Under the pieces are notes generated by a model that saw nothing but the letters and a program-made list of their open reading frames with translations, made no database searches and was not told the origin of the DNA. A stretch of 42,556 bases of DNA from Lachnospiraceae bacterium (GTDB lineage: Bacteria; Bacillota; Clostridia; Lachnospirales; Lachnospiraceae), in NCBI GenBank assembly GCA_016282915.1, contig JAEELW010000050.1, positions 1 through 42,556 on the forward strand, written 5' to 3'. This document shows positions 1-42,556 of the stretch, piece after piece (position 1 is the stretch's first letter; each line of letters opens with the position of its first letter). A program made the position numbers and the translations under genes.

Positions 1-158
1 TGTATGCAGGACCGGAGATACCGGACATAGGAAATATCGTGACACCGCCGCCGGTTTCGCAGCTGTATGCAGGACCGGAGAAACCGGACATAGGAAATAT
101 CGTGACACCGCCGCCGGTTTCGCAGCTGTATGCGGGTCCGGAGAAGCCGGAAAACCCG
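1..158 (+). repeat. 63-bp in-frame tandem repeat (2 full units plus a partial one)
   Basis: Units begin at about 0, 63 and 126 and are whole multiples of codons. Units 1 and 2 differ at a single base (ata/aaa at the Ile/Lys codon). The third unit has silent changes (gcg ggt for gca gga) and diverges after 16 bases. Near-identity at the DNA level points to recent duplication or homogenisation. More units probably lie upstream of the window. Confidence 0.9.
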
Positions 159-161
159 TGA
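1..161 (+). CDS. C-terminal end of a repeat protein, possible radical SAM peptide substrate
   Basis: This reading frame enters from the left edge (first complete codon at 3) and stops with TGA at 159-161. The visible 52 residues are two full copies and one truncated copy of a 21-residue repeat that reads LYAGPEKPDIGNIV followed by TPPPVSQ; copy 1 has Ile for the Lys, and copy 3 ends LYAGPEKPENP. The repeats are rich in Pro and Gly and carry one Tyr each and no Cys. The stop lies 17 bp before a radical SAM/SPASM maturase, so the pair is probably co-transcribed. Repeated core peptides beside a SPASM enzyme are a known arrangement for ribosomally made, modified peptides. That this protein is the substrate is inference. 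The N-terminus, and so any leader sequence, lies outside the window. It could instead be a Pro-rich surface protein. Confidence 0.75.
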   Translation, partial: YAGPEIPDIGNIVTPPPVSQLYAGPEKPDIGNIVTPPPVSQLYAGPEKPENP

Positions 162-178
162 TAATAAGGAGAGTATAG

Positions 179-1210
179 ATGTATAATCTGGTGACCTGTG
201 TGTGGGAGATCACTCTTGCATGCTGTTTTTCCTGTGAATACTGCGGATCGCGTGGAGGAAAGGCAAGAAAGAATGAACTGTCAACAGAGGAATGCATAAA
301 TATAGCGGAACAGCTCGCTCAGCTCGGATGCAGAAGGGTATCCATGATCGGCGGAGAGGTCTTCATGCGTAAAGACTGGAAGCAGATCGTCGGAAAGCTG
401 AGCTCGCTTAATATAAATGTTAATGTGATCACAAACGGATTTCTTTTCGGTGAAAAAAACATAAAGGACTTGAAAGAAGCAGGAGTGGAATCGGTATCGG
501 TATCGATCGACGGGATCCAGGAAGTGCATGACAGATACAGACAAAAAGGAAGCTTCCGGCGTGCGATCAATGCAGTGGAAACGCTGTCCGCTGCGGGAAT
601 CCCGGTTTCCGTGATAAGCACCTTAAACAGTGAAAATGTGAAAGGCCTGGAAGAGATGTATGATGTTCTTAAAGATAAGGATATATATGCATGGCAGCTT
701 CAGGCATGTTCACCTATGGGAAATGCAATGGAACGGAAACTGGATTACCATATAGATATGAAGGAAGTCATAAATTTTGTTATGGCGCATACTCTTATAG
801 CACCCTTTGCGATCGGGGTAGCGGATAATATCGGATACTTTACGGAAGCAGAGGGAATGATACGCGGCCGGCTTAACGGCAGGACCTATTTTACCGGCTG
901 TTCCGCCGGGATCAGCGCCATAGGGATCGACAGTGTAGGAAATGTAAAAGGCTGTGAAGCCATGTATGATGATTATTTTATCGAAGGGAATCTCAGGGAA
1001 AAAAGCCTTAAGGAGATCTGGGAGGACCCGGATGCATTTGCATATAACCGGAAATTTAACAGGAGTCTTCTCACCGGGAAATGCGCGAAATGCATATACG
1101 GGGATCATTGCGCCGCCGGATGCAGATCCTATAATTATTTTGTACACAGGAAGCTTTATGAGTCCCCGTTTTGTGCCGGAGGAGCAAAGGTCCTCAAGGA
1201 AGCGAAATGA
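179..1210 (+). CDS. Radical SAM/SPASM peptide maturase-like enzyme
   Basis: A 343-residue radical SAM enzyme. Residues C15, C19 and C22 form the CxxxCxxC motif that binds the SAM-cleaving [4Fe-4S] cluster, and MIGGE at 56-60 is the GGE motif that contacts SAM. A C-terminal SPASM region carries seven cysteines (C241, C259, C302, C305, C311, C315, C332), enough for two auxiliary clusters. Enzymes of this design typically make crosslinks or epimerise residues in ribosomal peptides, although some act on proteins or in cofactor synthesis. AAGGAG at 166-171 fixes the ATG at 179. The gene follows the repeat protein at once and precedes the TEVL repeat protein by 66 bp, so either could be a substrate; the upstream repeats fit better. 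No peptidase or exporter of the usual RiPP kind is visible downstream. Confidence 0.9.
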   Translation: MYNLVTCVWEITLACCFSCEYCGSRGGKARKNELSTEECINIAEQLAQLGCRRVSMIGGEVFMRKDWKQIVGKLSSLNINVNVITNGFLFGEKNIKDLKEAGVESVSVSIDGIQEVHDRYRQKGSFRRAINAVETLSAAGIPVSVISTLNSENVKGLEEMYDVLKDKDIYAWQLQACSPMGNAMERKLDYHIDMKEVINFVMAHTLIAPFAIGVADNIGYFTEAEGMIRGRLNGRTYFTGCSAGISAIGIDSVGNVKGCEAMYDDYFIEGNLREKSLKEIWEDPDAFAYNRKFNRSLLTGKCAKCIYGDHCAAGCRSYNYFVHRKLYESPFCAGGAKVLKEAK

Positions 1211-1276
1211 TCGGGACGGTAAAGCCTGCTTTCAGAGGCAGGATGATCATAATAAAAGAAACAGGAGGAAACGGAA

Positions 1277-1711
1277 ATGGATGATGTTTTCAGGATAAAA
1301 TTCGAAAAGCCCGGCCTGGAAAACAGGAAAGAGGAAAAGAACGGCTCCGGTGAAAAGTCAGCACCTGTGGATAAGGGATATGCAGAAACGGAGGAGATCC
1401 GTGATTATGACAGGACAGAGGTTCTGAAGAAAAGCGGGAGTGATGATGTGACAGAGGTCCTGCAGAAAAGCGGGAGTGATGATGTTACGGAGGTCCTGAA
1501 GAAAAGCGGGAGTGATGATGTGACAGAGGTCCTGCAGAAAAGCGGGAGTGATGATGTGACAGAGGTCCTGAAGAAAAGCGGGAGCGACGATAAAACAGAG
1601 CTTTTACCTGTCTCGAAAGGGTCCGGCCGGAGTGAAACCGTGATATTGTTTGAAGGCGCGGGGGAACAGGCGGAAGCGTCTAAGAAGAACGATATTACAG
1701 AGCGGATCTGA
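1277..1711 (+). CDS. Small acidic protein with five TEVL(K/Q)KSGSDDV repeats, candidate phospho-acceptor
   Basis: 144 residues with no signal peptide, membrane segment or cysteine. The centre is five tandem copies of a 12-residue unit TEVLKKSGSDDV in which Lys and Gln alternate at position 5. A diverged TELL and an ETVIL follow. Each unit puts a Thr after acidic residues and a Leu at Thr+3. Acidic-Thr-x-x-aliphatic sites resemble substrates of bacterial Hanks-type Ser/Thr kinases, and FHA domains bind pThr with an aliphatic or Asp residue at +3. The gene sits directly upstream of two such kinases (31 bp to the first), with AGGAGG before the ATG. A role as multivalent kinase substrate or scaffold is inference; no FHA protein is in the window. 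A second substrate for the upstream radical SAM enzyme is a weaker alternative. Confidence 0.8.
   Translation: MDDVFRIKFEKPGLENRKEEKNGSGEKSAPVDKGYAETEEIRDYDRTEVLKKSGSDDVTEVLQKSGSDDVTEVLKKSGSDDVTEVLQKSGSDDVTEVLKKSGSDDKTELLPVSKGSGRSETVILFEGAGEQAEASKKNDITERI
1415..1594 (+). repeat. 36-bp in-frame tandem repeat, five units
   Basis: Units start at 1415, 1451, 1487, 1523 and 1559, each beginning with a Thr codon. The aag and cag codons alternate (K-Q-K-Q-K) at position 5, which suggests expansion by a 72-bp double unit. The last unit diverges in its final six bases. Such an array can change copy number between strains. Confidence 0.95.
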
Positions 1712-1741
1712 CCGGTGCGGAAAAAGAGGGGATGAGACAGG

Positions 1742-3733
1742 ATGAGATGCTGGAATTGCATGGAACAGATCGATGACAATGTGAAGATCTGCCCCAAATG
1801 TGGATATGAATTCGAAAAGGAGACAGAAGAGGTCTATCATCTCGTGCCGGGTACGATCCTGGCAGAGCGTTATGAACTGGGGATCGTTCTCGGATTCGGA
1901 GGTTTTGGTATAGTCTACAAAGCCTGGGACAGAAAGCTGCAGAGGATCGTCGCGATCAAGGAGTATTTCCCGACTTCCTGTGTTTACCGTAATCCGGGAA
2001 CTTCCGAAGCAATACCGATCAATGATGAGGCAAAGGAAACCTTAATAAAGGGAATAGAAGAATTTCTGGAAGAAGCCAGGAATATCGCAAAGTTTTCCGA
2101 TAATCCAAACATTGTTCATGTCTATGATTTCTTTGAGGAAAATTCCACGGCATATTTTGCCATGGAATATCTGGACGGTCAGCCGCTGAATGCCTATATC
2201 AACATGGCCAGGGAAAACGGGGATGTTTTGACCGTGGATACGGCTATACATGTTGCGATCGCCGTATTGAGTGCGCTGGAAGCCACCCATAAGGCCGGGA
2301 TCATCCATCGTGACGTAAAGCCTCATAATATCTATATCAAAGAAGACGGAGAGGTTAAACTGTACGATTTTGGTGCGGCACGCTTTTCGGATGATGAGAA
2401 AGGGCGTACCAGGACCATTATCATTACGCCCGGTTATGCGCCTGCAGAGCAATATGAATCCAAGAGCGTCCAGGGTCCGTTTACGGATATTTATGCAGTA
2501 GGAGCGGTACTGTATGAGATGCTCACGGCCGTGAAGCCGGAGGAATCCATAAACCGAAAAAAAGTCGACGAGCTTGTCCATCCCTGTGAGTTGAATTCCA
2601 GGATACCGCAGTTTCTCGGAGATGCGATCATGAGGGCTATGGCGATCAAGCCGGAGGTCCGTTACAAAACGGTTTCGGAGTTTAAAAAAGCACTTCTGAC
2701 AGGAAAGACCCGGAGTGCCGAACAGCAGTTAAAGAGGCTGCGCCGCAGAAGAAACCGGATCATCGCTCTTGTTGCCCTGGCGGCCCTGGCAGTGCTTACT
2801 TTGGTAGGGGGATATATATATATCAAAGGCTTTTATGAAACAGAACTGATAGGCAGTGTGACCCTTGATGTCTGGGCGCCTCTGATCAACGACAGCGAGG
2901 CTGATACGAGAGCGCTTTATGACGGCATGTCGGAAGATTTTAAGGAACAGTATTCCAGACCTGTTTTTATTTTTGACGGGGTCACGCTGAACTACCGCTT
3001 TTTCGGAGAAGAGGAATATGAGACGGAATTAAAAGCGGCTTTAGCGAAAGGAGAAGGACCGGATCTCTTTTATGTTCCCGATGATCATGTGAGCGGAAGT
3101 GCCGACGGGATCACGGAATACATGTCCGGGGCGGATCTGGTTTATGAGGATGACAAAAGATTCCGTGACGCAGGAAATGAATTTACGATAACAGAGGATT
3201 GTTACTTTTTTGCCATGGAGGAAAACAAGGCAAAGTTTATCGAAGAAGCTTATATCCCCCTGCAATGGGATGTATCTCTGGTTTATACCGGGCAGAAACG
3301 GGAGGGATCGCAGACAGACGAGGGGGAAACGGAGGATGAAGGAGGAGAAGAACAGGAAGGCCTCATACAGCAGGAAGGAACGGAGTATTTCTCTTACAGG
3401 GGAACGATATTGAATTATTACAATATGGAGAATATGCTGGACAACATGGAAGTAAGGATCGATGACATAAATACGGGATCTTTTCTGAACCGCTGGAGTA
3501 TCAACCGTTCCTCCGGATGGATGAAGCGTTTTGCCTGCGCAAGACTGCTGCAGACGTTTCTGTCGGATGAAGCGCAGATGATCGTCATCGGGATCGATCC
3601 TGACCAGACAAAGCGGGTTTCCGTGGAAGAACAGAATCCGGGATTTCCCTTAAACAAAAACGTGATCAGCAGATCACGCTTTTCGGAGCTGGATCTGGAA
3701 GAGGATACAATAGAAAAGCTCAAAATGGAATGA
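1742..3733 (+). CDS. Zinc-ribbon Ser/Thr protein kinase with solute-binding-protein-like outer domain
   Basis: 663 residues. An N-terminal zinc ribbon (C3, C6, C17, C20) is followed by a Hanks-type kinase domain at about 44-320. The Gly loop is GFGGFG (51-56), the ATP lysine is K73 in VAIKEYFP, the catalytic loop is HRDVKPHN (189-196) and the metal site is DFG (209-211), so all key residues are present. After a basic stretch there is one membrane span at about 339-361. The outer 300 residues start TLDVWAP, contain EGPDLFYVPDD and end with LLQTFLSDEAQ and FPLNK, like family 1 ABC solute-binding proteins, but shorter and with an acidic insert near 520-545. It is probably a receptor kinase that reads an external ligand or a partner protein. 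PASTA repeats, the usual sensor, are absent here and found in the next gene. Confidence 0.88.
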   Translation: MRCWNCMEQIDDNVKICPKCGYEFEKETEEVYHLVPGTILAERYELGIVLGFGGFGIVYKAWDRKLQRIVAIKEYFPTSCVYRNPGTSEAIPINDEAKETLIKGIEEFLEEARNIAKFSDNPNIVHVYDFFEENSTAYFAMEYLDGQPLNAYINMARENGDVLTVDTAIHVAIAVLSALEATHKAGIIHRDVKPHNIYIKEDGEVKLYDFGAARFSDDEKGRTRTIIITPGYAPAEQYESKSVQGPFTDIYAVGAVLYEMLTAVKPEESINRKKVDELVHPCELNSRIPQFLGDAIMRAMAIKPEVRYKTVSEFKKALLTGKTRSAEQQLKRLRRRRNRIIALVALAALAVLTLVGGYIYIKGFYETELIGSVTLDVWAPLINDSEADTRALYDGMSEDFKEQYSRPVFIFDGVTLNYRFFGEEEYETELKAALAKGEGPDLFYVPDDHVSGSADGITEYMSGADLVYEDDKRFRDAGNEFTITEDCYFFAMEENKAKFIEEAYIPLQWDVSLVYTGQKREGSQTDEGETEDEGGEEQEGLIQQEGTEYFSYRGTILNYYNMENMLDNMEVRIDDINTGSFLNRWSINRSSGWMKRFACARLLQTFLSDEAQMIVIGIDPDQTKRVSVEEQNPGFPLNKNVISRSRFSELDLEEDTIEKLKME

Positions 3734-3772
3734 GAATATCATCACCGTCGGTGATATAGGGAGAGAATATAT

Positions 3773-4828
3773 ATGATATGCAAAATCTGCGGAAAAGAGC
3801 ATGAGGGAAAAAGCTGCCCGCATTGCGGAATTACCGAAGGTGTGGAAAATGATCCGCACTATCTGCCGGTAGGGACGGAACTGGCAGACGGGAAATATAC
3901 CGTTGGAGAAACCGTAGGAGCAGGAGGCTTTGGGGTGACCTATGCGGCCTGGGATCATGTGCTGGACAAGAAGGTCGCGATCAAGGAGTTTATGCCCGGA
4001 GAATTCTCCACCAGAATGCCGGGTACAAAGGCGATAACCATATACGGAGGTGAAAAATCCGAACAGTTCCAGGCAGGAATGAACAAGTTTCTGGAAGAGA
4101 GCCGGCGTCTTGCGATGTTTTCCGAAGTAGACGGTATCGTACAGATCTACGATTATTTTAAAGAAAACAAAACTGCCTATATCGTTATGGAGTTTCTGGA
4201 TGGCGAAACGCTGGCGGACAGACTGAAACGGGAGAAGAAGCTTCCGTTTGACGAAGCCATGAATATCATGATACCCGTTCTGGATGCGTTGGAAGCGGTC
4301 CATAAAGAGGGAATGATCCACCGTGATGTGGCACCGAATAATATCATGCTCACGGCGGACGGAAAGGTAAAACTGCTTGATTTCGGTGCCGCAAGGCTGG
4401 CTACCGGTTCCTACAGCAAGAGCCTTTCGGTCATGTTCAAGGATGGTTTTACGCCGGAGGAGCAGTACAGGAGCAGGGGAAAACAGGGCCCCTGGACAGA
4501 TGTTTATGCGGCAGCAGCGACATTATACAAGATGCTGACCGGAGTTGTGCCCGAAGGTGCTCTGGAAAGAAAGGTTAAGGATGAGCTGAAACTGCCTTCA
4601 AAGAGAGGGGCAAAGATCCCGTCCAGAGTGGATACGGCCATCATGAATGCGTTAAACGTGAATGCGGAAAAAGAACGCAGTCTGCCGCGGAATTCAAGGA
4701 GGAATTGTGTGGAGAAGGAAATGTCAAAAAGCATTACGAACGGCCCGAAGAAAAAAAAGCGGGAAAGGTTCCGGCAAAAGTATGGGTCCTTGGCGGAGCC
4801 GGTATCCTGGCGGCAGCGGTTTTACTGA
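3773..4828 (+). CDS. Zinc-ribbon Ser/Thr kinase, N-terminal part of a PASTA kinase split by a frameshift
   Basis: The ORF has a zinc ribbon (C3, C6, C15, C18) and a kinase domain at about 42-300: Gly loop GAGGFG (49-54), ATP lysine K71, HRD at 183-185 and DFG at 203-205. The catalytic loop reads HRDVAPNN, so the Lys usual in Ser/Thr kinases (HRDxKxxN) is Ala. Homology stops at residue 300 (NAEK). The frame then runs into a basic, unrelated tail of 51 residues, while the -1 frame continues RTQSAAEFKEEL, the normal end of such a kinase domain, followed by a membrane span and PASTA repeats. Kinase and sensor were therefore one protein. Either the gene is broken, the base count in the A run is wrong, or the ribosome shifts frame. 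The gene lies 39 bp after the first kinase. Confidence 0.85.
   Translation: MICKICGKEHEGKSCPHCGITEGVENDPHYLPVGTELADGKYTVGETVGAGGFGVTYAAWDHVLDKKVAIKEFMPGEFSTRMPGTKAITIYGGEKSEQFQAGMNKFLEESRRLAMFSEVDGIVQIYDYFKENKTAYIVMEFLDGETLADRLKREKKLPFDEAMNIMIPVLDALEAVHKEGMIHRDVAPNNIMLTADGKVKLLDFGAARLATGSYSKSLSVMFKDGFTPEEQYRSRGKQGPWTDVYAAAATLYKMLTGVVPEGALERKVKDELKLPSKRGAKIPSRVDTAIMNALNVNAEKERSLPRNSRRNCVEKEMSKSITNGPKKKKRERFRQKYGSLAEPVSWRQRFY
4667..4674 (+). other. Frameshift site in the PASTA kinase gene
   Basis: The kinase frame reads gaa aaa gaa cgc here. A -1 step on the five-A run gives gaa aaa aga acg cag, which restores the expected EKRTQSAAEF kinase end and joins it to the PASTA frame. A sixth A would do the same. 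P-site re-pairing on a -1 slip would be imperfect (gaa to gga), so this is not a canonical X-XXY-YYZ slippery heptamer. Confidence 0.75.
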
Positions 4829-6324
4829 TCGTGTTTCTGAATACGGACCTGATCGGTGCGACCCTGAACGGGATCGGCAATCTGTTCTTTGAAAAATCCT
4901 GGGTACCGAATGTTGTCGGAAAGGAGATGGAAGAGGCGGAAGCATCGCTGAAGGAATATCAGCTTAATCCGATAATGGAGGAGATCCCTTACCGGCTTTC
5001 CGAAAGGGACAGTGCCGGCATCGTAGTGTGGCAGTCAGTAGGGGATGGGAGCTGGGTTGAATCCGGGACTGACGTGACGGTCAGCTATAACGGATTGCCC
5101 AGAGAAGGTCTCCTGGATCAGCAGAAAATGGATTCCTATGTCGGGAAAAAGATCGACGAGGCTGCGGCAGAGCTGGAGGATCTGCAGTTTGTAGTGGAAC
5201 GGATCGAAAAGGAGAGCACGGAGCAGCCCGAGCAGATCTTAAGCTATGATCCCCCGGAGGACGGTTATGTTCAGGGAAATACGATAAAGCTTTACTATTC
5301 CTGCGGCATCAGAAATCCGGAGGAACAGGGAGATTATGAGATCCCGGATTTCACGGAAGGAGATCTGGACTTTCTTGAATGCAAAGAGGAACTGGCAAAA
5401 AAATACGGGGTCTATCTGAAAAAAAGAAAGGATGTTTACAGAGAAGGTATAGCAGAAGGTATTATCGTCGCCCAGAGCAGGGAAGCAGGGGAGACGATCA
5501 CAAAGGGAGCGTCCGGAGAGGCCAGGGTCATCGAGGTGGATGTGAGCGGCGATAAGCTGACGAAAATGCCGGATATCGTCGGAAAAAGCTATGAAGAAGC
5601 CGTGGCATTGCTGGAACAGGAGGATCTCGGCATGGAAGGCTTCATTGCCGAGAAAACGAAGGATGAAAGTGATCAGGGGAAGATCCTGAGTCTCGGAGGA
5701 GGCCTGAAGGCAGGTGACACGATCGAGAGAGGAACGGATCCGGAGGTGCATTACGGTCTCCGGTCATTTGAAGTGCAGAACCTGATCGGGAAAACAGAGG
5801 CGGAAGCTGTCGAACTCTGTGGGAAAAGCGGAGTCAGAGTCCACCCGAATAAGGTAAGAGGAGGAAACCATACGGTAAAGGCGCAGAGAGTCGGAAACAG
5901 GCATATAAAAGAACATGAGCTTATATCGGAAGAGGAGACGCTGACGATTGATATAGGGATTCCCGAAGCGGAGTATGACAGTGAATACAGAGAAACATAC
6001 ATGGCCTCTCTGAATGCAAAGTTGAGAGCTGCCGGCATGCATGAGGTTGTATATGGAGGAGCCGGATTTGTTGGACTTTCGATCCCCTGGGACGGATATG
6101 TGCAGTTGTCGGCGGAACAAATGGCACAGAAATCTTTTCAGTGGATCTATGATCATGAAAAAATTGAATGGCCAAACCAATGGGCCAATGTGCCCGGAGC
6201 TTATACACTTGTAGTGGGGGTAGAACTGCGTTTTGATAATGCCAGAGGTGTGTCCGTGAAATATAACAATCAGGACTTTAATGTACCGGGATATGAGGAT
6301 AGCTTTCAGGGAGGAGATCAGTAA
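4705..6324 (+). CDS. PASTA-repeat sensor part of the split Ser/Thr kinase
   Basis: The frame is open from about 4672; the longest start-to-stop reading begins at TTG 4705 and gives 539 residues. A membrane span at about 25-46 is followed by roughly five PASTA-like modules that open with VPNVVGKEMEEA, SYVGKKIDEAA, IPDFTEGDLD, MPDIVGKSYEEA and VQNLIGKTEAEA, then a C-terminal domain of about 120 residues with no assignment. PASTA domains in kinases of the PrkC/PknB type bind muropeptides or lipid II, so this half should lie outside the membrane and sense the cell wall. An AAGGAGG at 4696-4702 sits only 2 bases before the TTG and simply encodes KEEL, so independent initiation looks poor. The stop overlaps the next ATG by one base (taATG), which suggests translational coupling. 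Confidence 0.8.
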   Translation: MCGEGNVKKHYERPEEKKAGKVPAKVWVLGGAGILAAAVLLIVFLNTDLIGATLNGIGNLFFEKSWVPNVVGKEMEEAEASLKEYQLNPIMEEIPYRLSERDSAGIVVWQSVGDGSWVESGTDVTVSYNGLPREGLLDQQKMDSYVGKKIDEAAAELEDLQFVVERIEKESTEQPEQILSYDPPEDGYVQGNTIKLYYSCGIRNPEEQGDYEIPDFTEGDLDFLECKEELAKKYGVYLKKRKDVYREGIAEGIIVAQSREAGETITKGASGEARVIEVDVSGDKLTKMPDIVGKSYEEAVALLEQEDLGMEGFIAEKTKDESDQGKILSLGGGLKAGDTIERGTDPEVHYGLRSFEVQNLIGKTEAEAVELCGKSGVRVHPNKVRGGNHTVKAQRVGNRHIKEHELISEEETLTIDIGIPEAEYDSEYRETYMASLNAKLRAAGMHEVVYGGAGFVGLSIPWDGYVQLSAEQMAQKSFQWIYDHEKIEWPNQWANVPGAYTLVVGVELRFDNARGVSVKYNNQDFNVPGYEDSFQGGDQ

Positions 6325-8126
6325 TGGAAAACGAAACGATTAAAAAGAGATCAAAGAAAACCACCATCCTTATCATCGCGGCAGCGGCAGTCATTGTTGC
6401 TGTGGTCACTATCGTAGTGCTGCTGTCCGGAAGTGCCGGCCGGAAACTGAGAGAGCAGCTTGCGCTGGGAGATCGTTATCTTTCCGAAATGGATTATGAA
6501 AAGGCGGTCGCTGCTTATCGCGCAGCGATCGAGATCGATCCGGATGCCAAGGATGCATATGAAGGCTTTACGCTTGCCTATCTGGGATGGGCAGATGCGG
6601 AGGCTGAAGGCGTGGGGACGCCGCAGGCGATCGTCCGGCTGGAACAGGGACAGACGGAACTGGAAGCATTTCGAAGCGAAGAAAATGCAGAGTTCATAAA
6701 AGTGCTGCTGTCCCGTATACTGGAGAGGATGGATCGACTGAAAGCAGCGGAGGAAAAGAAGGAGCCGGAAGCAGAACCTGAGGAAGAGCCTGCAGAAGAG
6801 GAAAAAAAGGAATTACTTCACTTTGTTTTTCAGAAAAAGACAGACCAAGTGCTCGGTGCCGCATATGGGGGAGTAGTTCCCGTGCAGAAGGATGGTCTGT
6901 ACGGGGCAGAGAATTACGCCGGGGAGACAGTCGTACCTTATGAATATGATTCGTACCGATCGGCCAATGAGGCGGGATATATCGTAATGATCAAGACCGT
7001 AGACTATGAAAATGAATACTTCCTTTATGATAAAAACGGTACCCTGATCTATAACGGTCCTGACTGTGTGGTTGCCGCAAGTGATATGTATATCATATAC
7101 AGAGGTGTGGAGGATGAGTATTCAATTCAGGAATTAGTCTACGATTTTTATGATTACTCCGGTAACAAACTCTTTACGCTGGAATCCGGACTGTATCCGC
7201 ATCAGGCGGTCATCCGGAATTCCGAATGCGGTGTGATAAACGGTAAAGCTCTGGTCATAAGGGCAACGGAGCAGGAATCCTATCTTCCCATTGAGGACAA
7301 GGGGCATCCATATATCCCGTTTGAGATCGGGGTCGTATCAGCGGATGGTTCGGTCGAATGGATAAACGGAGACGGACTGGATGAGAATGATCCGTCTGAA
7401 ACGATCTCCGAATCGGAAAATGAACGCAGGATACGTGAAATGTATCCCGATGTTCATGCGAATGCCGGTGGGGCTTCAAGTGTTCCGGCTTTTCCTCTGA
7501 GTCCGCTGAATGAGGGATATTTTGTGACCTGGGAACCTTTTGAACCGATCGTAATGATGGACGCAGGGGGAAATGTGGTGTCTGCATTGTATTTGGATGG
7601 TTTATCTTTTGACGATCCGGGAAGTATCAACTATACAGTAAGGGATGATTGCCTGGGCGCTCATAAGTACAAAGTATACCGGGCTGACGGGGGAGATGTT
7701 TATTCGGGTGCGTCCGTTGAAGCTTTCTTTCAGGACGGCGGATTTGTATATAACTGGGGAACGAAGGTTTTACTGAGCAGTGGCGATGTTTACGGGCTGG
7801 TCGATATGAATATCACCGGTGACAGACCCGTCATAAAGACCTATGACTATATATCCATGAGTAATGAAAAATACTGGCTGGCACAGATCGATGGAAAATG
7901 GGGCTATACCGACCATGAGGGCGAAGCGGTCAAAATGTATGATGATGCGGCAAAGTTTTATAAAGGATATGCCCTTGTTTTGGAAAACGGTGAAGCCTGC
8001 CTGATTGATGATGAACTGAATATCGTTGAAGAACTCGGTACTGCCGACAGCGTTTCTCAGTATGGGGAACTGTTTGTACTCATTAAAGGGGATACAAAGG
8101 AGTTTTACAGCCTGGAGGCTCAATGA
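6324..8126 (+). CDS. Membrane-anchored TPR and WG-repeat protein
   Basis: 600 residues. A basic N-terminus and one membrane span (about 13-36) are followed by a TPR-like pair of helices (LALGDRYLSEMDYEKAVAAY, then AIEIDPDAKDAYEG), an acidic Glu-rich linker at about 133-160, and a long C-terminal domain with WG/KWG-type beta repeats, such as VPVQKDGLYGAENYAGETVV and QIDGKWGYTDHEGEAV. WG repeats are common in surface proteins of Firmicutes and probably mediate binding; the exact role is unknown. The ATG overlaps the PASTA ORF stop and has GGGAGGAG just upstream. As the last gene of the cluster it may be a partner or substrate of the kinases. The decayed gene at 41821-42213 contains a very similar TPR stretch. 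Confidence 0.8.
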   Translation: MENETIKKRSKKTTILIIAAAAVIVAVVTIVVLLSGSAGRKLREQLALGDRYLSEMDYEKAVAAYRAAIEIDPDAKDAYEGFTLAYLGWADAEAEGVGTPQAIVRLEQGQTELEAFRSEENAEFIKVLLSRILERMDRLKAAEEKKEPEAEPEEEPAEEEKKELLHFVFQKKTDQVLGAAYGGVVPVQKDGLYGAENYAGETVVPYEYDSYRSANEAGYIVMIKTVDYENEYFLYDKNGTLIYNGPDCVVAASDMYIIYRGVEDEYSIQELVYDFYDYSGNKLFTLESGLYPHQAVIRNSECGVINGKALVIRATEQESYLPIEDKGHPYIPFEIGVVSADGSVEWINGDGLDENDPSETISESENERRIREMYPDVHANAGGASSVPAFPLSPLNEGYFVTWEPFEPIVMMDAGGNVVSALYLDGLSFDDPGSINYTVRDDCLGAHKYKVYRADGGDVYSGASVEAFFQDGGFVYNWGTKVLLSSGDVYGLVDMNITGDRPVIKTYDYISMSNEKYWLAQIDGKWGYTDHEGEAVKMYDDAAKFYKGYALVLENGEACLIDDELNIVEELGTADSVSQYGELFVLIKGDTKEFYSLEAQ

Positions 8127-8480
8127 CCAAAGAAAAGAGGAAATGCATTTCATCTCAATAATATGACCGTCTGTCAGAAAATGATCCTGCAGAGACATTC
8201 TGTGCTAAGATGAACTCAGAACAGTAAGAGATAAGACAGAGCCCTGAAGCAGGGAGCGGATCCTCTGCAGGACAGGATATGATGTGTGGTCATAAAAATT
8301 CCATACCGGCTACGGCTGTCGGATACGGCAGCCGCGGTCGTTAACAAAATACCGGATGATCTGAGTTTTGAAAGGCTGGGCGATACAGCTTTTTTTCTTT
8401 GCCAGGACCTGCACCGTGCCATCACAGAACGGAATTCACAGACTTATCTGAAAAAGATATGTTTTCCGGACGGTTTTCTC
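8127..8480. other. Intergenic region without a convincing gene
   Basis: About 350 bp between the kinase cluster and the lipase promoter. A 79-codon GTG-initiated frame at 8286-8525 has no good ribosome-binding site, no recognisable protein features and overlaps the lipase promoter. I see no terminator with a T run after 8126. Confidence 0.5.
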
Positions 8481-8509
8481 TTGACAACATGCATTGCGCA
8501 CAATATAAT
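8481..8509 (+). promoter_or_regulatory. Consensus sigma-A promoter of the lipase gene
   Basis: A perfect TTGACA (8481-8486), a 17-bp spacer and a perfect TATAAT (8504-8509). Transcription should begin near 8516, leaving a leader of about 25 nt that contains AAAGGAG before the ATG at 8541. This is the only promoter in the window with both hexamers fully canonical. Confidence 0.9.
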
Positions 8510-8540
8510 CATGCAAAAGAGGTAAAAGGAGTACAGGAAG

Positions 8541-10178
8541 ATGGCAAGAGTATTCAACCTGCTGATCGTCATATTTGAGATCATTGCTCTTTTCAAGGTA
8601 AAGAAGACAGACCTGAAAAAGAGCCTGATCTATTATACCCGGATCTCCAACCTGCTGGCTTTTTTCTCTTCTTTATTGCTGGTGATCCTGGGACCGAAAG
8701 GCTTTGTTGAAGTCTTCCGTTTTCTTTCCGTCAGCATGCTGGCCATGACGTTCTTTGTTACCGTATTTATTCTGGTGCCCATGAGCCGGAATGTAAAGGG
8801 ACTGCTTTTTTCGGGAAGCGGTTTTTTTCATCATCTGCTTGTCCCGATACTGTCCGTTTTATCGTACATGACGGTGGAAGACCGCGCCTCTCTCATCTGG
8901 ATCTGGCTGCCGGCGGCGGTAACCCTGATCTACGGGCTCACGATGCTGTATCTTAATGCGAAGGAAAAGGTGGACGGCCCCTATCCCTTCTTCCGGATCA
9001 AAGCGCAGGGAGTGAAGAAGACAGTTCTGTGGATGATCGCACTTATGATGGCGGTGAGTATCATGGCATTTGGATTGGGATATCGGAAAGCAGCACAGAC
9101 GGATATAAAATATATTTTTGTTCACGGCCTGTCGGGCTGGGGAAGCTATGACTTTGTCAATGAATTAATCCCATACTGGGGACTTACGGGCGGCAGTATC
9201 ACCCGCTATCTGAACGATCAGGGTTATGAAAGCTATGCGGCTTCGGTGGACCCCACCGGAAGTGCATGGGACCGGGCCTGTGAACTCTATGCACAGCTCA
9301 GCGGCAGCCGGGTGGATTACGGAGAGGCCCACAGCCGTGCGGCCGGGCATGAACGTTACGGAGAGGATTTCAGCGGAAGAGCGCTTATGGAGGATTTCGC
9401 TTCCTCACGCTTTGCCCTGATCGGGCATTCCTTCGGAGGGGCGACGGTACGGCTTTTTTCGGAGATCCTGCGGAACGGGGATGCGGCGGAAAGAGCCGCA
9501 ACGGAGGAAAGCGGACTGTCGCCGTTCTTTAAAGGCGGAAACGGCGATCGGCTTGTCGCTCTTGTGACGCTGGCAGCGCCCACCAACGGGACTACAGCGT
9601 ATGATCTGTACGAGGATGAGAGCTTTGATCTATCTTCGGTGAAGATCCCCGCGGAATACGAAAAAAACAGCGGTGCCGTATCCAAAGCAACAAAGGCGGT
9701 ACAGGATGGAAGGGCAGCTTACGATTATGCGGCTTTTGATATGCACATCGACAATGCCCTTGCCCTAAACGAAAGGATCAGCACCTTTGATGATGTGCTT
9801 TATCTCGCATACCCCGCGTCATCGACAATGAAAAAGGAAGACGGGAGCGTTTATCCGGATCCCTCGATCACGGAGAATATGTTCCTGAAAGGCGCTGTCT
9901 ATATGAGCAGCTATACCGGCGCGACTAAGGGCGGTTTTGCGCTGGATGCATCCTGGCAGGACAATGACGGTCTTGTCAATACGATATCCGCAGGGGCGCC
10001 GTTTAACGCCCCGCAGGTCCGCTATGAAGACGATCCGGTCTTAAAGCCCGGACGCTGGACGGTGATGCCTGTATTTAAAGGAGATCATATGTCTGTGATC
10101 GGCGGCTTCACAAAACGGACCAAAATGAAACCTTTTTATCTGGAAATGGTAAAAATGATCGCGGAGGCTGCGCAGTGA
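8541..10178 (+). CDS. Polytopic membrane protein fused to a family I.5-like lipase
   Basis: 545 residues. The first 180 hold about five or six hydrophobic helices with YYTRISNLLA (31-40) and HHLLVP (97-102), a layout like FAR-17a/AIG1-type (Pr6Pr) membrane proteins. The rest is an alpha/beta hydrolase like Staphylococcus/Bacillus true lipases: HGLSGWG (195-201, oxyanion side), VDYGEAHSRAAGHERYG (258-274, the His-rich zinc-site region of family I.5), GHSFGG with nucleophile S297, NDGLVN with probable acid D476, and DHMSVIGG with H516. It probably hydrolyses acyl esters at the outer face of the membrane. SD AAAGGAG precedes the ATG. A lone gene behind a strong promoter, it ends 54 bp before the convergent dtd. 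The membrane-domain assignment is less certain than the lipase. Confidence 0.85.
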   Translation: MARVFNLLIVIFEIIALFKVKKTDLKKSLIYYTRISNLLAFFSSLLLVILGPKGFVEVFRFLSVSMLAMTFFVTVFILVPMSRNVKGLLFSGSGFFHHLLVPILSVLSYMTVEDRASLIWIWLPAAVTLIYGLTMLYLNAKEKVDGPYPFFRIKAQGVKKTVLWMIALMMAVSIMAFGLGYRKAAQTDIKYIFVHGLSGWGSYDFVNELIPYWGLTGGSITRYLNDQGYESYAASVDPTGSAWDRACELYAQLSGSRVDYGEAHSRAAGHERYGEDFSGRALMEDFASSRFALIGHSFGGATVRLFSEILRNGDAAERAATEESGLSPFFKGGNGDRLVALVTLAAPTNGTTAYDLYEDESFDLSSVKIPAEYEKNSGAVSKATKAVQDGRAAYDYAAFDMHIDNALALNERISTFDDVLYLAYPASSTMKKEDGSVYPDPSITENMFLKGAVYMSSYTGATKGGFALDASWQDNDGLVNTISAGAPFNAPQVRYEDDPVLKPGRWTVMPVFKGDHMSVIGGFTKRTKMKPFYLEMVKMIAEAAQ

Positions 10179-10232
10179 AAAATGACGCTTTATGAGCGTC
10201 CGGACGATCGATGATCTCTCCGTGAGCTGCTG

Positions 10233-10667
10233 TTATATTTCCAGGATGATCGTGACCGGGCCGTCATTGACCGAAGCTACTTTCATATCGGCGCCGAAAC
10301 GGCCCGTTCCTACCTTAAAGCCCCTGGAGCGGCACTCCGAGACGACCAGTTCATAAAGCGGTTCCGAGATCTCCGGCCTTGCCGCATTTGTAAAGCCGGG
10401 TCTTCGGGAACTGCAGTCGGCATAGAGCGTAAACTGGCTTACGATCAGAAGTTCCGCCCCCGCATCGCCGGGGGCAATGTTCATTTTTCCGTTTTCATCT
10501 TCAAAGATCCGCAGACCGCAGATCTTATCGGCGATCTTTTTCGCCTGTTCTTCACCGTCCTCCGTATGCACGCCGAGAAGCACGAGAAAGCCCTTTCCGA
10601 TAGAGGCCACTTCCTCTCCGTCGATCGTAACGGATGCCGACAGTACTCTTGTCACAACAGCTCTCAT
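10233..10667 (-). CDS. dtd: D-aminoacyl-tRNA deacylase
   Basis: 144 residues, the usual full length for bacterial DTD. It begins MRAVVTRVLSASVTIDG and carries the two signature motifs: SQFTLYA near residue 78, whose Thr lies in the active site, and the Gly-Pro motif as GPVTI near the C-terminus. The enzyme cleaves D-amino acids, and Gly mischarged on tRNA(Ala), from tRNA in the cytosol as a proofreading step. The start is supported by AAAGGAG 12 nt upstream on the minus strand. The gene stands alone, convergent with the lipase and divergent from the CAP-domain gene; it is a housekeeping gene with no evident tie to its neighbours. Confidence 0.97.
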   Translation of the reverse strand: MRAVVTRVLSASVTIDGEEVASIGKGFLVLLGVHTEDGEEQAKKIADKICGLRIFEDENGKMNIAPGDAGAELLIVSQFTLYADCSSRRPGFTNAARPEISEPLYELVVSECRSRGFKVGTGRFGADMKVASVNDGPVTIILEI

Positions 10668-10881
10668 TCCGTTTATACTCCTTTTATGACTGAAATCTGA
10701 TTTAAGGTATAACGATTCTTCAATTCACGGATATTCCCCGATCTTCATATCAGGATATCTTTTTTTTTCTGCAAAATCAACAGGATTATGAGGAAAGAGG
10801 ATAGCGGGGAAAAAGCCGAGATCCTGTTTATTAAGGCTGTAATTGCTCCTGAGATCATAGCGAGCCGGGCTTCACAGGTCA

Positions 10882-10945
10882 TTTATCGGAAAAGAGATAC
10901 CATTCGTCGGAAAAAGGACTTATACATCAGCGCTGGGCGTATACT
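10882..10945 (+). promoter_or_regulatory. Paired 21-bp-spaced activator-like repeats and -10 box upstream of the large CAP gene
   Basis: TTTATCGGAAAA at 10882 and TTCGTCGGAAAA at 10903 are direct repeats exactly 21 bp apart. After the second octamer there are 29 bp to TATACT at 10940-10945. No TTGACA-like -35 box lies at the right distance. The same arrangement occurs at 33251-33314, 38989-39052 and, on the minus strand, 21252-21314. ACCATTCGT (10899-10907) is one mismatch from the LytTR consensus WMMGTTNRK. This leaves a 5' leader of about 130 nt. Confidence 0.65.
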
Positions 10946-11080
10946 GAAGCTGATAGATGAGAAAAACGGCTTATGCTGAGTTTTCCGGCTGCGTGCTGCC
11001 GGGATAAGCCGGCAGGCATATGGACGGTCCCGGGCGCCGGGAAACAGGAGTGCTGCCGCAGGGCAGAGAAGGAGGCATAT

Positions 11081-14000
11081 ATGAAAAACAGGAGATTCCG
11101 TGCTGTCGCAGGTATACTGCTGACAATGCTTTTGCTGCTTCAGAGCTTCATACTTCCGGTAAAGGCCGGAGATAATGATACGGAAGAAGCCGTACCGGAG
11201 CCTCAGGCAGCCGGCGATAACGGCAGCCGCAGCCGTGGTTACAGCGGCTACAATGCGAAAAGACCCTATTCGTTCCTGATCCCGCTTTCGGGAGGATATA
11301 TGCGTGTGCAGGCCGGAGACTTTGAAGGCGGCTTTGATGTCATGTATTATGACAGCACTTTTCAGCAGACCGGGCGTATGCATATTGCCGAAGAGCTCCC
11401 CGTATTCGGCGGCTTTTATGCGGCCTCCGACGGAAGATATTATGTCGTGACCGGCCGGAACAACAGCGCCGAACAGGATATCGAGGTGATCCGCATCACC
11501 GCCTACGATCAGGGCTGGAACCGTATCGCTTCGACCGGGCTTTACGGAGCCAATACGGAAACGCCTTTCCGTGCCGGCTCTCTGGATATGACGGATTCGG
11601 ACGGTTATCTTCTGGTCCGGACCTGCCACCGCATGTTCAAAACGCCGGACGACGGGCTGAACCATCAGGCAAACTTATCGATCCAGATGAATATGAATAC
11701 CATGCAGATCACTTCGGAGCGCTCGGATATCGCGAACGAGTATTGCGGCTATGTGAGTCATTCCTTTAACCAGTATATCCGCGCCGAGAACGGCTATGCC
11801 TATGCGGTGGACCACGGAGATGCCTACCCGAGAGGGATCATCCTCGGCAGATATACGGATCCGGTTTCCGGCGGCGCGTGTGTGGAGTCTTATTTTGATC
11901 ATGTGGTGATGCACGAGTTTCCGGGTGCCATCGGCGATAATTATACCGGTGCGGAGCTGGGCGCTTTTGAGATCTCGTCCTCTTCGTTCCTGATGGCGAT
12001 GTCGTCCAATATCGATATATATGATTACCGTAATTCGTCCGCAGCGAGAAATATCGTTGTGCTGAGCGTGCCGAAATCGGGAACGGGCTTCGGTACAGCT
12101 GTGGAAAAAACGATCACCTCCTATACAACGGAACGGCCTTCCCAGCCGTATCTGGTGAAGGTCTCGGGGGAGCGCTTCCTGCTCCTCTGGCAGTGCGGCG
12201 GAAATGTATACTATACAGAGCTGGATGCGGAAGGAAATCCCGGCCGGATCTACGGATATGAGGGTAAATTATCGGACTGTCAGCCGGTCGTGGCCGGGGA
12301 CAGGGTCGTATGGTATTGTGCAGAGGTGCTTTTTTCAGACACTCCGGAGAAAAGATATTTTTACACCATCAATCTGAACGATCTCTCGGACTTTACGGTA
12401 TTTGAGGATCCGGGATCCACACCGACACCGACGGAGGAGCCCGCGGAACCGACACCTACGGAAGAGCCTACGCCCACGGAGGACCCGACGCCCACGGAGG
12501 ACCCGACGCCCACGGAAGAGCCTACGCCTGCGGAGGACCCGACGCCGACAGAAGACCCCACGCCGTCGCCGGAGCCCGGGGGAGATGCCGGGAGTATGGT
12601 GGTCCGGGAGGATATCTATTATGAAGTGATGCAGAGGATCCTTGAGCTGATCAACGAGTGGCGCGTGGAAAACGGGATCGAAGGAGAATACCGTCTGAGC
12701 GAGGGACTGACTAAGATCGGGATCGACCGGGCCACAGAGATCTATCTGATGAACAGATGCCGGCCCAACGGCGAAGACGATTTTGATGCGGAAGGCATTT
12801 CCGTTTGCGGCCAGGCCTTCCGCAGCACCTCACAGGCTTATGATGAAACCACTTACCGGACCGAGTATGACAGCGATGCCCTTGCCCGCGACTGGTTTGA
12901 AGCGAGTGTGAAGAGATGTGTCGAGACCAATCTGCGGAGTTCCTGCTGCGGCGATGCCAGGGATGTGGGGATCGCCGTGGTAAATCATCCCGGCCTGGGG
13001 ATGCATTACTTCTTCTATATCGGTTATGATGAAGCGGGAGATGTGAATATAAGGGAAGATGCACTGAATAAGGAATGCCGTATCGATTTTAAGAGCGACT
13101 ATATCCGTTTTGATACGCTTGTGCCGGAAACACTGGAAAAAGGCAAGAGTGACAAAGTCCGTATCCTTGCGCACAGTACGGATGAAGAGGACTGGATACG
13201 GCTTGAAGCCCGGATCGACGGGATGAGCTATTCCTCCGACCGGGAGGATGTTCTGACGGTATCCGACACGGGCGTGCTGAAGGCGCTGAAGGCAGGCAGC
13301 GCGGTGGTCACGGTCACGGCACCGGGCTACGGTACGAGGACATTTACGGTCACGGTTCCGGGAAGTGAAGAACCGGGAGAGCCGACACCGACACCGTCGC
13401 CGTCTCCTTCTCCCACACCGCCCGGGCCGGAAGAAGAGATCGAAGTGGTAAATGCAGGCAGCGTAACGCTGGCCGTAAAGCAGCGGACCGATATCGCGCC
13501 GGATGTGCAGGCAGCGGTCACCGCCGCTTATGAAGGAAAGCTGAAATATGTCTCCGCGGATAAACGGATCGCGACCGTGACCTCAAAAGGCGTGGTAAAA
13601 GGAAAAGCTGCCGGTATGACCTTTATCAGCGTATACGGGATGCATTACGGCAGGATGACAAAGCTTGCGGAATATACGGTGGGCGTTACGAAGCCGGTGC
13701 TGAAGTTCACAAAGGATCTGACTTATGAATATGCAGCGCTGGATCCGAACGACTATATCACGGGCCTGCCTGAGGGACAGCCCTTTGAATGGTCCATACC
13801 GGCCAAGAGCAAAACGGCATGGCTTTCCGGCGACGGCAGTCAGATCCTGGCATTGAAGAACGGAAGCGTGAAGGTAAGCTGTACCATCGGCAGCGGAAAG
13901 TACGCGGCCAAATATACGGCGGCGCTGAAGGTAAAGATCCCGAAGACCCCGAAATGCGTAAAGCTGAAAGAGGGAAGTTACAAAACCGTGACCCTGAAAA

Positions 14001-14173
14001 ACGTCAGTTCCTTTACCCATGTGGAATGGAGCTGTAATGAGGAAGAAGGGATACTGATCACGGAGATACCGAAAAACAACAAAGTAAGGATCTACGGTTT
14101 TTATCCCGGGGAAACGACGCTCACGGCTACTGTGGACGGGAGGGAATATGTGATCCCCGTGGAGATACGATGA
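11081..14173 (+). CDS. Secreted protein: propeller-like domain, Pro/Thr linker, CAP domain, Big2 Ig-like domains
   Basis: 1030 residues from ATG 11081, chosen over upstream in-frame starts because AAGGAGG lies at 11069-11075 and a clean signal peptide follows (MKNRRFRAVAGILLTMLLLL, cut near VKA). Residues about 45-430 look like repeated beta-sheet blades (propeller-like, not firmly assigned). Then come a PTPTEEP/PTPTEDP linker (446-500), a CAP/SCP-like domain (about 507-656, with LINEWRVENG and RPNG), a Big2-like domain (about 686-757), a PTPSPSP linker and further Ig-like domains to the end. The CAP residues usual in GEN and GHR positions are replaced (CGQ, VKR), and Cys residues are added, including CC. 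No sortase motif or SLH domain is present, so release or non-covalent wall attachment is likely. The last 530 residues are paralogous to the 19450-21210 protein. Confidence 0.85.
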   Translation: MKNRRFRAVAGILLTMLLLLQSFILPVKAGDNDTEEAVPEPQAAGDNGSRSRGYSGYNAKRPYSFLIPLSGGYMRVQAGDFEGGFDVMYYDSTFQQTGRMHIAEELPVFGGFYAASDGRYYVVTGRNNSAEQDIEVIRITAYDQGWNRIASTGLYGANTETPFRAGSLDMTDSDGYLLVRTCHRMFKTPDDGLNHQANLSIQMNMNTMQITSERSDIANEYCGYVSHSFNQYIRAENGYAYAVDHGDAYPRGIILGRYTDPVSGGACVESYFDHVVMHEFPGAIGDNYTGAELGAFEISSSSFLMAMSSNIDIYDYRNSSAARNIVVLSVPKSGTGFGTAVEKTITSYTTERPSQPYLVKVSGERFLLLWQCGGNVYYTELDAEGNPGRIYGYEGKLSDCQPVVAGDRVVWYCAEVLFSDTPEKRYFYTINLNDLSDFTVFEDPGSTPTPTEEPAEPTPTEEPTPTEDPTPTEDPTPTEEPTPAEDPTPTEDPTPSPEPGGDAGSMVVREDIYYEVMQRILELINEWRVENGIEGEYRLSEGLTKIGIDRATEIYLMNRCRPNGEDDFDAEGISVCGQAFRSTSQAYDETTYRTEYDSDALARDWFEASVKRCVETNLRSSCCGDARDVGIAVVNHPGLGMHYFFYIGYDEAGDVNIREDALNKECRIDFKSDYIRFDTLVPETLEKGKSDKVRILAHSTDEEDWIRLEARIDGMSYSSDREDVLTVSDTGVLKALKAGSAVVTVTAPGYGTRTFTVTVPGSEEPGEPTPTPSPSPSPTPPGPEEEIEVVNAGSVTLAVKQRTDIAPDVQAAVTAAYEGKLKYVSADKRIATVTSKGVVKGKAAGMTFISVYGMHYGRMTKLAEYTVGVTKPVLKFTKDLTYEYAALDPNDYITGLPEGQPFEWSIPAKSKTAWLSGDGSQILALKNGSVKVSCTIGSGKYAAKYTAALKVKIPKTPKCVKLKEGSYKTVTLKNVSSFTHVEWSCNEEEGILITEIPKNNKVRIYGFYPGETTLTATVDGREYVIPVEIR
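12418..12580 (+). repeat. Low-complexity PT(P/E)-rich linker repeat
   Basis: Repeats of an 18-bp unit around ccgacgcccacggaggac encode PTPTEDP/PTPTEEP. They form a stiff acidic Pro/Thr linker between the propeller-like and CAP domains. A shorter PTPSPSP linker of the same kind is at 13378-13430. Such linkers are often O-glycosylated; that is not shown here. Confidence 0.85.
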
Positions 14174-14190
14174 GCCGCAGCTGAGCTGCA

Positions 14191-14230
14191 GCCGGGAGTT
14201 TTCCCGAAAGCGTTCAGGAAAGCTCCCGGT
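14191..14230. terminator. Hairpin at the convergent 3' ends of the CAP gene and the flavin reductase gene
   Basis: cgggagttttcc (14193-14204) pairs with ggaaagctcccg (14217-14228), one wobble, extending by one or two pairs, with a 12-nt loop. It sits 18 bp after the CAP gene stop and covers the last codons of the minus-strand reductase gene. There is no good T run on either side, so it may act as a stabilising or weak bidirectional terminator hairpin. Confidence 0.45.
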
Positions 14231-15299
14231 CCGCGTTACGCTTCATCTCTGCCGGGCACTTGTGCGGCATGCCGGGACCATACTGGCAGCGGGGACAGTT
14301 AAAGCATTTTACGTAAGGCCTGTCTTCGAGTACCGCTTCACAGAAAGCGGGATCCGCCAGCAGTGCCCGGGCCAGATCCACGGTGTCCGTCAGTTCGTTT
14401 TCGATCAGATAGCGGGCAAGAGAAACATCCAGGATCCCGTTTACACAGGATACCGGTACGCGGCCTTTGAAATGTTCATGGAAACGTACGCCAAGGGAAC
14501 AGAAGCGGTTGTAGGGCTCCCCGTTTTCCGTAACGGAAGGATCTTCCCATTCGATCCCGGTGGATACCTGAAGATAATCGCAGCCGGCTTTCACGTATTC
14601 TTCCGCGATGGCGCAGGCAGTGGCTACATCCGGCTCGATCCCGGCGGTCCTGACCGAGATGAGGAAGGCGTCTCCGCATTCCTTACGGATCCTGCGGATC
14701 AGTTCAGCCGCAAAGCGCGCCCGATTTTCCGTGCTGCCGCCGTATTCATCCGTTCGGTGGTTTGTTTTCAGAGAGATGAACTGGTTGATCAGATAACCGT
14801 GGCAGCCATGGAGCTGTATTCCGTCGTAGCCGGCTTTTTTTGCGCGGACCGCAGCATCCAGAAAATGCTGCTGCATCTCATGGATCTCCTCCACGCTCAT
14901 TTCCTTTGACAGAACGGAAGGATCTCTTGTGGGGACGGCGGACGGGCCGATCGAGGGTCCGCAGTCCGGATTGGCGGTGATGCCGGTATGATTCAGCTGC
15001 AGGATCACCGCAGCCTCATGCTCATGGCAGGCCTGCGTGAGCGCCTTATGGCCGTTGATCTGCGCATCTTCCCATAAGCCGAGATGGTTCTTTGCAAATC
15101 TTCCGCCGGGCGTGACTGCCGTGGCTTCCACGCAGATCAGTCCGCAGCCGTGCGCCGCACGTTCACGGTAATGAGCGATATGTTTTTCCGTTACTTTTCC
15201 GTCTTCGCCGGCAAGATCAAACTTGACGGTCGGCGCCATGGTGAGACGGTTTTTGATCACGGTTCTGTTGATCGTGATCGGATCATTTACCTGTACCAT
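14214..15299 (-). CDS. OYE-family NADH:flavin oxidoreductase with C-terminal Fe-S cysteines
   Basis: 361 residues, a single TIM-barrel domain of the old yellow enzyme family. It opens with INRTVIKNRLTMAP and contains the FMN and substrate-site stretch IQLHGCHGYLINQFISLKTN followed by RTDEYGGSTENRARF. The C-terminus has CFNCPRCQYG and, 12 residues after the third Cys, a fourth Cys (HKCP), resembling the [4Fe-4S] site of the FMN/Fe-S branch (2,4-dienoyl-CoA reductase, BaiCD-like). That branch usually continues into an FAD/NAD domain of about 300 residues, which is absent here. It probably reduces an activated C=C bond in the cytosol; the substrate is unknown. It lies 18 bp after the cupin gene and is co-transcribed with it. 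Confidence 0.9.
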   Translation of the reverse strand: MVQVNDPITINRTVIKNRLTMAPTVKFDLAGEDGKVTEKHIAHYRERAAHGCGLICVEATAVTPGGRFAKNHLGLWEDAQINGHKALTQACHEHEAAVILQLNHTGITANPDCGPSIGPSAVPTRDPSVLSKEMSVEEIHEMQQHFLDAAVRAKKAGYDGIQLHGCHGYLINQFISLKTNHRTDEYGGSTENRARFAAELIRRIRKECGDAFLISVRTAGIEPDVATACAIAEEYVKAGCDYLQVSTGIEWEDPSVTENGEPYNRFCSLGVRFHEHFKGRVPVSCVNGILDVSLARYLIENELTDTVDLARALLADPAFCEAVLEDRPYVKCFNCPRCQYGPGMPHKCPAEMKRNADRELS

Positions 15300-15317
15300 A
15301 AATTTCCCTCTGTAAAT

Positions 15318-15668
15318 TCATGCATATACGATCACGGCGACCAGTTCCACGAGCTCATCCGTTTTGTTTTCGATGCCGTGTCCGCTTCCGGCCGGACAGA
15401 TGGTCACATCGCCGGCAGATACGGTGCGGAGCTCTCCGTTATCGTTGTATTCAGCGCTTCCCTGAAGGATATAGAAGAGTTCACTGTCTTTTTCATGCAC
15501 ATGATATCCGATGCTGCAGCCGGGTTTCAGGCTGATCTTTGAAAACAGGCGTCCCTTGTCACAGAGCTCCTGAGGGCCTTCGATAAAGTTTGTGATCTCT
15601 ACGGTCCCTTTTCCGTCGCGCATATGCTCCCTGTACTCGATCTTGCATTCTTCTTTTTTTCTGATCAT
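15318..15668 (-). CDS. Small cupin-domain protein
   Basis: 116 residues forming one cupin_2 barrel. Metal-binding motif 1 is GYHVHEKDSELFYILQG (two His, one Glu); motif 2 is seen as ICPAGSGHGIEN with its His. Such small cupins are isomerases, epimerases, dioxygenases or ligand-binding proteins; the sequence does not decide between them. It is the first gene of a two-gene operon with the OYE-type reductase, so it may act on the same substrate. A strong minus-strand promoter lies at 15724-15752, and AAAGGATCC before the ATG gives a moderate ribosome-binding site. Confidence 0.88.
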   Translation of the reverse strand: MIRKKEECKIEYREHMRDGKGTVEITNFIEGPQELCDKGRLFSKISLKPGCSIGYHVHEKDSELFYILQGSAEYNDNGELRTVSAGDVTICPAGSGHGIENKTDELVELVAVIVYA

Positions 15669-15723
15669 GATACGGATCCTTTCTTTTTATGCCGAAAAGC
15701 GGCTGACGACTGCATTCGTAACA

Positions 15724-15752
15724 ATTATGTGCTATAATATTACGAGTGTCAA
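15724..15752 (-). promoter_or_regulatory. Sigma-A promoter of the cupin-reductase operon
   Basis: On the minus strand TTGACA (complement of 15747-15752), a 17-bp spacer and CATAAT (complement of 15724-15729). That is six of six and five of six matches with ideal spacing. Transcription should start near 15717, about 50 nt before the cupin ATG. Confidence 0.8.
15730..15738 (+). promoter_or_regulatory. Extended -10 element facing the zinc-ribbon SH3 gene
   Basis: TGCTATAAT on the plus strand, a perfect TATAAT with the TGn extension but no -35 match at 15710-15715. It lies inside the spacer of the minus-strand promoter, so the two could not be occupied together. The leader to ATG 15908 would be about 165 nt. 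Confidence 0.4.
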
Positions 15753-15907
15753 GGACAGACCGCAGCGTTCAATGATCCGGGTGGTTCTGCGGAGGAAGGA
15801 TTTTGCCGCGCTTGTAAATCTCACGGTTTTCGGGTAAGATAGAGCCGCGTGAACAGAATTCCCGGCTGCCCGCGTATAAATATATGGATCCTGTTTGGAG
15901 GAATAAG

Positions 15908-17053
15908 ATGACCTGCAGAAAATGCGGAACGGAACTGAAGGATTATGAGCAGATCTGCTATAAATGCGGAACGCCGGTTTCCGGACGTGAAGGAGCAAGG
16001 AAGATCAGAAAGAAGCTGCCGGCGTGGCCGTTTATGATCGCGGGAGGAGTGCTGCTTCTGCTGGCGGTCGTGATCCTCTTTGGCTTTATACTGAGGGGTT
16101 CGGACGAAGAAGATAGTGAAGCGCTGGCGGAGCCGACGGAGAAAGCCGTACCCACGGCAGAGGCAAAAGCAACGGAGGCATCGAAGCCCACGCCTTCAAA
16201 AAAGCCCGAAGAGGAAGAAACGGATCTGCTGGAGGTGTATACACCGATCCTGGAGAGAGAGGATATACGCGATCCGAAATACGACCTGGCCTATATCAAT
16301 GACGATGATATCCCGGAACTGATCGAGATCGCTTATGATATGGATAACATGGGACCGGCCCAGTTTGAGCTTTTCAATATCTATACGGTCCGCGACGGAG
16401 AAGCGGTAAAGATCGACCACGGACATACCTACGGGGGATATTTTGAACGGAAGGATTTTGTCAAGGCGGGGCAGGAGGATCAGTTTCTGCTGGCATATTT
16501 TAAGAGTGTTTTTGAAGAAGGAACATCCCTGCTGTGGACCGAGTATGACTGGGAGGCATCCCGGCGCGGCGCTCCGGAAGAGGAGTGCTTCCCGGAGGGA
16601 GGAGTGTGTTACCGGTCCGACAACGGAGTGGAGAAACGGATCAGCAATGCGGAATACGAGGCGGAGCTTGCGAAATACGGCAGTATGATCCGGAGGAGAG
16701 ACCTGAGCAGAGCCGGAGTGGAAGGCATCCTTTCGGGTCTGAAGGACGGCGGCAGCATATGGCCGGAGGGAGAAGGCGAAATGGAGGCAACGCCCACGCC
16801 GATCCCGACACCGTCACCCACGCCGGTACCGGAAGATGCAGCCGAAGAGCCTGTCCTCTATACCGTGGAGGTAACGGCGGAGGATGATCATGTGAATTTC
16901 CGCGAGGGACCGGGAACGGATTATCCCATCATCGAGCCGATCCCCAACGGCACGCATCTGTCCATACTTGAGGATAGGGAAACCTGGCTGAGGATCAGCT
17001 ATAACGGAAGGAGCGGCTGGGTCGCCACCACGCAGGTGACAAAGCTGCAGTAG
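15908..17053 (+). CDS. Zinc-ribbon membrane protein with C-terminal SH3b domain
   Basis: 381 residues from ATG 15908, chosen because GGAGG lies 6 nt upstream and the protein then begins MTCRKCG like its relatives in this window. The zinc ribbon (CRKC, CYKC) is followed by one membrane span (about 44-66), an acidic linker, and an outer domain of about 170 residues beginning near VYTPILERED, with LAYINDDDIPELIEI, reminiscent of DxDGDGxPEL-type domains of Clostridia. Then come a PTPIPTPSPTP linker and a bacterial SH3 domain (VNFREGPGTDYPIIEPIPNG, ending SGWVATTQV). SH3b domains usually bind peptidoglycan. The predicted layout is zinc ribbon inside and wall-binding domain outside. A good terminator follows at 17137. 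Confidence 0.85.
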   Translation: MTCRKCGTELKDYEQICYKCGTPVSGREGARKIRKKLPAWPFMIAGGVLLLLAVVILFGFILRGSDEEDSEALAEPTEKAVPTAEAKATEASKPTPSKKPEEEETDLLEVYTPILEREDIRDPKYDLAYINDDDIPELIEIAYDMDNMGPAQFELFNIYTVRDGEAVKIDHGHTYGGYFERKDFVKAGQEDQFLLAYFKSVFEEGTSLLWTEYDWEASRRGAPEEECFPEGGVCYRSDNGVEKRISNAEYEAELAKYGSMIRRRDLSRAGVEGILSGLKDGGSIWPEGEGEMEATPTPIPTPSPTPVPEDAAEEPVLYTVEVTAEDDHVNFREGPGTDYPIIEPIPNGTHLSILEDRETWLRISYNGRSGWVATTQVTKLQ

Positions 17054-17136
17054 AAGGCTGCCGTATAATGAAAAAGAGCTGCTGAGCTCACCGGACGGGA
17101 TCGTATTCACCCCGGGCATAAGCGTAAAATCTATCG

Positions 17137-17165
17137 AAAAGCTTCGTTGGCAGACGGAGCTTTTT
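17137..17165 (+). terminator. Rho-independent terminator
   Basis: aaaagcttcgt (17137-17147) pairs over 11 bp with acggagctttt (17154-17164) around a 6-nt loop, one G-T wobble, and runs into TTTTT. It closes the zinc-ribbon SH3 gene and separates it from the HD-GYP gene. Confidence 0.8.
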
Positions 17166-17252
17166 GTGTTATGTTATTGGTAGTACTTTTATATTGTTTG
17201 TCACGGCTTGAAGAACTCAGACAGGATGATTTTACGGAATGGGGTGATCTTT

Positions 17253-19427
17253 GTGACAGGAACGGGATCGGAAGATTTTGCTGAAAAAAGAAGCGGAAAG
17301 CACTTGTTGGTCCAGATCGCATTTTATGCCTGCATGGTGCTGCTGAATTACGTCCTTTCCGGACTTATGGGTGTTCTGAAGCTGCCGCTGTTCATGGATA
17401 ATGTGGGCACGCTGCTGGCTTCGGCGCTGGGAGGCTATCTTCCCGGTATCTTTGTGGGTTACGCCAATAATATCATCAATATGTTCAGCGATCCCACCAA
17501 CGCCTATTATGTGGTGCTGTCTACGATGATCGCCGCCTGCGGGGCCTGGTTTGGCAGGAAAGGGTATTTTGACCGCTTTGGCAGGGCGCTGCTCACGGTT
17601 CCGGTCTTTGCTTTTATCGGAGGCGTTCTGGGTTCGATCCTGACTTATCTGCTCTACGGCTTCGGCATGGGAGAGGGGATCAGCGCGCCCTTTGCAAAGG
17701 AGCTTCTGGAGAGCGGGACGCTGAACGTCTTCAGTGCCCAGATGATCTCGGATGTGGTCATCGACCTGATCGACAAGGCGATCACCGTTTTGCTGGTCTT
17801 TATCATCCTGAAGCTGATCCCGAAAAAGGTAAAACCCGGTCTCTGGCTGACCGGCTGGCGTCAGGCACCGCTTTCGGATGACGCCCTGACGGATGCAAAA
17901 AAGAATGCGACCCGCTCCTTTTCACTGCGGAGCAAGATCATTGCCATCATCTCCGTCATCATGGTCTGTGTGGCTGTTGTGACTACCGTGATCAGTTATT
18001 TCCTTTTCAACAGCTTCGCTCTGGAGCAGTATACCTACAGCTGTACCAGCGCTGCCAAGCTCGCGGCGGACCTGATCGATCCGGCCAAGGTGGATGAATA
18101 TCTTACGCTGGGAGAAAACGGACCGGATTACGGGGATATCGAAATGCGTCTCGAGAGCATACGCCATGGGAATCCCGATATCGAATATATCTATGTTTAC
18201 CGTTTTACCGACGAGGGTGTGCGGGTCATCTTTGATCTGGATACCGCCGAGGTGAAGGGACAGGAGCCCGGGACGCTCATCGAACTGGAGGATTATCTGA
18301 AACCGTATAAGGATGCTTTCCTTGCAGGAGAGGAAGTGGAGACCTTACTGGACGATACGGTCTACGGCCGTCTGATGACCGTATTCCATCCCATCTATGA
18401 CCTGAAGGGAAACTGCGTATGCTATGCGGCCGCGGATATCAAGGTGGAGGAGATCCACCTTTCCACGCTGAATTACATGACCAAGGTCTTCTCGCTCTTT
18501 ATCGGTTTTTATATCTTTATCCTGGCTCTGTGCATCTGGCTGGTGGATTATCATCTGATCTATCCGATCGCGGCAATGACCATGTCGGCCAGGAAATTTG
18601 CCTATGACAGCGAAGAAGCGAGAGAGGTGAGCGTAGACCGCCTGCAGCATCTGGAGATCGCTACCGGCGATGAGATCGAAAACCTGTATGATTCCCTTTC
18701 CAAGACCATCGGCGAGACCGTGGGCTATCTGGAAGCCGTAAAGGAGAAGGGCGACGAGATCGCCCATATGCAGAACGGTCTGATCTATATCCTCGCGGAT
18801 ATGGTGGAGAGCCGCGACAAGAATACGGGTGATCACGTGCGCAAGACGGCAGCCTATGTGCGGCTCATCATGAAGAAGATGAAGGAAAAGGGTGTCTATG
18901 CGGATATGCTCACAGATGAGTATACGGAAGATGTGGCGAATTCGGCACCTCTGCATGACGTGGGCAAGATCATGGTTTCGGATACCATACTGAACAAGCC
19001 CGGAAAACTTACGGATGAGGAATTTGCGGCGATGAAGAGCCATACGACTGCAGGCAGCCGGGTCATAGAGAGCGCTATGTCTCTGGTTTCCGACAGCAGC
19101 TACCTGCAGGAGGCCAGGAATCTTGCCACCTATCACCATGAAAGGTGGGACGGAAAGGGCTATCCCAGCGGCAAGGCCGGTGAAGATATCCCGCTTTCGG
19201 CACGTATCATGGCGGTGGCGGATGTCTTTGATGCACTGGTGTCCAAACGCAGCTATAAGGAACCCTTCAGCTTTGAAAAAGCCATGAACATCATACAGGA
19301 GGGAGCCGGGAGCCAGTTCGACCCGCGGATCGCACAGATCTTTGTGGACGCGGAGGAGGAAGTGCTCGAGATCACCCGTACCCATCAGTCCCTGCTGGGG
19401 CCGAAAACGGACATACAGGGAGACTGA
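17253..19427 (+). CDS. Membrane HD-GYP phosphodiesterase with ECF-like N-terminal domain
   Basis: 724 residues from GTG 17253, preferred over the TTG at 17208 because GGGGTGAT ends 5 nt before it. An N-terminal block of about five hydrophobic segments (for example NVGTLLASALGGYLPGIFVG) resembles substrate-binding membrane domains of ECF/LytS-like proteins. A second part has a span near 230, a periplasmic sensor of about 150 residues, another span and a HAMP-like linker. The C-terminal 220 residues are an HD-GYP domain: GDHVRKTAAY, the HD pair in LHDVGKI, then YHHERWDGKGYP. HD-GYP enzymes hydrolyse c-di-GMP to GMP or pGpG using bound metals; the key residues are present. It would lower c-di-GMP in response to an external or membrane signal. 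It stands alone, convergent with the second CAP gene. Confidence 0.88.
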   Translation: MTGTGSEDFAEKRSGKHLLVQIAFYACMVLLNYVLSGLMGVLKLPLFMDNVGTLLASALGGYLPGIFVGYANNIINMFSDPTNAYYVVLSTMIAACGAWFGRKGYFDRFGRALLTVPVFAFIGGVLGSILTYLLYGFGMGEGISAPFAKELLESGTLNVFSAQMISDVVIDLIDKAITVLLVFIILKLIPKKVKPGLWLTGWRQAPLSDDALTDAKKNATRSFSLRSKIIAIISVIMVCVAVVTTVISYFLFNSFALEQYTYSCTSAAKLAADLIDPAKVDEYLTLGENGPDYGDIEMRLESIRHGNPDIEYIYVYRFTDEGVRVIFDLDTAEVKGQEPGTLIELEDYLKPYKDAFLAGEEVETLLDDTVYGRLMTVFHPIYDLKGNCVCYAAADIKVEEIHLSTLNYMTKVFSLFIGFYIFILALCIWLVDYHLIYPIAAMTMSARKFAYDSEEAREVSVDRLQHLEIATGDEIENLYDSLSKTIGETVGYLEAVKEKGDEIAHMQNGLIYILADMVESRDKNTGDHVRKTAAYVRLIMKKMKEKGVYADMLTDEYTEDVANSAPLHDVGKIMVSDTILNKPGKLTDEEFAAMKSHTTAGSRVIESAMSLVSDSSYLQEARNLATYHHERWDGKGYPSGKAGEDIPLSARIMAVADVFDALVSKRSYKEPFSFEKAMNIIQEGAGSQFDPRIAQIFVDAEEEVLEITRTHQSLLGPKTDIQGD

Positions 19428-19449
19428 CGGGGAGTATTGGCAGGCGGTA

Positions 19450-21210
19450 TTATTTTACCGTCACCGGAATGAGGTATTCCTGTCCGTCCACAACTGCCCG
19501 GAGTATGGTATCTCCGGCGCAGACGGAATGGAGCCGTACTTTATTATTCTTCGGCTGCTCTGTGATCAGGACGCATGTGTTCTCATCGACGCTCCACTGC
19601 ACATCGGTATAGGGACTGACGTTATTCAGGGTGACGGTTTTGTATTTTCCTTCTTTCATCTTTACGGCATTCGGCGTTTTGGGGATGCGGACCTTCAGTG
19701 TGGCGCTGCAGGAAGCGGCATTTTTCCCCTCACCGATGATACAGCTGACCTTGATGCTTCCGTTTTTCAGGGCAGTGATCGTCCCGCTGTCATCGGAAAG
19801 ATAAGCCGCTTTGGCGGAGGAGGGGATGGACCAGCGGATGGGCTGACCCTCCGGAAGCCCCGTGATGAAGGCATTCAGATCCAGGGTATCGTGTACATAG
19901 TTCAGATCCTCGGTAAATTTCAGGACCGGTTTTGTTACCAGCAGGGAGTAGGTGGCAAGCAGTACGGATCTCCCGGAGAAGTCTCCGTATATCTTTATCG
20001 TTGCCGATCCGGCCTTTTTTCCTTTTACCAGACCTTTGGCACTGACACCGGCGACCTGTTTGTTATCGGAAACATAACGGAGTACGCCGCGGTAGTTTTC
20101 GCTGACGGCTGCGGCAGCTGCTCCGGAAATATCCAGTTTCTGTTTTACGGCGATCGCTGCAGTTCCTGCATCCACAGCCTCGATCTCCACCTCCGGAGCA
20201 GGAGGCAAGGGATCGGCATTACCGGGTACCGTGACGGTAAATTCTTTTGTTCCGTAACCGGGAGCGGAGACCGTGATCACAGCGGTACCGGCCTTCAGTG
20301 CTTTCAGACGGCCCGTATCCGATACCGACACGACAGCCTCGTTATCGGAAGAAAAAGTGATCCCGTCGATCTGTGCTTCCAGCTTTTTATCCTTGATCTC
20401 CCAGCTTCGGTCATTGATACTGAGCGCGAGGATCCGTATATCAGCGGTTTTTCCTTTTTTCAGGGTATCGGGAACGATCGTCTCGAAACGGATGAGATTG
20501 CTGTAAAAATCGATCCGGCGTTCGGTATACTCGGCTTTTTTGGGTATGACCAGTTCATCGGCATGGTCAACACCGATGTAGAAGAAGCAGACAAAACCGT
20601 TATCGCGGTGTCTTACACAGCCCAGGCCGATGTCACGGTTTACATAGGTACAGCCGCAATCCAGCGACTGTTCGAGAAGACGCCTGATCTTCTCGTCGAA
20701 CCACGCTTTTGCGATGGCATCACAGTCGTAATCATCAACGAGTTTACCTCCCCAGAATTCGGCCCAGGTGCAGGCCGCCTGGACATTTAATGCGGTGACG
20801 CTCTCGGGGAAAAAGTCATTTGTTCCGTTAGGACGGGTACCCCCGTTCATCAGATAGAGCTCGCTTGCACGGCCGATCGCTCCCTCACTCAGGCCTTCGG
20901 ACAGACGGAATTCCTCTCCTTTTTCCCGGCTCCATTCCCGGATCAGCTCGTATATCTTACTCATCAGATCATACAGGATATCTTCCCGGATCGTCAGGCT
21001 TCCTTTCTCACCGTTCCCTTCTTCCTCTTCCGGTGAAGATATCGGAAATTCTTCCCCGGGATCAAAGAACATTACGGAATCCTCTGTATAGACTGGATCC
21101 GTTTCATCCGCTTCGTTGTCTCCGGCATCTGCTCTTAAAAAGAAGCCTCCGAAAGCCAGGATCATTGTGAAAAGCATGGCTGCAAACATTTCCGTTTTTC
21201 TGATCTTCAT
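19450..21210 (-). CDS. Secreted CAP/Big2 protein, paralogue of the 11081 gene product
   Basis: 586 residues from ATG 21210; AGGAGG on the minus strand ends 5 nt before it, whereas an in-frame GTG 6 nt upstream overlaps the ribosome-binding site. A signal peptide (MKIRKTEMFAAMLFTMILAF) leads into a short acidic stretch, a CAP-like domain (about 75-230, with YELIREWSREKG and TRPNG), then Big2/Ig-like domains sharing phrases with the larger protein, for example LKALKAGTAVITVSAPGYGT, YSLLVTKPVLKFTEDLNY and ITGLPEGQPIRWSIP. It lacks the propeller-like part and the Pro/Thr linker. The usual CAP His/Glu positions are lost and at least five cysteines lie in the domain. It is probably a surface or secreted binding protein. 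Its promoter region resembles that of the paralogue. Confidence 0.85.
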   Translation of the reverse strand: MKIRKTEMFAAMLFTMILAFGGFFLRADAGDNEADETDPVYTEDSVMFFDPGEEFPISSPEEEEGNGEKGSLTIREDILYDLMSKIYELIREWSREKGEEFRLSEGLSEGAIGRASELYLMNGGTRPNGTNDFFPESVTALNVQAACTWAEFWGGKLVDDYDCDAIAKAWFDEKIRRLLEQSLDCGCTYVNRDIGLGCVRHRDNGFVCFFYIGVDHADELVIPKKAEYTERRIDFYSNLIRFETIVPDTLKKGKTADIRILALSINDRSWEIKDKKLEAQIDGITFSSDNEAVVSVSDTGRLKALKAGTAVITVSAPGYGTKEFTVTVPGNADPLPPAPEVEIEAVDAGTAAIAVKQKLDISGAAAAAVSENYRGVLRYVSDNKQVAGVSAKGLVKGKKAGSATIKIYGDFSGRSVLLATYSLLVTKPVLKFTEDLNYVHDTLDLNAFITGLPEGQPIRWSIPSSAKAAYLSDDSGTITALKNGSIKVSCIIGEGKNAASCSATLKVRIPKTPNAVKMKEGKYKTVTLNNVSPYTDVQWSVDENTCVLITEQPKNNKVRLHSVCAGDTILRAVVDGQEYLIPVTVK

Positions 21211-21251
21211 AGACACCTCCTGTAAAACTGCACCATTCCGCCTGTAATAAA

Positions 21252-21314
21252 ATCATATCACCCCTGTCTTTTTTCAGGATGTTTTCCGATAAAATGCAGC
21301 TTTGTACTGACGGA
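21252..21314 (-). promoter_or_regulatory. Paired 21-bp-spaced repeats and -10 box upstream of the second CAP gene
   Basis: On the minus strand TCCGTCAG (complement of 21307-21314) and TTTATCGG (complement of 21286-21293) are 21 bp apart, followed by 28 bp and TATGAT (complement of 21252-21257). It is the weakest of four similar sites, with one base less spacing, but shares TTTATCGGAAAA exactly with the paralogue's site. The -10 box lies about 42 nt from the ATG. Confidence 0.5.
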
Positions 21315-21521
21315 CAGCACATTGCTGATCAAAGCAGGGCATGCGGCTGCATGGAGGAGCACCCCGGGCCGGGACCGGTTTTCCGATAAATTCACACGCT
21401 TAATATGGAAATAAGGGCGGAATAATGATAAGATGATGCCAGGGTCAGAAGCTCATGAGACCGTCAGCAATCCGTAAGCAGCAGAAAGAGCAAAATACGA
21501 ACTGGCCTCAGGAGGATCATC

Positions 21522-22958
21522 ATGAAGGAATATATCAAAGGTGCAAATCCCTATATGCCGCTCTGGGAGCATGTCCCGGACGGAGAGCCCAGGGTCTTTG
21601 AGCATGAGGGTGAAAAGAGGGTCTATGTGTACGGCTCTCACGATATCGAGAAGGATCAGTATTGCGGAAGGGACTATGTCGTATGGTCGGCACCGGTGGA
21701 CGACCTGACGGACTGGAAATGTCACGGGGTAATTTATCGGACACATTATGATTCCATCCTTTATGCGCCGGATGTGGTAAAAAAAGGAGATACCTATTAT
21801 CTCTATGCTGCAGAGAAAAAGGGAAGTCTCGTGGTGGTGGCATCCGCCAAAACGCCCTGGGGTCCCTTTGAAGATCCCGTGGAAACAAAGCTGGGTTTCG
21901 ATCCCGGTGTACTGGTGGATGACGACGGAAAGGTCTACGCCTACTGGGGCGGCTGCGCGGCGCCCTGCTATATCGCGGAAATGGAAGAGGATATGGCGAC
22001 GATCAAAGAAGGAACGCTGGTGGAGAATCCCCTGGGCCACTCCACCTGCCCCTGGGATCCGAAGGATGACGGGCACATCTCGCTGATCGATGCCTTTTTC
22101 GAAGCCTCCAGTCCCCGGAAGGTTCTGGGGAAATATGTATATCTCTATTCGAAACGTTATGAAAAGCCGGTTCCCGAATTGGGTGTATTTGAGCCCTGCA
22201 ACGGTTTTCTGTCCTACCGGATCGCCGAGACTCCCTTCGGTCCCTTCCATGACGGCGGCGATATCAGTTTTAACGGCGGCGAGATCCTTCATGACAGCGA
22301 AGGCCGCGGCACCATGACCTACCAGTGGGGCAATAACCACGGTTCCATCATGGAAGTGAACGGAAAGTGGTACATATTCTATCACCGGCAGACCGGTGTG
22401 AACGAGTATTCCCGCCAGGCCATGCTGGAGCCCGTGGATGTGGCACTTGGGACCGACGGGAAGCTCTATATCGGAGACGTGAAATACCTGGAGGGAGAGC
22501 CGGTCTCTTCAAAACCGGTAGAGATGACTTCCCAGGGAGCCCATATCAACGGTCTGGATGCGTATAAGTGGATCTCGGCCGGCTATGCCTGCCACATCTA
22601 CGGCAGCCGGAAAAGGGCTTATGTGCGCCCGGGCTACGAACAGAGAGAGGATCTCTCCACGTCGGTGGTTGATATCACTTCCGGCACGACAGTGGGCTTC
22701 CGTTATCTGCAGTTTGGTGTGAATACGGCGAAAAGCGTAAGCGTGGTCCTGGAGGAAGCAAAAAAACTCAAAGTGCTGGTCCGCCTGGATTCGTATAAAG
22801 GACGCGTGATCTCCGTACTGGACTTTACGGGCAGTGAGAAGGAACTGACAGCGGAACTGGCCTGCGGCGTGATCGGAAAGCATGCGGTCTATTTTGAATT
22901 CCGTTCCGATGCGCCGGAGGAGAGTTATATATTTGACAGATTCACTTTTGACCGTTAA
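21522..22958 (+). CDS. Family 43 glycoside hydrolase with C-terminal carbohydrate-binding-like domain
   Basis: 478 residues, no signal peptide, so cytoplasmic. The start (ANPYMPLWEHVPDGEPRVFE, then VYVYGSHD) and the body (APDVVKKGDTYYLYAA, LGFDPGVLVDDDGKVYAYWG) are typical of five-bladed GH43 enzymes. DPGVLVDDDG carries the probable pKa-modulating Asp and FFEASSPRK the probable general-acid Glu. The last 110 or so residues (from about 365) look like a beta-sandwich of the CBM6 type. GH43 enzymes are mostly beta-xylosidases and alpha-L-arabinofuranosidases; which applies cannot be read from the sequence. Being intracellular, it would act on imported oligosaccharides. AGGAGG precedes the ATG. 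No transporter or regulator lies beside it. Confidence 0.92.
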   Translation: MKEYIKGANPYMPLWEHVPDGEPRVFEHEGEKRVYVYGSHDIEKDQYCGRDYVVWSAPVDDLTDWKCHGVIYRTHYDSILYAPDVVKKGDTYYLYAAEKKGSLVVVASAKTPWGPFEDPVETKLGFDPGVLVDDDGKVYAYWGGCAAPCYIAEMEEDMATIKEGTLVENPLGHSTCPWDPKDDGHISLIDAFFEASSPRKVLGKYVYLYSKRYEKPVPELGVFEPCNGFLSYRIAETPFGPFHDGGDISFNGGEILHDSEGRGTMTYQWGNNHGSIMEVNGKWYIFYHRQTGVNEYSRQAMLEPVDVALGTDGKLYIGDVKYLEGEPVSSKPVEMTSQGAHINGLDAYKWISAGYACHIYGSRKRAYVRPGYEQREDLSTSVVDITSGTTVGFRYLQFGVNTAKSVSVVLEEAKKLKVLVRLDSYKGRVISVLDFTGSEKELTAELACGVIGKHAVYFEFRSDAPEESYIFDRFTFDR

Positions 22959-23065
22959 AAATGCAGCTGCTTACTGCCGCAGGCGGGCGTGCATAAAAAA
23001 AGCGGTTTTGTAAAAAAACGGCAGCAGAAGAAGCAGACAGCGCAATGATCTCAGGAGGTGTAAAG

Positions 23066-26000
23066 ATGAGGGGAGGAAAAAGAAAAATCAGCAGGACGAT
23101 CGCGGGGCTCGGACTGAGTGCCGTGCTCTGTTTCGGCAGTATCGGTGACAGTCTTGCAGCATTTCCGGTATACGCCGCGGGAGAGGATGAGGAGATTCTT
23201 CCCGGGGAAGCGGAGCTTTCCGATGAGGAGCTGCCTGCGGAGGCGGCAGACGGGGAAGAGAAGGAATTCCCGGAGGAAGGAGAAAGCGGATCCGGAGAGG
23301 CGGAGCTTTCCGAAGAAGAGAGCAGCTCCGATAATGATGCGGACGTGGAAGAAGAGAGTGCTTCCGATAATGAAGCGGAAGCGGAGCGCGGGGATGAGGA
23401 AGCCGTATCCGGAAATGAAGCACCCGAGGACGAAGAGGAGCCGGGAGAAGCACCGGAATGCGAAGGCGTGCTCGAAGAGGATCAGATGGATCCGAATCGT
23501 AAGGCATCGGAGCTGTGGATCACGAGCCTGGACGGTAACATATATTCCTACAGCGGCGATGCCCATCAGCCGCGTCCACGTGTCTATTTCGGCGACTGGC
23601 TGCTTACGGAGGGCAAGGACTACACCCTGAGCTGGGCGCATAATGTAAATGCCTATGTGATGGAGAATAAGGCTTATCCGAGTGAGGATGATTTTGAAGC
23701 GGCTCCGAGAGTCATCGTTAACATGAAGGGAAGCTATACGGGATCGACGCTGGTCTTCTTTGACATCCTTCCGGCCCCGCTGACGGACGGGAGGACTACG
23801 ATCAGTGAGACTACATTTCTTTATACCGGAAAGAAACAGAGCTACACGCCGAGTATCTATTTTAACGGAAAAGCCCTGAAATATCAGCAGGATTTTGATT
23901 TCGGCGTGATGGATGATGAAACGGGCAAGCTGAGAAAACTCACGGATGAGGAGCTTACCGGCCGGCCGGGTGAGGATGTCGGTACCATGGTCACTATCGA
24001 AGGAAAGGGCAATTTCGGTGAATACGCGTTTACCTCCCTGCTTATTTTTGACCGGGAGGCTGTGGATGTATCAAAGCTGAAGATATCTTCCATACCGGTA
24101 CAGCCTTATACGGGAAAAGAAGTCACTTCCGATACCCTCACGAAAAAGGGGAAGCCTTATGAGCTGAGTGTGAGCTATGGCGGAACGAAGCTGGTAAAGG
24201 GCGTGGATTATACGATCACCGATCCCGTGATCTCCGTGGATCCCGGGAAATACTGCTTTTTGATCCGGGGCATGGGGAGTCCGGGAACGAACGGACTGGT
24301 CTTCCTCGGGGAAAAAGCCGTGAGCTTTACGATCAGCGCATCCATCAAGTCGGCAACGGTCAGCGGCGTCCAGGCTTCTTATGAAGTAAAGCCGGGGTTG
24401 GAACGTATCCGCCCGGAGGAAGAACTTGTCAGCTTAAGCCTCGGCGGCGTTGAAATCCCGAAACACGCCTATACCGTCAGCTATAAAAAAGATGATAAAG
24501 CCGGCACGGCTACCATGACTTTTACCGGAAAGAACGGCTATACCGGAAAGAAGACCGTAAAGTATAAGATCGTTCCCACCGATATCAGCACCGTCAAGTG
24601 TGAGATCGCTGCGGGACATTATCTCAAAAAAGGCGGGAAAGCCCCGGTCACGCTGAAAGCGGGAACTTATACGCTGACAGAGGGAAAGGATTATACCTTA
24701 AGCTATAAGAACAATAAAACGACCAGCGCCATGGCAAAGAAGCCGCCTGTGGTCATCATCAAAGGAAAAGGCTTCTATTCCGGCAAGACAGAAAAAGAAT
24801 TTGTGATCGAAAAAACTGCTTTTTCCCAAGCCGCGGGGATCTGCGTTGCGGCAGCCGACAAAGTGTGGACGGGCAAAGCAGGAGGCTATACCACAAAGGT
24901 AAAGGTCACGGACGCGGAAGGCTCGACGCTCAAGGCCGGCGTTGATTATGAAAAGGAGATCGTTTACCTGAAAGACGGAGTCGTTCTGGGCAGCAGGGAT
25001 ACCGTGAACAGCGGGGATGTGATCACGGTACAGGTAAAAGGAAAAGGGAATTTCACGGACAGCGTGATCAGCGTGGGATACCGTATCCTGGATAAGGGGT
25101 ATGATATCGGTAAGGCGAGTGTTTCCGTAAAGGATCAGAATTATAACGGGGGCTACGAGCCGGTCACGATCCCTCTTTCGGATGAGTTCTTTACTGTAAA
25201 GCTTGGCGGAAAGCAGCTGAAGCTTGTGCCGGATCCCGCCACAACGCCGGGGGAAGACGGTTTTGCGGTGCTGGAGGACAGCTACCGGAACAATACGAAG
25301 TGCGGCACGGCTTCCGTTATGATCTGCGGCGTGGGGATCTACGGCGGAACAAAGGTCGTGAAGTTTAAGATCAATCCGATGAAGATCAAGGGGATCAGCC
25401 CGGTGAAGTATATACCCAAGCCCGAAAAGTGCCTCGAGGTCACGGACTTCGGTGCGATCCCCGATGACGGCGTGGATGATACCGGCGCCATCAATTCGGC
25501 CATCAGCGCGGCAGCGGCAGATGAGGAAAATGAGCATAAGCTGTATTTCCCTGCCGGGAAATATAATGTGGGCGCGTCGGGCAGCATCATGCTTGATAAG
25601 AGCGGCGTCAGTCTGGTCCTGGACGGGGAGGCCGAGCTCTATGTGGCGGCTAAGGGCAGTGACGGATATAATGTGCTCCTTATCCGGGCGGATGATGTGA
25701 GTATACGTGGCGGCGTGCTTGCCGGCGAGCGTTTCCGGCATCCGGGCGGAAGCGTCGGTCAGTACGGAATGGGAATATCCATCGACAGGGGGAAGAATAT
25801 CACGATCCGCGATATGGTGATCAAAGATAACCGCGGCGACGGTATCTACATCAATGACGGCGGAAACAAGACCGTCAGCAATGTAACGATCAGGAATTGT
25901 GAGATTTTCGACAATGCCCGGAACAATATCGGTGTGATCCGGGCCGATTACCTGACCATAGAGAAATGCCACATGTACTATGAGCATGACGGTCATTCAC

Positions 26001-26308
26001 CGATGGCCTGCATCGATCTGGAGCCGGATGCGCATGTGGGAGCGGTGGCGGAAAACAAAAAGATCAATCATGTCGTGATCCGCAACTGCAAGCTGGAAAG
26101 CTATAAGCATTACAGTGCGCATCAGCAGTCCAACGGATACTGGGCATATTTCGGTGTCATGATCATCTACGGTTTCGGAGAGCCCGTGGTCAATGACGTG
26201 CTGATCGAGAACTGCGAGATCTTCGGAGACCTTTCCCGGGGCAGCAGCAGCAATCTCCGCACACCCGGTACCGTTATTCATGGTCAGGATATACCCGGAG
26301 ATACCTGA
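23066..26308 (+). CDS. Large secreted protein: acidic N-terminus, Ig-like repeats, pectate-lyase-like beta-helix
   Basis: 1080 residues from ATG 23066, preferred over 23045 because AGGAGG (23053-23058) is 7 nt upstream. A signal peptide ending VYAAG leads into about 100 residues very rich in Glu and Asp with SDNEAE and VSGNEAPE motifs. Then come about five or six repeated modules of 80-100 residues, marked by phrases such as GKDYTLSYKNNK and VVIIKGKGFYSGK, like MBG-type surface repeats. The C-terminal 300 residues begin VTDFGAIPDDGVDDTGAINS, the classic entry into a pectate lyase superfamily right-handed beta-helix, and continue with NVTIRNCEIFDN-type rungs. It may bind or cleave a polysaccharide outside the cell; catalytic residues were not identified. 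It follows GH43 by about 107 bp, possibly co-transcribed. Confidence 0.85.
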   Translation: MRGGKRKISRTIAGLGLSAVLCFGSIGDSLAAFPVYAAGEDEEILPGEAELSDEELPAEAADGEEKEFPEEGESGSGEAELSEEESSSDNDADVEEESASDNEAEAERGDEEAVSGNEAPEDEEEPGEAPECEGVLEEDQMDPNRKASELWITSLDGNIYSYSGDAHQPRPRVYFGDWLLTEGKDYTLSWAHNVNAYVMENKAYPSEDDFEAAPRVIVNMKGSYTGSTLVFFDILPAPLTDGRTTISETTFLYTGKKQSYTPSIYFNGKALKYQQDFDFGVMDDETGKLRKLTDEELTGRPGEDVGTMVTIEGKGNFGEYAFTSLLIFDREAVDVSKLKISSIPVQPYTGKEVTSDTLTKKGKPYELSVSYGGTKLVKGVDYTITDPVISVDPGKYCFLIRGMGSPGTNGLVFLGEKAVSFTISASIKSATVSGVQASYEVKPGLERIRPEEELVSLSLGGVEIPKHAYTVSYKKDDKAGTATMTFTGKNGYTGKKTVKYKIVPTDISTVKCEIAAGHYLKKGGKAPVTLKAGTYTLTEGKDYTLSYKNNKTTSAMAKKPPVVIIKGKGFYSGKTEKEFVIEKTAFSQAAGICVAAADKVWTGKAGGYTTKVKVTDAEGSTLKAGVDYEKEIVYLKDGVVLGSRDTVNSGDVITVQVKGKGNFTDSVISVGYRILDKGYDIGKASVSVKDQNYNGGYEPVTIPLSDEFFTVKLGGKQLKLVPDPATTPGEDGFAVLEDSYRNNTKCGTASVMICGVGIYGGTKVVKFKINPMKIKGISPVKYIPKPEKCLEVTDFGAIPDDGVDDTGAINSAISAAAADEENEHKLYFPAGKYNVGASGSIMLDKSGVSLVLDGEAELYVAAKGSDGYNVLLIRADDVSIRGGVLAGERFRHPGGSVGQYGMGISIDRGKNITIRDMVIKDNRGDGIYINDGGNKTVSNVTIRNCEIFDNARNNIGVIRADYLTIEKCHMYYEHDGHSPMACIDLEPDAHVGAVAENKKINHVVIRNCKLESYKHYSAHQQSNGYWAYFGVMIIYGFGEPVVNDVLIENCEIFGDLSRGSSSNLRTPGTVIHGQDIPGDT

Positions 26309-26327
26309 AGCTATTCCATAACATTGC

Positions 26328-26372
26328 AAAAAGCCCTTCGATTTAGTAAAATACTAAATTGGAGGGTTTTTT
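26328..26372 (+). terminator. Rho-independent terminator after the beta-helix gene
   Basis: A long stem pairs aagcccttcgatttagt (26331-26347) with actaaattggagggttt (26353-26369), with a few G-T pairs and a 5-nt loop, followed by T6 (26367-26372). It lies 20 bp after the stop and inside the nominal upstream extension of the next ORF, which argues that translation there starts further downstream. Confidence 0.88.
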
Positions 26373-26416
26373 ATGTGAGGGTAAGACCCGACATTGCCAT
26401 GGGGGAGGCTTTAAGG

Positions 26417-29068
26417 GTGGAGAACAGGAAAAACAAGGTCACGGTCATAGCCCTGATCGGGGGCATCGCCGTTATACTGATCATCGTGTTCGGTACTTTA
26501 TGGATCGGCCAGAGTGCCCGTGAGGATTCGCAGGAAGTGGCGCGGACAGTCAGTCTTCTGTACCTCGATGAGCTTGCAGGCAGAAGGGAGCAGGTGGTTG
26601 CGGACAATCTGCGGGGAAGGATCGGCGACCTCAATACCGCGCTGGAACTGATGAGCGTCGAGGACCTGAGCGATGTGGAGCATCTTCAGGCGTACCAGGC
26701 CAGGATGAAAAAGCTGTTCAAGCTGGAGAGATTTGCTTTCGTGGATACGGAAGGACAGATCTACACCTCGACAGGGATACAGTCGGATATCGATCTGTAC
26801 CGTTTTGACCGCCATTCGATCACCGGCCCCGAGATCTCGATCAAAAATCTGAATACTCACGACAAGAAAGTCATTATCGCGACCCCCATCGATCACATAT
26901 CGTTCAACGGCGGAGAGCTGCTCGTATGCTTCATGGAGATCGACATGAAGGAAATGCTGCAGGGCGTTTCCATGCATTCGCAGAACAGCGACACCACGTT
27001 CTCCAATATCTATACATCCGACGGCGTGGCCCTTACCGACATGATCCTAGGCGGTCTGGCGGAGGAGGATAATCTTCTGGACGCGCTAAAAAACTGCGAT
27101 TACGAAAATGATTATTCTTATGAAAAGGTGAGAAAAGATTTTGCGGAACATGTGAGCGGCGAGGCTTCCTTTACCTATAAAGGGATACGGGAGACCCTCA
27201 GCTATATCCCCGTGGAAGGTACGGACTGGATGCTGACCTATCTGATCCGCGAGAGTGTCATCAGTCAGAAGATCAGCTCGATCTCCCGGGGGATACTGCT
27301 GCGCAGCATCGTCCAGTCGGTCCTGATGGTTGTTGTGCTGACCGCCGTGTTCATGTTCGTGATCGCACAGAACCGTAAGAACGCCCTGCTCCGTATCGAA
27401 AAAGAGACGGCCGATGCGGAAAACCGCGTCAAGCAGCAGGAGCTTGACGAGCGGATACAGATGCAGGAAAAGATCGAGCAGCAGAGCCATGCGCTGTCCG
27501 AGGCGCTGGCGGTCGCCGAGGATGCCAACAAGGCCAAGACCGCATTTCTATCCAATATGAGCCATGAGATCCGTACGCCGATGAATGCCATCATCGGCCT
27601 GGACAATATCGCGCTCAACGACCCCGATATGCCGCCGAAGACCAGGGAATATCTGGAAAAGATCGGGGTTTCGGCAGAGCATCTGCTCAGCCTGATCAAT
27701 GATATCCTGGATATGTCCAGGATCGAATCCGGCCGCATGGTCTTAAAGAACGAAGAGTTCTCTTTCCAGCAGCTGCTGGAGGCCATCAATACCATGTTCA
27801 GCGGCCAGTGCGCGGACAAGGGCCTGGATTATCAGTGCCATGTGAGCGGCCAGCTCAGCGATTACTATATCGGCGACAATATGAAGCTGCGGCAGATCCT
27901 GATCAATATCCTCGGGAATGCGGTAAAGTTTACTCCGGAGGGCGGCAGCGTTGAGCTGCGTGTCCGCTCCGTGAACGCTTTTGAAGGTCATACGACGCTG
28001 GAGTTTGTGATCGAGGACAGCGGCATCGGCATCAGTAAGGAATTCCTGCCGCATATCTTTGATACCTTTGCCCAGGAGGATTCGTCCTCGACCGGGAAAT
28101 ACGGAAGCTCGGGCCTGGGAATGGCGATCACAAAGAGCTTTGTCGAGATGATGAACGGCAATATCGGCGTGGAGAGCGAGAAGGATAAGGGAACGGTCTT
28201 TACCGTGACGGTAACGCTCATGGATTCCGGCCGTAAGACATCGGAGGCGGAGGCGGACGAGATCGACCTGCAGAAGATCAGCGTGCTCATCATCGACGAC
28301 GATCCTCTTGCCTGCGACCATGCAAAGCTGGTCCTTGGAAAGGCGGGGATCTCGGCGGAGATCGCGACGTCCGGGGAAGAAGCCGTTGAAAAGGTCAATC
28401 TGAGACATGCAAGGATGGAGCCTTACCAGCTGATCCTGGTGGACTGGAAGATGCCGGGGATGGACGGCGTGGAGACGACGCGGCGGATACGCGGGATCGT
28501 CGGGGATCAGTCGGCGATCATCATACTGACGGCGTACCGCTGGGATGATATCCTGGAAGAAGCGGTAAACGCCGGCGTTGACAGTTTCCTTTCCAAACCC
28601 ATCTTTGCCGCTAATGTGATCGAGGAGTTCCGCTCCGCTTTAAACCGTAAGAATCTTACGGACAGCCGGAAGAAGGCCGCGGCAGACCTTTCCGGAAAGC
28701 GTGTGCTCCTCGCGGAGGATGTGGAGATCAATTCCGATATCATGATCATGGTGCTGGAAATGCGGGATATGAAGGTCGACCTTGCGAAAAACGGAAAGGA
28801 AGCGGTGGAGATGTTCGGAGCGAGTTCGCAGGGCTACTACAGCGCCGTGCTCATGGATATGCGCATGCCCGAGATGGACGGACTGGAGGCCACAAGGCGT
28901 ATCCGTTCGATGGACAGGGAAGACGCAAAAAAGATCCCGGTCATCGCGCTCACGGCCAATGCCTTCGATGAAGATGTCCAGAGAAGCCTGCAGGCGGGAC
29001 TGAATGCCCACCTCTCGAAACCCGTTCAGCCGGAAGATCTTTTTGCAACACTGGAAAAATTACTATAA
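26417..29068 (+). CDS. Membrane hybrid sensor histidine kinase with two receiver domains
   Basis: 883 residues from GTG 26417, chosen because GGGGGAGG (26401-26408) precedes it at 8 nt and the longer frame would run through a terminator. Layout: membrane span (about 8-29), outer sensor of about 260 residues (Cache-like, not firmly assigned), second span (about 291-315), coiled coil, HisKA with SNMSHEIRTP (phospho-acceptor H383), HATPase (GNAVKFTPEGG, DSGIGI, SGLGMAI), and two receivers with D676 (VDWKMPGMDG) and D814 (MDMRMPEMDG), both with the conserved Lys near the end (SKP). All phosphotransfer residues are present. It heads a four-gene operon with a REC-EAL protein, an Hpt protein and a second hybrid kinase. 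Confidence 0.92.
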   Translation: MENRKNKVTVIALIGGIAVILIIVFGTLWIGQSAREDSQEVARTVSLLYLDELAGRREQVVADNLRGRIGDLNTALELMSVEDLSDVEHLQAYQARMKKLFKLERFAFVDTEGQIYTSTGIQSDIDLYRFDRHSITGPEISIKNLNTHDKKVIIATPIDHISFNGGELLVCFMEIDMKEMLQGVSMHSQNSDTTFSNIYTSDGVALTDMILGGLAEEDNLLDALKNCDYENDYSYEKVRKDFAEHVSGEASFTYKGIRETLSYIPVEGTDWMLTYLIRESVISQKISSISRGILLRSIVQSVLMVVVLTAVFMFVIAQNRKNALLRIEKETADAENRVKQQELDERIQMQEKIEQQSHALSEALAVAEDANKAKTAFLSNMSHEIRTPMNAIIGLDNIALNDPDMPPKTREYLEKIGVSAEHLLSLINDILDMSRIESGRMVLKNEEFSFQQLLEAINTMFSGQCADKGLDYQCHVSGQLSDYYIGDNMKLRQILINILGNAVKFTPEGGSVELRVRSVNAFEGHTTLEFVIEDSGIGISKEFLPHIFDTFAQEDSSSTGKYGSSGLGMAITKSFVEMMNGNIGVESEKDKGTVFTVTVTLMDSGRKTSEAEADEIDLQKISVLIIDDDPLACDHAKLVLGKAGISAEIATSGEEAVEKVNLRHARMEPYQLILVDWKMPGMDGVETTRRIRGIVGDQSAIIILTAYRWDDILEEAVNAGVDSFLSKPIFAANVIEEFRSALNRKNLTDSRKKAAADLSGKRVLLAEDVEINSDIMIMVLEMRDMKVDLAKNGKEAVEMFGASSQGYYSAVLMDMRMPEMDGLEATRRIRSMDREDAKKIPVIALTANAFDEDVQRSLQAGLNAHLSKPVQPEDLFATLEKLL

Positions 29069-29085
29069 AGAAACAGGAGGGGCTT

Positions 29086-30774
29086 ATGAGTGAATTTGCT
29101 TATCCGAAAAAACTGAAACGGCGTATCCTTATCGTGGAAGATGAGGAGATCAACCGGGAGATACTGGCAAACATACTGGAGGACTATTATGAAGTATCCT
29201 GTGCCGAAAACGGGGCGCAGGCGCTTCAGCTGCTCCGTGAGCATACGGCGCCGTACTCCCTGATCCTGCTGGATCTGCTCATGCCGGTCATGAGCGGGGA
29301 AGAGTTTCTCACGGAGATCAAGGCGGATGAACAGCTTTCGGGCATTCCGGTGATCGTCATGACCTCCGAGAAGCCGGCCGAGGTGAGCAGCATCAAAATG
29401 GGCGCGGATGACTTTATCACCAAACCCTACGACAGTCCCGAGGTGATACTCGCGAGATGCGAAAGGATCATTCAGCTGTATGAGGATAACAGTATTATAC
29501 GCAGCGCGGAAAAGGATGAGCTCACCGAACTGTTCACGCGTGAGTTCTTCCAGGAATACGTACGGCAGATCGACAGCTATGACGAGGCGGCGGACGATGC
29601 CATCGTGATCAATATCGAGCATTTCCATATGATCAATGAGATGTTCGGCCGTGAGACCGGTGACGAGGTGCTGAAAAAGCTGGCCGGCATGCTCCTGCGG
29701 GTATTCGGAAACGGGACCTGCATCGGCTGCAGGCCGGACGCCGATTATTTCTATCTGTACGTGGATCACAGGGACAGCTATGACAATGTTTTTGCGGGTC
29801 TTTCCGAAGAGCTTGCCGGTTATTCCCATATCCCGAAGATCCGGATCCGGGCGGGCATCTATCAAAACGTCGACAGGCACATTTCCATCGAGGACAGGTT
29901 TGACCATGCAAAGCTGGCCTGCGACCGCATCCGCGGCGATTATACGAAGCAGATCAATTATTACAGCAAGGAACTGAACGATGCGGACCTCTATCATGAG
30001 AGACTGATCAATGATATCGACGACGCCATCGCGAACAGGGACCTGATCGTTTTCTACCAGCCGAAATACGGGATACAGTCCGAGAAACCGGTGCTGCGGA
30101 GCGCCGAGGCGCTGATCCGCTGGAAGCATCCGGAGCTGGGCATGATCAGCCCGGGTGACTTTATCCCCCTCTTTGAAAGCAACGGCCTGATCCAGAAACT
30201 GGATCATTATGTGTGGCGTGAGGCGGCCGCCCGTATCCGGGACTGGAAGGAGCGCTTTGACTATACCCTGCCCGTATCGGTGAACGTTTCCAGAGTGGAT
30301 ATCTACGATCCGGAACTGGAACAGAGACTGCTGGATATACTGGAAGAAAACGGTCTGAGCACGAGCGAACTGATGCTGGAGATCACCGAGTCGGCTTATG
30401 CCGATGATGCAAAGGGCCTGACGGAGGTCATCAACAATCTCCGAAACCGTGGATTCAAGATCGAAATGGACGACTTCGGGACAGGTTATTCTTCCCTGAA
30501 CATGATCACGAGCATCCCCATCGATGTGCTCAAGATCGATATGAGCTTCATCCGGAACATGAACAAAGATGAAAAGAGCCGGAAGCTGGTGGAACTGGTC
30601 ATGGATATCGCAAAGTTCATAAAAGTGCCGGCCGTGGCCGAGGGCGTTGAGGATGAGTCACAGCTGAAGGCCCTGAAGGAAATGGGCTGCGAGCTGATAC
30701 AGGGTTATTATTTTTCCAGGCCCGTTCCTCCGGAAGAGTTTGAAAAGTTTATCATAGACGAAAAGGAGAACTGA
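29086..30774 (+). CDS. Response regulator: receiver, degenerate GGDEF, EAL c-di-GMP phosphodiesterase
   Basis: 562 residues. The receiver at 1-125 has the acidic pair VEDEE, phospho-acceptor D63 (LLDLLMPVMSG) and the Lys in TKPYD. The middle domain is GGDEF-like, but the signature is replaced by RPDADYF, so it should not make c-di-GMP. The EAL domain (about 305-555) keeps E341 (EALIRW), VNVSR, LEITES, the loop MDDFGTGYSSL, KIDMSF and AEGVED, so phosphodiesterase activity is expected. It would convert phosphorelay input into c-di-GMP hydrolysis. The gene starts 17 bp after the hybrid kinase, with AGGAGG, and ends 3 bp before the Hpt gene. Confidence 0.94.
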   Translation: MSEFAYPKKLKRRILIVEDEEINREILANILEDYYEVSCAENGAQALQLLREHTAPYSLILLDLLMPVMSGEEFLTEIKADEQLSGIPVIVMTSEKPAEVSSIKMGADDFITKPYDSPEVILARCERIIQLYEDNSIIRSAEKDELTELFTREFFQEYVRQIDSYDEAADDAIVINIEHFHMINEMFGRETGDEVLKKLAGMLLRVFGNGTCIGCRPDADYFYLYVDHRDSYDNVFAGLSEELAGYSHIPKIRIRAGIYQNVDRHISIEDRFDHAKLACDRIRGDYTKQINYYSKELNDADLYHERLINDIDDAIANRDLIVFYQPKYGIQSEKPVLRSAEALIRWKHPELGMISPGDFIPLFESNGLIQKLDHYVWREAAARIRDWKERFDYTLPVSVNVSRVDIYDPELEQRLLDILEENGLSTSELMLEITESAYADDAKGLTEVINNLRNRGFKIEMDDFGTGYSSLNMITSIPIDVLKIDMSFIRNMNKDEKSRKLVELVMDIAKFIKVPAVAEGVEDESQLKALKEMGCELIQGYYFSRPVPPEEFEKFIIDEKEN

Positions 30775-30777
30775 ATC

Positions 30778-31116
30778 ATGATCACGATCGAAGCGTTAAA
30801 AGCATTCGGCGCCGATGTGGAACAGGGACTGACGCGCTGCATGAACAAAGAGGATTTCTATCTGAAGCTCGTGGAGAAAGCCGTAAAAGATCCGGCCTTT
30901 GAAGCGCTTAAGAATGCCGTGGAGGCAAAGGATAAGGAAGAGGCTTTCGAGGCGGCCCACCGCCTGAAAGGCGCGCTCGGAAACCTTGCGCTCACGCCGC
31001 TCTGCGAGCCGGTAAACGAAATGGTGGAACTGCTCAGAAATAAAGAGGAAGCGGATTATCCCGCTTTTCTTGAGAGGATCGAAACAGGGAGAAAGACGCT
31101 GGAAGCTATGATCTGA
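30778..31116 (+). CDS. Single-domain histidine phosphotransfer (Hpt) protein
   Basis: 112 residues, all alpha-helical by appearance, with the Hpt motif AAHRLKGALGNLAL; H61 is the expected phospho-acceptor. Free Hpt proteins shuttle phosphate between receivers of hybrid kinases and response regulators in the cytosol. Its ribosome-binding site AAAGGAG lies in the end of the EAL gene, only 3 bp away, so the two are probably translationally coupled. Flanked by two hybrid kinases and a receiver-EAL protein, it is the natural link of a His-Asp-His-Asp relay. Confidence 0.92.
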   Translation: MITIEALKAFGADVEQGLTRCMNKEDFYLKLVEKAVKDPAFEALKNAVEAKDKEEAFEAAHRLKGALGNLALTPLCEPVNEMVELLRNKEEADYPAFLERIETGRKTLEAMI

Positions 31117-31135
31117 TCAGGGTGGAGGATCACGG

Positions 31136-33166
31136 ATGTTCGGACAGCACTTCATGCTCAATGAAGACATCAGGCATATCGTTGAAGAGATCGGCAGGCA
31201 TATGCCGGGAGGTTTTTTCATTTATAGGGCACAAAAACCCGAGGAGCTTCTTTATGTGAACCATGCCGTGCTCGATATCTTCGGCTGCAGGGATACGGAG
31301 GAGTTCCGGGCCCTGACCGGATATACCTTCAAAGGCATGCTGTATCCGGAGGATTATGAGTCGATCTCCCAATCCATTAGCGAACAGATCAGAGGAAGCG
31401 AAGATCGCTTCGATCATGTGGAATACCGCATTGTCCGTAAGGACGGGAGCATCCGCTGGGTGGATGATTACGGGCATTATACGGATACGGAACAGTATGG
31501 CGGTATTTATTATGTTTTCATCTCGGATATCACGGAACGGCATGAGCGGGATGAGAAGCAGACTCTGGAAATGTCGCAGATGATCACAGCGATGGCTTCG
31601 GATTACCGCTGTGTTTATCATGTGGTGCTGGATACGGACGAGGGGATCTGTTACCGGACGGATAATCGCTATAAAAAAGCACTGAAGCTCGGAGAGCACT
31701 TCTCCTTCCGGGATTTTTTCCGGGCGTATGCGGAGGACTATGTTGACAGTGCCTACCGGGATGGCTTTCTGGCATTTGTGGATCCCGCGCAGATAAGGAA
31801 ACGGCTGGAGAGTGAGCTGATCATTTCATACAGGTACCTGCTCCACAGAGAGGGGAGCGATTCCTACGAGATGCTCCGTATGGCCGGCGTGCGGCATCCC
31901 AAAGACAGGGAAGACCACCAGGTCCATGCGATCGGCGTGGGCTTTTCCGATATCGACCGTGAGATGCGTGAGGATCTCGCGAAGAACCGGGCTCTGTCTG
32001 ATGCACTGGCAGCAGCGGAAGAAGCAAACCGGGCAAAGAGCATGTTCCTGTCCAATATGAGTCATGAGATCCGGACGCCGATGAATGCGATCATCGGTCT
32101 GAACAATATCGCCCTGAGCGATCCCGATATATCGGAAAAGACCCGGGGATATCTGGAAAAGATCGGAAGCAGCGCCGCACATCTGATGGATATCATCAAT
32201 GATATCCTGGATATGTCCCGTATCGAATCCGGAAGGATGACGATACGGAAAGAGGAGTTTCAGCTGCGCGAGGCGCTGGACCAGGTCAATACGATCATCG
32301 CCGGGCAGTGCCGGGATAAGGGACTGACGTACGAATACGTTACAAAGGGCAGGATCGACGGCTGCTTTACCGGGGATGAGATGAAGCTCCGGCAGGCTTT
32401 GATCAACATACTGGGGAATGCCGTAAAGTTTACGAACGAAGGCGGCAGGATCACGTTTCATGTTGAAAACACCGGTGAGAAGGACGGAAAAGCAGGCTTC
32501 CTGTTTACGGTAAGCGATACCGGGATCGGGATGAGTCCGGAATATCTTCCGAAACTCTTTGATACCTTCAGTCAGGAGGATTCTTCTTATACAAATAAAT
32601 ACGGGAGCACCGGACTCGGTATGCCGATCACGAAGAATATCGTGGAGCTGATGAACGGCTATATCGATGTGAAGAGCGTTAAGGGCGAGGGAACGAGCTT
32701 TACGGTGATGATCCCCCTTGAAATTCCGGAGCGGGCATCCGAAGAGAGCGGAGCTGCTGCGGAAAAAGCAGGGGAGGACCGCCTGAAAGGGCGCAGGATC
32801 CTCCTTGCGGAAGATATGCAGATCAACGCCGAGATCCTGATGATGATCCTTTCCATGCGGGAGATCGAGACCGAACATGCCGAGAACGGCCGCGTCGCCG
32901 TCGATATGTTCACACGGAAACCGGCGGGCTATTATGATGCGGTGCTCATGGATATGAGGATGCCGGAGATGAACGGGCTGGAGGCCTCCGTTGCGATACG
33001 GAAAAGCGGTCATGCGGACGCCGCAGGCATCCCGATCATTGCCCTTACCGCCAATGCCTTTGACGAGGATGTCCAAAGGAGCATGGAGGCCGGGCTGAAC
33101 GCGCATCTGAGCAAGCCGGTGGACCCGGAACTGCTGTACGAAACGCTGGAAAAGTTTATCAAATAA
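31136..33166 (+). CDS. Soluble PAS hybrid histidine kinase
   Basis: 676 residues with no membrane span. A PAS domain (about 20-140, ending YYVFISDITERHE) is followed by a second PAS-like sensor (from YRCVYHVVLDTDEGICYR), a coiled coil, HisKA with SNMSHEIRTP (H310), HATPase (GNAVKFTNEGG, DTGIGM, TGLGMPI) and one receiver with D606 (MDMRMPEMNG). The HisKA-HATPase core is very close to that of the first kinase in this operon (both read FLSNMSHEIRTPMNAIIGL and DILDMSRIESGRM), so one probably arose by duplication with a new sensor. GGTGGAGG precedes the ATG. It lies 19 bp after the Hpt gene and ends the operon. Confidence 0.92.
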   Translation: MFGQHFMLNEDIRHIVEEIGRHMPGGFFIYRAQKPEELLYVNHAVLDIFGCRDTEEFRALTGYTFKGMLYPEDYESISQSISEQIRGSEDRFDHVEYRIVRKDGSIRWVDDYGHYTDTEQYGGIYYVFISDITERHERDEKQTLEMSQMITAMASDYRCVYHVVLDTDEGICYRTDNRYKKALKLGEHFSFRDFFRAYAEDYVDSAYRDGFLAFVDPAQIRKRLESELIISYRYLLHREGSDSYEMLRMAGVRHPKDREDHQVHAIGVGFSDIDREMREDLAKNRALSDALAAAEEANRAKSMFLSNMSHEIRTPMNAIIGLNNIALSDPDISEKTRGYLEKIGSSAAHLMDIINDILDMSRIESGRMTIRKEEFQLREALDQVNTIIAGQCRDKGLTYEYVTKGRIDGCFTGDEMKLRQALINILGNAVKFTNEGGRITFHVENTGEKDGKAGFLFTVSDTGIGMSPEYLPKLFDTFSQEDSSYTNKYGSTGLGMPITKNIVELMNGYIDVKSVKGEGTSFTVMIPLEIPERASEESGAAAEKAGEDRLKGRRILLAEDMQINAEILMMILSMREIETEHAENGRVAVDMFTRKPAGYYDAVLMDMRMPEMNGLEASVAIRKSGHADAAGIPIIALTANAFDEDVQRSMEAGLNAHLSKPVDPELLYETLEKFIK

Positions 33167-33185
33167 ATCTCTGCACTTCATCAGG

Positions 33186-33242
33186 GCAAGACGGGGAACG
33201 GTTCTTCCGCTGGACAGGGGGAGGAACCGTTCCCCGTCTTGT
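33186..33242. terminator. Long perfect hairpin after the phosphorelay operon
   Basis: An 18-bp perfect inverted repeat (33187-33204 with 33224-33241, arms around gacggggaacggttc), extended inward by four more pairs to a 22-bp stem with an 11-nt loop. It lies 20 bp after the kinase stop and can end transcription, but only a short T-containing tail follows. Its length and symmetry also fit a dispersed palindromic (REP-like) element. Confidence 0.6.
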
Positions 33243-33250
33243 TCCTGCAT

Positions 33251-33314
33251 TTCGTCATGGAAAAAGTACCGTTTGTCAGAACATGAGAGATCCGGCCTGC
33301 GTTTGCGTTATGAT
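33251..33314 (+). promoter_or_regulatory. Paired 21-bp-spaced repeats and -10 box upstream of the transglutaminase-like gene
   Basis: TTCGTCAT (33251-33258) and TTTGTCAG (33272-33279) are 21 bp apart; 29 bp later comes TATGAT (33309-33314). The second repeat lies in ACCGTTTGT (33268-33276), a full match to the LytTR consensus WMMGTTNRK. There is no -35 box at the standard position. The -10 lies about 56 nt before the ATG. Confidence 0.65.
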
Positions 33315-33370
33315 GGACACAGTTGAGGAGCCCGGGATACGGGAGCAGCCCAGAATAAAGGAGAAATGCC

Positions 33371-35644
33371 ATGAAGAAGAGAAAACTGATGCCCATGATG
33401 CTTACAGTGATCCTGAGCGTTGGCAGTATCGCGCCGGAATATGCGCTGGCAGCGCCGGCGGAAGCCGAAGCAGAGCTCAGCGGGGAAGAGGATAAAGAAA
33501 AGGATCCTGTTTCCGGACCGGAGGCGGAGGAAGAAGGATCGGTTTCGGAAGAGGATGCGGAAGAAGAGAGCGCAGAGGATGCCGACTCCGTATCAGATAA
33601 AGAGGAAGAGGCGGAGGAAGCTCCGTTATCCGGGGAGGAGACAGAGGATGAGGAAGCTGCAGTCTCCGTGAATGAAGCAGATGCCGGGAGCACGGAAACC
33701 GCCGGTGAAGAGAGCGGGATCGATTACACGGACGCAGAAAGCGTCCGTTACGGTACCTCTGCCACCCCTGTAGACGGTGTGGTCTATCTGCCGGTGGAGA
33801 CGATCTCCGCCCTGAATGAAGAAGAGCTGGAAGCTTATACGGCATTTTGTGATGAAGCGGAAGTGCTGAAGAGCGAGATCCCCGAAATGGGAGAGATCGT
33901 CATCTATACGGACGAATACGGAAAGGTCAGTGCATATTACGATGTACCGCAGGAAGCTTTTGATGCCCTCCGCGGAGCTGCGTTTGACGGGAATATCCTG
34001 TCTGCTCCGGAAGATGTTGATGAATCGGTGATCGTTGATGAGGATCAGGATTTCTTTGAGGAGCCGGACGGGGCTGCCTGTGACCCGGATGTACCGGCTG
34101 CCGTAAACATGGATCAGGTCGAGATCCCTGAAGCTGAGGATCTGGATATTTCCGATTATGAAGAACTGGATATGTATGACGAGCTTATGGAGGAATACAG
34201 CGAGCTCATCGAAGCCGGCAATCTTTTTTCTTCATCTGCCACAACACGTTTCTACGACCAGCTGAATTCTTCTGCCCGGAAATGGTTCAATAAAGCATAT
34301 GAGAACATGATCAAAAAGAAGAGGAATTACTATATCTGGACTTCCAACTCCGGCAGTATTTATTCGACGGATCATCTCAATGCGATCTCCGCACTGGAAG
34401 ATACCTATCCCACAAAGCTTGGATGGAAGAACCCCGCAGGCGGTGTCCGTTTCTACTCTTCTTACAGCTGGCGGAGCGGCTACACACACAGGCTGGTACT
34501 GATCAAATCAAAGCATTACGGAAGCGGGCTCAACAACAGGGCAAATAAAAAAGTAAAGCAGCTTGTTACGGAAGCATACGAATACGCATCGCTTTACTAC
34601 CCCCAGGCACCCACCTATGGCATCGTAGAATATTTTGACAAGTGGATCTGTGAGAACAATTACTATAACTATGATGGAGTAGCGTCCGACAGCCGGAGCA
34701 GAGCCTCCGCGACCTACTATTACTGCCACAGGCAGTACGGGATCCTACTGAAGGGATATGGCGTCTGTGAGAGCTATGCACTTGCGATGAGCTGCCTGCT
34801 GGAAAAGGCCGGAGTGCCCTATATTTACATCGTCGGTGATACCCCCGGCGGCGGACATGCCTGGAACTATGTGATGATGCCCGATGGCAGATGGTATATG
34901 CTGGACAGTACCTGGGACGATGCAGGCGCCTATTCGGATCACGATTATTTCCTGGTCCCGGATGATTCCAGACACACGCCTACCGGACAGTTTTTCCGGG
35001 CCGGAAGCAATTTTTCCTACCCTTCAACATCAGACGGAAGATACTATTACAGCAGGGAAAGTTTTTCGCTCCCGACCGTAGCATTACGGAAAGGAAAGAA
35101 AACGGTCATCAAACCTAACGGAACTTATGAGAATATGATCACAACGGGCTGGCACAGCAGTAACTCCGCTGTGGTGAAGGTAGACGCTTCCGGAAAGATC
35201 AAGGGAAAGAAGGCAGGAAGTGCCATAGTCAGCTGCAGGATCAACGGGATCTATGCGGAAAGCCGGGTCGTGGTATATGAGCTTTCGAAGCTGAGCTTTG
35301 ACAGAAACGGCAGACAGAAGCTGGTCGACAGTTTTGTCACCTCCTCCGGGACCAACAGCTTTGTCATCAATGTCGGGCAGAAAGGCAGGACCGTCAGTGC
35401 GGAAGAGCTTTATTACACCGGCTGCGTCGATGCGCCGAAGGTAAGCTGCAGTAAGAAGAATATCGTGAGCGTGGGCTGGCAGCTCAGCGGAGATCAGCTG
35501 ATCCTGCGTGTAAGTGCCATGAGAGCGGGAAAAACGAAGGTCAAGGTGAAATTCGGCGGAAAGACGGCGGTACTGCAGCTGAACGTGAAAGAGTCGGGGA
35601 TCTATTCCTACGACGCGGCGGAAGCGGCAAGCGAAGCCTTCTGA
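33371..35644 (+). CDS. Secreted transglutaminase-like protein with acidic N-terminus and Big2-type domain
   Basis: 757 residues. A signal peptide (MKKRKLMPMMLTVILSVGSI, cleaved near YALA-A) is followed by a Glu/Asp-rich region to about residue 110 with VSGPE, LSGEE and VSVNEA motifs, a spacer of about 170 residues, then a transglutaminase-like domain (about 400-540). C466 (GYGVCESYA), H496 (GGGHAWNYV) and D512 (LDSTWDD) form the expected Cys-His-Asp triad. After it lies a Big2-like module (VKVDASGKIKGKKAGSAIVS) and another beta-domain. Secreted relatives crosslink or cleave peptides at the cell surface; the reaction is not determined by sequence. AAAGGAG precedes the ATG. It is monocistronic or shares a transcript with the small zinc-ribbon gene 68 bp downstream. 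Confidence 0.88.
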   Translation: MKKRKLMPMMLTVILSVGSIAPEYALAAPAEAEAELSGEEDKEKDPVSGPEAEEEGSVSEEDAEEESAEDADSVSDKEEEAEEAPLSGEETEDEEAAVSVNEADAGSTETAGEESGIDYTDAESVRYGTSATPVDGVVYLPVETISALNEEELEAYTAFCDEAEVLKSEIPEMGEIVIYTDEYGKVSAYYDVPQEAFDALRGAAFDGNILSAPEDVDESVIVDEDQDFFEEPDGAACDPDVPAAVNMDQVEIPEAEDLDISDYEELDMYDELMEEYSELIEAGNLFSSSATTRFYDQLNSSARKWFNKAYENMIKKKRNYYIWTSNSGSIYSTDHLNAISALEDTYPTKLGWKNPAGGVRFYSSYSWRSGYTHRLVLIKSKHYGSGLNNRANKKVKQLVTEAYEYASLYYPQAPTYGIVEYFDKWICENNYYNYDGVASDSRSRASATYYYCHRQYGILLKGYGVCESYALAMSCLLEKAGVPYIYIVGDTPGGGHAWNYVMMPDGRWYMLDSTWDDAGAYSDHDYFLVPDDSRHTPTGQFFRAGSNFSYPSTSDGRYYYSRESFSLPTVALRKGKKTVIKPNGTYENMITTGWHSSNSAVVKVDASGKIKGKKAGSAIVSCRINGIYAESRVVVYELSKLSFDRNGRQKLVDSFVTSSGTNSFVINVGQKGRTVSAEELYYTGCVDAPKVSCSKKNIVSVGWQLSGDQLILRVSAMRAGKTKVKVKFGGKTAVLQLNVKESGIYSYDAAEAASEAF

Positions 35645-35712
35645 AACGCTGATTAGAGTAAATAATCATTAAGAAGATCGATCAAATGTGATCAGAAAGA
35701 GAGAAAAAAACT

Positions 35713-36066
35713 ATGTTTTGTATGAAATGTGGAAATGAATTACCGGACAATGCGGGTTTTTGCAACAAGTGCGGAACTCAGCTGGGACAGATGCAGCAGA
35801 TGGGAGCGATGCAGCAGCTTTATGCACCTGCCCAGAAAAAGAAAACTGCTTCGCTGACAGTATCTGCGATCGTTCACGTGATCCTGGCCATCCCGTTCCT
35901 TATACTGGGATTCTGGCTGCGAAATAAGGGAGGCTACAATTACACCTGGAGACCGCCTTACAGCAGTTATGAAATACTCACACTCGGCATACTGGCGATC
36001 GGAGGCATTGCAATGCTGATCGCCATTGTCCTTGCGATCGTCGTCACAGTCAGGAAGAACTCCTGA
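35713..36066 (+). CDS. Small zinc-ribbon protein with two membrane spans
   Basis: 117 residues. It begins MFCMKCGNELPDNAGFCNKC, a four-Cys zinc ribbon, then a Gln/Met-rich linker (QMQQMGAMQQ) and two hydrophobic helices (about 50-68 and 92-112) with a Tyr/Trp-rich loop between. There is no enzyme domain. This zinc_ribbon_2-like N-terminus is shared with several other genes in the window. Function unknown; the ribbon probably lies in the cytosol. A weak GAAAGAGAG precedes the ATG and a strong terminator follows. Confidence 0.85.
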   Translation: MFCMKCGNELPDNAGFCNKCGTQLGQMQQMGAMQQLYAPAQKKKTASLTVSAIVHVILAIPFLILGFWLRNKGGYNYTWRPPYSSYEILTLGILAIGGIAMLIAIVLAIVVTVRKNS

Positions 36067-36112
36067 GAGTATAACGGGTTATGGTAAACCTGTGTTTTAG
36101 TAAAAGTATTGT

Positions 36113-36148
36113 CAGCCGTGCGTTTGTCAGAAATGCGCGGCTGATTTT
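36113..36148 (+). terminator. Rho-independent terminator
   Basis: cagccgtgcgtt (36113-36124) pairs with aatgcgcggctg (36132-36143) over 12 bp with two wobbles and a 7-nt loop, then ATTTTAT. It closes the small zinc-ribbon gene. Confidence 0.78.
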
Positions 36149-36163
36149 ATGTTAACAAAAAGA

Positions 36164-36192
36164 TTGAGTTTTTGCAATCTCTGTGATAGTAT
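36164..36192 (+). promoter_or_regulatory. Probable sigma-A promoter of the large TPR membrane protein gene
   Basis: TTGAGT (36164-36169), a 17-bp spacer and TAGTAT (36187-36192), four of six matches each at ideal spacing, directly after the terminator. A TTGACA at 36216 lacks a good partner. Confidence 0.5.
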
Positions 36193-36295
36193 CTTATTTG
36201 GATATTTCTGTTATTTTGACACAATATCTATGTCGGTCAGTGTATTGAGGAACCGAAGTGGGAAGAACACGGGGACGGAGGTTTCAAAAATAATC

Positions 36296-38851
36296 ATGAG
36301 AAAGAAAAAGACAGAGCCTGTTGAAGTGCAGGAAAAGCAGGAAACTTCTGGGACAGAGAGCGGGACGGAGCAGGAACCTGCCTCCGAAAAGGAATTGGCG
36401 ACAGCGGAAGCTGCCGATACAAAAGCCAAAAAGAAGAAGAGAAGATCTGTTTTTTTACATAAAGAGCTGGAAGAGCCGGAAACTGTGGAGAAGGTAACGA
36501 ACCAGCTTCCTGCAGCCGTGGAGAGTGTGAAATCGTCCGAGGCAGAGCAGAGCGCCGCAGCAGTATCTTTGGAAACCGCAGAGGAGCCTGCGGAGGAACA
36601 GGGAGAGGAAGCGTCGGCAGAGCAGCCCGCGGAAGTGTCTGTGGCGGAGCAGGAGCCGGAAACATCTGCGCCGGAACAGCTCCCGGAAGTCCCCGTAACA
36701 GAGCAGAGCACAGAGACGGAAACAATCGAAAAGGCAGCAGAGCGGACGGCAGCAGCTTCTGAAAATGCGGAAGTTCCTGCCTCAGAGCAGAAAACAGAGC
36801 AGGCCATTTCGGAAACAGCAAAGGAAGCGCCTGCTGCAGTAACGGAAACGTCTGCTCCGGAGCAAAGCGGCGCAGCGGTCATCAGGGAGCTTGAAAAGAA
36901 AGCAGAAGAAGAGCCTCCTGCCGCAGCGGAGGAAGCGCAGCTTCCCATCGTATCGCAGAAGGCAGAAGAAGCGGAGCCGAGCACCGGTCTTTCGCTTCTG
37001 AAGGAAAGCGGGGCACAGGAGATGCAGACAACGCCCGAGCCGTCGGAGCAGCAGGCAGTGGAAAGCCCTGCAGCGGAAAACGTGATACCGTTTCAGAGAA
37101 CAGAGCCGGAGATCTCCCGGCCGGCAGAAGACCCCGTGGTCGTACAGATGATGGCAGCACCGGTAAAAAAGAAGAAGAAAAGAAGAGTGGGCAGATTTAT
37201 TGCCGTGTTGTTCCTGCTGGCGAGCATCGGAGCCGGCGTTTATGTGGGATATCTCTATTATACGGATCCCACCCGCCGTGCGCTGGAGCAGCTGGGACAG
37301 GGAAATATCGAGACTGCGATGTACTATCTGGACAGGATCGGGCCGGAATGCGTGGAAGGACAGAAGCGTTTCACGGATGCGGCAGTGAGATATGCGCGGC
37401 AGACCTATAACCGATATCAGGCGGCAACCCTGAATTATTCGGAAGCCAGCTGGGCCGTCAAAAAGCTTCATGAGGGGATACTCTCGAAAAACGCCGAGCT
37501 GGGCGAGATCCTGGAAATGGTGGACAGTCTGGAGCAGTCCAGGATCGCATATGAAAATGCAGGGCACCTGAAAGATGCCGGGAAATATGAAGAGGCAGCG
37601 CTGGAATACGGAAAAGTGATAAAAGAAGACAGCGCATACGAAGCCTCACAGCAGGCGATCCTTGACTGCAGGGATCTTTGCCGCGAGGAAGTGCTGAACC
37701 GCACAAAGATCTACGAAGATGCCGGTATGTACGCAGAAGCGATCGCGGTGCTGGATGATGCACTGCAGATCCTTTCCGATGACAGACTGATCGTGGAAAG
37801 ATCGCTCTGCAGAGACAGGCTGAACGAAGAAAAAGGAGAGGCCGTCATTGACGAGGCGGAGGAGATGCTCGGTGACGGGAAAGATCCCGTGGCTTATAAA
37901 ACAGCGCTGGAGCATCTGGACGCTTATCTTAAGGATAATCCCGATGATGCGCAGGTAAAAAAGAAACGGAAAGTTTATGACAAAGCATATTATAAGGGGA
38001 TGATCCGGGCAGCAGAGGATGCGGCGAAAGATAAGGATTATGATACGGCGATCGGCGTATTGGACAGTCTTGCAAAAGATTATCCGGAGAATGAAGAGAT
38101 CGACGGCCTGATCGGATATTATACTTCCAAAAAGCCGGTACGGCTGGTAGATCTGGAGGTCTTCGAACAGCTCGGAAGAGGTGCCGGAACCGTATATTTC
38201 AACGAGAGCACGGAGGATACGTTCCAGAACCGCTACAGTGACGCCATCGGCGTAAGGGAACTGTACTCTTCGGAACTGGATTCGTTCAAGAACTATAAGA
38301 GTATAGGCTATATCGTTAATTCCAATTACGATCATTTCCATTGCGTGCTGGCCTATGAAAAGACCGCAAATACGCAGGGGAAGGCGATCGTGGAATTCCT
38401 GCTGGATGACGAGGTGATCTATACCACGGATCCCATCAAGAAATCCACCGGACCGGTCAGCGTAGATCTGAATCTGAAAAAGGGTCAGCTGTTTACGATC
38501 CGTTTTGTGAACAATAAAAAAGAAGAGTGTGCCGATATCATCCTGGCTGAGGCGGAGTTTTCCAGAATGAATGAAGCCGATGTTTCGACGGAAGAGATCC
38601 TGCCGGTGGAACCCGACGAAGAGGAAGATGAAGCGGATGACGAGGATGATGGGGAAGAGGCTTTCGAAGAAGAGGGGCCCGGCAAAAAAGATGCGGAAGC
38701 CGACATAGAAGAGGAAGACAGCGGCAAAAAGGACGCGGATAACGGAAAAAAGGATGAGAATGCAGGCAAGAAGGATGCAGATAACGGCAAAAAGGATGCG
38801 GATAACGATAAAAAAGATGCAGACGCCGGTAAAAAAGATGCGGTAAAATGA
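36296..38851 (+). CDS. Single-span membrane protein: acidic N-terminus, TPR-like helices, NPCBM-like domain, KKDADN tail
   Basis: 851 residues from ATG 36296, where the basic start MRKKKTEP looks natural; GGAGG is 14 nt upstream, rather far, so a start further upstream remains possible. Residues to about 285 are low-complexity, rich in Glu, Ala and Pro (EQPAEVSVAEQE type). A basic stop-transfer (KKKKKRR) and one membrane span follow (about 300-320), then TPR-like helical repeats to about 615. A beta-sandwich of about 130 residues (LGRGAGTVYFNESTEDTFQN to ADIILAEAEF) resembles NPCBM-like carbohydrate-binding domains. The tail is acidic and then repeats GKKDADN. The long charged N-terminus would be cytosolic, the rest outside. 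No enzyme motif. The role may be structural, linking cytosol and envelope; this is inference. Confidence 0.75.
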   Translation: MRKKKTEPVEVQEKQETSGTESGTEQEPASEKELATAEAADTKAKKKKRRSVFLHKELEEPETVEKVTNQLPAAVESVKSSEAEQSAAAVSLETAEEPAEEQGEEASAEQPAEVSVAEQEPETSAPEQLPEVPVTEQSTETETIEKAAERTAAASENAEVPASEQKTEQAISETAKEAPAAVTETSAPEQSGAAVIRELEKKAEEEPPAAAEEAQLPIVSQKAEEAEPSTGLSLLKESGAQEMQTTPEPSEQQAVESPAAENVIPFQRTEPEISRPAEDPVVVQMMAAPVKKKKKRRVGRFIAVLFLLASIGAGVYVGYLYYTDPTRRALEQLGQGNIETAMYYLDRIGPECVEGQKRFTDAAVRYARQTYNRYQAATLNYSEASWAVKKLHEGILSKNAELGEILEMVDSLEQSRIAYENAGHLKDAGKYEEAALEYGKVIKEDSAYEASQQAILDCRDLCREEVLNRTKIYEDAGMYAEAIAVLDDALQILSDDRLIVERSLCRDRLNEEKGEAVIDEAEEMLGDGKDPVAYKTALEHLDAYLKDNPDDAQVKKKRKVYDKAYYKGMIRAAEDAAKDKDYDTAIGVLDSLAKDYPENEEIDGLIGYYTSKKPVRLVDLEVFEQLGRGAGTVYFNESTEDTFQNRYSDAIGVRELYSSELDSFKNYKSIGYIVNSNYDHFHCVLAYEKTANTQGKAIVEFLLDDEVIYTTDPIKKSTGPVSVDLNLKKGQLFTIRFVNNKKEECADIILAEAEFSRMNEADVSTEEILPVEPDEEEDEADDEDDGEEAFEEEGPGKKDAEADIEEEDSGKKDADNGKKDENAGKKDADNGKKDADNDKKDADAGKKDAVK
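38722..38845 (+). repeat. 21-bp in-frame repeat encoding GKKDADN
   Basis: Six imperfect units of about 21 bp (ggcaaaaaggatgcggataac type) encode GKKDADN, GKKDENA, GKKDADN, GKKDADN, DKKDADA and GKKDAVK at the protein's C-terminus. The charged, regular tail could bind anionic wall polymers or metal; its A runs make it prone to slippage. Confidence 0.85.
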
Positions 38852-38940
38852 AACCGTCTGTGTCAACAGTGACCGCCTGAAGCGCACAGGGCAGTATGTG
38901 GACCGGCCGAAACAAAAACAGAAGAGATGCTGACATGTAA

Positions 38941-38965
38941 AGCCCGGCAGTTTTTTTGCCGGGCT
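38941..38965. terminator. Hairpin, possible terminator
   Basis: agcccggca (38941-38949) pairs perfectly with tgccgggct (38957-38965) around a GTTTTTT loop. The stem is strong but no T run follows on the plus strand; it sits 90 bp after the TPR gene stop and just before the next promoter. Confidence 0.55.
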
Positions 38966-38988
38966 CATGTTATGCCCCGAAACAGCGC

Positions 38989-39052
38989 TTCGTCGCATCA
39001 TGTATACCGTTCGTCAGCAGAGGATGAAATCTGCCGGGGAATATGTTATGAT
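38989..39052 (+). promoter_or_regulatory. Paired 21-bp-spaced repeats and -10 box upstream of the triple zinc-ribbon gene
   Basis: TTCGTCGC (38989-38996) and TTCGTCAG (39010-39017) are 21 bp apart and share TTCGTC exactly; 29 bp later comes TATGAT (39047-39052). ACCGTTCGT (39006-39014) matches the LytTR consensus fully. The block TACCGTTyGTCAG, N29, TATGAT is the same as at 33267-33314. Confidence 0.65.
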
Positions 39053-39158
39053 TTTTTCAGATCCGGGAGCATGTGATATTACAGCTCTTCAGGCAGCTGA
39101 GCGAGGGTCATGGGAGCAGGAGCCGGAATACGTATAGAAAGAGAAAAGGAGTGCCCGT

Positions 39159-40079
39159 ATGTTCTGCGAAAAATGCGGAAAACCTGTTGGGGATACCGAT
39201 AAGTTCTGTATTTATTGCGGGGCAGCAAGACTGCCGGTGGCAGGAGCTTTTATGCCCGGTGTACAGCAGGCCTGTGTCGGAGCGGTCAATCCGGGAATAC
39301 AGATGAATTCCGGAAACAGGATGCCGGCGGATCCCGGGATGCAGGCTGCACCCATGCAATATGTACCGTATTATCAGAATGAAAGCAATAAGGGAAGCTC
39401 ATCCACAACAACGGTGCTGATGACGCTTATGATCATAATCTCTGTGGCAGGCTGCTTTAGCCCGTTTCTCGATTTATACTCGCATAAGCTGTTTTCATTA
39501 GACAGTGACGATGTCAGTTTCTGGGACATATTCCGATCATTTACCATCTACCTTGATGATTCGGAAAAGATCCTGGCCTGGATCGCAATAGGCTGTCTTG
39601 TCTTTGGGATCGGAGGTATTTTGGATTATATCTTTGTTCTGATCTCACCGGGACGGAAGGATACCATTACCAGATATGTCAGATTCAATTCCTTTTTTCA
39701 GGAAGTGACACTTCTGCTGGGGATGGTACTGAATCATTACTGTAAGCTAAATTTCTGGGGATTTGTTATCCTGTTCGTCATAGATATAAACTGCACAGTC
39801 ATCTGTGCAAGGTTCAACGCAGAAACAGCAAGAGAAAAGTGGATCAAAAAAAAGATCTGTCCGCGGTGCGGAGCCGATATCATGTTCGGTGGAAGGTGTC
39901 AGAACTGCGGAACGAACTATGTTGAGAAAACAGCAACGCAGCTTGCAGCCGGTCTTCGCTGGCCTGAGGAAGATGCAAAAGAATATATAGGAAGCTGTGC
40001 CCGTTGCGGGAAACCTGTGACAGCCGATCATCACTGCTCCGGCTGCGGAAGGATCCTGTCAAAAAAAGAGATCATATAA
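39159..40079 (+). CDS. Membrane protein with three zinc ribbons
   Basis: 306 residues. The N-terminus MFCEKCGKPVGDTDKFCIYC is a zinc ribbon; a Gly/Pro/Met-rich linker follows, then about four hydrophobic segments between 80 and 220 (one is TTVLMTLMIIISVAGCF). The C-terminal 75 residues hold two more four-Cys ribbons (CPRCGADIMFGGRCQNC and CARCGKPVTADHHCSGC). No enzymatic motif is visible. Both ends should be cytosolic. AAAAGGAG lies before the ATG. The gene has the repeat-type promoter shared with two secreted-protein genes and the transglutaminase-like gene, so it may be expressed together with them. Function unknown. Confidence 0.85.
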   Translation: MFCEKCGKPVGDTDKFCIYCGAARLPVAGAFMPGVQQACVGAVNPGIQMNSGNRMPADPGMQAAPMQYVPYYQNESNKGSSSTTTVLMTLMIIISVAGCFSPFLDLYSHKLFSLDSDDVSFWDIFRSFTIYLDDSEKILAWIAIGCLVFGIGGILDYIFVLISPGRKDTITRYVRFNSFFQEVTLLLGMVLNHYCKLNFWGFVILFVIDINCTVICARFNAETAREKWIKKKICPRCGADIMFGGRCQNCGTNYVEKTATQLAAGLRWPEEDAKEYIGSCARCGKPVTADHHCSGCGRILSKKEII

Positions 40080-40098
40080 GACAGCAGTTTTTCATTAT

Positions 40099-40126
40099 TT
40101 GTATGTTATCATAGACGTGATATAAT
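40099..40126 (+). promoter_or_regulatory. Probable sigma-A promoter of the TSCPD gene
   Basis: TTGTAT (40099-40104), a 16-bp spacer and a perfect TATAAT (40121-40126). The start of transcription would be near 40133, about 38 nt before ATG 40171. Confidence 0.65.
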
Positions 40127-40170
40127 GACTTCCGGCAGTGAAAAACAGATATATCAGAAAGGAAAGAAAC

Positions 40171-40422
40171 ATGAAAGATTACATCTATCAGCCGCATGGT
40201 GTATGCGCACAGCAGATCAGCTACAGTCTTGATGATGAGGGGAAGATCCATGACCTGAAGTTTGTCGGAGGCTGCAACGGAAACCTGAAAGCGATCGGCA
40301 AGCTCCTGGAAGGGGCGGATGCCCGCTGGGCAGCGCAGATCCTGAGAGGAAATGACTGTAAGGGAAAGGGGACATCCTGTGCGGATCAGCTGGCCCGGTC
40401 ACTGGAGGAGGCGCTTGCCTGA
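40171..40422 (+). CDS. TSCPD-domain four-cysteine protein (TIGR03905-like)
   Basis: 83 residues from ATG 40171, chosen because AAAGGAAAG is just upstream and the promoter fits; a GTG 33 nt earlier has no site. The protein has four cysteines in conserved places (GVCAQQI, GGCNGN, NDCKGKG, TSCADQ), matching the small TSCPD family. The domain is named for its relation to the C-terminal domain of vitamin B12-dependent ribonucleotide reductase; the free-standing protein is common in anaerobes and its role is unknown. It probably binds a metal or Fe-S centre. Its short length is normal for the family. It has its own promoter and no evident link with the zinc-ribbon neighbours. Confidence 0.9.
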   Translation: MKDYIYQPHGVCAQQISYSLDDEGKIHDLKFVGGCNGNLKAIGKLLEGADARWAAQILRGNDCKGKGTSCADQLARSLEEALA

Positions 40423-40532
40423 GACCGTGACCTGCACGGATCGCTCAGTTGATCCGATGGGCAGCAGGCACGATACATTCAGAGGCCGGCAGACCACGGA
40501 ACAGTAACTTTTCCGGAACAAGGGGGATGAGC

Positions 40533-41813
40533 ATGAAAAAGTGTGTTAAATGTGGATTTCAACTGGAGGATGACGCATTATTCTGCGCAGGCTGCGGAAC
40601 GAAACAGCCGGAGTCGGGTGCGGGAAATAATACATCTGTGCAGACGGAAGATATCCGGGATCCGGGGGATATGGCATCGGGGCATGATCCGCACAGAAAT
40701 CCGTACGTGGTACATGGTCACGGACCGGACCGGAGGCCGGATATGCTGCCGAAGCCGGATACTCGCAGGAATGCCGATACGGCGGGAAGACGTGTGCAGG
40801 ATGCTGCTTCAGCCCGCACGGCGGTGGAAAAGAGGCAGCAGGATCCTGTCAGGGAAGCGAAGCGGGGGAAGGGGAAAAACCCCCATCCGGTTCTTTCCGT
40901 GTTCCTGATCATCCTGTTTTTTCTGTGTCTTAATCTCGGACTTTTCTCTTTTTATATCCGTTACACGTTCTCAACGGAGCACCTGGAGGAAGTCATATTT
41001 GAAACAGATATTTCCGAGATCGAGATCGGCGGCTTTGTGAGGAGTATGCTCATTACCTTTGAAGACCAGCTGGATGACAGCGAATATAATGATCTGGTGG
41101 ATGTAATGGATACGCTGTTTGACGAGGTGTATGAGGACACTACATTAGGAGAACTGATGCGGCAGGAGATGTTCGACGCGCTCAATAGCTATGGTTCTGA
41201 TACGAAATCACGCGCCAAGGCTCTGAACAGTCAGTCCTTTAAAGGGGAGCTGGCAAATATCATAACAAAATATACCAGCGATATCTTTTTTGACAGCGGG
41301 AAAGGAAAGATCGACACGGATGATATAACGGAACTGGAGTATGCGTTCTATTCGGCCTATTATAAAGAAGAACTGAAAAGAGTAAGGGACGAAGGATCCG
41401 TAACGGATCAGCAATACGAACTTTACCTGGAACGGCTTTCCGGAGAAAGTGATGAAATGAGAAGGCAGATCCGGAAAAGTCTGGAGAGCTTTCCGGGATT
41501 TGATGACGGCAGTCTGAAGGAGCTCTCCGTGAGAAAGCTGTTTAAGGACCAGCCCCTGTGGATCGTGCGTGTACTGGCATCTGCGGTCTTTGGTGTGGGC
41601 ATGGTCGTTCTGGGGATCGTATTTCTGACACTTTCCTATCTGGTCAACAGAAAGGGCGTAAAGAGAGCTTTGATAAAAACCGGTATCGTGCTGGCGGTAG
41701 AGATGGTCCTGATCGCCCTGTTCCTGATCGGCGTAAAGATCACCGAATCGCTGATCACATCCGGCTCCGCCAGAGCCATGGGTGACCTGATGATCGATCT
41801 GATGCGGGAGTAG
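40533..41813 (+). CDS. Zinc-ribbon membrane protein with helical outer domain
   Basis: 426 residues from ATG 40533 (AGGGGG at 40521-40526; the ATG at 40527 touches the site and is less likely). The N-terminus MKKCVKCGFQLEDDALFCAG is a zinc ribbon. A long basic, polar linker leads to a membrane span (about 116-136), a helical domain of about 200 residues rich in Asp and Glu, probably outside, and two further spans near 345-370 and 380-402. No known domain was recognised. The design, ribbon inside and sensor-like domain outside, matches the other zinc-ribbon proteins here. The stop is 7 bp before a decayed zinc-ribbon gene. Confidence 0.82.
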   Translation: MKKCVKCGFQLEDDALFCAGCGTKQPESGAGNNTSVQTEDIRDPGDMASGHDPHRNPYVVHGHGPDRRPDMLPKPDTRRNADTAGRRVQDAASARTAVEKRQQDPVREAKRGKGKNPHPVLSVFLIILFFLCLNLGLFSFYIRYTFSTEHLEEVIFETDISEIEIGGFVRSMLITFEDQLDDSEYNDLVDVMDTLFDEVYEDTTLGELMRQEMFDALNSYGSDTKSRAKALNSQSFKGELANIITKYTSDIFFDSGKGKIDTDDITELEYAFYSAYYKEELKRVRDEGSVTDQQYELYLERLSGESDEMRRQIRKSLESFPGFDDGSLKELSVRKLFKDQPLWIVRVLASAVFGVGMVVLGIVFLTLSYLVNRKGVKRALIKTGIVLAVEMVLIALFLIGVKITESLITSGSARAMGDLMIDLMRE

Positions 41814-41820
41814 CAACGGG

Positions 41821-42213
41821 ATGTTTTGCGAAAAGTGCGGTACAGAACTTGAAAATAATGTAAAATTCTGCCATCATTGCGGAGCGTTATCTTAACGAAG
41901 CGGATTATGACCGGGCCATTGTGGCATATAAAGAGGCGATCGGGATCGACCCGGACAGGCCGGATGCTTATGAAGGACTGGCGGATCTTTATGTGGAAGA
42001 GGGAGAAACAGAGAAAGCGCTGGCAGTATGGAGCAACGTGAGAATAACGGTGAACCTGATGCGGATTACCGGGAAATGGCCTGGTATCGCGATGGTACGG
42101 AGATCAGCAAAGACGAATTAGACCGTGCCGTTGCCGGGCTGGGAACGCCGAAGTACATCCCGGATGAGTGCGTGTCCTACGAGCAGATCATAGAGATCCT
42201 GAATAGTAATTAA
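41821..42213 (+). pseudogene. Decayed zinc-ribbon/TPR gene with two frame breaks
   Basis: ATG 41821 opens a perfect zinc ribbon (MFCEKCGTELENNVKFCHHC) that stops after 24 codons at TAA 41893. From 41882 another frame reads ERYLNEADYDRAIVAYKEAI then GIDPDRPDAYEGLADLYVEE, a TPR pair very like the one in the 6324-8126 protein. Near 42030 the frame shifts once more, and REMAWYRDGTEISKDELDRA continues to a stop at 42211-42213. The membrane span expected between ribbon and TPR is missing, so at least one deletion and one frameshift have occurred. The 24-residue ribbon might still be made as a tiny protein. Confidence 0.75.
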
Positions 42214-42281
42214 GCACCACCCTCCGGGCAGCCGGGGTGAAAAAAAGCATGAGCTGATCCGGCTTTTGAAAGATGGGTAAG

Positions 42282-42308
42282 TCCCGGGCTATTGCCCGGG
42301 ATTTTTTT
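42282..42308 (+). terminator. Strong rho-independent terminator
   Basis: tcccgggc (42282-42289) and gcccggga (42294-42301) form a perfect 8-bp GC-rich stem with a TATT loop, followed by T7 (42302-42308). It ends the zinc-ribbon gene group. Confidence 0.92.
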
Positions 42309-42410
42309 GACTTTTTTACTAAGCTTTGTGATGTAATTTTCGACAAGATATAGGTGCCTGTAAACCCTGCATCTACTGCATTTTGTGTTTTTTCATTACG
42401 AAACATTAGC

Positions 42411-42450
42411 TTGACAACCAGTGCTTTGTGATGTAAACTCAAAGCACTGG
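42411..42450 (+). promoter_or_regulatory. Promoter-like sequence overlapped by a perfect palindrome
   Basis: TTGACA (42411-42416), a 17-bp spacer and TAAACT (42434-42439). An 11-bp perfect inverted repeat (ccagtgctttg at 42418-42428, caaagcactgg at 42440-42450) spans the spacer and -10, as an operator would. gctttgtgatgtaa at 42423 is an exact copy of 42323-42336, 100 bp upstream. No gene is visible downstream inside the window. Confidence 0.4.
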
Positions 42451-42483
42451 GATTGTAGGTGGGCCCCTATAGCCGTTTTTTCA

Positions 42484-42556
42484 GTGCGACAAAGTCTGGC
42501 CCGAGACGATGTCACAATGCTGAAAGATAACGAGACAGAAGGGAAGCACGACCGAA
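42484..42556 (+). mobile_element. Possible 5' end of a group II intron (cut by window edge)
   Basis: GTGCGAC at 42484-42490 matches the GUGYG 5' boundary of group II introns. It follows TTTTTTCA and continues with purine-rich, non-coding-looking sequence (gataacgagacagaaggg). It lies in intergenic DNA downstream of a terminator, a place often used by such introns. No reverse transcriptase or domain V is in view, so this rests on the boundary and general look only. Confidence 0.35.

What the first reader, a model, noticed from the sequence alone, without database searches (positions are those of the whole stretch)
10882..39052. Four promoters share paired 21-bp-spaced repeats at fixed distance from the -10 box
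Sites at 10882/10903 (-10 at 10940), 33251/33272 (-10 at 33309), 38989/39010 (-10 at 39047) and, on the minus strand, 21307/21286 (-10 at 21252) each have two TTCGTCrG-like octamers exactly 21 bp apart, then 29, 29, 29 and 28 bp to TATnnT, and no -35 box. A spacing of two helical turns with direct repeats is typical of LytTR regulators (AgrA, ComE), and ACCGTTTGT and ACCGTTCGT match WMMGTTNRK. The targets are two CAP/Big2 paralogues, a transglutaminase-like protein and a triple zinc-ribbon membrane protein, suggesting a cell-surface regulon. No LytTR gene is in the window.
Basis: partly seen in the sequence, partly recalled or inferred. Interest (0 to 1): 0.8.

Follow-up and report, generated by a model that had tools for sequence, protein, structure and literature searches.

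The report
Operator repeats of a secretion-system regulon
Paired DNA repeats in front of several genes of a gut-type bacterium look like landing sites for a regulator protein that is encoded inside the cell's type VII secretion locus, so the secretion genes and a set of surface proteins are probably switched on together.

Summary
The four paired repeats are real, at the stated coordinates and geometry, and far above chance. A fifth lies in the window at 8149. Profile searches of the 3.85 Mb draft genome single out nine promoters: five in this window, one each on contigs C43, C22, C117 and C161. The C43 site is the key. It stands before the WXG100 genes of a type VII secretion (T7SS) locus ordered essC, LytTR regulator, EspG-like gene, yukD, SITE, WXG100 genes. 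In 30 of 40 related loci a site of the same kind (spacing 20/21 bp, gap 28/29 bp in 26 of the 30) follows the LytTR gene. Among 60 genomes, the five with this regulator (own genome included) carry the motif near it; 3 of 55 without it have weak, incomplete matches. The regulator is most likely the T7SS-embedded LytTR protein, and the regulon is a secretion regulon that here also takes in surface proteins. Its receiver keeps the phospho-acceptor Asp, but the Thr/Ser and Lys positions are mostly replaced, and no histidine kinase was found among 20 neighbouring proteins. Binding, activation and signal are inferred. The nearest printed precedent found is TsiN, a predicted LytR-like regulator of T7SSi.

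The parts
8149..8211 (+). Fifth operator-promoter: boxes 8149-8156 and 8170-8177, -10 TAAGAT 8206-8211 (TG-extended)
   Evidence: 78.6% identical to the C22 promoter over window 8143-8211
10882..10945 (+). Operator-promoter 1: boxes 10882-10889 and 10903-10910, -10 TATACT 10940-10945
21252..21314 (-). Operator-promoter 4: boxes 21314-21307 and 21293-21286, -10 TATGAT 21257-21252 (TG-extended)
33251..33314 (+). Operator-promoter 2: boxes 33251-33258 and 33272-33279, -10 TATGAT 33309-33314; a terminator-like hairpin (33217-33235) stands just upstream
38989..39052 (+). Operator-promoter 3: boxes 38989-38996 and 39010-39017, -10 TATGAT 39047-39052 (TG-extended)
8541..10178 (+). First large gene downstream of site 8149: protein with Lip_C (lipase-like) domain, membrane helices by eye; has its own sigma-70-like promoter at 8481-8509, so its control by site 8149 is uncertain
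11081..14173 (+).
19450..21210 (-). Paralogous secreted Big_2 protein, downstream of the minus-strand site (ATG at 21210)
33371..35644 (+). Secreted transglutaminase-like protein; Big_2 match just under Pfam's cut-off
39159..40079 (+). Zinc-ribbon membrane protein downstream of site 38989
1742..6324 (+). Two Ser/Thr kinase genes and a PASTA protein; no operator was found before them. Kinase relatives lie in T7SS loci of other genomes (e.g. L091, L126). Link to this T7SS is inferred

Best explanation
The repeats are operators of the LytTR regulator encoded inside the genome's T7SS locus (contig C43, L014:9480-10199). A dimer of the regulator binds two direct repeats (core TTYRTCRG, LytTR-style ACCGTTYGT) on one face of the DNA, 21 bp apart. 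The nearer box ends 28 or 29 bp before the -10, just upstream of where a -35 element would be, and the regulator recruits RNA polymerase to promoters that lack a -35 box and often (5 of 9) have a TG before the -10. It thereby turns on the WXG100 operon of the T7SS and, in this species, eight further promoters: before two Big_2 secreted proteins, a transglutaminase-like protein, zinc-ribbon and TPR proteins, a lipoprotein operon, and a transcript ahead of a lipase-like gene. Shown: the sites, their geometry, conservation and genome-wide number, and the gene context; the regulator's fold is predicted. Inferred: binding, dimerisation, activation, and that all nine answer to this one regulator. 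Not known: the signal.
For: Own genome: of 12 stretches that cover all 13 LytTR genes only the C43 one held a site with 3 or fewer mismatches, before the WXG100 genes. Profile R1, from six sites, found C22, C117 and C161 without having been trained on them (8.5e-8, 2.0e-5, 9.2e-5). With R2 (28 sites) nine promoters have E <= 2.5e-6 and the next 1.8e-3 (the nine are in its training set). Co-occurrence in 60 genomes: own genome set aside, R1 hits (E <= 0.01) in 4 of 4 genomes with a full-length orthologue, each within 2.5 kb of it, against 3 of 55 without, at E 0.004-0.009 and incomplete (Fisher p 8e-5). essC is immediately upstream of the LytTR gene in 41 of 42 fetched loci and yukD was found downstream in 36. 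In 40 loci with room, a site scores >18 in 30 (antisense 3, Markov 1); with spacings 16-26 and gaps 22-35 allowed, spacing was 21 in 22 and 20 in 8, gap 28 or 29 in 26. In G027 further, individually weak sites (R2 E 5e-4 to 0.02) on the T7SS contig precede proteins that look WXG/LXG-like by eye and a TPR protein. Regulator model pLDDT 93; best full-length PDB match ComE, LytTR domain matches AgrA in complex with DNA.
Against: No binding or expression data. Twelve other LytTR genes share the genome, and similar repeats sit beside agr-like LytTR genes elsewhere, so cross-binding cannot be excluded. 10 of 40 related loci have no site above 18; at a threshold of 15 the counts are 35 of 40 but also 15 antisense and 3 Markov. 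The own-site profile found nothing above 16 in 10 of 42 loci, and in L098, L101, L102, L110, L123 and L124 only hits away from the WXG100 promoter. R1 and R2 genome searches scored only a capped part of the first-look candidates (81-82 per genome in the own genome). R2 at E <= 0.05 hits 29 of 60 genomes, mostly noise, and lost the G001 and G020 T7SS sites. Some G027 hits precede ordinary genes (C29:45547, a solute-binding lipoprotein 0.75 kb downstream). No site was seen upstream of the essC operon in this genome. The lipase-like gene has its own perfect sigma-70-like promoter.
Confidence: 0.8

Rival explanations
1. The sites are LytTR operators, but the window promoters are bound by another of the genome's LytTR proteins (for example an agr-like response regulator), and only the C43 site belongs to the T7SS regulator.
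For: 13 LytTR genes in the genome; similar GTTCGTCC repeats beside agr-like LytTR/kinase pairs in G022 and G041.
Against: The motif goes with the T7SS orthologue, not with LytTR genes in general: 55 of 60 genomes have some match to the regulator protein, 8 have R1 hits at E <= 0.01. None of the other own LytTR stretches holds such a site with 3 or fewer mismatches. One profile finds the window sites and the C43 site.
Confidence: 0.13
2. The regulator is a repressor: the nine promoters are held off and released by a signal.
For: Sequence alone does not exclude it; AgrA is described as repressing one promoter where its site lies immediately downstream of the promoter (PMC4227749, passage).
Against: The sites lie upstream at a near-fixed distance from a -10 without a -35, the layout of LytTR activators; a repressor would not need a fixed gap.
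Confidence: 0.05
3. Chance, or a dispersed repeat that happens to hold a promoter.
For: Two own sites (8149 and C22) are alike over the whole operator.
Against: Markov controls, and sites in other species that share mainly the boxes and the -10 (alignment A3).
Confidence: 0.01

Closest known systems
TsiN of T7SSi (Garrett, Higginson and Palmer 2024, PMC11217815; outline, passages, Results parts 1-2 of 3 and Discussion read)
   Same: A predicted LytR-like transcriptional regulator encoded in a T7SS cluster whose ATPase has FHA domains and which also has a ubiquitin-like and an EspG-like protein; here EssC with FHA, LytTR, EspG-like (by fold, weak), YukD.
   Different: TsiN was reported only from Vallitalea, with no clear TsxA gene and, in the parts read, no operator and no regulon; here WXG100 genes follow directly, kinase and PPM-phosphatase genes lie nearby in many loci, and an operator follows the LytTR gene in 30 of 40 related loci. 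Whether TsiN is the orthologue was not tested.
LytTR regulatory systems (HdrRM/BrsRM; PMC6193735, passages seen)
   Same: Two 9-bp direct repeats mostly 12 bp apart (21-bp period) at a near-fixed distance from the promoter (mostly 10 bp before the -35).
   Different: Those systems pair the regulator with a membrane inhibitor protein and control their own operon; here the regulator has a receiver domain, its neighbours are EssC and an EspG-like protein, and the site is before the WXG100 genes. The repeat sequence differs.
AgrA (S. aureus) and ComE (S. pneumoniae)
   Same: Receiver plus LytTR architecture; ComE is the best full-length structural match, the AgrA LytTR domain matches closely; the FhRhHRS motif described for the family is largely kept (His 36 of 36, Ser 30 of 36).
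   Different: AgrA and ComE have cognate kinases in peptide quorum-sensing operons (recalled); here no kinase was found among 20 neighbouring proteins and the receiver pocket is altered.

Membership tests
LytTR-type operator | Two direct repeats with a 21-22 bp period | tested here: met
   21 bp in nine of nine own sites; 21 (22) or 20 (8) in the 30 related sites scoring >18 though 16-26 was allowed
   Box 2: 6-9 of 9, box 1: 6-7 of 9 in eight of nine own sites; 4.0% of window 9-mers reach 7 and 0.56% reach 8
LytTR-type operator | Fixed place just upstream of the promoter | tested here: met
   Gap 28/29 in nine of nine own sites and in 26 of 30 related sites
LytTR-type operator | Bound by a LytTR protein | not testable with these tools
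   Needs gel shift or ChIP
LytTR response regulator | LytTR DNA-binding domain | tested here: met
   Pfam PF04397, E 1.8e-24, over its cut-off; AgrA-DNA structures matched
LytTR response regulator | Canonical receiver pocket (acidic pair, acceptor Asp, Thr/Ser, Lys; recalled) | tested here: not met
   Acceptor Asp60 36 of 36, but the Thr/Ser position is Ala in 30 of 36, the Lys position Arg in 30 of 36 (Lys in 5), Asp8 in 22 of 36; the receiver fold itself is predicted
LytTR response regulator | Cognate histidine kinase gene beside it | tested here: not met
   None among 20 proteins of the 20-kb C43 stretch scanned by Pfam; the other 13 kb of C43 were not scanned; kinases elsewhere not excluded (two HisKA hybrid kinases lie in the window)
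T7SSb | EssC ATPase | tested here: met
   NCBIfam T7_EssCb_Firm 1067 bits, cut-off 778
T7SSb | EssA, EssB, EsaA in the cluster (recalled set) | tested here: not met
   No such Pfam family among the 20 C43 proteins scanned
T7SSi | FHA-bearing ATPase, ubiquitin-like protein, EspG-like protein, LytR-like regulator | tested here: met
   the EspG match is by predicted fold only, E 4e-3, TM 0.51
T7SSi | Groups with TsiC of Vallitalea in an ATPase tree | not tested
   No named Vallitalea sequence was fetched
LytTR regulatory system (LRS) | Membrane inhibitor gene next to the LytTR gene | tested here: not met
   Neighbours are EssC and an EspG-like protein; the regulator has a receiver domain

The most novel reading that the evidence does not exclude
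A T7SS of gut and rumen Clostridia carries its own built-in transcription switch: a LytTR protein with a degenerate receiver that works without a dedicated histidine kinase, reads the state of the secretion apparatus or its Ser/Thr kinase, phosphatase and FHA circuit, and drives both the WXG100/effector operons and a wider set of exported surface proteins from one fixed-geometry operator. The LytTR gene, lying between the ATPase and an EspG-like chaperone gene, would then be a core T7SS part.
Probability: 0.3. Interest if true: 0.8.

Novelty: new variant of a known kind. Interest (0 to 1): 0.62.

Why it matters
T7SS of Clostridia outside the T7SSb type are known, in what was found here, from genome surveys without an operator or a regulon. 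A conserved operator with strict geometry gives a sequence handle to look for effector and accessory genes away from the T7SS locus, as it did here for this window and three other contigs. It names a testable regulator and links surface proteins to a secretion system of gut bacteria.

Tried and rejected
C152:40627 (R1 E 2.8e-4, R2 3.7e-3) was dropped from the count: it lies past the end of one gene, and no + strand ORF over 64 aa begins for about 750 bp. C39:24384 (1.3e-3 and 1.8e-3) is borderline and not counted: by eye spacing 21 and gap 30 to TATAAT, with a TPR membrane protein downstream. C156 and C53 (R2 0.005 and 0.007) were left as noise.

Repeats for the other LytTR genes: a loose search for LytTR-like pairs in 12 loci gave nothing convincing.

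A second gene after the G029 site at C62:27608 looked EspG-like by eye; comparison did not bear it out (E 0.017 and 0.69 for single comparisons). The next gene has a metallopeptidase match below Pfam's cut-off.

Adjacency of this window to C43 was considered (kinase genes at the left end resemble those of T7SS loci) but is not shown: L091 has the kinases after phosphatases, without the radical-SAM gene that precedes them here, and the genome has other kinase homologues.

Order-wide search: 31 of 295 genomes, own included, at E <= 1e-25. Of 29 loci other than our own, essC is immediately upstream in 16, from five families (L208 has an EssC-like match downstream and was not counted). Sites there are weaker: score >14 in 9 of 16 EssC-linked and 2 of 13 others, but also in 16 of 145 Markov copies; >20 in 7 of 16 and 0 of 13, with Markov maxima above 20 in 2 of 29 loci; spacing 20/21 together with gap 28/29 in 6 of 16 and 3 of 13. 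So the operator is less clear outside the near relatives. One search scanned minus-strand loci in the wrong direction; one search corrects that. In one search one training row (C161) was one base out of register; one search used it corrected.

Rfam: no family in the window at gathering scores. Literature searches: LytTR with 'type VII secretion', 5 papers; two or more of LytTR, T7SS, WXG100, EssC, YukD, 166 papers of which 25 were listed, none of those 25 with LytTR; T7SS with Lachnospiraceae and regulator, 5; LytTR with direct repeats and promoter, 20; esxA, AgrA and others, 4; 'type VII secretion', LytR, response regulator, Clostridi, 5, of which PMC7064774 was opened at passages and links its LytR to epa genes; EspG with T7SSi, only PMC11217815. 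By titles and abstract starts none reports this operator. PMC6222199 was opened at passages and concerns an OmpR-type regulator. Most subscription papers and bioRxiv are not held.
Full report
What was checked. The four reported promoters are as described, with octamers 21 bp apart and gaps of 29, 29, 29 and 28 bp to the -10. A strict scan of 220,426 bases of this genome (the window plus 12 stretches round all 13 LytTR genes) found five sites with at most two mismatches; five Markov copies gave none with three or fewer. The fifth of these lies outside the window, on contig C43. A further window site at 8149 scored four mismatches there but fits the alignment of sites and resembles the C22 promoter up to the -10.

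Genome-wide. In the own genome it returned these six and, untrained on them, C22 (8.5e-8), C117 (2.0e-5), C161 (9.2e-5), C152 (2.8e-4) and C39 (1.3e-3); the next is 0.13. C22, C117 and C161 have two boxes 21 bp apart and a -10 at 28, 28 and 29 bp. A second profile from 28 sites (R2) separates nine promoters (E <= 2.5e-6) from the rest (>= 1.8e-3), though the nine are in its training set. Both searches scored 150 of the first-look candidates. Five of nine lie in this window, 1.1% of the genome (binomial 2e-8).

The regulator. The C43 site is between yukD and the WXG100 genes of a T7SS locus: VWA-FHA and FHA-like proteins, an EssC with FHA domain (NCBIfam T7_EssCb_Firm over its cut-off), a LytTR protein, a 191-aa protein, YukD, the SITE, a 133-aa ORF, five small WXG100-type genes (three over Pfam's cut-off), then genes with weaker M91 and WXG100 matches, two DUF4176 proteins and a PP2C phosphatase. 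The 191-aa protein is predicted (pLDDT 83) with a fold like the T7SS chaperone EspG3, as a weak match (E 4e-3, TM 0.51). The LytTR protein is predicted with high confidence (pLDDT 93) as receiver plus LytTR; best full-length PDB match ComE. In 36 aligned orthologues the acceptor Asp60 is invariant, but Ala stands at the Thr/Ser position in 30 and Arg at the Lys position in 30: an atypical receiver. No kinase gene was found among the 20 proteins scanned.

Conservation. Of 60 related genomes, five have a full-length orthologue (E < 1e-60; the next is 7e-15). R1 hits at E <= 0.01 occur in all five, within 2.5 kb of the orthologue in each, and in 3 of the other 55, weakly and incompletely (82 candidates scored per genome). 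Leaving out the own genome, 4 of 4 against 3 of 55, Fisher p 8e-5; at E <= 1e-3, 3 of 4 against 0 of 55. With R2 the picture is noisier: 29 of 60 genomes at E <= 0.05, the best without the orthologue being G041 (7e-5, 2e-4) and G022 (2.4e-4), two of these beside agr-like LytTR genes. A scan of the species-genome collection with the five orthologues gave 42 loci; titles, where they say so, are Lachnospiraceae, Blautia, Oscillospiraceae, Clostridiales or Clostridia, and one Sphingobacteriales (L132, no essC). essC is directly upstream in 41 of 42, yukD follows in 36. Searching 2.1 kb downstream of the LytTR gene in the 40 loci with enough sequence, with free spacing (16-26) and gap (22-35), 30 score above 18 (antisense 3, Markov 1), with spacing 21 (22) or 20 (8) and gap 28 (15), 29 (11) or other (4). 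At a threshold of 15 it is 35, against 15 antisense and 3 Markov. Some of the 30 are doubtful, for example L101 (gap 25), and ten loci had none above 18. The operator is thus tied to the T7SS regulator over a wide range; farther out in the order it fades.

What is regulated. In this genome: the WXG100 operon; two Big_2 secreted proteins, a transglutaminase-like protein and a zinc-ribbon membrane protein (window sites); on C22 a 356-aa protein with zinc-ribbon matches below Pfam's cut-offs, after a small ORF; on C117 a lipoprotein (by eye) with Big_2-paralogue-like sequence farther downstream; on C161 a zinc-ribbon TPR protein; and at 8149 a transcript of unclear use. In G027, weak sites (R2 E 5e-4 to 0.02) on the T7SS contig stand before a TPR protein and three proteins that look WXG/LXG-like by eye but have no Pfam hit; one on C13 (2.2e-4) precedes a secreted protein, and one at C29:45547 a solute-binding lipoprotein. 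In G029 one precedes a 209-aa protein and one with a weak metallopeptidase match. So effectors are possible targets in relatives, while in the window three of the five targets have Sec-type signal sequences by eye and two look like membrane proteins.

Mechanism. Boxes with a 21-bp period face one side of the helix; the near box ends 28/29 bp before the -10, which leaves 5-6 bp to where a -35 would start; the -35 is no better than random and five of nine own sites have TG before the -10. This is the layout of LytTR activators: published LytTR systems have 9-bp repeats mostly 12 bp apart and mostly 10 bp before the -35 (PMC6193735, passages). The best reading is activation by the C43 LytTR protein. 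The signal is unknown. Ser/Thr kinase, phosphatase and FHA genes of these loci, and kinase genes in this window whose relatives sit in T7SS loci (L091, L126), make a phosphorylation input attractive, but nothing here shows it.

Comparison. A survey (PMC11217815; Results parts 1 and 2 of 3 and Discussion read) names eight further T7SS types; one, T7SSi, reported only from Vallitalea, has a predicted LytR-like regulator, TsiN, with an FHA-bearing ATPase, a ubiquitin-like and an EspG-like protein. The present loci share these parts. Operator and regulon were not met in the titles and abstract starts returned.

Noticed in passing
window 8206-8540: Downstream of site 8149 there is no clear ORF up to 8400; a terminator-like hairpin at 8370-8394 and a perfect TTGACA-17-TATAAT at 8481-8509 come before the lipase-like gene, so the site may drive a short RNA or leader.
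   Followed up: partly
L176 (G022:C205) and L174 (G041:C187): agr-like loci (LytTR regulator plus kinase-like membrane protein; an AgrB-like protein by eye in L174) carry GTTCGTCC-type repeats about 21 bp apart, hinting at one operator style for LytTR regulators in these bacteria.
   Followed up: partly
window 1742-6324: Zinc-ribbon Ser/Thr kinase, second kinase and PASTA protein in a row; kinase pairs lie near phosphatases in T7SS loci L091 and L126.
   Followed up: partly
L014:18434-19962: Protein at the end of contig C43 with tandem repeats (YAGPEIP.IGNIVTPPPV) that run off the contig, a possible reason for the assembly break.
   Followed up: no
L077 (G013:C77:28659): Very regular pair ACCGTTCGTCG with 21-bp period in a genome without the T7SS regulator orthologue; its gene is not worked out.
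   Followed up: no
L103, L106, L108 (and L099, L105, L107, L118): Seven loci use a 20-bp instead of a 21-bp period with scores above 18; L101 does too but is doubtful.
   Followed up: partly
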